A stretch of 64,000 bases of DNA from positions 2,108,001 through 2,172,000 of the forward strand of contig OZ005701.1 in assembly GCA_963930775.1 (NCBI GenBank), given 5' to 3'. The stretch's first letter is position 1; the number at the start of each line of letters is the position of its first letter. A program made the position numbers and the translations under genes. The stretch is from Cliona cf. orientalis (Eukaryota; Porifera; Demospongiae; Clionaida; Clionaidae). Shown here one piece after another: positions 1-64,000 of the stretch. Below the pieces are notes generated by a model that saw nothing but the letters and a program-made list of their open reading frames with translations, did not search any database and was not told the origin of the DNA.

Positions 1-147
1 GGGTTTCCGGGCAATAAGGAAACAACTAAGCTACGCCCCTGACGTTTATCCCATGTGGACAAAAAAACATTGCAAATACATGGCTTATCTATACAAATAT
101 ACCGGTACTATAAATTATTATTATGGGGAAACATTAAGATATTTTAC

Positions 148-3100
148 TTTATCTCGCACGTCCTTGTTAGCACCAGCATCAATAAGCAGCTGGACTATTT
201 TGTCATATCCTTGATTACTGGCAAGTATGAGAGCTGTACAACCATTCTACACAAAAGAAAAATCATCCTGCCAATCACTATTAAAGGCATTGTGCCACGA
301 TATAAGGGCTATTTTTAGTAAATTAGTGTCACATGTGATGTAACCGCGCCCATTAGATTGAAATCTGGCAGCCACTTTTCAATCAACAGTTATAGTTCGC
401 GGTAGCAGAACGCGATCGGTCCAAGAAAGGCTCAAGTATTGGAGCTGGAAGATCTTCAGCTAGCGGAGGAAGGTAAGAGATCTATCAGAAGGACGGGCGA
501 GAGTCGGCTGTGCCAGAGTAGTGATGTTTATGTCTAGCTAGATCTACCATATGCAAGCGGTAGTATACCACGAGTAGATTTACCTTTAGCGAGCGAGAGT
601 AGGTCGAAAAGTAGACAGAGATACCAGTCCTCTAGCAGCGCCACGAGTAGCTAAGTCCTTTCCTTGTCTTTCGATGGCATTCTGGCGTCCACGAGGAGCG
701 CGCGACAATATTTTGTATGTGCGCGATTTTTGATAACGCGAGTCCGTATACTAGATCTAAATTTAGTAATAATCACCGCTTATATCGTGACACAATGCCT
801 TTAATGTAAGAGAGAAAGACTTAGATATGTATAATGTTCACATTATTACGTTATCAGTAATATCCAAACTGGCTCCAGCATGGATGAGCATTTGGACAAC
901 TTTTATGTGACCGTTTCCACAAGCACAGACCAGTGCTGTAGCCCCAGTCTGAAAAACATGTAAACATAAATATAAATTGTAGCTATCTCTATAATACACA
1001 AACACTAACTTTTCTATTGAGGTCTTTGTTGGCTTTAGCTCTCAGTAATACCTCAACAACCTTTTCGTGACCTTTAATACTTGCAATAGTAAGACCTGTA
1101 TCACCCCCCTATACAGAGAAATGGAACAATCATGGTGTAAGGACAGCCGCAAATGTGGTCACGCCCCCTAGCCCTCAACGACTAGGACTAGGACTAGGAC
1201 TAGGACGCTCTGGGCTCTATGCAGAGGCATTACAATCCGGCTACCATTTGGCATATTTTCTCTGGAGCCAGGCTAGGAACTCGCAGGAATAGGTCCCTAT
1301 TTCTGATTAAAATCAGTGGTAGGTGGGGATCACTCGCACTGTGGCATCTCTGTCTGGCCATCCAAGTTCCTGGTTGAAGAAGCTGTATTGGATCGGTTGT
1401 TGGCATCATTTCTCTTAGGATTTGTTTATGTGAGTGTACACAATGTATGTGTTCAGTATCATTTTTGTTTTTGCTAAGATATTATATTGTGCATAAGGTT
1501 GAATATTGTTGCACTGTCAAGCATGGCTAACGGTTAATGAGTTTAAGTATGAGCCCTTGTGATTAATAGATACTCAGGTGCATTAAGGACCGGGACCAGC
1601 ACTAAAACAGATAAATCCCTTGTATATAAGACCTTAGATCTCCACTTAAGAGCATGTCAAAGGCATGAAACAAACTCCATATGAATATTTATCTCTTACC
1701 ACATCAAAGTGCTTGCTAATTAACCACGCCCACTATCACCATGGAGGGCGTGGCCACTCTTGAACGTGCACTATTACAGCATTAAAGTCAAAATATGGAG
1801 GATAAGCACCCTTGCTAGCATCTTGGTAAGAATCTATACATCCTAATGTACAATATTGCCATTTGGCTTTTTTGTAAGTTGTCTTAGTTTAGGCGCTATA
1901 GCCTAAATTGTGATATTTATGCCACCCATCCAACTACAAAGCTTACCTCATGGCTGCCTTGTCGAATTTTTCAAACATGCCAAAGGACAGAATGCTTCAG
2001 GTAGGCACAAATAAATTGTATAGAGCACTAAACGAGGCATCAGGGGCTTCTTTGTTCTCCGTTCGAACCACTCTGTTAGGCTCTCTATACTTTGTACAGG
2101 GATGGGTGTGGCAGGGTCACATGATCAAGCAGGTGGCTGATCGAGCAGACTGCTGAAATAGTGTAGTTTGAAGCTTTCTTCGACTCTTTTGGCATCTTGT
2201 ACGTTCTATTTCGCATGTATTCTACGTTTTCTATCTTAGAATTAGTGTTTGGGGTCTTTTTGGCCGGCTACACCATTGATATTGGCGACACCTACTAATT
2301 ATTGCATACGCGTGCGTGGTCCCAGTCCTTAATGCACCTGAGTAGATAGGATTCGGTATGTTTTTGGGGCTAAAAGTTGATACACTTTGGTCGATCAATG
2401 TGTATTTCTGGGATAGAGATTGAGGTCTACAGTCAGTATGTGTTTGGGGTGGAGTTTAATATCAATGTTTTATTTTTACTTTTTAGACGACGGTGAATCC
2501 AGTGTTGGATAAGGATTATTGAGGACATTAAATGTTTATATAACATTAGTTGGTAAATGATCGTTAATGCAAAGGTGTGGCCAATACCTGGCGCATGCGC
2601 CGCTAGCAATCGAGCACATGGGCAATTCGAAGCCAGCAGCAAAGTTAGCAGCTCTTTGTCATCCACCCTTTCACCCACCTCATGTTCATGATCACTATAA
2701 TATTCTATCTTTCTGCATGCGTTTGGTAGAGGGCGGCTTCCTGTCGGACTGTCCTGCAAACATGCCACGCCTTGGTGGGCTAGCGCTCACCTGGCACTAA
2801 GCCGCGGCTTCCTGTCGGACTGTCCTGCAAACATGCCATGCCTTGGTGGGCCAGCGCTCACCTGGCACTAAGCCGCAGTCAGATGGGACTGTTGTCCTCT
2901 GCCCTCCCATACAGGCAAAAAATATAATATGAGATAATGCGGAGATGGTGTGCGTGCGGAGCAAATTGTGGTCACAGATATAGCATTGCACAGTTCAAGA
3001 CAGCTAGCGGATGATACCCCTTTAACCGTGTATCGTTGTTTGAGCATTGCACAACATTGAGCATGTGCCAAACATACATTCATAGGGGCCTCTATTTAGT

Positions 3101-6100
3101 GGATCACACATTGTAGCATTAATTAAATTTTACTTCATGGGAGCTGACAAACTAAGCAGAAAAAGAAATTGTTTAGAAACCCACACAGTACAGCTAGACT
3201 GCATTAAAGGTCGTCACGTTTAGCCCCGTCCATTACGTGGCATATGGGCAAAAAATATATTACAAATCCATGGCTTGTCTGTAAAACACATGTATTATCT
3301 TACTTTATCTTGCAAGTCCTTGTTAGCACCAGCATCAATAAGCAACTGGACTATTTCGTCATATCCTTGATCACTAGCAAGTATGAGAGCTGTATAACCA
3401 TTCTACACAAAAGAGAAATCATTCTGCCTAATCATTATTAGTGCAAGAGAGAGATTTAGATAGTATTATATTAAATATTCACATTATTATTACATTATTA
3501 GTAATGTCCAAACTGGCTCCAGCATGGATGAGCATTTGGACAACTTTTATGTGACCGTTTCCACAAGCACAGACCAGTGCTGTAGCCCCAGTCTGAAAAA
3601 CATGTAAACATAAATATAAATTGTAGCTATCTCTATAATACACAAACACTAACTTTTCTATTGAGGTCTTTGTTGGCTTTAGCTCTCAGTAATACCTCAA
3701 CAACCTTTTCGTGACCTTTAATACTTGCAATAGTAAGACCTGTATCACCCCCCTATACAGAGAAATGGAACAATCATGGTGTAAGGACAGCCGCAAATGT
3801 GGTCACGCCCCCTAGCCCACAACGACTAGGACTAGGACTAGGACACTCTGGGCGCTATGCATGCGCAGAGGCACTACAATCCGGCTACCGTTTGGCATAT
3901 TTTCTTTGGAGCCAGGCTAGGAACTCGTAGGAATAGGTCCCTATTTTTGATTAAAATCAGTGGTAGGTGGGGATCACTCGCACAGTGGCATCTGTCTGGC
4001 CATCCAAGTTCCGGGTTGAAGAAACTGTATTGGATCGGTTGTTGGCATCATTTCTCTTAGGATTTGTTTATGTGAGTGTATAATATGTTCAGTATCACCT
4101 TTTTTTGCTAGGATAATAATTATTGTGCATAAGGTTGGGTATTGTTGCACTGTCAAGCATGGCTAATGGTTAATGAATTAGATTAAGTTTAAGTATGAGC
4201 CCTTGTGATTAATAGATAGATAGGATTCGGTATGTTTTTGGGGCTAGGGGTTGATAGGTTTCGGTCATTCAATGTGTATTTCTGGGATAGAGATTGAAGT
4301 CTACGGTCCATATTTGTTTGGGGTGGAGTATAATGTCAATGCTTTATTACATGACGGTGAATCTGGTGCTGGATAAGGATTATTAAGGACATTAAATGAT
4401 ATTTTTTTTTACTTCACAGGAGCTGACAAACTAAGCAGAAAAAGAAATTGTTTAGAAACCCACACAGTACAGCTAGACTGCATTAAAGGTCGTCACGTTT
4501 AGCCCCATCCATCACGTAGCATGTGGGCAAAATAACATTGCAAATGCATGATTTATATTATCTTACTTTATCTTGCAAGTCCTTGTTAGCACCAGCATCA
4601 ATAAGCAACTGGACTATTTCGTCATATCCTTTATCACTGGCAAGTATGAGAGCTGTACAACCACTCTACACAAAAGAGAAATCATTCTGCCAATCATTAT
4701 TAGTGCAAGAGAGAGAGAGATTTAGATATGTATAATGTTCACATTATTATTACGTTGTTAGTAACGTCCAAACTGGCTCCAGCACGGATGAGCATTTGGA
4801 CAACTTCTATGTGCCCGTTTCCACCAGCACAGACCAGTGCTGTAGCCCCAGTCTGAAAAATATGTAGACATATTAGCTATATACTATAAGTGGCTATGTC
4901 TATTCACAAACACTAACATTTCTTCTGATATCTTTACTGGCTTTAGCTCTCAGTAACACTTCCACAACCTTTCCGTGACCTTTAATAGAGGCAGAAATAA
5001 GACCTGTATCCCCTTCCTGTATGGACAATTAAAGAGAGAGAAACTCACTGAGGCTTGGTCATGCCTCATTATTGCCAGTAAGCAGCAATATGGATGAAAA
5101 AGGTGTATTCAATGGATAGGAATTGCTAAGAACATCTAGATATACAGTAAATTTTGGTTGTTAAAAAAAATAAGTATGTTTAATGTCACAATCATGGGAT
5201 AGCGTAAGTCATCAACTCTCGACCGTCTAAGACATTCGGGACTGTAACTCGGGCTCTGTATATGCTATGAACTTCGAACAAAATCCATTCGGTAGATAAT
5301 TCATTTGTCTAATAAACGACCACTTACCATGTATTTCTCTTGTTTCTGTAGGTCACTATGATCGAGTATGCTAGACCCATGATTTTATGAATTGGCGACC
5401 GTTTCCACCTGTTGTCGACCACCCAGTGTTTTGTAACAGCGCTAATGTCAACCGATCGCCGATTTCTGTCTTAAATGTGCATGCAAGTAGTAGATATTTA
5501 AACTAATACTTTCATTATGATTATTACTTACTATTATCATAAATATCAAGTTTTTATATCGAGTGAAACTTATATATACGCAGGACGCACAAAATTAATA
5601 CCATCGCCATACATTTATAATGCATGGCAAAACGCGATCACACTCCAGACCGCTGTATAGTAGATATCGGTTGATAATAAAAGGTGGTCGACTATTGATC
5701 ACTTACGCTACTGTGGCTAGTATGCATGATCAGTACATGCTCACAAAACATAGAGACATAGTTCATGTACAAACAGTAACCTGCCTGTGCAAGATTGCCC
5801 ATTAGTACCGTGCGCATGCGCAGATGGAAGCGGCATAAACTTTGAACCTGTACCCCAATTATTGCACAGGCCACATCCTTCATAGCAAGTAGTTGCTCTG
5901 GCTCTAACTAAGTGTGCATGCAATGGTGACGTTCTCACTCTGCTCGAACGTCGCTACCAGACTACTGACAGGTAGCTATGATAAAGAACAGACCTCATCT
6001 CTCGCTTCACTCGAGGCTTGGTGGCTAACACCAGCGCCTGCTTAGCAGGCGTCTCAAAATGTGCGTTGCTTTCGCGCCGATTGTTCGACAATGCGTCTCT

Positions 6101-9100
6101 AGCTGTAGCTACTCAGGTTGTCTAAGGACTGGGACACCCATTCAGACTCATGATTTTAGCAGTATCTTTGCTAGTTTAGCGTCTAGAAGATAACTGTTAC
6201 ATGATATGGACAAGAAAGTTGTATCATGAAGTAGACCAACCATTTCTCTAACCGCAAACTAATTTATAGCCATGCCCACTAATTAGTTGCCTCCTGGTGA
6301 TGTCATGGGTAATGGCCATTCTGAAGACAAAATCGCCAAAGGCGGCGGTGAAGATCAGCCTGGACGACTGTTTCTCCAGGCCTTATATAATATTCGTATG
6401 CCTAACTAATAAATATCACGGGGGCAAGTCGATCTGTCATACTACCAAACTAGAATACCATGAAGTGTGATAAATGTACCGATCATGGAGGGCTATTTAC
6501 CTGAATATCTCCCGTCCCATTGAACAGCTCTTCTTGCCCCTGGGCGGTATGGCTTAAAATTGACGTTATTCGCTTTGTGCAACGGAGATATCTTCGTAGC
6601 TAAGCGTCTTCATCGCCGCCTCAGCCACCCTCAGCCTTTATACAGCTACTCTATGGCCATGATCGTGATCATGTGACTAAATATATTGCTATGTATATCG
6701 TGCATGTGATCTAGCTCGCGCGTGCGCGTACCCAGTCCTTAGACTACCTGAGTACGGCCCGAGGCATTAAGGCCACTCTTCTTTGTGCACCCGGCCCTAC
6801 TGTTCTGACCAATCCTGAGCCTTGTAGTATGGACTTTCTCTCCGCCCGTGCTGTGCGTTCATAGCAACCGGGCGCATCCAAGATGTGTATCTATGCCCTC
6901 AAGTAATGATACGGACTATAAGAAAAATGACTGTCTGAAAAATATTTTTCATTGTATATAGCATAATACAGACCTGGATGACCTCGAGTTTGAGAGTCAT
7001 GCAGTTACTGATGGAACTGGTCTTGTTTTACACAAAGGCAATTCTAGAGTTTGGACACCGATAGCGGCTAGGACTCGCTCCAGACTGAAGCATCCTAATA
7101 TATACCGTATAGCCGGAAATATTGGGGGGGGGAATTAAATTTGGCGATTTGGCAGTCTACATCACAACCGCCAAATTAAAATCTGCCAAAATTTCCTACT
7201 CACATATATACGTACGGCGATCCTGTACCGAACCGCCAAATTTAAATCCGCCAATATTCTTGCAATAGCGATTTTGGGCTCAACTGCCAAATTTAATTCC
7301 CGCAAATATTTCTGGCTTTACGGTAATTACTATTAACTATAATACTGCTGCACCTATTGTGGTGTGTTTTTAACTCAGTGGCATTCTCAGGATTTGAAGG
7401 GGCGGATGCTAAGATATTCGTGCGCAAAATTTTTAGCTACGCCCCCTAATATTGACCGCACCCCTAATTAAACGTGCTCAGCTGGCTGACAAAAAAGGCT
7501 ATTTTAGGCCAAATAACGATGAGAAACTGCTGTTTTGGGAGCAAATTTTAGAGGCCAGTAAGTTTATTGTTGGTAGTAGCTTCCAGTCATTGATTATCAG
7601 TAACAATATTTGTCACTGAGCTACTGAACTGGCTGTTGTGCCAGAGCTGATGGGGGTGTTCCAGCACCCTGAGCACCCCCTGGGTACGCCACTGCAACTA
7701 TCCATGTCTGTGTGCTATGCCAAATGTCAGAGCTAGGACTACCACTATATCATTGATTGTCGAGCTCCAAAACCGCAATCTCTGCCTAGACTCATTCGCT
7801 ATGGAAATCATGCCACATAAATGGTGGTTCGCTACTCTGCCTCACTCTTCTGGTGATCATCATGCTATAAGCGTAGGCGGAAAAGAAGCCCAGAACAGCC
7901 ATCTAGCTACCTCAAATGCAAATAACCTACCTTGTGAAGCAAGGGCCTATAGACCCAAAGGGGAACAGGCATGTACTACCCTGTTTACCCAGAGGAGGTT
8001 GGACATGATGCATATTTACGCTATAGTCATATGACCTTGGCATGCAGACATGCTGCCATGTGTTCAAAATAACGGCATTTGCAAGTGTAGCTGTAAGCTA
8101 AAATGTTTGCACTTGTAAACTACATGTATGCCAAAATCTGAAATAGAGATGAATCGTACAGATCTAATGAAGGTGAATGCCGCCCTCAAATGAAACCCTG
8201 TATTCCATAAAATTCAACATCGATCCATATAGATTTCATAATAGTGAATGTACCTCATTCTGTATGTCCTTGTTAGCTCCTGCATCAAGAAGTATCTGGA
8301 CCAGCTTCTCATGGCCTTGATAGCTTGCGAGTGTAAGAGCTGTCTCACCTCTCTAATAATAATTATTATAATAAATACAAGTAAGCAACATACTGAAAAA
8401 ATTAGGTATTAACCATTGTTAAATACTACTTACATGGTTTGTCCAATTTAGATTTATATGCCGTGACAGTATACATGTTACATATTTCAGCCTGTCACAT
8501 AGTCCATAAAAAGCACAAAAAAGGCATGCACTTTCCTGCAGTGTGAAGCCTGTCATAATTGCTATAAATGTGCATAATAATTATTATGCTTACATTTATA
8601 GTTAGACAGTGATGGTTGAACCAGTCACCAATCATCAGATTCACTATCCGTTGCTCAGATAGCATGCACTCTCCACTGACTCCACCTCCCCAACGCTTCA
8701 TATATGGTTGTAGATCCTTAGAAACCATCCAAGAAAGGCAAAGGGGCTGCTCAGTACAGCCGACATATGTAAAAGCACATCTAGGTAGCATAAAAAAGCC
8801 ACTAATTGCAGTGAGAAGAGAGTCATAAGTAGCCAAAGATATTGATTTTCCATCAACACAAGCTGAAATACGCATATTATACTTCTCTTGTGGCACTGCA
8901 GCAGATGATCTAGCAAAGACTGAAGGGTGAACTGATTGTAGTTGATCAAAAGAAGCTATGTGAGCTACTTCAGCACCTGATGTGGCAGTAGTATTAAGGT
9001 TATTCAGGCCATCAATAGTCGTTGGGACTGTCCACTTATTAGAGCAGAGGATTAAGCTACCATTGGACATCATTAAGCAATCGTAAGCTGCAATCTTCGC

Positions 9101-9818
9101 TAGAGCTGGGCTACATTCAGTTGCACGAACACAAACTTGTAGCAAATTCATACTCAAAGGATTAATAAGCGGTGAAAGGGACAAGAAAACTGCAGCAACA
9201 GATTGAGCATCATTGTACAAAGATGGGTCTACAATTGGCACTACCTTACCATCACCCACTGGTAACGAAAGGGAAGCAAGAGCCTGTTTTAGCTTTTCTA
9301 ATGCATCAGGGTAATCAAGTAAGCATTCAATAACTTCTTGTTGGAGTTCATAGAAAGATCGGCAAAGCAGCTCAAGAGTGGATGTAGGCTGAGGTAATGA
9401 AGATTCTGTGCACTGCATGTCACCCATGAAACACTGGTAGTCTGAAATATTATACAGTAAAATATTATAACAATACTTTGATGTAACATCATATTTGTAT
9501 AGACATACATACATGTACCTTCCATTAGTTGAGATACAAATTCTTCATGGCCTGAGAGATTTTGGATGAACTCAGAAGCAAGCTTAAATTTCAATCTAAG
9601 ACTAAACAAAGAGCAAAGGATAGCAGCTGCCTGGGCTCTTAAATGGCCACTGTATGATTCAACTTCTTTCATCTGAGTCTCTGTGAACCCAAATTCATCT
9701 TTGAGTAGCGGTACAACCTTGGATCGATCCAGCTGTTCATACCAGAGACTGATATTGTGTCGCAGAGTCAAAGCAGTGGCATGCTTGCTTTGAACATCTT
9801 GTGGCAGTGGAGGAAGAT
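148..9818 (-). CDS. Ankyrin gene A: CARD-like domain, conserved unnamed domain, ankyrin repeats (3' end outside window)
   Basis: Minus-strand multi-exon gene, paralogue of genes B (22513-30666) and C (35184-42882). Exons seen, 5' to 3': 9519-9818 (CARD-like helices; NISLWYEQLDRSKVVPLL), 8594-9441 (unnamed domain ending LMIGDWFNHHCLTIN), 8434-8535 (linker, divergent, contains CAFYG against CAYYG in C), then ankyrin exons 8254-8352, 4918-5016, 4754-4852, 4567-4665, 3654-3752, 3494-3592, 3304-3402, 1010-1108, 850-948 and 148-246. Every ankyrin exon is 99 nt, phase 0, with the TALxLAS/ALVCAxGNGH and LLIDAGAN consensus. Splice sites are AG/GT with good polypyrimidine tracts. The tiny first coding exon (13-19 nt in B and C) was not found, so the true start is unknown. 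The gene runs off the left edge. A 3.2-kb intron (5017-8253) holds several transposable elements. A role as a cytoplasmic sensor or scaffold is inference; the ankyrin assignment is firm. Confidence 0.8.
283..802. mobile_element. MITE with TIR AAAGGCATTGTG, inserted in ankyrin intron
   Basis: Ends AAAGGCATTGTGCCACGATA and, inverted, AAAGGCATTGTGTCACGATA. The two other ankyrin units have only about 92 bp between the same two exons, against about 604 bp here, which marks this as an insertion. No coding potential seen. Confidence 0.75.
1182..1205. repeat. (ACTAGG)n microsatellite
   Basis: Four tandem hexamers; the paralogous site near 3826-3842 has three, so repeat number changed after the duplication. 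Confidence 0.85.
1573..2342. mobile_element. TA-flanked DNA transposon, CTCAGG family, copy 1
   Basis: 770 bp with terminal inverted repeats beginning CTCAGGTGCATTAAGGAC. Flanked by TA on each side. The paralogous intron at about 4209 reads continuously across the site with a single TA, which gives an exact empty site and shows TA is the target duplication. The interior has no clear transposase; it is non-autonomous. The TA duplication suggests a Tc1/mariner-type source, which is inference. Confidence 0.88.
2734..2874. repeat. Tandem duplication, two 71-bp copies
   Basis: Two nearly identical copies (2734-2804 and 2805-2874) beginning CGGCTTCCTGTCGGACTGTC, differing by a few bases. They sit in the sequence at about 2540-3120 that is absent from the two other ankyrin units; no terminal repeats were recognised for that larger insertion. 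Confidence 0.85.
6112..6752. mobile_element. TA-flanked DNA transposon, CTCAGG family, copy 2
   Basis: 641 bp, TIR CTCAGGTTGTCTAAGGACTG, TA on both flanks. Shares the CTCAGGT and TAAGGACYGGGAC blocks and some interior sequence with the copy at 1573-2342. Lies in the large intron of ankyrin gene A. Confidence 0.85.
6780..6975. repeat. Block repeated in inverted orientation at about 10115-10290
   Basis: Both copies contain the words GAAAAATATTTTTC, GGACTATA or a variant, GATTGGTCAGA (an inverted-CCAAT-type word) and GTGCACAA, in the same order once one copy is reverse-complemented. Identity is moderate. It may be a duplicated promoter region of ankyrin gene A or an old foldback transposon arm. 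Confidence 0.55.
6976..7110 (+). other. Possible isolated coding exon (uncertain)
   Basis: After an acceptor-like ATACAG the plus strand is open for about 45 codons with a coding-like composition (DLDDLEFESHAVTDG at the start). It abuts the duplicated promoter-like block at 6780-6975, with no matching upstream exon or donor identified. It may be a gene relic carried with the block. Confidence 0.2.
7105..7323. mobile_element. MITE with TIR CCGTATAGCCGGAAATATT
   Basis: Ends CCGTATAGCCGGAAATATT and, inverted, CCGTAAAGCCAGAAATATTT, flanked by TA. The interior repeats the word GCCAAATT or GCCAAAT several times in both orientations, giving nested inverted repeats. No coding capacity. Confidence 0.8.
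7324..8253. other. Intron of ankyrin gene A without further recognised genes
   Basis: Contains a 105-codon plus-strand open frame at 7717-8034 that has no recognisable domain and no splice or promoter context; treated as chance. No other structure seen. Confidence 0.5.
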
Positions 9819-10627
9819 CTAAGCAGATAATAAGTACACGTAACATTGTAGCACTCTAAAATACATAAAAAACCATAACTAATTACAGATGATGGGGCAA
9901 GTAAATACCTATACAAACAACAATAATAATATTATAGACTGTAGGGATTGGTCAAAATGCATCCTTTTTACATATAATTATGTTTAATGCACTTGCAGAG
10001 TATATGGGAAGCAAACAACAGCAGAGTGGTAGTCAAAACGCTGAACCATCTGTCACTGTGATATGCAGCTTCTTTCACAGGGTTGTGTCAAATGAACTGT
10101 GTACTAGATCTTGTTATACTATATACAACGAAAAATATTTTTCAGACGATCTTTTTCTTATATAGTCTGTGTCCTAACCAGGAGGGCATAAAAGATGCGC
10201 TCTGCTTCAAGTTCAGAAGGCCCATGATTGGTCAGAATTGCAGTGCCGTGTGCACAAGCATTGCCAAGGGTGGCCATAGAGATGCATTTCGAACGAACGG
10301 TGCGAAGCGCCGCACGTTTCGAGAGGCCTGCGAGCGATCTGAAAACAGACACTTTTGTCCGAGGTTTGATGAAATCGGGCGTCGCCTTTGAGCGGCTCTA
10401 GCTTCGAAGGTAGCAAAGGTACACATCCGGTTCTGATGTCTGTTATTGCTAGGCCTAGGCCCTACCTGGTGAAGACTTAATCCAGACCACGCCCCCTCCT
10501 TAACGCCCGCTAGAGCATCCGAAAATTGCTGTCGTCCGAAGATCAATCTCTTACTCTACTGAAGGTCAAGGGCCAATATCTCAATATTAAAACATAAGTC
10601 AGGGCCATTTTAGTATAATATCACTAA
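9819..10627. other. Probable 5' flank or promoter region of ankyrin gene A
   Basis: The segment 10190-10550 is richer in G+C and CpG than its surroundings and holds the inverted copy (about 10115-10290) of the block at 6780-6975. Several overlapping open frames on both strands (for example 10083-10391 plus and 10232-10546 minus) show no domain and are typical of CpG-rich DNA. The first exon of gene A should lie here but was not identified. Confidence 0.4.
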
Positions 10628-10876
10628 GGGGGCTTGTCCAAAGTCCTTGTGGAAAAATTAACGTCATTATGACGTTAGGGGAGGAGGGGGTCTTAGTCCA
10701 TGACGTTTAAAAACTGCATTGTCAGCAGGTATCTTTAGTACAGTTGTAATTGTGCATTCTTGTGGTTGAACAAGTCAGGACTTGCCTCCAGAATTGAATT
10801 TTAGTGACAGCTGTGTCAGCACTACATAGCTAGAAGTGTAGCTACTGATAACCTGCGCTATCTGCGTGTGTGAGCC

Positions 10877-13335
10877 ATGTCAAAACTCAAGCAGACTATA
10901 CTACTTGGTAGCCTAGCAAAGACCAAGATGAGTACATTTACAAAAACCCAGCCAACACCTATGAAAAATTCATTGAGCTGTGGTGGAGACAAGCTAGAAG
11001 AAAGGCTGCATCCAGCAAGCAAGAAATTATCAAAGAAGCACAGGTATGTAATGAATCCATGAAGACATAGCCTGCACTGTAGAATATAAATGAATACCAA
11101 ATGTGTAGGCTGAATGGAATAGAATCAAGAATTCACCCGGTGAACTTGAAAGATTCTTTGTAGAGTGTGAAGAAGAGAGTACACGAAGTGCCCAGTGTGA
11201 CGTGGAAGTACCTGATTATGGTTTCAGAACCATAAGCTCAGCAGCAACCTCAACAGGTACACTGTCTTCTTCTGACTCACAGATCCACAGTCAATTTGAA
11301 ATTCATACCTTCCACAGGTGCAACATATCCTCTCTCACCTGGACTGCCAAGCTCATCTTCTGGGCCTGTGTCACCCACTCCCTCACAAACAGAAACTTCT
11401 CCCTACAACATGGAGATATTTGATGTACTATGCCCTGGAGTGCACTTTCTGACAGATGATGTGAGGAGTAACAAGTCCTTCATGACGTGTGTTCAAGCAT
11501 CAGAGCAATCATTGCTATATTTCATTCGTCTCAAGGAGAGATATTCCGCCAAACAGAGGAGAGAAAGGAATAGTAACCTGAAGAAGAGTTTGGATGAAAT
11601 AGAGGTGACTATCAATGCGATTAAAACCCAGATTAAAGAAGCTTCCAAGATGAACATAGACCCATCTGTTGGAATTAATAGGCTTGCGCAGACTTGTGTG
11701 CAGAAGCAAGAACTTCTCACTCGTATTGGCCAATCGCTTGTCGCACTGAAGACCAAAGTATCATCCAGGGACATACTGAACAACCTTCGACGCAGAATCA
11801 AGCAACAGACAGAAGCAATTACAGAAGACACCAATGTGATCTGCTACCATATGCCTGATTACACCTGGGAAATGGCCTTTAGGAAGCTTGAGGATCAACA
11901 AAACTCAGGTCTCAGCTCTTTCCCCCTCCAGGACAGTGATCTAAGGTCAGTAATCTTATCTTTAAGCATGTAGGTACAAACCACAAATTAGTTTATGTCA
12001 GGTACAATTTACATAGTACTGTACATGAACAACACACCCTTTTCCACACAGGGAAATTGGATTAATGCTAGAGAGCGCCTTGGCTGTCCCTCTGCCTGAG
12101 TTGATAATGAATGTTTCGAGCAGTTGCTCATCTTCAGATGTCATACAGCAAAATTGCTGAGTGCTTCCCAGTACTGGCTGTTTCCAAGGGTGATACCACA
12201 GTGCTGATCAACTGCCATGAGCTTATAATGAGTGATGATGGCTTTGAAGCACTGCTAGTTGTGGATCAGATTTCTAGGAGCTCTCGTAAGGGACCTTTCG
12301 AGAAAGCAGCACCCTCTCCAATCACTCCCACCCCTGTGACACACAATCGAACGGGAAGACCATCCCTCGTGACTCAATTTCCTTCAATCGTATCTACTGC
12401 TACTGCATTCGTGAAGGCTAATGGATTCAGTGCACATGAGCGGCGAAGAGAAAGCACTGGGAAAGTGGGAGTGAGCCTCAGAGAGATTAGAGAGCATCTG
12501 TTGTCTACAGTACCGGGCCTGAAGGGACGTGGGATCAGCATAAGCTCTGTAGCTCGCCTTATGCAGCCTCCTCGACGTGGAACGATAGCCAGCTCACGGT
12601 ACAAAGGACTAGTTGTTGCTAGAGTCCCTGGTAAACGAAACCAGTACCATGAATTCCACAAAGATCAGCACTACCTCTTCTCTCAAGTTGCGTACAGGCG
12701 TGAATTCTCAGTGATGTTTGAGAACGAGTGTGCTATATTCAGCTGCGATGATATGAACAAGGTAAAGGTTGGAGTCTTAGCAGTGAGTCGATACCACCAG
12801 ATTCAGCGATTCTTCCCAGTTGAGGATGCTCCAAATGTGCCCGATCATGATTTTCCTGTTCCAGGATATCTGCTTATTCCTTCTGGGTATATGAGACTTG
12901 AGAAGAAGCCATCAGAAGGTGGGCAAACAATGTTCCTAGAAGGAGAAGATATGATGGAGTATCGGGACGAAAGGCTCAATGACACTTGTTCCATGTCCAT
13001 AAGTACAGCTGCCCAATACATGGCTGGTTCCTCACGGGTCCGACTTCAGCCTCAAGAGCAGGAATCTCTTCGGCAGACTAATCCAGTGGTCTCACTTCCC
13101 TCGACAACTGTAAGCACAACATGCACTACCACTATGGGGTCAAGTACCGAAATATCCATTCAAGTCAAAATAGTAGAGCAACATCAAGTCAGACTATCAC
13201 CCTGTCTGTTGAGTTAAGTGAACGGAACTCTGTTCAGCACATATCTGTGTCTACATCTGCTTCCATTACCCCTGGTACTTCTCAAACCGGTACTCCTGAT
13301 ACTTCCCAAAACAGTACTCCTGGTACTTCCCAACG
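10877..13335 (+). pseudogene. Transposase, N-terminal and first-aspartate half
   Basis: Pieces in order: a basic N-terminal exon at about 10877-11043 (includes ELWWRQARRKA, reached only after a frame change), AEWNRIKNSPGELERFF at about 11109, an intron at about 11255-11318 (after TCAACAG), a coiled-coil-rich segment to about 11960, an intron to about 12052, then about 12111-13217 carrying GRPSLVTQFPSIV, a helix-turn-helix-like region, and FSCDDMNKVKVG with the presumed first catalytic Asp followed by SRYHQIQRFFP and DHDFPVPGYLL. Frames change near 12110-12150 and 13120-13217. It ends in a Ser/Thr/Gly/Pro-rich stretch just before the inversion breakpoint. Family level beyond DDE transposase is not recognised. 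The multiple frame changes make it non-functional as it stands. Confidence 0.75.
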
Positions 13336-13985
13336 TCACGAATTTCCTTTAGAGGAGCTTTCAAGAATCTGTGAACTTTGTCATGATCGCTCGCGAAGTG
13401 GTCACTGCATTTGATGGGGACGGGAATGATGGGAAAGCCATCAAATACAGCTTTGTTCCAGTGAACATCGACAATCTGTTCAATGGCATTATCAAATACC
13501 TGAGACTCTCGCTTTTCTCTAGTCTTCTGAAATGCCACTGATATAGTAGGGAGCCTTGTCATCACCCGTAGCAACAGCAGACAACCGGACTGATGCTAGT
13601 TTCTTGCTCAGTACCGACCAGAGATGCTCAATTGGATTGTAGGCTGAGTACCGTGCCGCGAAGGAGGTGATGCATAACATGTCTAGATTACAAGCTTTCC
13701 AAAGTCGCATAAAGTACAGTGCATTCAGCAGTGAAGATGTGCTCCAATCAGGCCCACCATCAACAATGAGTGTCACTACAGTCTTCCCTTCACTGACAAT
13801 GGCCTCAAGTATTGGCTTGAGATCATGGATATGCATCTCACATGTGGAACTTTGGAATTTTGCAGAGCGTAAGCATACTGTTGTGGAACTAGTATGTGGA
13901 ACCTTGAAATGTGGTCGATTGAGGGAGTCTTTGATCATATCTGGGGCAGTAGAAGAGGTGATGCGGTTCCACTCACACAGTGCTT
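13336..13985 (-). pseudogene. Transposase catalytic segment in inverted orientation
   Basis: Read on the minus strand: SEALCEWNRITSSTAPDM at the 13985 side, then TLIVDGGPDWS with a presumed second catalytic Asp, LWKACNLDMLCITSF, SAYNPIEHLWSVLSKKLA with a presumed catalytic Glu, VFDNAIEQIV and FDGFPIIPVPIKCSD, ending HRFLKAPLKEIRD near 13340. These are exactly the parts missing between the plus-strand halves ending about 13335 and resuming about 13985 (FKFLLEHVDRHHNEIVFLKC). A ~650-bp inversion inside one copy is the simplest explanation. One frame change occurs near 13550. Breakpoint positions are good to about 20 bp. Confidence 0.8.
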
Positions 13986-14775
13986 CTGAATCAGTTCAAG
14001 TTTCTACTTGAGCATGTTGACAGGCACCATAATGAAATCGTATTTCTCAAATGTGATGAGATCACTTGCAGTCATTGCACAAAGAATCCTGTGAGAGCAA
14101 CAGAGGTGTTTTCATTTCTGAAAGAACGAAAGATGAAGCTATTCTATCCCATGCCCAGTAAGGACCACAAAGGACACTTTTGCACATTCCTTGAGATGTG
14201 CAACATGAAACCAGAGGAACTACCTGATCCAGATCAACACCTTCCCTCTTACGACAGTGACCTTGGTCACTGCACCTACTGCCCGAAATTCGTGTTTATG
14301 TCTTAAGACTGAAAAGAAACGGCATTTTCAAGTGTACCACCCGAAGAGGACTACCACCCAGAAAAGAAATCCTCGAAAGAAGAAAGCTACTAGTCGCCAG
14401 GTGAAACATGCTACTACTTCACACCAACTCTTTGACACACCTGAGCCACTTAACAGTCTAGACATGTCTGAGGATGAAGGAGGAAACAGCTCAGATGATT
14501 CAGAAGCACCTCATAATGAATCTGACCATAATCTCCCGCAATCCCCACCCATACCCTCTACAAGCTGCCCTGAAACAGCCGATAAGGGTGATGATTCAAC
14601 ATTGTGTGTTGTTTGCGAGTTGGGTGAAGATGAAGATGAGGAGGACGAAGTGTGGATTGAGTGCACACAGTGCTACAGGTGGGTCCACGAAAGCTGTCTA
14701 CTGCCAAACTATCAGTTTTCGCCACAAGATAAGGACTTCTTATGCCCTAACCGCAACAAACGCTCTACAAGGTGA
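13980..14775 (+). pseudogene. Transposase C-terminal part with PHD finger
   Basis: Plus-strand coding resumes with FKFLLEHVDRHHNEIVFLKC and CSHCTKNPVRATEVFSFL, changes frame near 14290, then a Lys/Arg-rich patch (KRNPRKKKA), an acidic Ser-rich linker and a PHD-type zinc finger at about 14600-14755: CVVC, then VWIECTQC, YRWVHESC and DFLCPN. This fits the C-x2-C, C-x2-C, H-x2-C pattern; the final ligand expected two residues after CP is Arg, so the last zinc pair may be lost. The protein ends TR-stop at 14775. PHD fingers bind histone tails, so targeting of chromatin is a reasonable inference. Confidence 0.75.
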
Positions 14776-15001
14776 AGGACAAAGTGAGAACTCTTGTTCA
14801 ATGCTAAACTGGTTTTATAATAGTGCACATTTGAATTAATTTTGTACACATACTCACGCACACACACAGTTTCTTTTATTCAAATTCAGACTTTTCTGTG
14901 TTAAAATGCTGTGACGTTAAGAGGGGTGGGGGGAGGGGGGTAAAAAGTTAATGTCATAATGACGTTAATTTTTCCATAAGGACTTTGGACAAGCCCCCTA
15001 A

Positions 15002-16381
15002 AAATAGTATAGTATGGTAGCAATGCATGCTGTGACCCATGCACCTGATTGTAGCTACATTGATTATACTGTCAGGGGCCACAAGTGCCCCCCATTCCTG
15101 TGTCCTTTTTCATTGTCTACAAGTCATTGCAGGCCAATATAGAGTATAGTCTCATGCCAAGCCTCTTCTATATCATAGAGTCGGTAGACTCTATAAGTAG
15201 GGATGGCACGGATACTCCATATATATAATACATTACAAACATCCAAATATCTCAAAATAGGTAACTCTGTGAGATTTCTAAGTGTCAAAATTAGAATCTA
15301 CAGCAAATTATCGATCTAACAAGACCAAGACCATTCATCAACTCAATTGTATATGCCAGAACCAGATGTTCAAAAAAATAGCCTTTTCTCATTCTTTCTT
15401 CTTTCTTTCTTTCTTTCTTTCTTTCTTTTCTGTTTTCTTGGGCTAACTCAAGACTACCATGACCGCTCACCTTAGTTCGAGTGTAAATCCACTCCATTTT
15501 GGAGCGCGCACGTCTGTGGCACGCTCGTTTTGTGTTATCAGGACAGCGATTTAATTGTGGGTGTGTACAGGGCATTTTGCAAGTGGGTGTGTCTAATTAG
15601 CCATTTTGTCATATAATGTACATGCTCATAAAGTGTTGCCATGGTCATAAAGTGTTGCCATGGTGAAGTCATGTGACCTATGTCAGTGGCGCGCATGCGC
15701 CGGCGCATCCACAATAATTGATCCAGGACCTGCTCAAGCGCTCAGCTGATCAGCTCAGTGAACTGTCGACTATTACCAACAGTACACTTACTGGCCTATA
15801 AAATACGCTCCCGAAACGGAAGATTTTTGTCGCTACTTGGTTCTGAATAGCCTTCTAATCTTTCAAGTTTGCCGATCTAGCCAGCTTCAGGATCAAGATA
15901 ACGAGGGGCGTGGCTTCAATCGCAGGTCACTGGTTACCCGAGTTGTCTCGAGAACCCCACTGATGCGTGTTCAATAGTGTGTAATGCAAAAGAAGACGTC
16001 CTAGCTAGCTATCAAAAGACGGCCTGGCATTTGAACTTACAGAAGTATTCAAGTTTGAACTCACGGTGTGTTTGGGGTACCATAGCTACCTGACTCAAAG
16101 ACTAGGATCGCACAGATATGCTGAATCAGTGATGTACCTGCTTAATTCCGTATAATATTGTAATAATACATTATTGTCAGCGCACAGTTGGATATAGCTA
16201 GGTGCAGAAGCTGGTTCCATGCATTTTATAATGATGAATAGGCAAGCCATAATATCTGGTCACCGTGGTGAGTCTCATGCCCAGCCTCTGTCTCCACGAG
16301 ATTAGTTAGCTAGGTGGCATTGATGAAAATTAATGACTATCATGCATGAAATACCCTGGGGGCACTAAAAAAAGAACAGTA
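15002..16381. other. Intergenic, no gene recognised
   Basis: Holds a (CTTT)n tract at about 15395-15430 and a perfect tandem repeat of CATAAAGTGTTGCCATGGT at about 15627-15664. The 94-codon minus-strand open frame at 15291-15575 includes the microsatellite and is not convincing. Confidence 0.6.
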
Positions 16382-16908
16382 ACAAGTATAAAATAAAATT
16401 GAAGGATGAAGTAGGGATGGCAGTGCCAAAAAGTACACAAACAACGTATCACATTCACTATACATCCCTACGCTTGCTTTTTGCAGTGGCGGAGGAAGAC
16501 GGCTGTGACTGGGGGGGGGGGGGGGGGCACAGTGGGTGTGTCACATGTCTACCCCAATAGAAATGTATTGAAGGACTGTCAAGCAAGGGGGGAGGGGGGG
16601 CACGTGCCCCTGGTGCCTCCCTGGTTCCGCCACCTATGTTTTGAGTAGCCGTGCACACACATATTATATATGGGGCACATGCATGCAGGAGTGGAAAATC
16701 AATACATGGATTAATATCAAAATAATAATATTATAGCGACACTTTACATACTGAATCGGGAGTGTATGACATTAATTATCGAGAAAAGCAAGCGTAGGGA
16801 TGTATAGTGAATGTGATACGTTATCCCTACAAACCTTGTTTGTGTACTTTTTGGCACTGCCATCCCTACTTCATCCTTCAATTTTATTTAATTGTTTTTT
16901 ATACTTGT
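16382..16908. mobile_element. Foldback element with ~100-bp arms
   Basis: Left arm 16382-16482 (ACAAGTATAAAATAAAATTG to ACGCTTGCTTTT) matches the reverse complement of 16783-16908 with small insertions on the right arm. The two arms would form a long hairpin around a ~300-bp loop. The loop contains a second, unrelated element at 16484-16633. No coding capacity. Confidence 0.85.
16484..16633. mobile_element. Small hAT-like MITE nested in foldback element
   Basis: Ends CAGTGGCGGA and, inverted, GGTGGCGGAAC; contains a 17-nt G run at 16511-16527 and a second G-rich block. The CAGTGGCGGA terminus is common among hAT-derived MITEs; assignment rests on that alone. Confidence 0.55.
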
Positions 16909-17380
16909 ACATTATGCATCCCATAAGAAAGAATCTGAGAATTATGCACATCCAACTTACCTCAGTTGAGGAATTGCCAGGCACGAACCAGATTGCAGTA
17001 TGTGGCATACGACAACCCAAGAGCGTATGGAATATTAAATGCTCATATTTCAACATTCAGAGCCATAACACGTGCCACACATTGACCTAATCTCGCTAGC
17101 CACACCCTTCAATCTCAAGAGAAAGAGGATCTGATGACCATGCGTAAAGCTAGCTGTTATGCAATAATTACAAAAAACGTGACGGGTATAACCGCAAACA
17201 ACACAGGGCCAATTGTATGCACGCGTACTGCTAGCAAATCATTGCTAAGCAATAAATTCAAATCTCGAATCTGATTAGACACGACCAAATCCTGTCACCA
17301 GAATATTCGTACACACGGTCACCAGACCTCTTTCCCTCGGATTGGGGGGTGTGGCACACAAGACTCACATTGACCATTTA
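16909..17380. other. Intergenic, nothing recognised
   Basis: No convincing coding or repeat structure beyond the end of the foldback right arm. Confidence 0.5.
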
Positions 17381-17854
17381 GGGGTCTTGTCCAAAGTCCT
17401 TGCGGAAAAATTAACGTCATTATGATGTTAGGGGGGAGGGGGTCTTGGTCCATGACGTTTTACAACTGCATTGTCAGCAGATTTTAGCTTGGGTTATGAT
17501 TATGCATTCTTGTGGTTGAACAAGTCTAGACACACCTCCAGCAGTGCCAAAATTTGCATTTTTGTGACAGCTATATCAAGCACTACATAGCTAAAAGTGT
17601 GCACGTAGCTACAGGCAAGCAAGAAACTGTTAAAGAAGCACAGGCATGCAATGAATCCATGAAGACATAGCTATAGCACTGTAGGAATACAAGTGAACAC
17701 TGAATGTGTAGGCTAAATGGAGCAGAATTAGAGTTCCAGTATTGAATCTATGCTGAAATGCTGTGGCGTTAAGAGAGGGGGGAGGGGGGGGGGGGATAAA
17801 ATGTAAACATCATAATGATGTTAATTTTTCCATAAGGACTTTGGACAAGGCCCC
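17381..17854. mobile_element. Deletion derivative of the TWA-target PHD transposon
   Basis: 474 bp flanked by TTA on both sides. Starts GGGGTCTTGTCCAAAGTCC and ends with its inverse. Between the ends it keeps the subterminal G-rich block, CATTGTCAGCAG, a fragment matching the end of the first transposase exon (AAAGAAGCACAGG) and the start of the next (GTAGGCTAAATGG), so it arose by internal deletion of the 10628-14998 type. Confidence 0.9.
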
Positions 17855-17911
17855 TTAGCTATTGGCTACATTCTAAATATGCCACAGATTCCACTGGGAC
17901 ATACTGGATAT

Positions 17912-18277
17912 TCAGTTCCCAAGACGCTTTCTCATGGGAAGCTTAGAAGAGGCTGGGCACAGGCTAGGTAAAGTCATCACCAGAAGCTCTGGGGGGACTT
18001 TTTGAAATACGACTTTCTCAAGGCCCTTTGGCAATTTAATTGAATCCACGTTCTTTTTGGGCCATTTTTTTTTATTGGAAGAGGCATTAGCTATCACTCT
18101 ATAACTTCTTATGGACACTATACAGTTGTAAAATTAATAGCTGCAAGATTAATTTCTCTGATCACCACCCTTAGGCTTAATTAATTCCCGACAATGATCA
18201 TATGCATGAGCCTGGGTTCGAGGCTAATAGAAAACAAACTCACCTGGTAAATCTCTTGGATTCAACGTCAACGCCAT
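17912..18277 (-). CDS. Small two-exon gene, 79-80 aa, unknown function
   Basis: Exon 1 at 18244-18277 (MALTLNPRDLP, donor CCAG/GTGAGT) joins in frame to exon 2 at 17912-18117 (acceptor TATAG), giving 80 codons including the stop. The product is basic, with KKKWPKKNVDSIKLPKG in the middle and KLPMRKRLGN at the end. No domain, signal peptide or membrane segment is seen, and I do not recognise it. Support for reality: exact phase agreement across the intron, a good donor, and the promoter-like motif GGGTGGGGCTC 87 bp upstream, the same word found before other genes here. The gene lies between a transposon derivative and the satellite array, so it could also be the 5' remnant of a longer gene. 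Confidence 0.45.
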
Positions 18278-18363
18278 TGTGGATCGGATGCGTGGAAGCT
18301 AGGGGAATTCCCGGGGGATCTCCCTACAGCACACCATACGTGTAATTATGCGACTTAGAGTAC

Positions 18364-18374
18364 GAGCCCCACCC
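18364..18374 (-). promoter_or_regulatory. GGGTGGGGCTC promoter-like motif
   Basis: GC-box-like word on the coding strand, upstream of the small gene starting at 18277. The same word occurs at 34747-34757 (and as GGGCGGGGCTC at 34696-34706), 42983-42993, 44576-44586 and 46289-46299, each 20-101 bp upstream of a start codon on the same strand; a plus-strand GGGCGGGGCT lies just before wdr77. Confidence 0.5.
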
Positions 18375-18419
18375 ACGCCGCTAGCGCGCCTGCATACGTT
18401 TCGACCCTTTACCAAAGCC

Positions 18420-21400
18420 ACACTTTATTAATTACATCCCGAGTCCCAATCCGCAAAAAAGAATTCGGCCGCGCGATGAGTAATTGATGAGTAATTGATG
18501 ATGAAATGATGATGAAAACCGATGAGGTAATTTATGATGAAATTCATGATGTAATTGCTGTGAAACTGTTTCAAAATGTTTAGCGCGCATGAAAGGTTGT
18601 TGGGACCCAGAATTCGAACCTAGCGTAGAAGACGTCGTGGACTATCGATGAGATATGGCGATTTTCTCAGTTCGCTTTCTTTGGCGAGCTCGCACTCGGG
18701 GGGATTTCCCTGTTCAGTCTAGCACATGGCCGGTGGAGGTCACGTTCGGGTCAGCCGGCTCAAGCCGCGCGCCCCAATATACGCGTGTACGGAGCATGCG
18801 CAGTTCGTCGACGTGTCCTAGTTAGAATTTATGGCGCCTACTTTTCGTGAGGGACTCGGGATGTAGTCTCTAAGTTGTTCATTACGTCCAGAGTCCCAAT
18901 TCACAAATCGATATTCGGCCTCGCGATGAGGTAATTATGACAAATGATGATGAAACCTATGATGAAATGATGATGAAACCTATGATGAAATTCGGTGAAA
19001 ACTGCTTCAAAATGTTTAGCGCACATGAGAGGGTGTTGGGACCCAGAATTCGAACCTAGCGTAGAAGAGATTGTGGACTATCGATGAGATATGGCGATTC
19101 TCTCGGTTCGCTATCTTTGGCGAGCTCGCACTCGGGGGGGATTTCCCTATTCAGTCTAGCACATGCACATGGCAGGTGGAGGTCACGTCCGGGTCAACCG
19201 GCTCAAGCCGCGCGCCCCAATATTGTACGCGTATACGGAGCATGCGCAGTTTTTGTCGATGTGTCCTGTTCGAATTTATGGCGGCGTATTCATGAGGGAC
19301 TCTGGACGTAGTCTCTAAGTTGTTCATTACGTCCAGAGTCCCAATTAGAAACTAAGAATTCGGCTCTCGCTATGATGAAATTATGATGAAATGATGATGA
19401 AATCTATGATGAAATTTATGATGAAACCTATGATGTAATTGCTGTGAAACTGTTTCAAAAAGTTTAGCTCACATGACAGGGTGTTGGGACCCAGAATTCA
19501 AACCTAGCGTAGAAGACATCGTGGACTATCGATGAGATATGGCGATTTTCTCGGTTCGCTTTCTTTGGCGAGCTCGCACTCGGGGGGATTTCCCTATTCA
19601 GTCGAGCACATGGCAGGTGAAGGTCAACCGGCTCAAACCGCGCGCCCCAATATTGTACGCGTATACGGAGCATGCGCAGTTTGTCGATGTGTCCCAGTTC
19701 GAATTTATGGCGGCGTATCCATGAGGGACTCTGGACGTAGTCTCTGAGTTGTTCATTACATCCCGAGTCCCAATCCGCAAAAAAGAATTCGGCCGCGCGA
19801 TGAGTAATTATGACGAAACCTATGATGAAATTATTGAAACCTATGATGAAATTATGATGAAATTGTGGTGAAAACTGTTTCAAAATGTTTAGCGCGCATG
19901 AAAGGTTGTTGGGACCCAGAATTCGATCCTAGCTTAGAAGACATCGTGGACTATCAATGAGATATGGCGATTTTCTCAGTTCGCTTTCTTTGGCGAGCTC
20001 GCACTCGGGGGGATTTCCCTGTTCAGTCTAGCACATGGCAGGTGGAGATCACGTCCTGGTCAACCGGCTAAAGCCGCGCGCCCCAATATACGCGTATACG
20101 GAGCATGCGCAGTTTGTCGATGTGTCCTAGTTCGAATTATGGCGGCGTACAGTAAGCGCGGTGCAATACTTATGAGGGACTCGGGATGTAGTCTCTAAGT
20201 TGTTCATTACGTCCCGAGTCCCAATCCGCAAAAAACAATTCGGGCGCGCGATGAGTAATTGATGAGTAATGATGAGTAATTGATGATGAAACCTATGATG
20301 TAATTGCTGTGAAACTGTTTCAAAATGTTTAGCGCGCATGAAAGGTTGTTGGGACCCAGAATTCGAACCTAGCGTAGAAGACATCGTGGACTATCGATGA
20401 GATATGGCGATTTTCTCGGTTCGCTTTCTTTGGCGAGCTCGCACTCGGGGGGATTTCCCTGTTCAGTCTAGCACATGGCAGGTGGAGGTCACGTCCGGAT
20501 CAACCGGCTAAAGCCGCGCGCCCCAATATACGCGTATACGGAGCATGCGCAGTTTGTTGATGTGTCCTAGTTCGAATTATGGTGGCGTACAGCATAGATA
20601 ATAGAGGGGAGGAGGGATTGGAAACGTTGTACAGTACTATGGGCGCATGCTTGACACCGTCACGTGACTCTATCAAAAGTTCGCGCGAGTCGCACAATTT
20701 CGTTACACCGCAAAGGCTGTATTTTTTTGCCTGAGAGAGAGTCTTTGTGCACTGTAGCCGAGTCGCACGAGGTCCTGAAGTCAAAAGAAGCAAGAATCAG
20801 GCGACTTTCCTAAATAGACTTATAGGTGGGCTGCCGTTCGGCCTTGTGGAATTTTCCTGGGACCTGCGAGAGGTGTAGGCCTTCGTTAAACGCCTCGATG
20901 GATCCAGCGTCAGCCAACGAGTGCTAACGATGACCTGAAGTGTAGTGCTTCTTTATAAAGCAAGCGCAACAAGGGCCAAACAAGCTCAGGTAAGTTCAAT
21001 CTGAGCATGACTCGTGCTATTAATAAAGCTAGCATACCCGAGTGCTACCCCCAGAAAGCTCGCGGATGCTTCTAAAGCACATGGTAGACATCCATAGACA
21101 CTGCCCAATCGCTCTCACTTCGAGTTCTCTCGCCGATAGCGAAAGAAAATTCCTCCAAGTTTTATACGAGGTAAAACATAAAAAAGACGGTTCAAAATCG
21201 CGTTTCAATTTCTCCCCACACTTGGTTTAGCCATAGATCTAGGTTTAGTCTAGCTATAAGGCCACATGATGCCTATAAGGCCCTAGTTGTATTGTAGTGT
21301 ACTGTCTGTATTATCATCGCGAAGGGGGCGTGCCGTGGCGAGCATGCGCCGTCGCATCCCCATACTTTGTACACGCGTTTCCAATCCCTCCTCCCCCTTC

Positions 21401-21930
21401 TATTATCTATGCGTACAGTAAGCGCGGTGCAATACTTATGAGGGACTCGGGATGTAGTCTCTAAGTTGTTCATAATTATTACATCCCGAGTCCCAATTAG
21501 AAAAAAACAAATCGTCCGCGCGATGAGGTAATTATGAGTAATGATGATTAATGATGATGAAAATGCGGTTAAGACTGTTTCAAAATGTTTAGCGCGCATG
21601 AAATCTTGTTGGGGCCCAGAATTCGAACCTAGCGTAGAAGACATCGTGGACTATCGATGAGATATGGCGATTTTCTCAGTTCGCTTTCTTTGGCAAGCAC
21701 GCGCTCGGGGGGATTTCCCTATTCAGTCTATATATATAGAACATGGCAGGCACTAGGTGGAGGTCACGTCCGGGTCAACCGGCTCGAGCCGCGCGCCCCA
21801 ATATACGCGTATACGGAGCATGCGCAGTTTGTCGATGTGTCCTAGTTCGAATTATGGCGGCGTACAGTAAGCGTGGTGCAATACTTATGAGGGACTCGGG
21901 ATGTAGTCTCTAAGTTTTTCATTATCTCCC
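18420..21930. repeat. Satellite-like tandem array, unit about 426-450 bp, six copies plus partial
   Basis: Using GATATGGCGATT as a landmark, units begin near 18655, 19090, 19542, 19965, 20402 and 21662; the last gap includes an 819-bp insertion, and removing it gives about 434 bp. Each unit has a (GATGA)-rich segment of variable length, a conserved body with CATGAAAGGTTGTTGGGACC, GCATGCGCAGTTTGTCGATG, and a junction hairpin GGGACTCGGGATGTA / TACGTCCCGAGTCCC around a ~16-nt loop. Length change is concentrated in the GATGA segment. Open frames in the units are short and inconsistent, so it is treated as non-coding. The right end is cut by another repeat at about 21940. Confidence 0.88.
20593..21411. 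mobile_element. TIR element inserted in the satellite, 7-bp target duplication
   Basis: Ends CATAGATAATAGAGGGGAGG and, inverted, CATAGATAATAGAAGGGGGA, continuing to GGATTGGAAACG in both. CGTACAG is present on each side (20586-20592 and 21412-21418) and occurs once in other satellite units, which serve as empty sites. No transposase; superfamily not assigned. Confidence 0.85.
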
Positions 21931-21941
21931 CAGTAACAATT

Positions 21942-22480
21942 TACTTTTCTGTGGTTATGAGGTAATTATAGTGTAATTATGATGAAACCTATGGTGTAAT
22001 CTATGAGGTAATTATGAGAAAATTCAGGGCCTCGCTGGAGCCTTTCTGAGACTTGAAAATCAGTAAATATGTAGAGTATCTTACGCGTGTATCCAGCGAA
22101 TAGATTACAACCTGAGCGCTACTTTCTCTGAGAAGTACTGTTGGTTGAACTTCACGTGTTTTCTTGGCTTACGTAATGCCATGGATAAATAAAGCTAGCC
22201 TTGCGCTATATATAGCACATGTAGCACGCATCACTGCCACAAGGGGCTGGCCCGCGCGCGACTGCAGCAGCGTGACCAACCTGAAGTTCGGAAGGAATAC
22301 TGTGTTGTCGAGTTCGTCTCTATGATTGAAGCATCGAAACCTGTCGCTATCAAGGTTGAGAGTCGATCTTAGACGCCATCTCCACGATTTCTGGGGCCAG
22401 CATCGATCGATGTGTACGCATTCTATTGACGACCTTTTACCACATGCACCATTACACTGTGCAGCTACTGGGGAGATGGT
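21942..22480. repeat. Dispersed repeat, TGTGGTTATGAGG family, longest copy
   Basis: Begins CCCAGTAACAATTTACTTTT then TCTGTGGTTATGAGGTAATT; ends near GCTACTGGGGAGATGGTCAA. Shorter copies at 36738-37025 and 49797-49955 have the same two ends with internal deletions. CCCAGTA at the left and TACTGGG at the right form a short inverted repeat. Open frames at 22169-22552 and 22326-22577 fall in or beside this repeat and are not considered genes. Confidence 0.75.
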
Positions 22481-22512
22481 CAAGGGTTCATCATTATTAT
22501 TAATGCACACAA

Positions 22513-25500
22513 TCAGGAGTCCAAATTTCCATATTCTACAAGGAGTTGACATACTTCAGCATGTCCACTTATGCTAGCTATGTCAAAAGCTGACTGTGAA
22601 CCCTAGACATCATTGAAAGAAAAAAAGAGCAATAAAAAGCCACACTAATAGTAAATATTCATCGATGCACCTTGTTCTTAATGTTGGCATCAGCTCCTCT
22701 TTGCAATAGCATTTTAACAACATCATCCTGTCCTTTCATTGATGCCCAAAATAGTGCCGTGCGATGATCCTGAAGTATAGTGAATTGAATTAGAAAGTTA
22801 CAGCTGTACAATAGTAGTACAGTTAGCTAAGGCCAACACAAACTGAATGTTAGTTTCTCGTCACCTCCCACATCTGTTTCAACCTATCGTTTCCGCCTTC
22901 GTTATTGCATTGAAATACTAGCCACAAATATTATTTGGGTGGTTCCAGAAAATATAAAATGGGTGGACAAGAAACTAACAATTGAATTTGTTTGGCCTAT
23001 AATATTATAAGCAAAGCCATGATGCTAGCTTGCAAATGGTCAACCCAATAAAGCAAAAACAAAATCATATGGGGCTGTGTTATTGCCGGAAAATAATAAT
23101 GATACACATGCAGCTACCTGCATGCGCTGGACACCATAAAATTTGGCCTCATAATAATTATCATGGTGCTGAATTATGACAGAAAATTAATAATAATACC
23201 TGATCACATAGGTTTACATCTGCCTTTGCTTCTATCAACTTCTGGACAATATCCAAGTAGCCTTTTTCACACGCCATAGTGAGGGGAGTATATCCCAACT
23301 ATTGAAATAAAGAGGAGTGAATCTTTAAAGACTATAATAATAATAATATACCGTATTTCTTCTAAAAATTCGGCCCTTCTAATTATTCGGCACCCTTTAC
23401 CGAATGATTGAAAATAGTCTCTAATTTTCGGCAAAGGTCGTCACGTGTATAATATGCTATAAACGGGAATAGAATGCGCACGCACGCAGATAGAATGTTG
23501 AATTTTAACCTCTAAAAATTCGGTGAAGCTAAAGCAATATTATTATTTTCATGCCGAACTTTTAGAAGAAATACAGTAGCTATAACACTAAAAAATAAAG
23601 CTTAAATCTTACTTTAGTTTGAATATCCACATTAGCTCCAGCCTGAATAAGGAGGTCAGCAATCTTGGCTCGTCCATTGACTGAAGCACTATGAAGCACT
23701 GTCCACCCTTCCTGTATGATATCACATTATTACAAGCCAGGAAGAGATCCATCACTATGGTGAGGACTAATTTTATTATAGAGCCAAGAGCTAGGCTAAA
23801 ATTAATGTAATAATGGAGAGTATAATAATTGATACAAATTTTGAACATTCACAACATTTATGTGAATCTTGGCCTCACCAAACACGATGACTACTACTGG
23901 TAGCTTTGCTAAAATTGCTTCTAGCCTAGTGTTTTCGTCAGAGACCTGTCAGTACCAGTCTTTCAATCCTAACGGAAGTCCAAAAGGATCATAAAGCTGG
24001 AGAAAGATCATCATGCTGTGCCATGGCCCGTAGGCTATCTTGAAAGCAGGTGAGATGCATGGGCATGCATGCAAGGCTTTAGCATACACAATTAGCTAAA
24101 TATCCTTTTTGGGTAGATACACAAATGAAATTTCTCACTATAATAATTATTATTATTATGGTACTCACAGCCGATTGAAGATCAATGATTTGGTTACATC
24201 CTGCTGCAATAAGGTGCTTGACAATACTGACATCTTCAGTCTCACACGCCTTATGTAGAGCGGTAAATCCAAACTGTAGTAAGTTATATAAGGCCAGACC
24301 AATTAAATAAGTCGTTGCACGGATTTGCTCGCTCCAATTTTTGGGCAAACAGAAGAAAAAAAATTAATTAAGTTGGGTGGAGCTTATGTACAATAGAGTG
24401 ATTTTTGTATTCTATCTTGATTCCCTGGTCCTAGATAGTCACATTAGTCTGTCTTAATTAGATTGTGGTCTATAACCACACCCCAATTGATTGCTTTTTT
24501 TCTTTTTTTTTTCGATCGCTCGGTCCAATTTTTACCTCACAATATCCGAGCAACAACAAATTAAATTGGTCTGGCCTAATGAACAATAATTAACAGCTAG
24601 CTAGTGCAAATAAAATTGAGGGCAATACTCACTGTGGTTGGAATATTGACATCTGCCTTTGCCTGAAGCAGCAGCTGCACAGCTCTTTCTTGCCTCTGTT
24701 GGCAAGCACAGGCCAGCGCAGTGAATCCATCCTAGGAATATGATAAAATCTATGACACGTATGTAACCATAAGAAGCCTGGAAGGAGGTGACCGTCCTTG
24801 CACCCAACTTGCAACTACTTAACATCCAAATCCAATATAGATATCCACCTCTTGGCTTCAACAATTATTGTACTAGCTTCATCCCCAGACCCCTCTCCTA
24901 GCAACATAGAAAGATGCATGGGAGCGGGCTGAGGTATGATGTATACACTATGCATTCTATTGCGCACATTTTCCTTACCATACAGACTTATTAGCGCATG
25001 TGCTTAATAACCCGAGTCTATGGTATACATGTAGACTGACTTGGTTCTTGAGGTCAGTGTTTGCTCCAGCAGCAACAAGAAGTTCAATAATCTCGTTGTG
25101 TCCTTGATAGCTAGCCTTCATCAGCGACGTCCAGCCATGCTAAATATAGAAACAGAAATGTCACAGCATGGATTTTGCATACTCCATCATAATAACTATA
25201 TAGCTCACTTACAATGGTAGGTATGTCCAGATTAGCTCCAGCTTGGATGAGAATTTGAGCAATAGTAGCGTTACCATGATCACAAACAATATGAAGAGGA
25301 ACTACACCTGTCTATTACGGAAGATATTTAATATTCTTAACATCCCATGCAGGGTACTCCTTCGCTATGATATTACCGTAGTCTCCCGGGAAAGCACCCA
25401 TAACATAACTCGCTAATTTGGCCCGCAAAATACATACGTCTACATTGACTGCTTACATGGGCGCCTACTCGGGAATGGACGCTTGTCCAGGATACTATTA

Positions 25501-28500
25501 TAATACGGTTTGACTACATCATCAACTTTACCAATGGTTGTTGAGAATTGACAGAAGCTCTAGCCTGAATGAGAAGCTTGACAATCTGCTCATAGCCTTC
25601 TTGGCATGCCGTCAGCAAGGGTGAACAGCCAAGCTAAAACAGAAATAATCATGCAAATAAGTATGTATACACTGAGGCTCTCAATATGTATTTTTTCATT
25701 ATGCGTGATCAGGAAGACGTAAATAGCATTTATGGTTCCTTACCATGCTTATAACATCAACATTTGCACCATGATTGATGAGCAATTGAACAATTTCTAG
25801 TTTACCATTATTGCACGCTCTATGCAGTGGAGTCAGTCCACTCTGCATGGTTTTTCAATAATTGACATAATACTGATCTCTTGGTTTGAAATATTAGCTT
25901 ACGATAGCCTCTTGCGTGTTCACGGTAGCTCCACCTTGAAGAAGTAACTGAACTATCTTGCAGTGTCCTTGTAGACAAGCACATTGCAGGGCTGTGTAAC
26001 CACCCTACACACAATCATGAACTAAGCTTGGAAAATTACCCACTGTGTATATAGCACACTTAAGCACACAAATTCAAACATACAATCATACCAATCCACT
26101 ATTGTCTGGTTTCGCTCCAGCAGCTAACAAAACCACTACTATCTTCTCATGGCCTTCAAAACTAGCCTTCATCAGGCTGGTCCACCCACTCTGCAATGCA
26201 GGCATAATAATAAGCAAGTTTGCTTGGCCGCATGATGCAGAACACAAAGTTTAACATACTTCTGTACGAGCTTCCAAATTAGCTTTAGCTTTGATTAACA
26301 GCTTAACAATTTCAAGTTGTCCAGTATCACACACCGAATGGAGAACAGTTAGCTCATCCTGTTATAAAACATGTAATTATTATTGCTTTCATAACTCCCT
26401 TAAACATGGTATGATAATATCATTATGGTAGCTGTGGGAGAAATCATATCATGCCAGAAGATTAATTAAAATTTGAGATTATCAATCCACTAAAATTAAT
26501 ATCCATCAATATTATTATTGTAAACATGATTAATATCACTAATAATAAGTACCCGCATGACATTCAATGTGGTGATATTGTACGAAATGTAACCATCCAC
26601 AAGGAACCAAACATAATATGCTGGATATCAATCCGAGATACAGGCCAAATTAGTTGCCAAAGGTAGTAATAACTCTTTAGCGTAGGAATCATCCCTCTAC
26701 ACAAAATCTGCTTCATAGCTTCTAGAATGCTGTACTAGGCTTACCGAGATATGACTAAAAAAATTAGGCAAGTCTATAGCTATAATGTATAATAATGTAT
26801 AGAACTGCTATGATACGGAGCCCTTGCATGCAGTTAGATAAGCATGGCAACTGCACACACAAACATGTCTCCAGCAACTTCTTTCTTGTACTATCTAGAA
26901 ATTCTTATCTTGTCATTCTTTTCCATCGAAACATAGGCTGCTACTCTCGTTTAAGTGTTTTGGCAGCCAGCTATAGTTCATTGACTTGGTTGATAGTGGG
27001 GCCACAAATTTACTATACGGACTAGCTACAGAGGGTCACATGTAAATTAACATGTAACTTAATTAGGGATTGTTGCAGATCTTAGTGTGTGCACCAGTGT
27101 AGCTTGAAATAATGTAAAAGATACTTCAATTAAGAGAGGTTCCACTTTTACAGTATCAAGCTGCACTAGTACACTCTTGTAGTTACCAGTCCACTCAAGT
27201 TGAGGTTTGCTCCAGCATCAATAAGTATCTCCACCACTTTGACATGGCCACTCAAAGCAGCCTTCATTAGTGGGGTCACTCCACCCTTTACATGATGAAT
27301 AATAGCAATCCTATTCATATCATGTACTTATCAATGAATAATTTGTGTACTTACCAATGGTATTTGGATGTCCATGTTAGCTCCTGCGCTAACAAGTACC
27401 TGGACCACTTTCAGGTGGCCTTGTTGACAGGCACAGTGCAGTGCCGTGAACCCCTCTCCCTGTATGCACGAAAGTAACTTAATAATTTCAGCATAAAGTT
27501 GCCACACTGGACAAACTTGCAGTATAATACATAGCCTTGTACCCAGGTCCTTGAAGAGGAGGAGGAGACATGCGCATGCAATGTGTACCAGGTCCTTTCT
27601 CCTCCTCCTCTTGAAGGGCCTGAGTACGAGGCTATTATAACGCATCAAGAAGCACTAAGGAGTGGCCTAGTGAGAATCGGGAATGTTCAGGATAACAGTC
27701 AATAGCGAAGTACAGGATTATAATCCTCCATGGACAATTGCAAATGGTCAACTTGGAATCAGTGGGAGTAGATAGTGAATTCATACACTAGGGATTTAAT
27801 TTTGGGACTTGCATCCACAAGACCAACTAATGCCAGTAGTACCTCTTCTAGACTGGTGGAGGACCTTATGTTACTCTAGACCCTCTGCTATTCATGATGC
27901 TGTATTAATTCTGGAGAAGGAACAAGAGACTAGCTGGTCAGGTTCGGCTTAAGGAGTGGTCCAAGGTATCAATACCATTTGTATGGTTGCTAAGCACTCC
28001 ATAAAGTATAATCAATGCTGAGAATATTCTGGCATTGACCAGCTAGATTATATGGGGGTGCACAGTTGGCTAGCAATGGCACACCATCACCTACAGTACT
28101 CTACACAAAAGAAAAATGAAAGGGGGGGGGGGGGGGGGGGGAGGCCAGCCACTATCTTTCAACTCCACCCCCGCCCCCCTCCATACAAGCCCTGAAAAAT
28201 TTAATAGCATGATTTTTTACCAAATCCATGTATAATATATGTTGTACCTGATGAAGCAGATCCAGCTTAGCTCCAGCGGCAATAAGAAATTGAACAATTC
28301 TATCGTGGTTTTCAATGCTGGCCTTCATCAGCGGAGTCCAGCCATTCTGAAACAATGAATGACATCATAAAAATCATGCACTGCCGCAAAGAGGAATTGG
28401 TTTACTGTCTTACAAGGTTCGGAAGATCCAAGTTAGGATGTGCTTGTAGGAGGAGCTGAGCAATTTGCACATTTCCTGAATCACACGAATGATGCAGTGG

Positions 28501-30666
28501 AGTATCTCCGGCAATCTTAAAATATTAAATTTAATGGTGAACACAATAATTATTAATGTAACATGCTATAGCTAGAGCAGGTGACTAGTGACAATGACAT
28601 ACTGTTGATATGTTGACGCTAGCTGATGCTTGAAGCAGAAGCATGGCAGTTTCAATGTTTCCATGCTGGCAAGCATGGAAGAGGGCTGTGGTTTTAGTCT
28701 GTTGAAGGTTTAAAGAATAGTTCACTCAATACAACTGAACTCTATCATACTATATACTTTATCCTGTAGGTCGACTCGAGCACCCCCTGAAATTAGTAAT
28801 GCCACCGCAGTTGTGTGTCCTTGAACAGCAGCCAGCATCAATGCTGTCCAGCCATTCTATAGAAACAGAAAAATGTAATATTTAGAGGCTACATTACGGT
28901 AACCTGTATATAGCAAGAAACTAACGTAATTGGACACATTTAGATCAACATCATCTGGAGCTTCATCCAGTGTCCCGTAATAGGCACAGATAAGTAGCTT
29001 ACACTCCTATAGCAATGCAATTACATATACAATATCATCATAAAGCAACTCAGAGTCTAACCTTCCACAGTCAGGCAGACTAGCCCCGCCTCTCTCCTTC
29101 GCATGTGCAAGAAGAGAGGAAGGGCTACCTTGCCACACTACTCTAGCCTAGCATGAGGGTATGTAATGACATACCTTGCTGGTGAGACATGTGTAGTCAA
29201 GCCAGTCTTCAACCATAACATTTGCAATGCCTTGCTCACTTAGCAACAGCTCAGAGTTCACATGGGCCAACGTTTGCCTCATGTAGATTGATAGCTCTTT
29301 AAGGACATGCCAGCAGAGGGTCAAAGGTCGACTTGAGCAGCCCACGTACACCAAGGCAGATTTAGGAAGCAAAAAGAAGCCCGAGAGAGCTGTAACGGTT
29401 GCATCATAGTCGGAAAGAGTCACTACTTTCTTGTTCAATTGAGCTGAAATCCGAACAAAATTCACGGCAAAATCTGGACTCGTGTGATCGTGTGGCTTAG
29501 CAAATACTTGTGGGTGAAAAGATTGCAAGTGGTCATAGGAAGCTGCATGGACTGACTTTGTGCCAGAGAGGGCAAAAGTGTTGAGATCATTGTCACCATT
29601 AGGAGTTATTGGAGATGCCGATTGCTCTGAACAGAGAATAAGGTGGCTTTTGGTCTGTCTTAGATGGCAAAAAACAGCGATCTTCCCAGCAGCAGAAGTG
29701 CAGTCACAGAGTTGAGCAAGGGATCTAAGTAGATGGAAACTCAAAGGATTCACGAACGAAGAAAGGCGTGTAAAAATCTCATCAATAGATTTTGCTTCGA
29801 AGTACAGCGTGGGTGGAACTAGGTTCACCATTCCTCCAATTTTCAGTGGCAATATGAGCAACGAGAGCGTTTGCTTCAGCCTCTCCATTCCATTAGGAAG
29901 TTGCTCAAATTCTTTCTTGACAGCTTGAAAAAGTCCAGTGAATGCATCGGATAATTCTCTTAAGCCAGATTCTGGAACACTGGCACCTGTTGATTGTGTT
30001 TTCTGCGGTTCTTGACCACGCCATAAACGCTGGCTATCTGCAGTTTGGTATTTGCAAGGTAAAAAGAACATTATAAGTTATATAGGCGTTACATCCACTA
30101 ATAATTTATCCATATTAGATCTTGGTAGCAAATATTCAGCAAAGAGAATTCAACATGAAGTTATAAGTTGGGGGTGTGGTTAATACTCACAAGTGTTTGC
30201 TCCACTGGCATACACAGATTATGCTTAATATTACGCCACAACTGCCTCATATGCATGCAGTATAAACACGCATGTACCTTTCAGCAGCGTTTGTGCAATC
30301 CTCTGTTGGTCGTTATTGCCACCAAGAGCCAAGCAGATGTCAGAAATATTCGTCTGGATGCTCATACTAAGCATTGACTCAACCATAGCTGCATTTTGAG
30401 CATGCTTGTGCTTCTGATAGGATTCCACTCTTTCACGCTTTTCTGCATACGATAAATTTCTATTGAGCATTGGGATAAGCAAAGATGGCTCCAATTGCTC
30501 ATAGAGGAGGTCAAAGTTGCGTCGAAGAGTCAGACTGGTGATCACTGCTCTCTTAGCATCATCAGGCAGGGAAGAGAAGAGACCTGGATTAAATTCGTAT
30601 CATTTGACAGTCAAAAAGATAGCAACAAATCAAATAAGATAGACGTAGCAAACCTTCACTGGCCAT
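22513..30666 (-). CDS. Ankyrin gene B: CARD-like domain, conserved unnamed domain, 18-19 ankyrin repeats
   Basis: Complete by paralogy with gene C. Exons: 30654-30666 (MASEG), 30278-30583 (CARD-like; NFDLLYEQLEPSLLIPML), 29175-30037 (unnamed domain; ALVYVGCSSRPLTLCWHVL), 28926-29006 (ECKLLICAYYG linker), then ankyrin exons 28758-28856, 28603-28698, 28414-28515, 28248-28346, 27355-27459, 27187-27285, 26260-26358, 26092-26190, 25903-26004, 25744-25842, 25532-25633, 25213-25311, 25041-25139, 24633-24731, 24169-24273, possibly 23853-23945 (open, in phase, poor consensus), 23613-23711, 23200-23298, 22671-22769, and final exon 22513-22602 (SAFDIASISGHAEVCQLL). Without the doubtful exon about 1,050 aa. 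All ankyrin exons are phase 0 and a multiple of 3, so they can be gained or lost without breaking the frame. Four exons (25744-26358) have no counterpart in gene C. Likely cytoplasmic; death-fold assignment is from helix pattern and is moderate. Confidence 0.85.
23351..23576. mobile_element. MITE with TIR CCGTATTTCTTCTAAAAATT
   Basis: Ends CCGTATTTCTTCTAAAAATT and, inverted, CTGTATTTCTTCTAAAAGTT, flanked by TA; the word AATTCGG or its variants recurs inside in both orientations. In an intron of ankyrin gene B. Confidence 0.78.
26588..27030. repeat. Dispersed ~400-bp repeat, copy in gene B intron
   Basis: Similar along its length to 50890-51270 in an intron of mrpl21: shared words include GCTGGATATCAATC, GAGATACAGGCCAAA, CTCTACACAAAA, CATCGAAAACAT or variant, and TTTTGGCAGCCAGCTA. 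No terminal repeats or coding capacity recognised; identity of the family unknown. Confidence 0.7.
28122..28141. repeat. 20-nt poly-G tract
   Basis: Uninterrupted run of G on the plus strand (C on the transcribed-gene strand) in an intron of ankyrin gene B. Confidence 0.9.
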
Positions 30667-31025
30667 GATGCCAGATATCAGCAGCTAGAGATCGCTGCAA
30701 GTGCGGGAAATTCCCCGGGAAAGTCCCCTGTAGCATCGCTACCACATTACGCATGCGCAAACTGATTAACCCCATGCAAAGGTCTACTGTCAGTAGCCTG
30801 GGTTTGATCAAAGCATACCTACACTGAACTACAGATTTGCGCATCATTCTTAGATAATTAAGAACTAATTTTAATTACTTAGCCAAATACTTGGCTCACA
30901 ATAGTATTACCATGGAACTGTATTGAAGTTAATGACATGGAATGCTTACGTGAAGACCATAATTATTATTACGCACCTAATTAATAGCTAACACTGAGGA
31001 AGGCATAAAAAAATCAAAGTCCACG
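30667..31025. other. Short intergenic region between ankyrin gene B and GT14 gene
   Basis: Gene B start and the GT14 stop are 359 bp apart on the same strand; the promoter of gene B must lie here. GCATGCGC words occur at about 30752. The GGGTGGGGCT motif is not seen here. Confidence 0.4.
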
Positions 31026-32699
31026 CTAGCTTGATGATGGTACACCACATTCTTGTTGATATTCTTCTCGATTCTTGTTCACAATCCTCTCCTCGAGGCA
31101 ATCCATGATGGTGTGGTCCATCTCAACAAAATATTTGTTGTGAAACACGTACCCATTCAAGCTTGCACTTTTCACAATTGCAGGTAGGTCAGCAGAATTA
31201 GTGACGCATACTGTATGCAGCACCTGCCCATGACAGTAAAATCCCTCTTGGCATTGCCGTCCGTTAAAACACCAAATTGCCCGAGCTACTGAAAAGTATT
31301 TCCCTCGCAGTTGTGGCTCAAATCCACCAGGAGCACCAGGCATCATGTACACTGAGGCATAAAAATGTTCTTCTGCATTTTTGCACTTTACAAAAAACTT
31401 GTAAATTGTTTGAATCGTTGAATTTGTCAGCATGAAATGTACAAAGCTGTAAGAAAAGGCGTTATAGGAGGATCCCTTGTAGATCTTCAAGCCAAAAGGA
31501 GGGGCACCCAATGGAGTAGAACTAGTCACAGCCTTGCCACGCTTCTTATCCAGTACTGCTTGAAATTGAATCCGCTTTTTCATTTCTTCTTTAGAAGGCA
31601 CATATGCCGAAACAGAAGAGCTACCACGCAGAGCCATGAGGCGTGAGACTAATTCACGGTTTGTTATCAGAGGAAGTTCTTTTCCGCAAACATTGATAAC
31701 ATATCTCCACTTCAGTGCAGCTGACTGCTTTTCTCGGTAACTGTGAAGATCATGGAGACAATTTATTTGAGCTTGCATGATCGTATAGTAGCCCCATATC
31801 ACATCTTCAAGTCTTGTAGCTATCAAAACATTGGGAAAACACTTGGCAATGTTATCAAACACCTGGCGTACAGATGGTGGTGCTTTTACATCGTAGTGGA
31901 TACAGAAAACGTTCTGTGGGCGATACAATAGTTTTAGTAGGCGAACTACTTGCTGGGGGCTACCATTGACAATGAATGTGAAAGCGAGTGGAAAATCTCG
32001 CTCCAAAATTGTATTATATAAGTTATTATTGAAAGTTTGTTGTAAGTGATTACACTCTCGTGTCTGTTTGAGAAACTGTGTGTCAGTGATAGAGCTCCTC
32101 CACTGTTTACTTGCAGCTTGGATTCGTCTGGCTTCAGTCTTATCACCATCTATCAGCTTCTTGCAGTCCCTTCTTGGAATCACAGGCTCAAGGACGGTAA
32201 CTAACCCACTCTTCCATGCTTTGAAACCGTTAGTTGGCAGCTGACAAGAAACAGATCTGGCTGATTGCTCGGTGATAAGTTGATTGGTACTCGATGTTTT
32301 GGCTGCTTCAGACGTTAATCCATCGTGCGCGTTAGGAAGCCTCTTAACTGCCTCCTGGGAAGTGTTCATCAACGCCGCCACCTCGTGAAAATTCCCGAGT
32401 TTCGTGGAAGGTGATGTGGTACGCAGTTTCAGATGATCATCGTGGCCTGTGCTGAACAACGAAGAGGCAAAGGTAATATCCTCCCCCTTCTGTATCAGTG
32501 TGGGGCGGAATTCTTGAAGTGATCTCAGAGTTGAATACTTGATTCTATTCTCCGTGGTTGAGCGAGAGGTTCTTATGTCCGTGAAGCCAAATAGGTAGAC
32601 AGCTGTAGCAGCCACAAGCGCGAAAACTATTATCGTCAGTAGTAAAAACCAACTGTGACATCCCTTTATCGGCCTGCCAGGGAGACCGCACTCAGACAT
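31026..32699 (-). CDS. Beta-1,6-N-acetylglucosaminyltransferase-like GT14 enzyme (core-2/I branching family), intronless
   Basis: 557 aa, single exon. A short cytosolic N-terminus, a signal anchor at about residues 17-38 (FLLLTIIVFALVAATAVYLF), a Ser/Thr-rich stem to about 140, then the GT14 Branch domain at about 236-530 with FPLAFTFIVNGSPQQVVRLL, LLYRPQNVFCIHYDVKA, IWGYYTIMQAQINCLHDL, YVINVCGKELPLITNRELV, and NAEEHFYASVYMMPGAPGG near the C-terminal part. Family members transfer GlcNAc from UDP-GlcNAc to O-glycan or poly-LacNAc acceptors as type II Golgi proteins; the exact acceptor cannot be told. Conserved Cys residues are present, as is usual for the family. A paralogue of similar length lies at 47861-49438. 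Being intronless among intron-rich neighbours suggests either retrocopy origin or the single-exon coding habit known for this family. Confidence 0.9.
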   Translation of the reverse strand: MSECGLPGRPIKGCHSWFLLLTIIVFALVAATAVYLFGFTDIRTSRSTTENRIKYSTLRSLQEFRPTLIQKGEDITFASSLFSTGHDDHLKLRTTSPSTKLGNFHEVAALMNTSQEAVKRLPNAHDGLTSEAAKTSSTNQLITEQSARSVSCQLPTNGFKAWKSGLVTVLEPVIPRRDCKKLIDGDKTEARRIQAASKQWRSSITDTQFLKQTRECNHLQQTFNNNLYNTILERDFPLAFTFIVNGSPQQVVRLLKLLYRPQNVFCIHYDVKAPPSVRQVFDNIAKCFPNVLIATRLEDVIWGYYTIMQAQINCLHDLHSYREKQSAALKWRYVINVCGKELPLITNRELVSRLMALRGSSSVSAYVPSKEEMKKRIQFQAVLDKKRGKAVTSSTPLGAPPFGLKIYKGSSYNAFSYSFVHFMLTNSTIQTIYKFFVKCKNAEEHFYASVYMMPGAPGGFEPQLRGKYFSVARAIWCFNGRQCQEGFYCHGQVLHTVCVTNSADLPAIVKSASLNGYVFHNKYFVEMDHTIMDCLEERIVNKNREEYQQECGVPSSS

Positions 32700-33119
32700 T
32701 GATAGAGATGTACCAATCTTAAGCTACACGCCTCCTCCTCCACTACTAGCACATTTTACCACTGGAATGACAATTTGTTGTGCAGCTGTCAATTCACCAC
32801 GCATGCGCAATAGAACAGTTTATGGGATGCACAGTACCTGTGTAATATCAAAATCTGATATCTAATTACAATTTTCAAAACTGAGGCATAGACTATAGGC
32901 CTACGTCTTCATTGGCAACAATTTAGCTACGATCGTGTATATATCACTGCCTATAGGTATTTAGCCATACTCCGAGAGTGTCTACCCAATAAACGAGAAA
33001 GGTATTACATATCAATAACAGGAAGTGTACCACATGAAACCTTAGTGAGAATAAACAATCATTCACTGTACTTTAGATGCTTATGAGTCAAAATTATTTC
33101 CCACTGACACAGAACCAGC
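32700..33119. other. Intergenic, nothing recognised
   Basis: Upstream of the GT14 gene and downstream of the secreted-protein pseudogene. No clear motif apart from a CACGCCTCCTCCTCC box at about 32728. Confidence 0.4.
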
Positions 33120-34676
33120 TGTTGCTTCTTTCTCTCATTGTACACTTGTCTGCACTCCACAGTGTCCTGTCCTATATATGCAATTTCCAGTGATCTTAAA
33201 GTTCTACAGAAGATTAGCCATTCTCAGTCAATTAGAATCTGATCTGAGTATTGCGAGAAGATCTTACATAGCTATTGCAGGAAAGGATCTTCAGACACAA
33301 ATGTAATATTAGGTTCACTGATAGTCTTATCCACAACAAAGTCAAACATGGAAATCCTATGTACAAATATCAAGCTGTCAAAGACATAGCTAACAAAAAG
33401 TAGTTGATGCCATTACCTCCACCAATGCCCAAATGTGTACTCAATGCGCCAGCCATCATCTGTTGTCAGTATATAAGACTGGTTTGGAAGAGCAGCCACA
33501 GCCATAGACAAAATCTGGCCCCTTTTGGCATACCTACAGTGAGGTATTATTAAACAATGCTGGCAATGTTATCTTCTTCACAACATGAGCGATCCGATTA
33601 TACATGAACTTAGTTATATACCTCTATGAAAATTAATGTATAATGGATAAACACAGACACAGTACGAGCTACATGCGTGTACAATGTCATGTTAATGCTA
33701 CTCCTGACATTAATTTTATAAATTAAGCATATCAAAATTCAATATTATGCTTAGTCTTGTTGATTTCCCCCAGTTTCAATGTTGTACACAGAACTAAAGG
33801 CTGTAATACTGAAGCTGGAAATAGGCCTGGGAATGAAGCTGGATAAGTGGCACTTCTACATGCACCTTCATGTTCTGAGTCTGCTAGCTATAATTTATAC
33901 TATACACAATGCAAGTTAAATTTTGATGCTATTAGAGGTCAGCCTGACCAGTGTCCAATGATCCATCATCAATAATAATACCGGTATAATAATATCGATA
34001 TCATGCTACACTACTGCTATACATACTAATTTTAAATTTCATGCTATTAATTATTGTCTAATTGGCTCTTATTTGGCAACCAAGCTATATCCTTACAGCT
34101 ATCCAGTGAAGATCTGCTGGTTCCTGTTTGGTTTCCAGTTCAGAATCTGACAATGAGTCACACAATTGAGGTTCACAAAGGCTCCATAGATAGTACCACG
34201 GCGAGTCACCAACATAGCGTTGCTTTGTTTCTGTTACTTTGATCCTGCTACTTGATGCTTACAACATTAAATTTTATTACTGAACATCAGTGGCGTTGAC
34301 TACACTGTCACAGCCAGTAATGTAATATTCTGTCATGTATTATCACTACATATACGTAGACTGTCTACTGTAACAAGGAATAGTCTAGTACCTAGCTAGG
34401 TTAATACAACTATTAATAGTACTACACTTCGGAGTTTCGGGCCAGTTTTATGCATCCACCTGTGCAATTACTGATAACTTGCACCCAGTTAAATAACTAG
34501 CTAGAGACGCCACTGCTGAACATCTATAATACTTACGGAAAGTTGAATGCCTTAGAAAGGTCAAAACTAGTGCCATTGCATCTAAAAATTCAAGGATTTA
34601 TCACATCTGGCTTGCATTGTGCAGCTTCGGTGCTGTACACCAGTAGCCAGCCAACAAACAGGCCAGAGAGTACCAT
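33120..34676 (-). pseudogene. Dead copy of the small secreted MRH-like protein
   Basis: All five main exons of the 43-48 kb family can be traced: exon 1 about 34545-34676 (signal peptide MVLSGLFVGWLLVYS, then SFDLSKAFNFP), exon 2 about 34100-34240 (WYYLWSLCEPQLCDS), exon 3 about 33420-33535 (VCQKGPDFVYGCGC, then GWRIEYTFG in another frame), exon 4 about 33295-33350 (FDFVVDKTISEPNITF), exon 5 about 33130-33215 (NFKITGNCI, then a frame change to QDTVECRQVY). Defects: TGA at 34590-34592 where all intact copies have Cys in NPC, a frame change in exon 3, one in exon 5, and a damaged donor after exon 4. Lies between GT14 and ankyrin gene C, mirroring the ankyrin/secreted-gene order downstream. Confidence 0.85.
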
Positions 34677-35183
34677 GTTTACTTTTGCTATGAACGAGCC
34701 CCGCCCCTCAATTGCCACGTGCAAGTGCTTATGTCACCGTGCAAACGAGCCCCACCCCTTAACTGTAAATGTCACCATATATATATAGTGTACTAGTCAA
34801 TTTTGGCACCAGTACCTCTGGCAGTACTAGTAGACAGCAGGGTACTTCAATCCAGTGCACATGTGGCAATAGTTGAAAGATCACAGCAAATATTTATTGT
34901 AGCTATCAAAAAAATTAATTTAATAATAACATGGGCACTGTGTACCATGCACCTTAAATACACTATAGGTAGAACCTACGTATATAGCAAGCCTTGTACC
35001 TATTTTTTACTAAGTAAACGTTACAGCCTTGACCCCCTAATATTATCATAATGATAATTTTATCAAGTAATTAATAGTTTGGATCAAGTGCAGACATGAT
35101 TAATTTTTATTGCATCAAGCCAAGGAAGTCTAGTATAGTGCAGTTCAAGCATGTCTATAATATTATGTACATTATCCAAATTT
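34677..35183. other. Intergenic with doubled promoter motif
   Basis: Near-duplicate segments containing GAGCCCCGCCCCTCAA (34696) and GAGCCCCACCCCTTAA (34747) lie just upstream of the pseudogene start. The rest, to the 3' end of ankyrin gene C, shows nothing recognisable. Confidence 0.5.
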
Positions 35184-38100
35184 CTATGACGTCGACATTG
35201 TTCTATCGTATAGGAGTTCACACACTTCAGCATGTCCACTGATGCTGGCTATGTCAAACGGTGAATATGAACCCTGAAAGTGGCGGTCATAACAAATATA
35301 ATATTAATAGATAAGTAATCGTTAACATACTTTGTTCTTGATATTGGCATCAGCTCCGCTTTGCAGTAGCATTTTCACAACATCACTCTGTCCTTTCATA
35401 GCTGCCCAGAACAGAGCTGTACGATGATCCTGTAGTATCCAATGGAGCAATCAATACAGAATGTGGGAAAATTTTAGCTATTGAGCTGCTAACCGTACGT
35501 ACAATTATGGGAAAGTTGCATGTTGTCATTGTTAAAATTAAAAGTGTCATTGTTAGCATGAACCATAAAAATTAAAAGCACGAAAGCATAGTAGTAATAT
35601 AATATTATGGCAGGGATCACCAGCAATTGAAAATTTCCAGAACGAAATGTTTCCGGCACGAAAATAGTCATAATACATGTTATGTATATAATGTAAACCA
35701 ACATCTTGCTGTTCATACTAAATAGGTGGTTTGTGAATGCTATGCCTCAACAAAATATTATTGTGCACACAATGCATACCCCACAGAAATTACTAACCTG
35801 ATCATAGAGGTTTACATCTGCCTTAGCATCTAGCAACTTGTGCGCAATCTCCACGTAGCCTTTTTCACACACCATAGTGAGGGGAGTATATCCCAGCTAT
35901 TGGTATAGAGAAAAGAAATTAATAGCAAAGATTTGGGTTCACTGATACATCCCAGATGAGAAACCTTACTGTGGTATGAACATTCACATTAGCTCCAGCC
36001 TGAATTAGGAGCTCAACGATTTTGGCTTGACCATTACTTGAAGCAAAATGAAGTGCTGTAAACCCATCCTATGGATATGAATCAAAATCAATTATTCTAT
36101 TGAAGCCTTGTCTGTAAGCCCTTTTGAAAAATCACTGATGCAATTGAACCCCACGTAATGGACACCCCTCAACCGCAGACACCTGTAGTGACAGACGGAC
36201 AATTCTGAAGCCCGGATTGTATTTCCATAATATTTCAAATTCCCTCAATGGTGGACTCATAATTGCTCATAATTGTGGGAGGGTGTAGTCAACTACGAAC
36301 CAACTCCTGAGCTAAGAATATCCCAACTATAAAGAACAAAATCTTTGGTCATAATGGCATCCATATTAGAGGGGTTCTACTGCATATACAATGATAAACA
36401 CCACGTCTTACTGTAGTCTGTGCATCAATCACTTGGTTACAGCCTGCTGCGATAAGATACTTGACTATAGTGATATTATCAGTCCCACAAGCTTTGTGCA
36501 ATGCTGTAAGTCCAATCTGCAATAACAGTTGTTATATACCACAAGTATGGCAAACATCATACCCCTGGCATTATACTTACAGTTGTTTGAATATTAACAT
36601 CTGCCTTTGCTTGAAGTAGCAGCTGCACAGCTCTCTCCTGCCTTTCTTGGCATGCGCAGGCGAGTGCTGTGAACCCATCCTATAGTTTCAAACATGTACG
36701 GTGAATGCAATAATTACATGCCCAGTAGCATGCAATTTACTATTCTGTGGTTATGAGGTAATTATAGTGTAATGTATGATGAAACCTATGATGTAATCTA
36801 TGAGGTAATTGCCAGAAAATTCAGGGCCTCCATGGAGCCTTTCTGAGACTTGAAAATTGGTATTTATGTTTAGAGTATCTGACGTCCTGTGATTGAAAAT
36901 TGTCAGTGTCGAGGTCGAGAGTCAGTCTCAGACTCCACTTAGACTGTGTACCCTCAATATTGACGACCTTCTACCATATGAACCACTATGCAGCTACTGG
37001 GCATATGCATGCATGTGGTCAAGTTTTTCATAATACAGTGGAACCCCTCTTAACGGCCACCCCTGATGGGCGGCCGCCCTGTCTATAACGGCCACTCACC
37101 TTGGTCCCGATTGCATCTCCATATAAGATAGTACTTAAGAAACCCCTGGTTGGCGGCCACCCCTCTACTCCGTACAACGGCCACGTATTGTGGCCCCAAA
37201 TGATGCTCACCAATACGTATTGACCTCGCACTACGGCCAGCTCCACCCACTTTAGCCAAGGTAAAGGTCGTCACCGGCCAGCTCCACCCACTTTAACGAT
37301 CATTAGTGCGCATGATCTCATACTACGGCCAGCTCCACCTACTTTTTTTTTATTAATAATCATCAGTCAGTACAGTTTACAATAGGCCATCTGAGATTAG
37401 CTTATGTACTATAGTTTTCAGTCGCTCGATGTATAATGTAGCTAGGCAGAGCACACTTAAAGAATATTTTAATCCTACTTAATATTTTATTGCATAATTC
37501 AAGTTGTGTTGTTGTTTTATCAATTTATGGAAAAAACCCCTGAGTTAAGGCCACCCCTCTATAAAGGCCACTACCTCATTCCCCAATGGTGGCCGTTATA
37601 GAGGGGTTCCACTGTATTATCATAATAATTATGATTAGTCCATAGTTTGTAGTTTGTGGTATTCTGTGTTAATCCAACTTGAGCACAAAAATTTAAAGCA
37701 GAATCCACCCATTGTAAATTGAATATTATTGTAGTTCTCAAAAAAAGTGTATATTTCAGGATTCACTCAAGACGGGCAAATACCTAACACCAAAATTCAG
37801 GGGCCCTGAGTCCCTAGTTCCTGATAGGGTGGGGGGGGGGGGGGGGGGCACCCCACAGAAATAAACCCTGAGTAGTGTAACACCTCTCTATCAGCAAGTG
37901 CTCACATGCACTACTTAATACTACAGGCAGAGTAAAGAAAAAAGGTTAGCGCATGCATGCCTCATACATAGCTCAGTTTTCTTTCATGCACCATTGGCTG
38001 ACCTGGTTCTTGAGATCAGTGTTAGCTCCAGCAGCAAGAAGTAACTCTGCAACTTCATTATGCCCTTGAAAGCATGACTTCATTAGGGAAGTCCAGCCTT

Positions 38101-41100
38101 GCTAATTATTGGTAATAGAAACATATACACGAAAAGAAACAAAAATAAGTCAGACCGAGTGAATTCCATGACACTATAAAACAAAGTTAAACATACACGG
38201 TTTGCAATATCTACATTGGCACCAGCTTCAATGAGAAGTTGAGCAATAGTGGCACTTCCATGGTCACTCACAATGTGAAGAGGAACTACTCCAGTCTAGG
38301 ACAATAAGTAACAATTCACAAATTATTCTCAACAAGATCCTGCAAGTTTAACATACCAATGGGTGTTGAGAATTGAGAGAAGCTCCGGCCTGAATGAGTA
38401 CCTTAACAATCTCCTCATGGCCTTCTTCACAAGCACTTTGCAAAGCTGACGTTCCAATCTGAATATCACATACAAGTTACAACTGATAACTGCTCCCTCA
38501 CATCTAGAGCTCTCTGTATGCACACACCCCGTGCACACACACACACACACACACACAATGGTTGCACAGTCATGCACGACAATAGCCTATACACTAATGT
38601 ATTTGACGATTTTTGTGTGGACAATCAATTACTTTACCCCTTGCACATTTGTGCAGGGTATAATTATTATCATCTCTCTCTTCACTGTTTTCTTACGATA
38701 TCCCTGAGATCAAGCTTTGCACCAGCATTGACAAGTATCTCCACCACTTCAATATGACCAGGCCCTACTGCCTTCATTAGAGGGGTCATTCCATTCTGTA
38801 ATCATACAAACTTCAGTTTAAAGTTTAGACCATAATACAGTAGCTGTAAGGCCTGGTTCACAATAATAATAATATTATTATGATGCAAGGGCTTGCTTTG
38901 ACTGGCAAGGCCTTTATATTGATGCTTGTTGTAACATAAGGATAGGTCTGGCTTCCTCATATTGCGTTCTATCATATAAATGTATTATAATTATTATTAT
39001 TATGGTCACAAAAAACTCACACACTTTCAATTTTGCAAGCTCGACACAACTCAATGCACAGGCATTGCATCATATTATTATTGTGATTCAAGGTCACTTT
39101 TATGCTAGCTTACCAGTAGCATTTGGATGTTTAGATTGGCTCCTGCTCGAATAAGCACCTGTACAACTTTGATATGGCCTTGCTGGCAGGCACAGTGTAG
39201 TGCTGTGAACCCCTCTATCTGTATAACGCAAAATGAGGGCAAACTGACATCATAAATGTTTCTCACTTAGTCCATTATTGATTATTAATTATGTCTCATC
39301 CCACCTGCTATATACCATTAATTTTTTTATATGCCACCCACAGGGATTTGCACAAGCTAGGTAGCAACCCTTTACCACAATTAATATCGGAAATTGTATT
39401 CCATACAACTATGGCTATACCGTATAGCAGGAAATTTTCGAGGGAGAAAACTTTCGTGGATCGGTAGGAAAGGAGCATTTCGCAGAGAAAACTTTCGCGG
39501 AATGTTAAAACTGGTCGCATAATGGGTGTGGCATGCCTAGAATTTCGTGAAGAAAACTTTCGCGGATGGCTGAACAATCGTGAAATTCGTGAAAGTTTTC
39601 TCCCTCGAAACTTTCCTGCTATAGGGTAATACTGAAAATATCCTTCCTGGGGAATTGATAAAATATCTATGCTGCCTTAATTATCATACCTGATGAAGTA
39701 GATCAAGTGTAGCTCCAGCAGTAATGAGAAGCTGGACAACCTTATCACGGTTTTCAAAGCTGGCTTTCATCAGCGGAGTCCAACCATTCTGATAAACAGT
39801 AAAATTAATAATAGTAAGCTTTAGATTATTCCGATAATGTGGTTATTCGATTACACTCACATTATTTGGAAGATTCAAATTAGGACGTGCTTGTAAGAGA
39901 AGCTGAGCAGTCTGCACATTTCCGTGGTCACATGAATGATGCAGTGGAGTCTCTCCAGTAATCTAACATACAGATAAAATATTAATTATGGTATACAGGT
40001 GACATATTCTTGGTGACATACTGTAGTTGGAATGTTCACGCTAGCTGATGCTTGAAGCAGAAGTGCCATAATGTCAAATTTTCCATGCTGGGAAGCATGG
40101 AATAAGGCCGTTGTTCCACTCTGGGGGAAGTTTTAGAAATTACGGCTTGTCAGCTGGAGACAAAAAATTAGCATACCTTGTCTTGCAGATCAACTTGAGC
40201 ACCAGCTGAGAGAAGCAGTGCCATAGCAGTTGTCTGTCCTTGAGCAGCACCCAGCATCAAAGCTGTCCAACCATTCTATGGAGTATTGATAATATAGTTT
40301 AACACAGTGTAACCTCAATTATCTGGACCTTGTTTATCCGGAACCTCAATTATCCGGACTAATTGGAAACCAGATAATACATTATCATGCATGCATGGAA
40401 GGTGTGACCAATGCTCTTAGTGGGTGTGGTTATATGTTCAGTGATGAATTATGGGCTCTACGGGCTTTGCCTTGATCATGAGTGACCTTTTCTCAACACT
40501 GCTGGCCATGATTGTACTGTACAGGTATTGTTTATAGGCTAGGTATCACAAACCAGGTAAGTTATCCGGACATCTGGTAGCTGCAGTGTAGCATTAAGGC
40601 CATGACATTATACTATGTATACTATGTCAGCATATGAACCAGATGACCCACACCTCAAGCATATAATTATATGCAGTCATAGTGAAGTAGCACGTGGCAT
40701 GACTAGGTGTGGTCAAAAGGTATGGCCAATGGAAACATAAATTTGTAGTATTCATGCATGGCCTTTGTTGCTTAGAAACAATTAGTTTTTCAGCACTCGT
40801 AGCTATAACACTTGTATCTCATCTGCCTCCAGAGTGCAAAAGCCTTCAGACCTTGCCCTCAGTAAATGAAAATTGTACGGAGAGAGCACTGTACAATTAT
40901 GCCAAAAGGGCCTGGGAAATCACCATAACATAATGTAATACATTCAGTGAACTTACATAGTTGGATGCATTGAGGTCAATATCATCTGGTGCCTCATCTA
41001 GCCTCCCATAGTAGGCACAGATGAGTAATTTACACTCCTAAAGAAAATTTAACATCACTCTAGTGTTATGATGAACTAACTACTATGATACCTTAAGAGT

Positions 41101-42882
41101 GAGACATTTGTAGCTAACCCAGTCACCAATCATAATGTGCGTAATCCTCCCCTCACTCAACAGGAGTTCAGAGTTCACATGGGTCAGCGTTTGCTGCATG
41201 TAGAATGAGATTTCCTTGAGGACACACCAGCAGAGGGTCAAAGGTTGATTAGAGCAACCTATATAGACCAAGGCAGACTTTGGAAGCAGAAAGAAACCAG
41301 ATATTGCTGTCACGATTGCATCATAGTCAGAAAGAGAGACGACTTTCATACTCAATTGAGCTGATATCCGAACAACAGACCTAGAACTAGGATGGTCACG
41401 TTCTTGTGGCTTAGCAAAGATTTGTGGGTGAAATGATTGTAGGTAGTCAAGGTTGGCAACATGAACAGAGTTGGCGCCTGAGAGAGCAACAGTGTTGAGG
41501 TCATTGAGACCATTAGGAGTGGTTGCAGGTGCCGACTGCTCTGAACAGAGAACAAGGTGGCTTTTGGTGTGTCTTAGATGGGAATACTCGGCTACCTTCT
41601 CGGTAGCAGGGGTACAGCCAGAGAGATAGGCAAGTGATTTAAGTAAGTAGAAACTAAAAGGATTCACGAATGAAGAAAGATGTGCAAAGATCTCATTGAC
41701 AGATTTTGCTTCAGAGTAGATCGAGGGTGGAACTAGGTGAACCATACCTCCTATTTTCTGTGGTAAAACGAGTGATCCAAGGGTCCGTTTAATAATCTCT
41801 ATTCTATTAGGAAGTTGTTCAAATTCTTTCCTAACAGCTTGAAAAAGTGTGATGAACGCACCAGACAATTCTCCGAAGTCTGATTGGACATCAACACCCG
41901 GTGCCAAATGTGCTTTCTGAAGTTCTTGACCACTCCACAGAAGCTGGCTATCTGCAGTTTTTGTTATCTCATATGAATGGCCCCCATAATACATTGTTTT
42001 TATGTTGATTGTTAAGCACAAGCGCTTACATCATAGCTTGCAGGAACAAGAAATAGGCATTTAACTAAAAACATGCACTAAGCAGCATACTAAGTTGAAA
42101 GGGTTAAGATAATGGTAGGTAGGATTAAAGGTGCCTAGTTATAACATGAAAAAATGGACTACATGTGAACAGACAGAGAGTGGTAACACTGTACCAGGAC
42201 AAATTGATGTGCTTAACAACGATCCATATACTTAATAACCAACGTCTATAGCAATTTGGTAGCAGTTACCATAGCAACATAATTTTCAACCTCAAATTGT
42301 GGGATAGTTAGAGGTGATAGAGGGTCATTAGTATGTTAACAGGTCAGTAGTGACTGCTACCAAAATAGTTAGATGTTGGTTGGGGGGTGTTATTTTAAGT
42401 TTTAGGTGGAGCTTATGACTGTATCTCCACTGGCATAATATTAGCTGAAGGTTTATGCCACAATTGCCTTGTATGGTGTCAACATGCATGTACCTTTCAG
42501 CAGTGTTTGTGCAATCCTCTGTTGGTCGTTATTGCCACCAAGAGCCAAGCAGATCTCAGAAATATTCGTCCGGATGCTCATACTAAGCATTGATTCAACC
42601 ATAACTGCATTTTGAGCATGTCTGTGCTTATGATAGGATTCCACTCTCCCACGCTTTTCTGCATACGATAAATTTCTATTGAGCATTGGGATAAGCAAAG
42701 ATGGCTCCAGTTGCTCATAGAGGAGGTCAAAATTGCGTCGAAGAGTCAGACTGTTGATCACTGCTTTCTTGGCATCATCAGGCAGGGAAGAAAGACCTGC
42801 AAGTATTTGAAAGCGAGAAGTCACCACGTAAATTGATGCATGCACAGCTTTCAACCAACCAACCTTCTCCAGTAGCAGCCAT
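35184..42882 (-). CDS. Ankyrin gene C: CARD-like domain, conserved unnamed domain, 14 ankyrin repeats plus terminal exon
   Basis: Exons: 42864-42882 (MAATGEG), 42494-42796 (CARD-like, NFDLLYEQLEPSLLIPML), 41092-41951 (unnamed domain with IYSEAKSVNEIFAHLSSF, ALVYIGCSNQPLTLCWCVL, LLLSEGRITHIMIGDW), 40957-41037 (ECKLLICAYYGRLDEAPDD), ankyrin exons 40177-40275, 40022-40120, 39861-39962, 39690-39788, 39114-39218, 38697-38795, 38357-38458, 38197-38295, 38003-38101, 36581-36679, 36412-36516, 35970-36068, 35798-35896, 35331-35429, final 35184-35273 (SPFDIASISGHAEVCELL). Exon lengths sum to 919 codons with no phase conflict, so about 918 aa. Very close to gene B in the first two domains; lacks the B exons at 25744-26358. 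The unnamed domain recalls domains near death-fold and ankyrin regions in sponge and cnidarian proteins; that link is from memory of pattern and should be searched. GGGTGGGGCTC lies 101 bp upstream of the start. Confidence 0.87.
36140..36390. mobile_element. Probable pogo/Tigger-like MITE, decayed
   Basis: Left part contains GAACCCCACGTAATGGACAC and right end reads AGAGGGGTTCTACTG, an inverted match to the termini of the element at 37036-37614. Boundaries are approximate. Confidence 0.5.
36738..37025. repeat. Dispersed repeat, TGTGGTTATGAGG family, copy 2
   Basis: Same ends as 21942-22480 with an internal deletion; in an intron of ankyrin gene C, ending directly next to the pogo-like MITE at 37036. 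Confidence 0.75.
37036..37614. mobile_element. Pogo/Tigger-like MITE, TIR CAGTGGAACCCCTCT
   Basis: TIRs CAGTGGAACCCCTCTTAACG and, inverted, CAGTGGAACCCCTCTATAAC, flanked by TA. The terminal sequence matches what is known of pogo/Tigger elements. The word ACGGCCA with CTCCACCCACTTT is repeated inside. Non-coding; the minus-strand open frames at 37028-37274 lie within the repeats. Confidence 0.82.
37831..37848. repeat. 18-nt poly-G tract
   Basis: Uninterrupted G run on the plus strand in a long intron of ankyrin gene C. Confidence 0.9.
38536..38557. repeat. (CA)n microsatellite
   Basis: About ten CA dinucleotides in an intron of ankyrin gene C. Confidence 0.85.
39420..39626. mobile_element. 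MITE with TIR CCGTATAGCAGGAAATTTTC
   Basis: Ends CCGTATAGCAGGAAATTTTC and, inverted, CCCTATAGCAGGAAAGTTTC, flanked by TA. GAAAACTTTCG recurs inside in both orientations. In an intron of ankyrin gene C. Head sequence shared with the MITE at 7105-7323. Confidence 0.82.
40304..40588. mobile_element. Tigger-like MITE with CAGTG termini
   Basis: Starts CAGTGTAACCTCAATTATCT and ends near GTTATCCGGACATCTGGTAG followed by CTGCAGTG. TCCGGA and ATTATC words repeat in both orientations. Inverted repeats are imperfect, so the right boundary is approximate. Confidence 0.55.
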
Positions 42883-43078
42883 GATGCTCGACTCCCGAGG
42901 TTAAGTGCGGGGAGTTCCCAGGGAAAGCCCCCTGCCGTCGTCTCCACCGCACTGCACATGCGCGAACTGCGTGCCCCTTACCGAGCCCCACCCCCTAACA
43001 GTCACATGCTCCATAACGTGCAACAATAATCATGACACCACAAAATTAATAACAACAGCAAAAATTAATAGTAGTCCA

Positions 43079-44525
43079 TTACTTTTCTTTGTTTCTTTCC
43101 TGTGATTGCAATAACTTCACATATCTAAGTAATAATAATAATACTATTGACATACCTGTGCCCTTTCTGCATAAAACTTTCGACATTCAAAGGTGTCTTG
43201 TCCAATACATTTTCCAGTGACAAGAAAGTTCTGTGCAACAGTATCAAAATGATATAATATCATTCACTGGCGCTATGCACAAGTCTCACATATTGCAGCG
43301 GTGGGACCTCGTTGACGAAGGATATGGTAGGTTTGGTGACTGCTTCATCAATAATGAAATGAAACACTGATATCCTGTACAAAGGGTGGGATTGATCACG
43401 TGACTATATCAAAACACACACCAGTCTCGTATGACCACTTCATAACATAAATACTAGCAATACCCTTACTTAATTGTTACTTAGGTGTGTTTCCATAATG
43501 CCAGGCCTAGGAGAGACTTACTTCTAGCAATACATACCATGTACAGGTTCTTGAGTCAGTATTAATTTTGTAAACCTTCACTTGTTGACTATTAAATACC
43601 AGTATGATTACCTCCATGTTGTTCCCCATGGGTATTCAATCTTCCAGTTGGGGAAGCCTCCCACTCCAAAGCTGTCCATCAACCATATTGGGCGAGCATA
43701 TTGGCCGCAGTTCACAGTAAAGTCACCGTTTTGACAGACCTAATACACAATAATAATAATATCATAATAATATTATTATTATGGGGTATAAATGGTGACT
43801 GTGTATGCGTGCGTGTGTGTTATACGCTGTATATAAGACAGGGAGAGGGGAGGCTCAGAATAGGCCTATAATAACAATATCAATCATGTGCATTATAACA
43901 AACTGTCATCCCATAGAGAGCAGGTATAAAATTAATGAGATCCCCATAATTAATTTTATTAAAATTCACTACAGTGAGGGTCTGGCTCACAAGAGTATGC
44001 ATTGTAATACAGCCACAGTGTACACACGCACTATGTCAAAGTGTGGACTTAGATATTAATTCAAATATCTCAACGTTTAGTCTTTGCATACATCTTAGGA
44101 TAATCCTGGACTATCAACTCACAGCACAAAGTGGGTTTGGATTAGTGCCTGATTCACAAGGAACTGGTTCACAAGGACTCCACGAATAGCCATACATTTT
44201 CCCAAGGCGAGGCGCAGACTCAGACAGCTGCACTCTGCAAACAACAACAGCATGATAGGCAAACAGTGATAGTCTACCGACTCTAGCTATTAAAGGAGGG
44301 TAGGGACAGAGTGCTTAGTATGTCCTATTTGTGGACCGTTATTATGTATCACACTCACGGAAAGTCGAATGCTTTTGAGAGATCAAAGGATGTCCCATTG
44401 CACTTGGCAATACAGGGGTTTATCCTGTCCGGCATACACTGAGCAGCCTCACCGCCCTCGAGGAATAAGAGGCAGGAAAAGAGACCTGCAGTTAGCAGGG
44501 ACGCTATCGCTTGGAAGGACGCCAT
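43079..44525 (-). CDS. Small secreted protein, MRH-like fold, tandem copy 1
   Basis: Six exons: start at 44525, exon 1 to about 44358; exon 2 about 44121-44235 (MYGYSWSPCEPVPCES); exon 3 about 43613-43740 (VCQNGDFTVNCGQYARPI, WKIEYPWGTTWR); exon 4 about 43294-43377 (FHFIIDEAVTKPTISF); exon 5 about 43155-43230 (NFLVTGKCIGQDTFECRKFY); exon 6 43079-43099 (ERNKEK-stop). N-terminal signal peptide, then AAQCMPDRINPCIAKCNG. The order FDLS, YxWSPCEP, VCQ, EYxxGxxWR, xxFxID is what mannose-6-phosphate-receptor-homology (MRH) domains show (YxxCxxxxC, CQ, YxxGxxC/R, FxCD), so an MRH-like lectin fold is proposed; the final Cys of that pattern is absent. Even number of Cys suits a secreted protein. Ligand unknown. 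Copies 2, 3 and one pseudogene are in the window. Confidence 0.75.
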
Positions 44526-44575
44526 GCCTGCTTTACTGTTTTAGTTGAACTTTAGCCCACAGAACGATAATAATC

Positions 44576-44586
44576 GAGCCCCACCC
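44576..44586 (-). promoter_or_regulatory. GGGTGGGGCTC promoter-like motif of secreted copy 1
   Basis: 51 bp upstream of the start codon at 44525; copy 2 has the same word at 46289-46299, 52 bp upstream of its start, so spacing is conserved. Confidence 0.55.
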
Positions 44587-44719
44587 ACACAACTCGTACA
44601 CGTAATTCAACGTAGTAGCTAATTATAGCTTGCATGCACCATGCACTCTGCCATGCTCAGATAAACAAACAACACGTGATGATCACTAACAGCATTCATG
44701 AAACAATGTAGTATTAATT

Positions 44720-46237
44720 TTATGTTTTATTGTTCTCTCTCTGCTTCTCCTGTGTACGTGTGTGCGTGTGTGTAAGAAATGCATGTCAATGGAAATCCAT
44801 CAGTACATGAATTTTTTGTCACAATGTCATACCCTTTCGGCGTAGAATGGTTTACACTCGTAATTGTCTTGCCCGATGCATTTCCCAACCACGAGGAAAT
44901 TCTAAATGAGTATAAAATTGATTTAATTAACTCGACTACATGATACAGGAAGCTTACGTATTGTAAATCTGGATCTTCAGAAATGAAAGAGATTGTGGGA
45001 GTATTCACGTTCACGTTGATCAGAAATTGAAATACAGCAATTCTACAAAATTATAAAGACTAGTTTATTATGCATTCACAATCAACGGTATAATTTTTAC
45101 CTCCATGAATTGCCCCAAGGATATTGGACTTGGAACCCCGGGAAATCGGCATTTTTTATCTTCTTTGGGTCACCCAATCCGTAGTAGTAGTCCCATAGGA
45201 ATATTGGTTCAGATGCATCACCAAGGCTGTAGAAGGAATCTGCCTTCTGACATATCTGCATTAAAATAATTTTATTGTCATGTGTGCGTGTGGAAGTATA
45301 ATATATCACGTGCATAACATTGTGTGCATCTATACAACATGTGGGAGTGCATGTGTGCGTGTGTGTGTACATGTGTATACTATAGTAAAATTAATAATAT
45401 TATGTGCCCTCAAGTCTGACACAGAGGCTTCCATCATGTTTTTCATATTCAGCTGTAAACTAGCTAGCTAACATGGCTAGTATACATACGGCAGATTTTT
45501 CCCCATCACAAGGGTATGGTTCACAAGGACTCCACATGTACCAGTAGATTCGACCATCAGAACGAGGTCCTGGCTCTGTGATGTTTAGCCTGAGGTATAA
45601 TAAGTGCATGCAAGAAAAACACATCACTAATACACCAATACACTATTGCTTAGTCAGGGGCTGATCCAGGGGGGTGGATAGGGTGGCTAGCCACCCCCCT
45701 TCACCAATTCTTTTATGCAACGTAGTATAGGAGATGTTCACCGTTATTAACCAGCCACCCCCTTTGCACCAGTATGATTTACTATGGGTAGCCACCCCGT
45801 CAGCCACCTTCCACGCAAATTTTCTGGATCAGCACCTGTTAGTACTACTGGATGTATATAAAAGTGTGATCGTGTTTGCATGGAGGATAATGGCATAATA
45901 ATACGTGTCTTTGAGTGTATATTGCCACTCCACCTATCATACTACCCCTGGCTAGCCATGCACCCCTTTACATTCAGGATTAAAACTGCTTTAGCTATAG
46001 CTAATATCTCTCCCTATTGAAAATGTAGGACATACGGTAGCTACTTCTACTAAATATATTATAATAATTTTTTACTCACGGGAAATCAAAGGCTTTGGAG
46101 AGGTCAAAAAAGGTTCCATTGCACGTGGCACGGCATGGGTTGATGGCATCAGGCATACACTGTGCAGCTAGTCCACCCTGGAGATAGCAGCAGGCCAGCA
46201 AGATGGCTGCAACCAAAGCTGAACGAAGAGAGGCCAT
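44720..46237 (-). CDS. Small secreted protein, MRH-like fold, tandem copy 2
   Basis: Start at 46237 with signal peptide MASLRSALVAAILLACCYL; exon 1 to about 46081 (NPCRATCNGTFFDLSKAFDF); exon 2 about 45488-45593 (IYWYMWSPCEPYPCDG); exon 3 about 45103-45255 (ICQKADSFYSLGDASEPIF, FQVQYPWGNSWR); exon 4 about 44957-45042 (FQFLINVNVNTPTISF); exon 5 about 44830-44903 (NFLVVGKCIGQDNYECKPFY); exon 6 44720-44749 (EKQRENNKT-stop). If the last donor were not used, the protein would stop at 44827 two residues later, so the short basic tail is optional. Same Cys framework as copy 1. Intron 1 carries a hAT-like MITE at 45655-45838. Confidence 0.75.
45655..45838. mobile_element. hAT-like MITE in intron of secreted copy 2
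   Basis: Ends CAGGGGCTGATCCAGG and, inverted, CAGGTGCTGATCCAG; TTAGT on both sides. Interior has GCCACCCCC words in both orientations. hAT assignment rests on the CAGGGG terminus; a full 8-bp duplication is not seen. Confidence 0.65.
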
Positions 46238-46288
46238 CTTTGGTCGTTGGGGGTATTATAGCTAGGTTCACAAGTTCAGCATAATCAT

Positions 46289-46299
46289 GAGCCCCACCC
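46289..46299 (-). promoter_or_regulatory. GGGTGGGGCTC promoter-like motif of secreted copy 2
   Basis: Coding-strand GC-box-like word 52 bp upstream of the start at 46237. Confidence 0.55.
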
Positions 46300-46439
46300 A
46301 CTCTTGCACCATCCATACATGGACATAATATTAATGCACAATCATCACTCAATAAAAAGAATGAATAATTACTGTCAGCAGCGTATAATATTATAGAAAA
46401 CACAGCCATACATGCAGACTATTATTCTTGTACGTAGAG

Positions 46440-47752
46440 TTAAGATTTCTTAAGCTTGGAATTGCTTCTCTGTTTCTTCAAGTTTAATTTGCTGTGTCAG
46501 ATTAAAAAAAAAATTCATCGCTAATCAAGAGTTTGAGATTGGTCAGATTATTATTGCTTACCCTTTCCAAATAAAACTTCCTACAGTCGTACGAATCCTG
46601 TCCAATGCACTTTCCCTTCACCAAAAAGTTCTAATATCAACGACAGCATGAATTATGTAACATGAACCCGTCGTACGTATGTTGAATAATTATATGATAG
46701 CTTAATCCTTACATATTGGAGGAATGGATCTTCAGAAAGAAATTTGATAGTTGGCTCTTCTACCAAATCATCGATTATAAAGTTAAAAACAGCAATCCTG
46801 TTTAAAAAGTAACACTTGGGTGAGTGGAGATCTCCAAATTGATTATTAACAGTCAATGGTGGGCAGATAGTATCCATTGCATGTAAAACAGTCTGAACTT
46901 GGACACAAAGGATTATTATTTTGACATATTATTGTATCCATGATCAATATAAGGGTGTGTATTGTACTACTCCACATAATACTATTATTATACCTCCATG
47001 TACTTCCAAATGTGTACTCAATGGTGTATCCAGGAAAGGAAGGTCTTGGACCATCATCAGGCTGGTACATCCCTGGTACTCGACTGAAAGTGTCCCACTT
47101 GAATATTGCATTGGCTGTCTGGCCACAGCAATAATGAACATTTGCCTTCTGGCAGAGGGCACAGTCTGTGTTAGGCATAATATAGTCTGGACAGCTATAA
47201 GCCTCACATGGGCTCCACATGTACCAATACAACCGACCATCAGTGCGACGGTAAGGTTCAGTGATATTGATCCTAACAAATTCAAGTTGCCAGTGGAAAT
47301 CATAACTCCATGATCATGTTAATGTGAAATGGAGTGCATAATAGAGTGTAAATAGCTAATAGTATTATTATGCATTCTAAAGCCCATCATTCAGCTTGGC
47401 TAAGTTATATTATTACGCCAATCCTTGACTCTCATTGGTATTAAACTCCTACATGCAATTAGGTCAAATCCTCAAAATTAATTGCACATACAGATATTCA
47501 CATGTATGATGAACCATAATGTCATTCCTAGAAATAGCTAGCACTGGCCTCTTCCCCACTGTCTGTATTGTTGCATGGGAATTAGTAAACTCACGGAAAG
47601 TCGAAGGCTTTGGCCAAATCAAAGGTTGTTCCATTACACCTGAAAACGCAGGGGTTTACCTCATCAGGCACACACTGGGCGGCCTCCCCTCCATACAGGG
47701 AGCAGCATACACCCAGAAAAATAGCAACCACGAAGAAATGCACACGAGCCAT
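46440..47752 (-). CDS. Small secreted protein, MRH-like fold, tandem copy 3 (one intron lost)
   Basis: Start at 47752 with signal peptide MARVHFFVVAIFLGVCCSLY, exon 1 to about 47596 (NPCVFRCNGTTFDLAKAFDF). The sequence equivalent to exons 2 and 3 of the other copies is one exon at about 46997-47275 (RLYWYMWSPCEAYSC, LCQKANVHYCCGQTA, YTIEYTFGSTWR). Then exon 4 about 46714-46799 (FNFIIDDLVEEPTIKF), exon 5 about 46566-46631 (NFLVKGKCIGQDSYDCRKFY) and exon 6 46440-46491, a Lys-rich tail (KLNLKKQRSNSKLKKS-stop). The intron between exons 2 and 3 present in copies 1, 2 and the pseudogene is missing here, so it was precisely lost (or gained in the others). Divergent from the GT14 gene, starts 109 bp apart. 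Confidence 0.75.
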
Positions 47753-47860
47753 CTAGAGCTTTATCGCGGAAGATCAGGAGCTAGTTAAGCCACGCCCCCA
47801 TAAGAGCGCGCGGCCTCTCGAAAATCATGGTGGGCGGCTATCTCGATCTCGGCATCATAG
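47753..47860. promoter_or_regulatory. Bidirectional promoter between secreted copy 3 and GT14 gene
   Basis: Only 108 bp separate the two divergent start codons. Contains CCACGCCCCC, GCGCGCGG and GGTGGGCGGCT. An ATG at 47827 opens an 11-codon upstream frame (MVGGYLDLGII-stop) ahead of the GT14 start, which could lower its translation if included in the transcript. Confidence 0.6.
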
Positions 47861-49438
47861 ATGAGCAGAATTATGTCGAGCATCAAGAAGGCTATGGTGG
47901 TACTGATATTTACAAGCACTACTGTTGTCATCTATTTAGTGGCGAGTCATCTATACCAAGGAAAGCAGTCTACAATGGCTGACAAAGTCGCCTATCATCG
48001 AGAAACCACAGAAGTGCATCGCTCCAACGCCAGCACTACTCTTGCAAGTCATATCAGTACACCACAGGAAACCTCGTCAATGCCTGCTCGTCACCCTAGA
48101 AAATTTCAACGCCACAGAAATCCTTTTCTACAATCCACAAGTGGACATAATATGATACCTGAGAGTATGGAATCAAAGAGTACACCAACCATTTCAGAGT
48201 TCATTGGGCATGCTCAAGGTTCAGTACACAAAAATCCTGGCTGTGCAGTTCCTCAAGGAGGATATAAAGCTTGGATGCAAAGAGTGGTGACTCTACTGAG
48301 ACCAGTAATCGAGAGAAACTGCACCAAGCTCTTTGCAGGAGACAAAGAAGAGGGAGAGAGGATAAAGAAAGAGAGTAAATTGTGGAAAAACGCCCTATCT
48401 GATGATGAGTTTTTGGAGAGAACAAGAAACTGCTCATGGCTAAGAGAAGAGTTAACGAACAATCTATACAATACGGCTTTAGAGAGGGAGATCCCAATGG
48501 CCTACATATTTATCATAAACGGACGGCCTCAATCGATGTTTCGCAACCTAAAGATACTCTACAGACCACAAAATACTTTCTGTATCAATTTCGACACAAA
48601 ATCTACTTCGACTTTGAAGCAAATCTTTAAAAATATTGAGCGGTGTTTTGAGAATATCATGATTGGTTCTAAACAGGAAGACATCATTTGGGGCTACTAT
48701 ACAATCATGGAGGCACAGTTAAACTGTCACTATGATTTGCTCAAATTTAGGGAGACTCAACCGCCCTCAAGGCAATGGAAGTATGTGGTAAACCTCTGTG
48801 GAAAGGAACTGCCATTAATGTCTCCACATGAAATGGTATCCCGTCTTAGTGTTTTAAATGGGAGTGCATCAATCATTCCTAAAAGAGTTACTAGTAGAAA
48901 TGTGTACGATTTGGAGAGAATACATAACAAAGTAAAGTACAGCTGGTGGTATGGTAGACCAACGACAATGGATGAAAAGCTGGACCCAATTCCATTCAAT
49001 CTGACATTCTACAAGAGCTCTTCCTATAGCGTTCTATCGCACAAATTTGTCCACTTTTTACTCACGGATCCCATTGCACTAGAGGTACACCATTTCTTCA
49101 CAAACGCAATGCATTCAGAAGAACACTTCTATGCCACTCTCTTCATGATGCCTGGGGTGCCAGGTGGATATGATCCTAAACTTAAAGACCTCTACGTGCG
49201 GGCTGCACACTCAACTTGGCAATTGTCACAACATAATGAACTTTGCTACGGTATCGTGGTCAACTCAATTTGCACCATAACGGCCAGGGACTTACCCATG
49301 GTGATGAGAACCTCACAGAATAGGACGCTCTTTCATAACAAGTATTTAATGGAGAGAGGTCACACCGCCATGGACTGCTTGGAGGAGAGGATCGTTGAAA
49401 AGAACAAGCTAGAATATCAAAGAGACTGTCCTAGCTAG
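47861..49438 (+). CDS. Beta-1,6-N-acetylglucosaminyltransferase-like GT14 enzyme, second copy, intronless
   Basis: 525 aa, single exon, paralogue of 31026-32699. Signal anchor at about residues 9-29 (VVLIFTSTTVVIYLVASHLY), stem, then the Branch domain with IPMAYIFIINGRPQSMFRNL, LYRPQNTFCINFDTKS, DIIWGYYTIMEAQLNCHYDL, YVVNLCGKELPLMSPHEMV and SEEHFYATLFMMPGVPGGYD, ending LFHNKYLMERGHTAMDCLEE. Type II Golgi glycosyltransferase transferring GlcNAc in beta-1,6 linkage is expected from the family; acceptor unknown. A second Met five codons in (MSSIKK) is an alternative start. Opposite in orientation to its paralogue, so the duplicated block was inverted or moved. Confidence 0.9.
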   Translation: MSRIMSSIKKAMVVLIFTSTTVVIYLVASHLYQGKQSTMADKVAYHRETTEVHRSNASTTLASHISTPQETSSMPARHPRKFQRHRNPFLQSTSGHNMIPESMESKSTPTISEFIGHAQGSVHKNPGCAVPQGGYKAWMQRVVTLLRPVIERNCTKLFAGDKEEGERIKKESKLWKNALSDDEFLERTRNCSWLREELTNNLYNTALEREIPMAYIFIINGRPQSMFRNLKILYRPQNTFCINFDTKSTSTLKQIFKNIERCFENIMIGSKQEDIIWGYYTIMEAQLNCHYDLLKFRETQPPSRQWKYVVNLCGKELPLMSPHEMVSRLSVLNGSASIIPKRVTSRNVYDLERIHNKVKYSWWYGRPTTMDEKLDPIPFNLTFYKSSSYSVLSHKFVHFLLTDPIALEVHHFFTNAMHSEEHFYATLFMMPGVPGGYDPKLKDLYVRAAHSTWQLSQHNELCYGIVVNSICTITARDLPMVMRTSQNRTLFHNKYLMERGHTAMDCLEERIVEKNKLEYQRDCPS

Positions 49439-49657
49439 CAGTCAATGACTAGTATGCATGCACAATGTCATGTACGTACCATGCTACAGCGTATGTTATG
49501 AGATGGAACTTTCACTCTCATGCACGCATAATTATATAAAGTGTGAAAATTAAATTTAACTTTATCAGACAGAGTCAAGGCACTAATCATACATGTACAC
49601 ACATCCAAATTTCATAGTTATACATGCTGATAGATCAGAGTATATAAATACAGTAGC
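49439..49657. other. Short 3' intergenic region between converging genes
   Basis: GT14 (plus) and mrpl21 (minus) converge here; ATTATATAAAG at about 49530 and AAATTAAATTTAAC follow. No further feature recognised. Confidence 0.4.
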
Positions 49658-52600
49658 TTATCTCAGACTGGGGGTGAGGTGAATGTCATTGATTCTAAGA
49701 ATAGTGACATCTTGACGATGACCTGGACAACATAAATTATTATTACATAAATTACTGGCTCCCCTTGTAGGGGTAAAGCTCCTCAGTAGCAATTCACATT
49801 TCTGTGGTTATGAGGTAATTATGGTTTAATCTATGAGGTAATTATGAGAGAATTCAGGGCCTCAATGGAGCCCTTCTGGGACTTGAAAATCAGTAAAATA
49901 CGTAAAGAATCTTATGTGCACCACTACTGGGGATATGGTCAAGTGCTTCATATTTGACACTAACTGAGTGGAAATTCTTACCCTTTGTCCTCTTGTAATT
50001 CTTTCTCCTTTTCTTCTTGAAAACGATGACTTTTGCTGTCTTGGTATGCTCGGTTACTGTGGCCTTGACACGAACAACATCAGAACTGAAGAATAGATAC
50101 AAATACAATGCTATAATATTATGTATATAATAATTATATAGCTTGATCTTGCCAATAGTGCACTTTGTGAACTGTGACCTGTGCCATATTCAGCGTGAAC
50201 TGCGCCAATATCTGTGACCCATGCCAGTATCTTGGCACAAAAGCACTTTAGATGTTACCGTAGTTAATCGAATACAACGTATGATCCAATCTAACGTAAG
50301 AAATTAGCATTTTACGAATTCTCATAACCGTTATATATATGGAGCAATTGACGACCTTAACCAGAAAATCGCGTGTTTTTCAAAATTGAAATTATTTTTT
50401 TTCCATACGTAGTATTAGATTCAGTACGGTATAAAGCTTCATGCAACAAGTATATGTACACACAGATTATGCACATTACATTAGTGGAGTAAGCTGTCTT
50501 AAAAGTACATGTATGTGAGCCCAAAACAGCGACCTTTACTACAATGGTGAAAATTTATTCCACAAAGGTATATATATGTAGCTGGCCAAACTTTGTCCAG
50601 TGAAAATTTTCAATTCCATGGTAGTAAAACACAACATCAGTGTAATAATATCACTGCTGATAACTGCCTACCTCAGGATTGGTCTTCCTATCAACGTGAA
50701 GTTTTCTGAACCAGCCAGCAATACCTACAAGTGAATGTGGCAGGTACATATTAATTTTAATATCAGAGTCAACATCACAATAATATTATTATCAGAAATT
50801 TAAGCTCTTGAATAACCTTTTATGTACGTGTATTAGAGTAACACAGTAAACTCCTCACATGTAATTACATGTATGTATGCACCATTCCATTTCATGTGAC
50901 CCTCTACGACAAAATCAACCATATTGTGCTGGATATCAATCTGAGATACAGGCCAAAATACGTGATAATAATGATTATTATAATTAGGCATGGATCGATA
51001 GAGGAATAATTCCTCTACACAAAAATCTGCTTCTAGAACGAGTTATGGCTCAAAGAAGTCAGGCGAGTAGCTACATAGAGCCACCATGATATGGTTAGAT
51101 ACATGTAAGCGTGGCAGCTGCACACAACAAAGTCTCCAGCCACTTCTTCTTCGATTTTATGTACTAACAATCTTTAGAAATATTTGTCTTTTATCCCATC
51201 GAAAACATTGGCTGCTTCTCTCATTCAGGCATTTTGGCAGCCAGCTAGCTCACTGATTAGGTGGGCTTGGCCATGGATTTGTATATTAAAATGGAAAGTA
51301 CATGTATACGGACTTCCGCGTGCAACGTAAACATGTATTAATGTTTCATCGTGCTTGGTGCAAACTATTATTACAGATGATCTGGGTACATTTTGGCTCA
51401 TATCTCCACGACTACATGGGCTAGAGACTTCAACTTTGCAGGAATAATAGTTCAAAGGTTGTAGTTCGTTAGTGACCTGGGGACGAGGCTAGTTTGTGGC
51501 CTCAACTCAAAATCGGTTGTCAGCACAATATAGTTGGTATGATCATGGAGGTCACATAATAATTATCATGCATTGTGCTTGCACAATCTGTACATGTACC
51601 TTTTCCAAATAAATTTCTGAGCCAATATCGGCAGGTATCTTGTTGACAACAATGAGGTCATTCGGGGTCACTTTGAACTGACGACCACCTGAATGGGACA
51701 ACAAGGGATGTACATGTATATGTAAATTAAATATTATACACTGGAGCCACACATAATACTAGTATGTAGTACATGTACATGTATGTGTGCATGTGAGTGC
51801 CTGTGTATGTATATTTGTTGGTAGTTGCCTACATGTAGCAACCAAAGTTTTTTTGCTGAGGGTTGGGTCATCATAAAGTAGGCCAATGAACAGAGGTCAA
51901 CTACCAACAAAATATTTATCTGATAGTAATCGGGGTGCATTCGACCATGCATCTCATGCACCTTAATTACTGTCAGATAACTATTATATGTACATGTATG
52001 TGTGTGTGTCTTCGTGTTCACTCACCAATATGAACGACTCCAAATATCTTAGATGGTGTCTGTGATGATATCTCTTCATTCACTCTAACCAGAGTCTCTG
52101 CAATGTACAATTAACATCTTACGTGACACAGTATGACGTTGGAGTATCATGACACCAATTCAATAGGTAAAGGGTCGTCAAATTATAGTAGCACTTGCCT
52201 GCATTAGTTGCTGCGTAGTGTCTCCTTTGCCAAGCCAGCCATGAACACGTCACACCCAAACTCTGCCTACAAGTAAAGTGATATTAAACGGTTAGATATT
52301 TTGGGTCCAAGAAATTAGTAGTGTTTTTGATCGGAGTACACACGCAAGTGCTGCATGTATAGCAAGACAACTTGTTTGACCAAATTAATTATTGAGACGT
52401 TTAGAAGTATTATCGGATGCTATCAAGTTATTATTTCTTTTACATACTAAGTGCTATACTATAAATACTCTGCTGCAGTGTATGCATTGAAATTCCACTC
52501 ACAGAGCAAGGGATTGTGATCCCACAGTCGTCACGCGCTCTCTTGTAGCCAAGAACGACGGAAGCAGAGAGCTGCTTGCGTACGCCCTCTGAAAGGCTGT

Positions 52601-52660
52601 ATTAACGCCAGCTGACCACCAATACGAGCACAGTCTTCTAGCTGATCGCAGTAGAGCCAT
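49658..52660 (-). CDS. mrpl21: Mitochondrial large-subunit ribosomal protein bL21m
   Basis: Seven exons: 52503-52660, 52199-52266, 52026-52097, 51600-51688, 50672-50724, 49982-50085, 49658-49722; about 202 aa, close to the ~205 aa of vertebrate MRPL21. N-terminus [15 protein letters not shown] is a typical mitochondrial presequence. The bL21 domain follows: [59 protein letters not shown], then the rRNA-binding basic patch [20 protein letters not shown]. All phases agree. Exon 2 ends AATGCAG followed by GCAAGT, a GC-AG intron. Intron 4 carries a dispersed repeat (50890-51270) and the last intron another (49797-49955). Head-to-head with wdr77. Confidence 0.95.
49797..49955. repeat. Dispersed repeat, TGTGGTTATGAGG family, copy 3
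   Basis: CAGTAGCAATTCACATTTCT at the left, TACTGGGGATATGGTCAAG at the right; most internal sequence deleted relative to 21942-22480. Lies in the last intron of mrpl21. Confidence 0.7.
50890..51270. repeat. Dispersed ~400-bp repeat, copy in mrpl21 intron
   Basis: Homologous to 26588-27030 in ankyrin gene B; same orientation in the window. No open frame and no inverted ends recognised. Confidence 0.7.
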
Positions 52661-52762
52661 GGTGTGCCTGTTTCCAAATAATGCCCACCCACGTGTCCTG
52701 GAATGAAGGTGGGCGGGGCTGACATTCCACGTGGCCTTTGAAGAAGTGCAAAGTGAAGTGTC
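52661..52762. promoter_or_regulatory. Bidirectional promoter of mrpl21 and wdr77
   Basis: 102 bp between divergent start codons. Contains CCACCCACGTGTCC (an E-box CACGTG), GGTGGGCGGGGCTGAC and a second CCACGTGG. GGGCGGGGCT lies about 40 bp before the wdr77 ATG. Confidence 0.7.
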
Positions 52763-55700
52763 ATGGCGAACGTGCATTTTGAAGCCGTATCCCATAGAAA
52801 AGGTAACTTATTGATTCGCCAAACTTATCCTGGCAACTAAAACTCCTCTTTTTTTGTATTTTAGATGGTAGTTTTGCTCTGGCCAGTTCGTCCCTGACGG
52901 GGGGTGTGTGGGATGGATCTCTGTGGGTGTTCACTAGCATTGATGACTTCAACGAGTGTCCTGTCTTGAGGAATGTTGCCACTCAGACTTCATCGGGAAT
53001 TTCTGATATCCTCTGGTGAGTGCTCTCCATGTTTGGATCTTAATTTTAGAGTTGGTTGCCAGTATATGTATATACATGCGCATGTACATAATAATTATTA
53101 TGTTGTGTGACCATCTAACACTTAATATCCCAAATCATACATGTAGTTCCCCATGTTGGCCGAAATTATATAACTGTAGTGTCCCAGGCAAGCACCCACT
53201 CCTGGGTAAGCGTTCAGATACCGCATTTCAAGGGATCAATGTTACAGTAGCAGCTTTTATAAATGTACATGTATGCAATTTATATCCCGAATAAGCATCC
53301 GTGCAAGCCAAAATCACGAGCTATGTTTAAGTGCCCATTGGCGCTTACCCGTCAGAGTCTCATGGATCAAGGCTAGGCAGGTCTACTCTTTAGATTAAGT
53401 TCCTTCTCTATTCCCCCAGGTTGACTGGAGAGACTCATCTTGTGGTGGCCAGTGACTCAGGTGAGGTACAGCTCTACAACTGTCGACTTCCCGGGAACTT
53501 GGCGGACTTTCAGTGCTCGCTGGGTTGCCATGATGACATGGTGCTCACTCTGACCAGGACTGCTGATCATGACAGGGTCATCAGTGGTGGAGCAGATGGC
53601 AAGTAGGTGATAACTGGGGTGGCAATGTTGCTTAGAAGAGTTTATTACTGATCTTGATTTCTGTAATGTTTAACATAACACTAATACCTAGGCACAGGTT
53701 TTTACATGCAAGTGCGTCTACATGTACATATAAGAATTATACAATATCAAGTATGCACACATGCACGTGTGCATACTTTTTTCAATTCATACTACATGTA
53801 GCTATCTACACAACCAATCTAGCCACCTTCCTGTCTACTCTAATTGAGCCTAATACATATGCGCATACTTCTTTGAAACACCTGTGCACATTTGCGTATG
53901 CAATCCACATACATGTACATACACTTGTATATACATGCAGAACAATAGTCTGGGATGTGAGCAATAAAAGAATGGTGAAAAGCTATAAAGGTACGGATAG
54001 TATGATGTGATTTGTATACGCAATGACTCCTGCTACGATATTATCGTTGTTAGGGCACTCAGAGATGGTGTACTCTGTCACTGCTCATCCAACTGATAGG
54101 GAGTGTTTCATATCAACATCCATGGTCAGTACATGTACTTGTACAATGTCATATACTCTTATTAGTTGGTGCTCTCCTACCCTCCCTTTCTTTTCTCTCT
54201 CTCTCTCTTTCTCTCTCACCTTCTTACTCTCCTACCCCCTCTATCTCGCCCCTTTCGTTTAGCACTTGCTTGTTGAGTAATAAGTGCTTACATGTATAGT
54301 GTGTACACTGGTTTTTTCTTATTTGCAGGATGGTCATATTCGAAAGTGGGATTTGAGAAAGCCCAAACCATCAAGCGATTTTCAAGGTATGCTGTGTGCA
54401 TGTACATTCCACCATTAACTTTGTTACTATTAACATGAATCTAAATCTGTAATTAATATTTTGCTATTGATTAATGCCACCATGTTTACATGTATGTACA
54501 TGTGTAGCTCACAACGGTGATATTTATACCAGTCTACTGTGGTGTCCAAGCGATGAAAACTCACTAGCTCTTGGTAGGTATATAAAAATTAAATTATCAT
54601 TCCTGGTATATATTGGTAGAGGGAGAAGTTAATAACCACATCCAAGCTTTTAACCTCCCACTAGTTCAATATACCATAGGCCGGGTTTTAATTGCGAGTA
54701 TCTATTAATTGCAAATTGTGAGTTTTTGTACGTTTCGCAATTAATAGATTTGCAAACAAAAACGTGCACGTATACTACAGTACGGTATGGGACCGTTTAT
54801 CGCAATTATTGGATTCATAATTTTGCCTGACTTGACTACAACACAATTATTAAACTATGCAATTAAAACCCGTCCTACGGTGTCTAAGGAAGTTAAATGC
54901 ATGTGTAATACTGATAAAAACAAGTTATTAATTTTGATAGTGTAATCTAGAGTACAGAGATCAGTGGAAAAGGCAATCAGTGTTACCTAACGTAATATCC
55001 TGAAATGTTCACATGTAATTGTGATTCTTACGTGCATCTGGTCATTTTCTTCCCATCCCCAGGATCGCGATCGGGTGCAGTACAGGTTGTTGACATGAGG
55101 TATGACAAGGGCTACCTCTTTGCCTGCTACAATGCTCACCAGAGACAAGTACACAGAATGGCATTTGCACCTTGGGAGTAAGTTATTTGCTTGCAGAACC
55201 AGAAATAAGCTATCTCTAATAGGAGGACAAAAATTAATATCCAAAACAACTGTAGCAGCCATGTTAGGTATTCATTAGCTAGCATTGCCGCTTTGTATAC
55301 ACAATATAATATGATGTACATGTACATATACATATACATGTGTTTGCTCGTACACTGTAAGCATGATAGCAAGCATAAATTTTATGTCTCATTTTCTGTA
55401 CTTACAGTTGTAGTCTGCTGGCCAGTGTTTCTGATGACACTGATGTTCGAGTCACCTACACCAAGGATGGAACAAACATGTATGCCGATGCTTCATATTG
55501 TATTCTTACAATAATCATTGATGGCGATGCCTAAAATGTCTCGGGTAATTGCCCTATGGACACACACACATACATGCAACTAGGGATTTCCACCCGCACC
55601 ATCAATACTGAATTTTCTTTGCCGTGTGAATAGGGCAGGGCCAAACAGATTGATGTGGTTCTATACCACCCTCCTGATGTACCCCACCCTTGGCCTAGGG

Positions 55701-56172
55701 AGGACACTGCTTTCAAAATTTATTTCTCCTCTATATTTTACCCTTTCCTCTCCCTTCCCTCTCTCCCCCTTTCCTCCCTCCCCCCTCCCCCCTCTCTTCC
55801 CTCTCCTCCCTCTCCCTCGATCTCTCCCCCTCTCTTCTCTCCTATCTCACCCTTGACACAGGTATACATGTTCTTCTCACATTGATTTTGTGCATGGAGT
55901 TTCATGGCATCCTTCAGAGCCGCTCCTCATCACCTGTGCTTGGGATGGGCAAGTGCTACAGCATTCGATAGACACATCCAAGAAAGAAGGTTGGTTACTG
56001 TGAGCATAAAGGTCATTGGCCACATCCATAGTTATTATTGGCATGCACATATTATTATACACATACAGCAGGTGATTGTACTCCAGTAGTATCCAGCTCT
56101 GATCAACCTCCTCTTTGCAACAGTGAATCTGAGAACTCAGATACAACTACAAATCAAACGATGGAGTCTTAA
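52763..56172 (+). CDS. wdr77: WD40 protein, methylosome subunit WDR77/MEP50-like
   Basis: Eleven exons: 52763-52802, 52865-53015, 53420-53602, 53941-53990, 54054-54124, 54329-54386, 54508-54573, 55063-55177, 55408-55479, 55862-55989, 56072-56172. They sum to 345 codons without a phase conflict, giving 344 aa against ~342 in human WDR77. WD repeats are recognised from GGVWDGSLWVF, LVVASDSGEVQLYNC, ISGGADGKTIVWDVS, STSMDGHIRKWDLRKPKPS, LALGSRSGAVQVVDMR, LASVSDDTDVRV and LITCAWDGQVLQHSID, with LWVF, VASDSGxVxL and WDxRxPKP matching WDR77. The family forms the heterooctamer with the arginine methyltransferase PRMT5 and presents substrates such as histones and Sm proteins. The Ser/Asn-rich C-terminal tail is divergent. 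Introns are small, two being almost pure pyrimidine. Confidence 0.92.
54674..54880. mobile_element. MITE with TIR CCATAGGCCGGGTTTTAATT
   Basis: Ends CCATAGGCCGGGTTTTAATT and, inverted, CCGTAGGACGGGTTTTAATT; ATTAATTGCAAATT and ATTGCGA words recur inside in both orientations. In an intron of wdr77. Confidence 0.8.
55725..55856. repeat. Pyrimidine-only tract in wdr77 intron
   Basis: About 130 bp almost entirely C and T (CTCTCCC/TTCCCTC type); a shorter one is at 54186-54262 in another intron of the same gene. Frames that run through them are not coding. Confidence 0.85.
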
Positions 56173-56699
56173 TGTTAGGAGTTAGTCAATTTGTATACAC
56201 GCAGCTACAGTTTATTCTGAATCATTTTTGCAATCATAGATTGCATGCTCTATATTATATTTGAGTTGGTGATCATTAATAACATTTTTCATTAAAATTA
56301 TGCCCTTATCTGTAAGCATCCCTTATGGTGAACCCAACCGTAATAATATTATTCCCATGATCAGAAATTTTGTGATTTGATGTGCACTGCTATTGAATCA
56401 AACCTTTCGTTATAATAATATTATTTCCATACAATTATTATACATCCTACTATGTATCTGCAGTTGTACATTATTCCTTCACACTAGCTTGTACCTCCCT
56501 TTAAATTAAAGCTTTGAAGAGTGTATGTTCTTTATTCCTGTACAAAGTCATTGTGCAATCTCTGATTGTGCTTACTTGATCAGCTCTCCGGCAGCAATTC
56601 ACAGTGAGCAAACACAACGTACATTGAGAGCTGGGAGGAACCTATAGGCATGCGGTCATTAATTATTACTATTTTTGTCACCATAATTATTATAATTAT
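56173..56699. other. Intergenic, 3' flank of wdr77
   Basis: AT-rich; probable polyadenylation signals near ATTAAA at about 56293 and ATTAAA at 56504. Nothing else recognised. Confidence 0.4.
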
Positions 56700-57020
56700 A
56701 GCTGCATGGGTGGTTTGGGGACTGCATGGGTGGGAGGCTGAGGAGTTTCACTCATTGTCGCCCATAAACAATACACAATGTTATATTATGACTTGATAAT
56801 ATTAAGTTTTTCAAAGGATAAAAGTCTACAGTTAGATATTGATAGTGTATGTGCTGTGTATAATAAAATTAATTATTTATAGTAACTGTTATTATAGTAA
56901 GTTGGCACATCACTATCACTTTGAATCGCCATAAGTAGTGGTTAATTTTCAGGACTTTTGAGTCAATCTGCTCAGTCTTCTTTCATGCATTTGGACTTCT
57001 TCCCTTTCACACGGAAAAAG
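56700..57020 (-). pseudogene. Duplicated 3' end of the membrane-protein gene at 63083
   Basis: Minus strand encodes PLLMAIQSDSDVPTY-stop and is similar in coding and 3' untranslated sequence to 62880-63240 (AIQSDSDVPTY-stop, followed by TTACTATAGT-like sequence). It has an internal deletion around the LKSFGTGENQ part and frame damage upstream. Only the last ~60 codons are represented. Confidence 0.8.
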
Positions 57021-57395
57021 CAAATTGTAGTATCTTTGCCACAAATAGACGGCTACTGTACTACCTAGCTACCTAACTGTACTCACAAGTGGTGAGCATC
57101 TATGCCTAGCTAGCTACACTTCTGAATCACAGTGCCAGGGTTTTCATAAAACTTATAAAATGCACAGATATACAGGGTAGTACAATCATAAGAGATAGCT
57201 ACAGAAGACTGACTGACAAAACACAACATTGCAATGCATTATAATAGGTAAATGTGTGGGCGTGGCACAGGAAATGTAAGTATACCACATCCCTCATTCC
57301 TTGGGAAGGTCACAAAATTCAAATAAATTTACAAAAATGAATAAGTACAAACTCAACATAATAATGAGTGTGAGAATGAGAGTTCAGTTCTGAAT

Positions 57396-57592
57396 TCATT
57401 CGTAGTGGTTAGGAGGTCTACGAATCCTTTGTGGATATCGAGGTTTGGTTGGCTCAGGCTCGGTAGGTGAGGTATTCTCAGGAGTAATTTCTTGCTCCTC
57501 AACTTGAGGTTCAGTAGCCTCAGGCTCAACATCGTCAGTAGGTTCAGTGGCAGGTTCCTCAGCTATGTCTTCTGAATCCGGCAGAGACAGGT
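57396..57592 (-). pseudogene. C-terminal end of an LTR-retrotransposon polyprotein (Ty3/Gypsy-like)
   Basis: Minus-strand open frame LSLPDSEDIAEEPATEPT running into Pro/Glu-rich sequence and ending RYPQRIRRPPNHYE-stop. The basic ending with RxRRPPxxY is typical of the last residues of Gypsy-type Pol proteins. Upstream it is cut by the poly-A end of a LINE fragment at 57593. No intact LTR pair was identified. Confidence 0.55.
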
Positions 57593-58615
57593 TTTTTTTT
57601 TTTTTTTTTTTTGTCTATAATATTTTCTGATGCTTGAAAAATATACATCAGTGGTGTACATGAATAGCTAAAGCTAATACTGGCATGACACCATACAAAT
57701 AACTAGTAAGGTAAATAATATTATATTAATAACATAAATTAATAATAAGTTTGGGTTATAATAACTGTTTAAATGTGTAAAATGACAGGGCAGTTTGAGT
57801 ATTTGTAGATTGAGAATTCCATAAAGAGATGGAGTGAGGAAAGAAAGAGTACAGAAACTGAGAAGTATTTGCTCTGATATTCTCTAATGTGAAGTCGGTG
57901 ACCTGCCTAGTGTTGTAGGCAGGTGATTTGACTTGGACAGGAGCTGACTGGCAATCTGTCAAACCATGTACGATTTTGTAGAGATGGCAAAGTTTTGCTT
58001 GTTCACGGCGCTCAGCAAGTGATGGGGTTTCTGCTTGAACTAATAGCTCTTGGTAAGGGCAGGACCAATCTCGGAAGCACATGCGCAGAGCAAATTTTTG
58101 TGTTTGTTCGAGAGACTGGATGTCCTTGGCAAGGTATGGGTCCCATACAACAGACGCGTACTCGAGGTGAGGTCGAATAAAAGTCTTGTACAGTCTGAGT
58201 GCAGTTTCAGGCGCACAGAGATGAAACTGGCGATACAAGAGACCTATGAGTCTGCGAGTTTTAGAGCAAATGGTGGTTATATGAGATGACCACGACAGAT
58301 CACATGTTAGTTGGATACCCAGATACTTGACAGACTTAACTTGTGTTAAAGCAGTGTTCGAATCGATATAGAGAGTTGGTGGTGGGATAGAACGAAAACG
58401 CTTACGAGATATTAACATGAAGCAGCATTTGTTGGAGTTAAGTTGAAGGTGGTTGCCAGCCACCCATGTCGAAATGGCAGTAATGTCCGACTGCAGTACG
58501 ATGTAGTCTGCCGGTGAGGAGATTGTGCGGTAGAGCGTCATGTCGTCTGCAAATAGCGTTAGTTTGCTAGGAGCAGACATGAGAGAGGTGACATCGTTGA
58601 TGTATACAGGAATAT
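57593..58615 (-). mobile_element. 5'-truncated non-LTR retrotransposon (LINE) with reverse-transcriptase C-terminal part
   Basis: On the minus strand, PVYINDVTSLMSAPSKLT leads to TLFADDMTLYR (the RT F-A-D-D catalytic motif), then the thumb region NSNKCCFMLISRKR, SVKYLGIQLTCDLSWSSHI and RPHLEYASVVWDPYL, stop at 57756. Open from at least 58580 to 57756, 274 codons from its first Met. A run of about 22 T at 57592-57613 on the plus strand is the poly-A tail. The upstream RT core is missing and an in-frame stop lies just before the domain, so this is a dead-on-arrival copy. FADD with YLGxxL and SHI is seen in CR1/L2/Jockey-type elements; clade not decided. Confidence 0.88.
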
Positions 58616-58689
58616 CCTCTGCTCAACAGTGCATTTCCAGAGGTAGTAGCAGGAACAGAAGGTAGCCAGTCCTTTAACTGGTCCTGTCA

Positions 58690-58905
58690 TACTTTAAGTG
58701 GTCCCCCCTATAAGTGGTCCCCCCGGACTGTCCATAGCAACTGTGCATGGTCCCCCTGCAGGGTCAGGGGCTGGGTTTTGGATATATATGGTTAGCAGGG
58801 TTAGTCTCAAGGGTTTGTATGGCAGGGTTAGACTCCAGGGTCAGACGGTTAGTCCCGAATATGGCGCAGTGGACAGTCCGAGGGGACCACAATTTTGGGG
58901 GGACC
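58690..58905. repeat. Inverted-repeat segment with GGTCCCC words
   Basis: GGTCCCCCCGGACTGTCCA near 58715 is the inverse of TGGACAGTCCGAGGGGACCA near 58870; AAGTGGTCCCCCC is doubled at the left edge. Possibly a decayed TIR element; boundaries unclear. Confidence 0.5.
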
Positions 58906-58976
58906 GTTGACAGCACGACAGTCCGCATGCTGCTTCCAACGTTGACCTTGTTCCGTTTCTACAACATATTAGTGAC

Positions 58977-59141
58977 GGGGGGGGGGGGGGGGGGGGGGGG
59001 GGGTAGTTTCGCAAGCCAGACCCTCACACTCCGCAGCGTTTAGTTCTTTCAGGATAAACACGCGTGTTTTTCCTGAAAGAATTAAAACGCTGTGGAGTGT
59101 GAGGGTCTGGCTTGCGAGACTAGGGGGGGGGGGGGGGGGGG
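58977..59141. repeat. 119-bp near-perfect hairpin flanked by poly-G tracts
   Basis: 27 G at 58977-59003, then inverted arms of about 51 nt (59004-59054 against 59072-59122, a handful of mismatches; TCGCAAGCCAGACCCTCACA in the left arm) around a 17-nt loop with ACACGCGTGT, itself a palindrome, then 19 G at 59123-59141. No coding capacity. Looks like a foldback MITE whose flanks are G homopolymers. Confidence 0.9.
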
Positions 59142-59848
59142 CTCAGACCTTTGACTGTGTCACGACTGTGACAATAGTTACAGTGGGCATATTATGTCCA
59201 CACCCCACCTAGGGGGTCTGGGGGCATGCTCCCCCAGAAGATTTTGGAAATTTCGACTCTCTGAGTGTGTTTCTGATGCATTCTGGCAGCAGTTTTGGAC
59301 TGATTAATTTTGGTAGTTATTTTTACTCGAGCACTCGATCTATTGTCACTCCAGTGTCAATTGTCATGCTCCCGCCCCGCCCCCCAATTTTCCGATCATG
59401 ATGCCTACAGTTCAGAGTGAGATCCAACTTTCAGTCAGTGCCAATCCAGCTAGTATTGACACATCTGACTTCCAGGATATTGACTGATAAAAATACTCAT
59501 CGTTTATAGACTGCATATGCTTGTACAAAGCACTGCTAAGTGGCTACAGAGCGCGCGGGGTATGTGCTTTCCGGCCCCACCCCCCCAGACAAATTATCAT
59601 GCGGCTCAGTCACGCGGATATCAGGTGACTGCCCTAGCTAGTTCCAGCCAGATAACTACTACGTTCTCTTCGTCGTCAGCCTTCTGCTCGGTACTCTTCG
59701 CTCAGCCTCAGAAAGTGGTCCAGGAGTATCATACAATTATTACGTAAAGATTGTATTACTGTGTCACATTAATGTTCTTCTATACCTGAGAAGAAGAAAG
59801 TACAACACACCGGCGTCTGAGTACCAAGTCCACCAGGCCCGGGTCCAC
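59142..59848. other. Intergenic upstream of the nuclease-like ORF
   Basis: A G+C-rich patch at 59540-59600 may be its promoter. A 76-codon plus-strand frame at 59517-59747 (Ser/Thr/Gln-rich) has no domain; it might be an upstream exon but no splice link was found. Confidence 0.35.
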
Positions 59849-61048
59849 TTGCTTGAAGTGTCTGAGCTGAAATTACTCACGGATATTTTCTTCTACTATT
59901 ATTACGGCCCGTACCAGCAGTGTAAAAGAAGGAAAATGTCTAAGCCTAAGAGAATGAAGATGATGGAGATAAAACAGATTTATTACTTTGTGAGTGCAAG
60001 CTGTCCAATAATGGCAGAAATGTCAGAATCAGAAACGATGGAAACCATTAAGGCAGCAGCTGAAAATTGTGTAATTGATCTAACTGGAGGTATTTTTCGT
60101 TGCATAAGTGCTACTGAAGAAAATGGAATTCTGTATAAATTCAACTTATATACATTTGGAACATCAAAGCCTGCAAGCAAAGCCAAGATGATGGACTTTA
60201 CTATGACTACAGATAGAGTGGATGTCAGTGAGATCTTGTGTGATGTGGATCAACAAATGGTGCACATTGACATATCACTCACCACCGTAAGTTCTGCTAA
60301 TGCTGTTGCTAGTGCTACTGCTAGTTCTACTGCTAGTGCTAGTACTATTGCTGCTTATGATATGATGTTGAATTTGGTGAAGGAGACGGTAGAAGAGACT
60401 CATGTTCATTTTTCTGCTCTGACAGACAAACTAGTACAGTACCGCCGTCAGGAGGAGCTAGCAAGTGTCAAACAGCCTGCCTTGGCCTTAGAATCTTTTC
60501 AACTTCCTGAAGATGCGTATAATGCAGTGGTGTATTATCAAGTCTCAAGAAAAGCTACAAGTCTGGGGTTCACTGTAGTTGATAACGAAAGTGTGATTGA
60601 AACAAGTGGAAAGTGTTCTCAGTATCATCATTCTAGACCTGACCTCATCATATTTCACCAGGAAAAGTTACACGGGTATGTGGTACATGCTGCCACACAA
60701 GAAGAACCGAGTGAACCGGATGAATGTGACCTGAGCCTTAGAGGTGCTGTCGGAGAGAGTAAATTGATGGTGCATGATAATCGCGGACAGTTGGTGGCTG
60801 AGATGGATAAAGTTGCAGGAAGCATTGCAGAAATGTACCTCCGTAAGAATATTAAAGCTACAGAAAAGAAGTTTAGATTCATCGAAGTGTATGGATTACT
60901 ATGTGACTATAGCAGGAAAACGTGCCAAGTATACAAATTAAAAATGGACTTCAAGTTGTATGTGAGTACATTATACGAAGGTCGTCAAGAGTTGTCACTA
61001 GATGAGGGGATTTCAAGATTATTGGCAACATTGAAGAAAGATTCCTGA
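59849..61048 (+). CDS. Intronless ORF, PD-(D/E)XK nuclease-like C-terminal domain
   Basis: 399 aa from the first in-frame Met; Met30 (MSKPKR) or a later Met may be the true start because residues 1-30 are Tyr-rich and unremarkable. Residues about 150-168 are an Ala/Ser/Thr low-complexity stretch encoded by GCTAGT-type repeats. The C-terminal domain has SRPDLIIF at about 262-269, GESK at 302-305 (E303, K305), and GQLVAEMDKVAG at 313-324, then FIEVYGLLCDYSRKTCQVYK. This D, ExK, QxxxEM order is the PD-(D/E)XK pattern, with the Q-rich helix that follows the ExK strand in many restriction-type and transposon-associated nucleases. Catalysis is inferred, not shown. No introns and isolation from other genes fit either a retrogene or part of a mobile element. 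Confidence 0.65.
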   Translation: MLEVSELKLLTDIFFYYYYGPYQQCKRRKMSKPKRMKMMEIKQIYYFVSASCPIMAEMSESETMETIKAAAENCVIDLTGGIFRCISATEENGILYKFNLYTFGTSKPASKAKMMDFTMTTDRVDVSEILCDVDQQMVHIDISLTTVSSANAVASATASSTASASTIAAYDMMLNLVKETVEETHVHFSALTDKLVQYRRQEELASVKQPALALESFQLPEDAYNAVVYYQVSRKATSLGFTVVDNESVIETSGKCSQYHHSRPDLIIFHQEKLHGYVVHAATQEEPSEPDECDLSLRGAVGESKLMVHDNRGQLVAEMDKVAGSIAEMYLRKNIKATEKKFRFIEVYGLLCDYSRKTCQVYKLKMDFKLYVSTLYEGRQELSLDEGISRLLATLKKDS

Positions 61049-61343
61049 TCTCAAGATCCCTGCTGACATTCTGTATTGCTTGCCTGCATAAACGTCCCCA
61101 TTAAAAAAAAATATTGTTTGGTTGGAAAATGAGGAAAATAAAGTACACAGGCATTATCTGTTCATTTGCAGCATCATAGATTCTTCTTAGAATTTGGCCA
61201 ACCAAAGCTACTGTACAGGCCTAATGTCCGTTTCCATGAAAACGCCTACGAAATTAATCAATTACTTAATTAAATCTTTTCCTGTCTGATTTTGCTCTTA
61301 ACTACTTTAGACTTTCATTTTTCCTGATGAAAAAATTCTATGT
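61049..61343. other. 3' flank of the nuclease-like ORF
   Basis: Contains a run of A at 61103-61111 and AATAAA at 61137, a probable polyadenylation signal about 90 bp past the stop. Confidence 0.5.
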
Positions 61344-61791
61344 AGGCCGTGCCCTTGTGGAAAAATTAATGTCATGATAATAGGGGGAGGGGGTCGGGGT
61401 CTTATATAGTCCATGACGTTTTGCGACTACATTGTCAGCAGACTTAAGCATTATATACGTTCTAGTAAGTCTAGACATGCTTTATTGAATGTGTCAAACT
61501 GCATTTTCATGACAGCTGTGTCAAGCACTATAGAAGTAGCTAGAAATGTATATTATAGCTACATGCAGGCAAACAAACTGTTGAAGAAACACAGGTATCC
61601 ATGAAGACATAGCACTGTAGAATACAAGTGAATACCAAAAGTAATGTGTAGGCTGAATCGAACAGAATCAGACTTTCAATGTTGAGTTTTGCCTGAAATG
61701 CAGTAACTTAATTTAAGGGGGGAGAAGGAAGTAAAGTACTAGTGCTGTCATAATGACGTTTTTTTTCCACAAGGACTTCAGACAAGCCCCC
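61344..61791. mobile_element. Second deletion derivative of the TWA-target PHD transposon
   Basis: Right end GACAAGCCCCC followed by TTA at 61792; left end decayed (GGCCGTGCCCTTGTGG, then AAAAATTAATGTCAT). Shares GTCCATGACGTTTT, ACATTGTCAGCAG, CATGAAGACATAGCA and GTAGGCTGAAT with the elements at 10628 and 17381. Confidence 0.8.
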
Positions 61792-63082
61792 TTACAGATT
61801 TGTTCTACTACCAGTTAAGATCAATCCACATCATAATAATAAATCACCAAATTAAACGATATTATTACCCAAGACAATCTGGAGGAATTAAAGAAATTCT
61901 CCTAAACATATAGCTATTCTCCCCAAGGAACTTGGTATGCTAAATACGCCCACTCATTTATCGTGCTTCCACCCCAAATTTTTGTCGCTAGATGAAACCC
62001 TGGTCAAGTATGCCATGCACAAGAATGTCTTAGACTGATTGAGTAGAAATCAGCACTTTTACCTCTAAAATCTGTTTGCAAACATTTACTCAGAATCTAC
62101 TATACAGTTTTGACAGTATACTATATTATAGGTATGCAACACCTGGGGTACAGGGCCGTAGCACTGAACTACAGATTGCTGAGTTTGCCCTATAACCTAT
62201 GAAATGTATCCTGTAGCCATAATAATTATGGTTATAGGCATTACCACAAGTAGTATATTATATACGGCGGAGATTTAACCATAGTTTACGGTACTGGGAA
62301 CTGAAAATGGCTGACTTTGCTATATACCCTAAAAACGAAGAATAAGCTATAACTCGTGAGAGAAAGCTTTTTAGCGAAATCCCTTAGTTGAAAACCTTTG
62401 GAGCTATAAGCGCAAAATTGGCTGGTACGTTCATTTTGTTGCATAAATGTCCTACACAGTCAGTATAATAGAGTGGTAAGACACATACATGTACACAAAC
62501 AGATCTACTACTGTACTCCTTGTGCGCATGCATGTGCCGAGCGTTAACTATAATAATATTATGACTGATTGCCGGCCATTCCGTGCTTTGCTAGTCAGTT
62601 GTCAATACAGTGACAGTGAATGGCTCTCAAGTGCATAATTCAGTTGAAGTAGGCTTGGCAGTTTATATAGTGACATAGCCAGGTGCCTCCCTCCCAGTTC
62701 TTAGATCACTGACTCTGAAAGGAACTGTTACAGTACCAGAACCCTGTGGTATATATTATGTAGTTCAATACTCCTGATATTATACACAGTGAGCCATGCT
62801 ATCTATAGAGGTCACTCGCACTAAGGGAGATACTGTATTTGTCACTGCATGTAGGTGCATGGGGGTGGGGGGCCAGGGAGTTTCACTCAAGATCATTGTC
62901 ACTTATACAACAATAATATTTTTGCACATAATAATTATTACAAAACATTAACTTGATAATAATTTTAATTTATCAAAGCATAAAAAAATCTATACTATTG
63001 TTGAGGCATTCTAGACATTGATACTGTACTGTTACGGTATCATTGTAGTGTATATCCTTTGTATAATAAACTATAGTAATTG
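61792..63082. other. Intergenic, AT-rich, no gene recognised
   Basis: No convincing open frame on either strand. The last 200 bp are the 3' untranslated sequence of the membrane-protein gene, recognisable because it is duplicated at 56700-57020. Confidence 0.5.
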
Positions 63083-64000
63083 TTAATAAGTTGGCACATC
63101 ACTATCACTTTGAATCGCCACAAGTAGTGGTTGATTTTCACCAGTACCAAAACTTTTGAGTCGAGCATTGATATCTAGTATTGCGTCAATCTGCTCTTCA
63201 TTCACTTGGACTTCCGACACGTCCTTTCCTTTTGCACGGGAAAAGCACATGAAGTGAATCTGATAAGCGATAATGAAGCAAAACTGGAGAAAAACAGTAC
63301 AAGTAGACATTCCTACAGCAGTTGCCTGAATAGTAGGTTTAAACTTTCTTTTTGTGTGGGCAAAGAGCATACTTCCACTAAGGAGACAAAGATTCAATAA
63401 AAGAGAACTTTGAAGTACCATAACAGCATGACTTTTGTATAGATTTCTTAACAGAACATAGAACAGTAACAATCCAGCAGAGATGAGTAGCAATAATAAA
63501 CTAACATTTTCAGGAAGAGAAAAGTTAGATGCAAAGGTAACTAGTATCATACCCCTGGCAAGCAGTAACACTCCAAACCAGTACTGGTGCTTTGGCTTCA
63601 AGGGAGCAAAATAAGCATCAAAAAAAGGCTCAAACCTTGTTATCCATTTCAGAATCTTGAGGTGAGAGATTCTTCGTAAGCATTGAATGAGGAGCAATAA
63701 CAAAGTGTAAGGGAGCCATAAACCCAAGAGAGTGAATATTGCTGCCAGAAAGAGGAGAATGTGAGGATATTGGAAATACTCCAGCGTTCCATCAACTGAC
63801 CACACAATCATTGCTGGCTTAGTAACATTCCATTCAGAGTACACAGAGATCACTGAGAAATCGAGGATCTCGACAGCAGTTTTAAGTAGCTTGTTATACG
63901 ATAAAAGAATAATAGTAGCCAGTATTGGAACGGCTCTTTCGCCAAAGAGTTTAGTAACTCGAGTAGAGTATCGTGCCATTATTATCATCAATCCAGCAAT
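63083..64000 (-). CDS. Multi-pass membrane protein, C-terminal part (gene continues beyond window)
   Basis: Open from the right edge to a stop at 63083, at least 302 codons. About six hydrophobic segments, including VPILATIILLSYNKLLKTAV, ILLFLAAIFTLLGLWLPYTL, YWFGVLLLARGMILVTFA, SLLLLLISAGLLLFYVLL, and AVGMSTCTVFLQFCFIIAYQ. Between TM2 and TM3 is SHLKILKWITRFEPFFDAYF followed by APLKPKHQYW. This combination (LLSYxKLL, LPYTLLLL, SHL, PFxDxYxAPxKxKHxYW) recurs in large sponge surface proteins whose extracellular parts carry many repeats; that link is from recognition only. A cytosolic tail of about 60 residues ends SDSDVPTY. The upstream ectodomain is outside the window, so the apparent N-terminal Met is probably internal. 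Its 3' end was duplicated to 56700-57020. Confidence 0.75.
   Translation of the reverse strand: MAGLMIIMARYSTRVTKLFGERAVPILATIILLSYNKLLKTAVEILDFSVISVYSEWNVTKPAMIVWSVDGTLEYFQYPHILLFLAAIFTLLGLWLPYTLLLLLIQCLRRISHLKILKWITRFEPFFDAYFAPLKPKHQYWFGVLLLARGMILVTFASNFSLPENVSLLLLLISAGLLLFYVLLRNLYKSHAVMVLQSSLLLNLCLLSGSMLFAHTKRKFKPTIQATAVGMSTCTVFLQFCFIIAYQIHFMCFSRAKGKDVSEVQVNEEQIDAILDINARLKSFGTGENQPLLVAIQSDSDVPTY

Follow-up and report, generated by a model that had tools for sequence, protein, structure and literature searches.

The 64,000-nucleotide stretch analyzed here (the window; C13:2108001-2172000 of an assembly of 216.8 Mb in 149 contigs) carries ankyrin, GT14 and small secreted genes in a cluster that, in the reading we favor at a probability of about 0.6, was built up locally and stepwise, with an ankyrin copy added later. 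In the same reading, the ankyrin genes A, B and C are probable death-fold immune genes, and B and C are putatively induced by NF-kappaB. The original prediction had given the gene order as ankyrin B, GT14, a secreted pseudogene, ankyrin C, three secreted genes and an inverted GT14, and this order is real (Table 1). It had also proposed a local duplication of the ankyrin gene and a secreted gene in tandem copies, one of them dead, and both proposals were borne out: B and C, both complete, are paralogues lying in tandem and collinear with each other, and S1, S2 and S3 are intact while S4 has in-frame stops.

Table 1. Features of the window (positions count from its first nucleotide; a dot marks a feature given without strand).
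Feature	Position	Strand	Basis
Gene A, third ankyrin family member; appears to reach or pass the window's left edge	1..9819	-	exon-3-like match 43%, exon-2-like match 36%, ankyrin-like frames down to ~140
Gene B, N-terminal helical exon, death-effector-like/TRADD-N-like exon, ~20 ankyrin-repeat exons; intact	22513..30666	-	23 exons, one complete frame, paralogue of C
B exon 3, putative DED-like fold + TRADD-N-like plait	29175..30037	-	66% identical to C exon 3; fold evidence from the C copy
B exon 2, helical, originally described as CARD-like	30278..30583	-	91% aa, pS 0.115 vs C exon 2
Tandem pair of kappaB-like sites in the B promoter, 40-61 bases before the start codon	30706..30727	-	consensus matches
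GT14x, one-exon frame of 565 aa from stop to stop	31026..32723	-	Pfam Branch 99.1 bits, cut-off 23.4
S4, secreted-family pseudogene, limits approximate	33080..34676	-	in-frame stops in two exon-like pieces; found by S1 and S3 queries
Gene C, architecture as B minus 4 ankyrin exons; intact	35184..42882	-	19 exons; Pfam Ank_2 E 3.9e-26
C exon 3, putative DED-like fold (model residues 28-131) + plait (190-281)	41092..41951	-	predicted model
C exon 2, partner of B exon 2 tract	42494..42796	-	sequence comparison with B
Pair of kappaB-like sites in the C promoter, 28-49 bases before the start codon	42910..42931	.	consensus matches
S3, secreted, MRH-related, 6 exons	43079..44525	-	exon model + profile comparison
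S2, secreted, MRH-related, 6 exons	44720..46237	-	exon model + profile comparison
S1, secreted, MRH-related, 5 exons	46450..47752	-	exon model + profile comparison
GT14y, one-exon frame of 525 aa, in the orientation opposite to GT14x	47861..49438	+	Pfam Branch 99.2 bits; 45% identical to GT14x
GGG[CT]GGGGCTC box, two copies upstream of S4 and one each upstream of C, S3 and S2	34706, 34757, 42993, 44586, 46299	-	exact match

A literature search found no paper on this locus among the records listed, a tRNA search found none, and an Rfam search gave no match at gathering score. A dispersed repeat is present in three copies that are 77-90% identical (21926-22085, 36733-36884 and 49779-49914), and a minus-strand frame at 57756-58622 resembles, by eye, the reverse-transcriptase end of a retrotransposon. 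The genome carries Rel-homology matches, a death-effector domain and CI-MPR-type repeats, and on these grounds we regard it as that of an animal.

Exon models of B and C were built by hand from splice signals; all internal junctions are AG/GT, and each model gives one uninterrupted protein. The C-terminal ankyrin repeats of both genes lie mostly in one phase-0 exon each, of 96-105 bases, i.e., about one repeat per exon, and four such exons (26358-25744) are present in B and absent from C. When the genome was searched with exon 3 of C, the three matches among those listed were A, B and C; exon 3 of A gave one extra match (E 8.3), and exon 2 recovered A, B and C plus one match at E 0.47 among the matches listed. 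Distant members of the family may be missed, since these searches used single sequences, and ankyrin exons were excluded from the counts because ankyrin repeats are common. No relative of exon 3 outside this genome was confirmed in the bacterial and archaeal genome_contigs (69 pattern matches), and exons 2 and 3, searched by sequence against the PDB, returned weak, unrelated rows only.

To characterize exon 3, we used an AlphaFold2 model of the C copy, computed from an alignment of three sequences (C with A and B as further rows), whose mean pLDDT was 55 and which was confident mainly at residues 31-120. Death-fold proteins (PEA-15, caspase-8/cFLIP, NLRP9, ASC and cPOP1) made up 12/12 of the VIA-align rows that covered this confident part, among the matches listed, a comparison in which helical bundles can reach equal scores by chance; Foldseek gave no match at E ≤ 0.001 with either of the two models submitted. 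The second half of the exon was predicted as a low-confidence alpha/beta plait, whose matches, besides many unrelated plaits, included dystroglycan, ACT domains and TRADD-N. ACT and dystroglycan are named as TRADD-N relatives in a section of Kaur et al. (PMC8195603), where Gly-Cys also appears as a permitted form of the small-Ser motif; this pair is found unchanged in A, B and C, close to the presumed beta2-beta3 turn of our low-confidence plait. A Pfam scan of exon 3 found no domain up to E 10 except an irrelevant match at 0.22, and a search of the genome with PF13820 returned nothing above cut-off (best E 5.55). For exon 2, neither Pfam, AF2, Foldseek nor VIA gave a convincing CARD match.

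In the predicted model, VIA-align thus finds the N-terminal death-like domain of the death-fold–TRADD-N–ankyrin class, and exon 3 of A, B and C is likely a death-effector-type fold joined to a weakly modeled TRADD-N-like plait, with ankyrin repeats after it. The earlier view that the ankyrin protein is of signaling type agrees with these matches and with the architecture reported by Kaur et al. That architecture is described, in the part of PMC8195603 consulted, as hugely expanded in the sponge Amphimedon, whose 357 TRADD-N proteins mostly run from death-like domains through TRADD-N to a variable end, commonest as ankyrin repeats or SH3-LRR. The most likely role of A, B and C, as we infer it, is that of immune adaptors or sensors of the death-fold–TRADD-N–ankyrin class. 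Such proteins would bind an invader or host ligand through their ankyrin repeats, use the TRADD-N-like domain as a switch and assemble a signaling complex through the death-fold domain.

The secreted proteins S1, S2 and S3 have 51-56% of residues in common pairwise and start with a hydrophobic, signal-like stretch (by eye), and the DNA of S4 exon 1 is 58-63% identical to theirs, which is 63-64% identical among the three. The family was placed at this locus by 15/16 listed matches of an S1 genome query (the remaining one at E 0.39) and 16/16 of an S3 query, and no relative was confirmed in viral_contigs (13 pattern matches). A Pfam scan of S1 and S3 found no match up to E 5, and a PDB sequence search with the family found nothing. 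We compared a profile of mature S1-S3 with one of four CI-MPR repeats of contig C17 (one incomplete repeat was left out), the latter being limited to the fetched stretch of that gene, with repeats further along it outside the comparison. With hhalign, the two profiles matched at a probability of 87.8 and a score of 41.7 over 116 columns, while 0/200 column shuffles reached 41.7 (maximum 19.75) and the reversed control scored 9.2. With Pfam and PDB sequence searches blank, only the profile of CI-MPR repeats from this same genome brought the homology out. The C17 gene (L058, C17:828700-831600) is itself of CI-MPR type with many MRH repeats, and ten CIMR matches lie at 828.8-837.1 kb.

Residues Q, R, E and Y, which we take to be those of the CI-MPR sugar-binding site, align with residues invariant in S1-S3. 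The portion of PMC7481795 consulted speaks of four essential residues, with one legend printing Gln, Arg, Glu and Arg. At two cysteine positions of the CI-MPR repeats, S1-S3 do not have Cys, and because these two cysteines are absent we filed the family as MRH-related rather than as a P-type lectin. The profile match supports a secreted family that is a divergent relative of mannose-6-phosphate-receptor repeats, which upholds the earlier label of lectin-like; the S proteins probably bind glycans as soluble, MRH-related proteins, and lectin activity would be a guess.

Genome-wide, we found 12 GT14 matches. One of these, on contig C14, is 46% identical to each window GT14, against 45% between the window pair. 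In a tree of 10 of the 12 (two C7 fragments with stops were left out), GT14x and GT14y were sisters with 84/87 support, on an inner branch of 0.2 vs. tips of 0.89 and 0.86. The C14 gene (L041, C14:675500-680500) has a single GT14 frame that extends into the C-terminal part, like both window copies, and in 4/7 other GT14 genes compared that part lies in a separate frame; perhaps L041 and the window copies form an intron-poor GT14 branch. GT14x and GT14y are probably glycan-branching enzymes.

We then turned to divergence, using Nei-Gojobori counts (pS) with fourfold sites as a second measure. Outside exons 1-2, pS between B and C was 0.461 (0.429-0.494), while the catalytic part of the GT14 pair stood at a saturated 0.831 (0.784-0.890), and the secreted pairs, also saturated, at 0.744 (S1-S2), 0.726 (S1-S3) and 0.854 (S2-S3). 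Fourfold sites agreed, at 0.37 for B-C, 0.75 for GT14 and 0.68-0.74 for S. With the B-C value far below the others, the B-C split is most likely much younger than that of the GT14 pair and those of the secreted copies. The near-identity of B and C in exon 2 (Table 1) continues, as a 90% match, about 70-80 bases into the next intron, so that exon 2 and this intron edge are likely a gene-conversion tract; the other B-C exons are mildly heterogeneous (chi2 30.2, df 16, p 0.017). Because conversion could have rejuvenated all of B-C, as exon 2 and the heterogeneous exons indicate, the B-C age is a minimum.

In the stepwise history, an old cluster GT14x - S4 - S3 - S2 - S1 - GT14y would have been in place first, and a copy of the neighboring ankyrin gene would have been inserted between S4 and S3, an order read from position only. 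After insertion, one exon would have been homogenized by gene conversion, B would have gained, or C lost, four ankyrin exons, and S4 would have died. The original prediction instead derived the cluster from a single duplication of an [ankyrin, GT14, secreted] block. Several features fit that history: a self-comparison of the window aligns 22.5-30.6 kb collinearly with 35.2-42.8 kb, both in the same orientation, all three families occur on both sides, GT14x and GT14y are sisters, albeit weakly, and one conversion-like exon (exon 2) exists. The clearly different split times, an outcome that the original prediction itself had named as refuting, speak against it, unless repeated later conversion gave B and C a young look, and such conversion would be needed in all 17 exons after exon 2, whose highest pS is 0.71 (12/17 fall between 0.3 and 0.6) against 0.83 for GT14. 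Moreover, GT14y lies in the opposite orientation, and blastn similarity between the two halves stops at the ankyrin genes; about 100 bases upstream of the B and C start codons align well by eye, and no more. We therefore rejected the single block duplication on split times, with the conversion caveat standing, and consider it quite improbable. The cluster illustrates how a neighborhood can suggest a block duplication to which synonymous divergence lends no support.

The putative link of B and C to NF-kappaB comes from their promoters. The NF-kappaB site has the consensus GGGRNWYYCC, which matched the window 30 times vs. 3.6 expected. Most of these matches (23/30) lie in or just before a 440-base tandem array (18.3-21.7 kb); the remaining seven comprise three, overlapping or adjacent, that form the two sites at the B promoter, two at the C promoter, and two single ones, at 37845 and at 48486, the latter inside GT14y. 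The consensus had no match near the start of A, of GT14x, of GT14y or of any S gene. At 18302-22025, we noted 4.8 copies of the array unit (TRF) plus a separate divergent copy, with GGGGATTTCCC six times, and a tandem kappaB-like pair at 18302.

Genome-wide, the B-type tandem-pair pattern gave 62 matches (about 55 places after overlapping reads were merged by eye) vs. 1 for the reversed pattern, and its strict form gave 18, one of them at B, vs. 0 in the control; the C pair fits neither pattern. We scanned 30 of the 127 frames near strict sites with Pfam, both sides of the site pooled and three B-locus frames left out. Matches above cut-off were found in 7/30 (DED, AIG1-type GTPase, DEAD/ResIII helicase, BTB, Mib_herc2, ZZ and MOR2-PAG1), matches below cut-off only, including Death, kinase and MFS, in another 7/30, and none in 16/30. 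As a weak control, nine of ten frames from other, unmatched loci lacked a Pfam match, and the tenth gave two matches under the cut-off, one a GT14 fragment and the other of low complexity. An immune flavor of the genes by strict pairs is suggestive only.

Tentatively, then, a tandem kappaB pair about 1 base apart may put death-fold and other immune-type genes, including the new death-fold–TRADD-N–ankyrin duplicates, under NF-kappaB, which would induce B and C through their paired sites. If true, tandem duplication would have enlarged a sponge-type immune repertoire that also answers to one switch, and the paired sites at these two genes and elsewhere in the genome would form a list of predicted NF-kappaB targets. 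In a protein-binding microarray reported in part of PMC13042239, Amphimedon NF-kappaB had a DNA specificity similar to that of its orthologues; our literature search found no account of the regulation of TRADD-N genes among the records listed. The pairs could also be incidental or belong to a dispersed repeat, given that some of the 62 matches are almost alike in sequence across several contigs (variants of GGGG.TTTCCCTGGGGGCTGTCC), so that repeat copies probably make up part of the genome-wide excess, and that so many of the window matches lie in or beside the tandem array. We regard this as unlikely, however, since the B and C sites hold their position and still fit the consensus though their letters have changed, and since the strict matches are mostly of different sequence.

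The original prediction had further suggested that the lasting linkage may mark a functional module. Read as a selected one, it would join a sensor inside the cell with a glycan-branching enzyme and a secreted protein that binds glycans, all serving self recognition or defense together. The MRH-related S family and the immune look of the ankyrin genes speak for it, as does a GGG[CT]GGGGCTC box, five of whose six exact copies in the window lie a short way upstream of a gene, two at S4 and one each at S2, S3 and C, the sixth being at 18374. This box is absent at B and S1, and the kappaB pairs are confined to B and C, so that C may share something with each group, but no signal uniting all three families was found with the kappaB consensus or the GC box within the window. 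The proposal is also weakened by the close GT14 on C14, a third copy away from the ankyrin and S families, by the lack of a second ankyrin or S locus among the matches listed in single-sequence searches, and by the fact that in-place tandem duplication alone keeps such families linked. We thus find a selected module doubtful; the GT14/S neighborhood to B and C need not be functional.

Compared with known systems, the B and C promoters resemble NF-kappaB target promoters in having GGGRNWYYCC sites close to the start codon, and differ in that two sites stand in tandem here and are putative, as sequence matches only. The S proteins share with MRH/CI-MPR the profile homology and the aligned Q, R, E and Y, but are small and show a single domain of this kind with no other beside it. 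Like core-2/I-branching glycosyltransferases of family GT14, GT14x and GT14y pass the curated PF02485 cut-off (99 bits each, cut-off 23.4); unlike them, they are single-exon frames with long N-terminal stems. The putative immune genes A, B and C follow the Amphimedon NCOA6-clade proteins, as far as the part of the source consulted describes them, in having a death-like domain followed by a putative RRM-like domain of TRADD-N type and by ankyrin repeats, in several copies in a sponge-type genome. They differ in having a plait that Pfam PF13820 misses, a first helical exon (B and C) that gave no convincing CARD match, and three copies here among the matches listed by sequence search.
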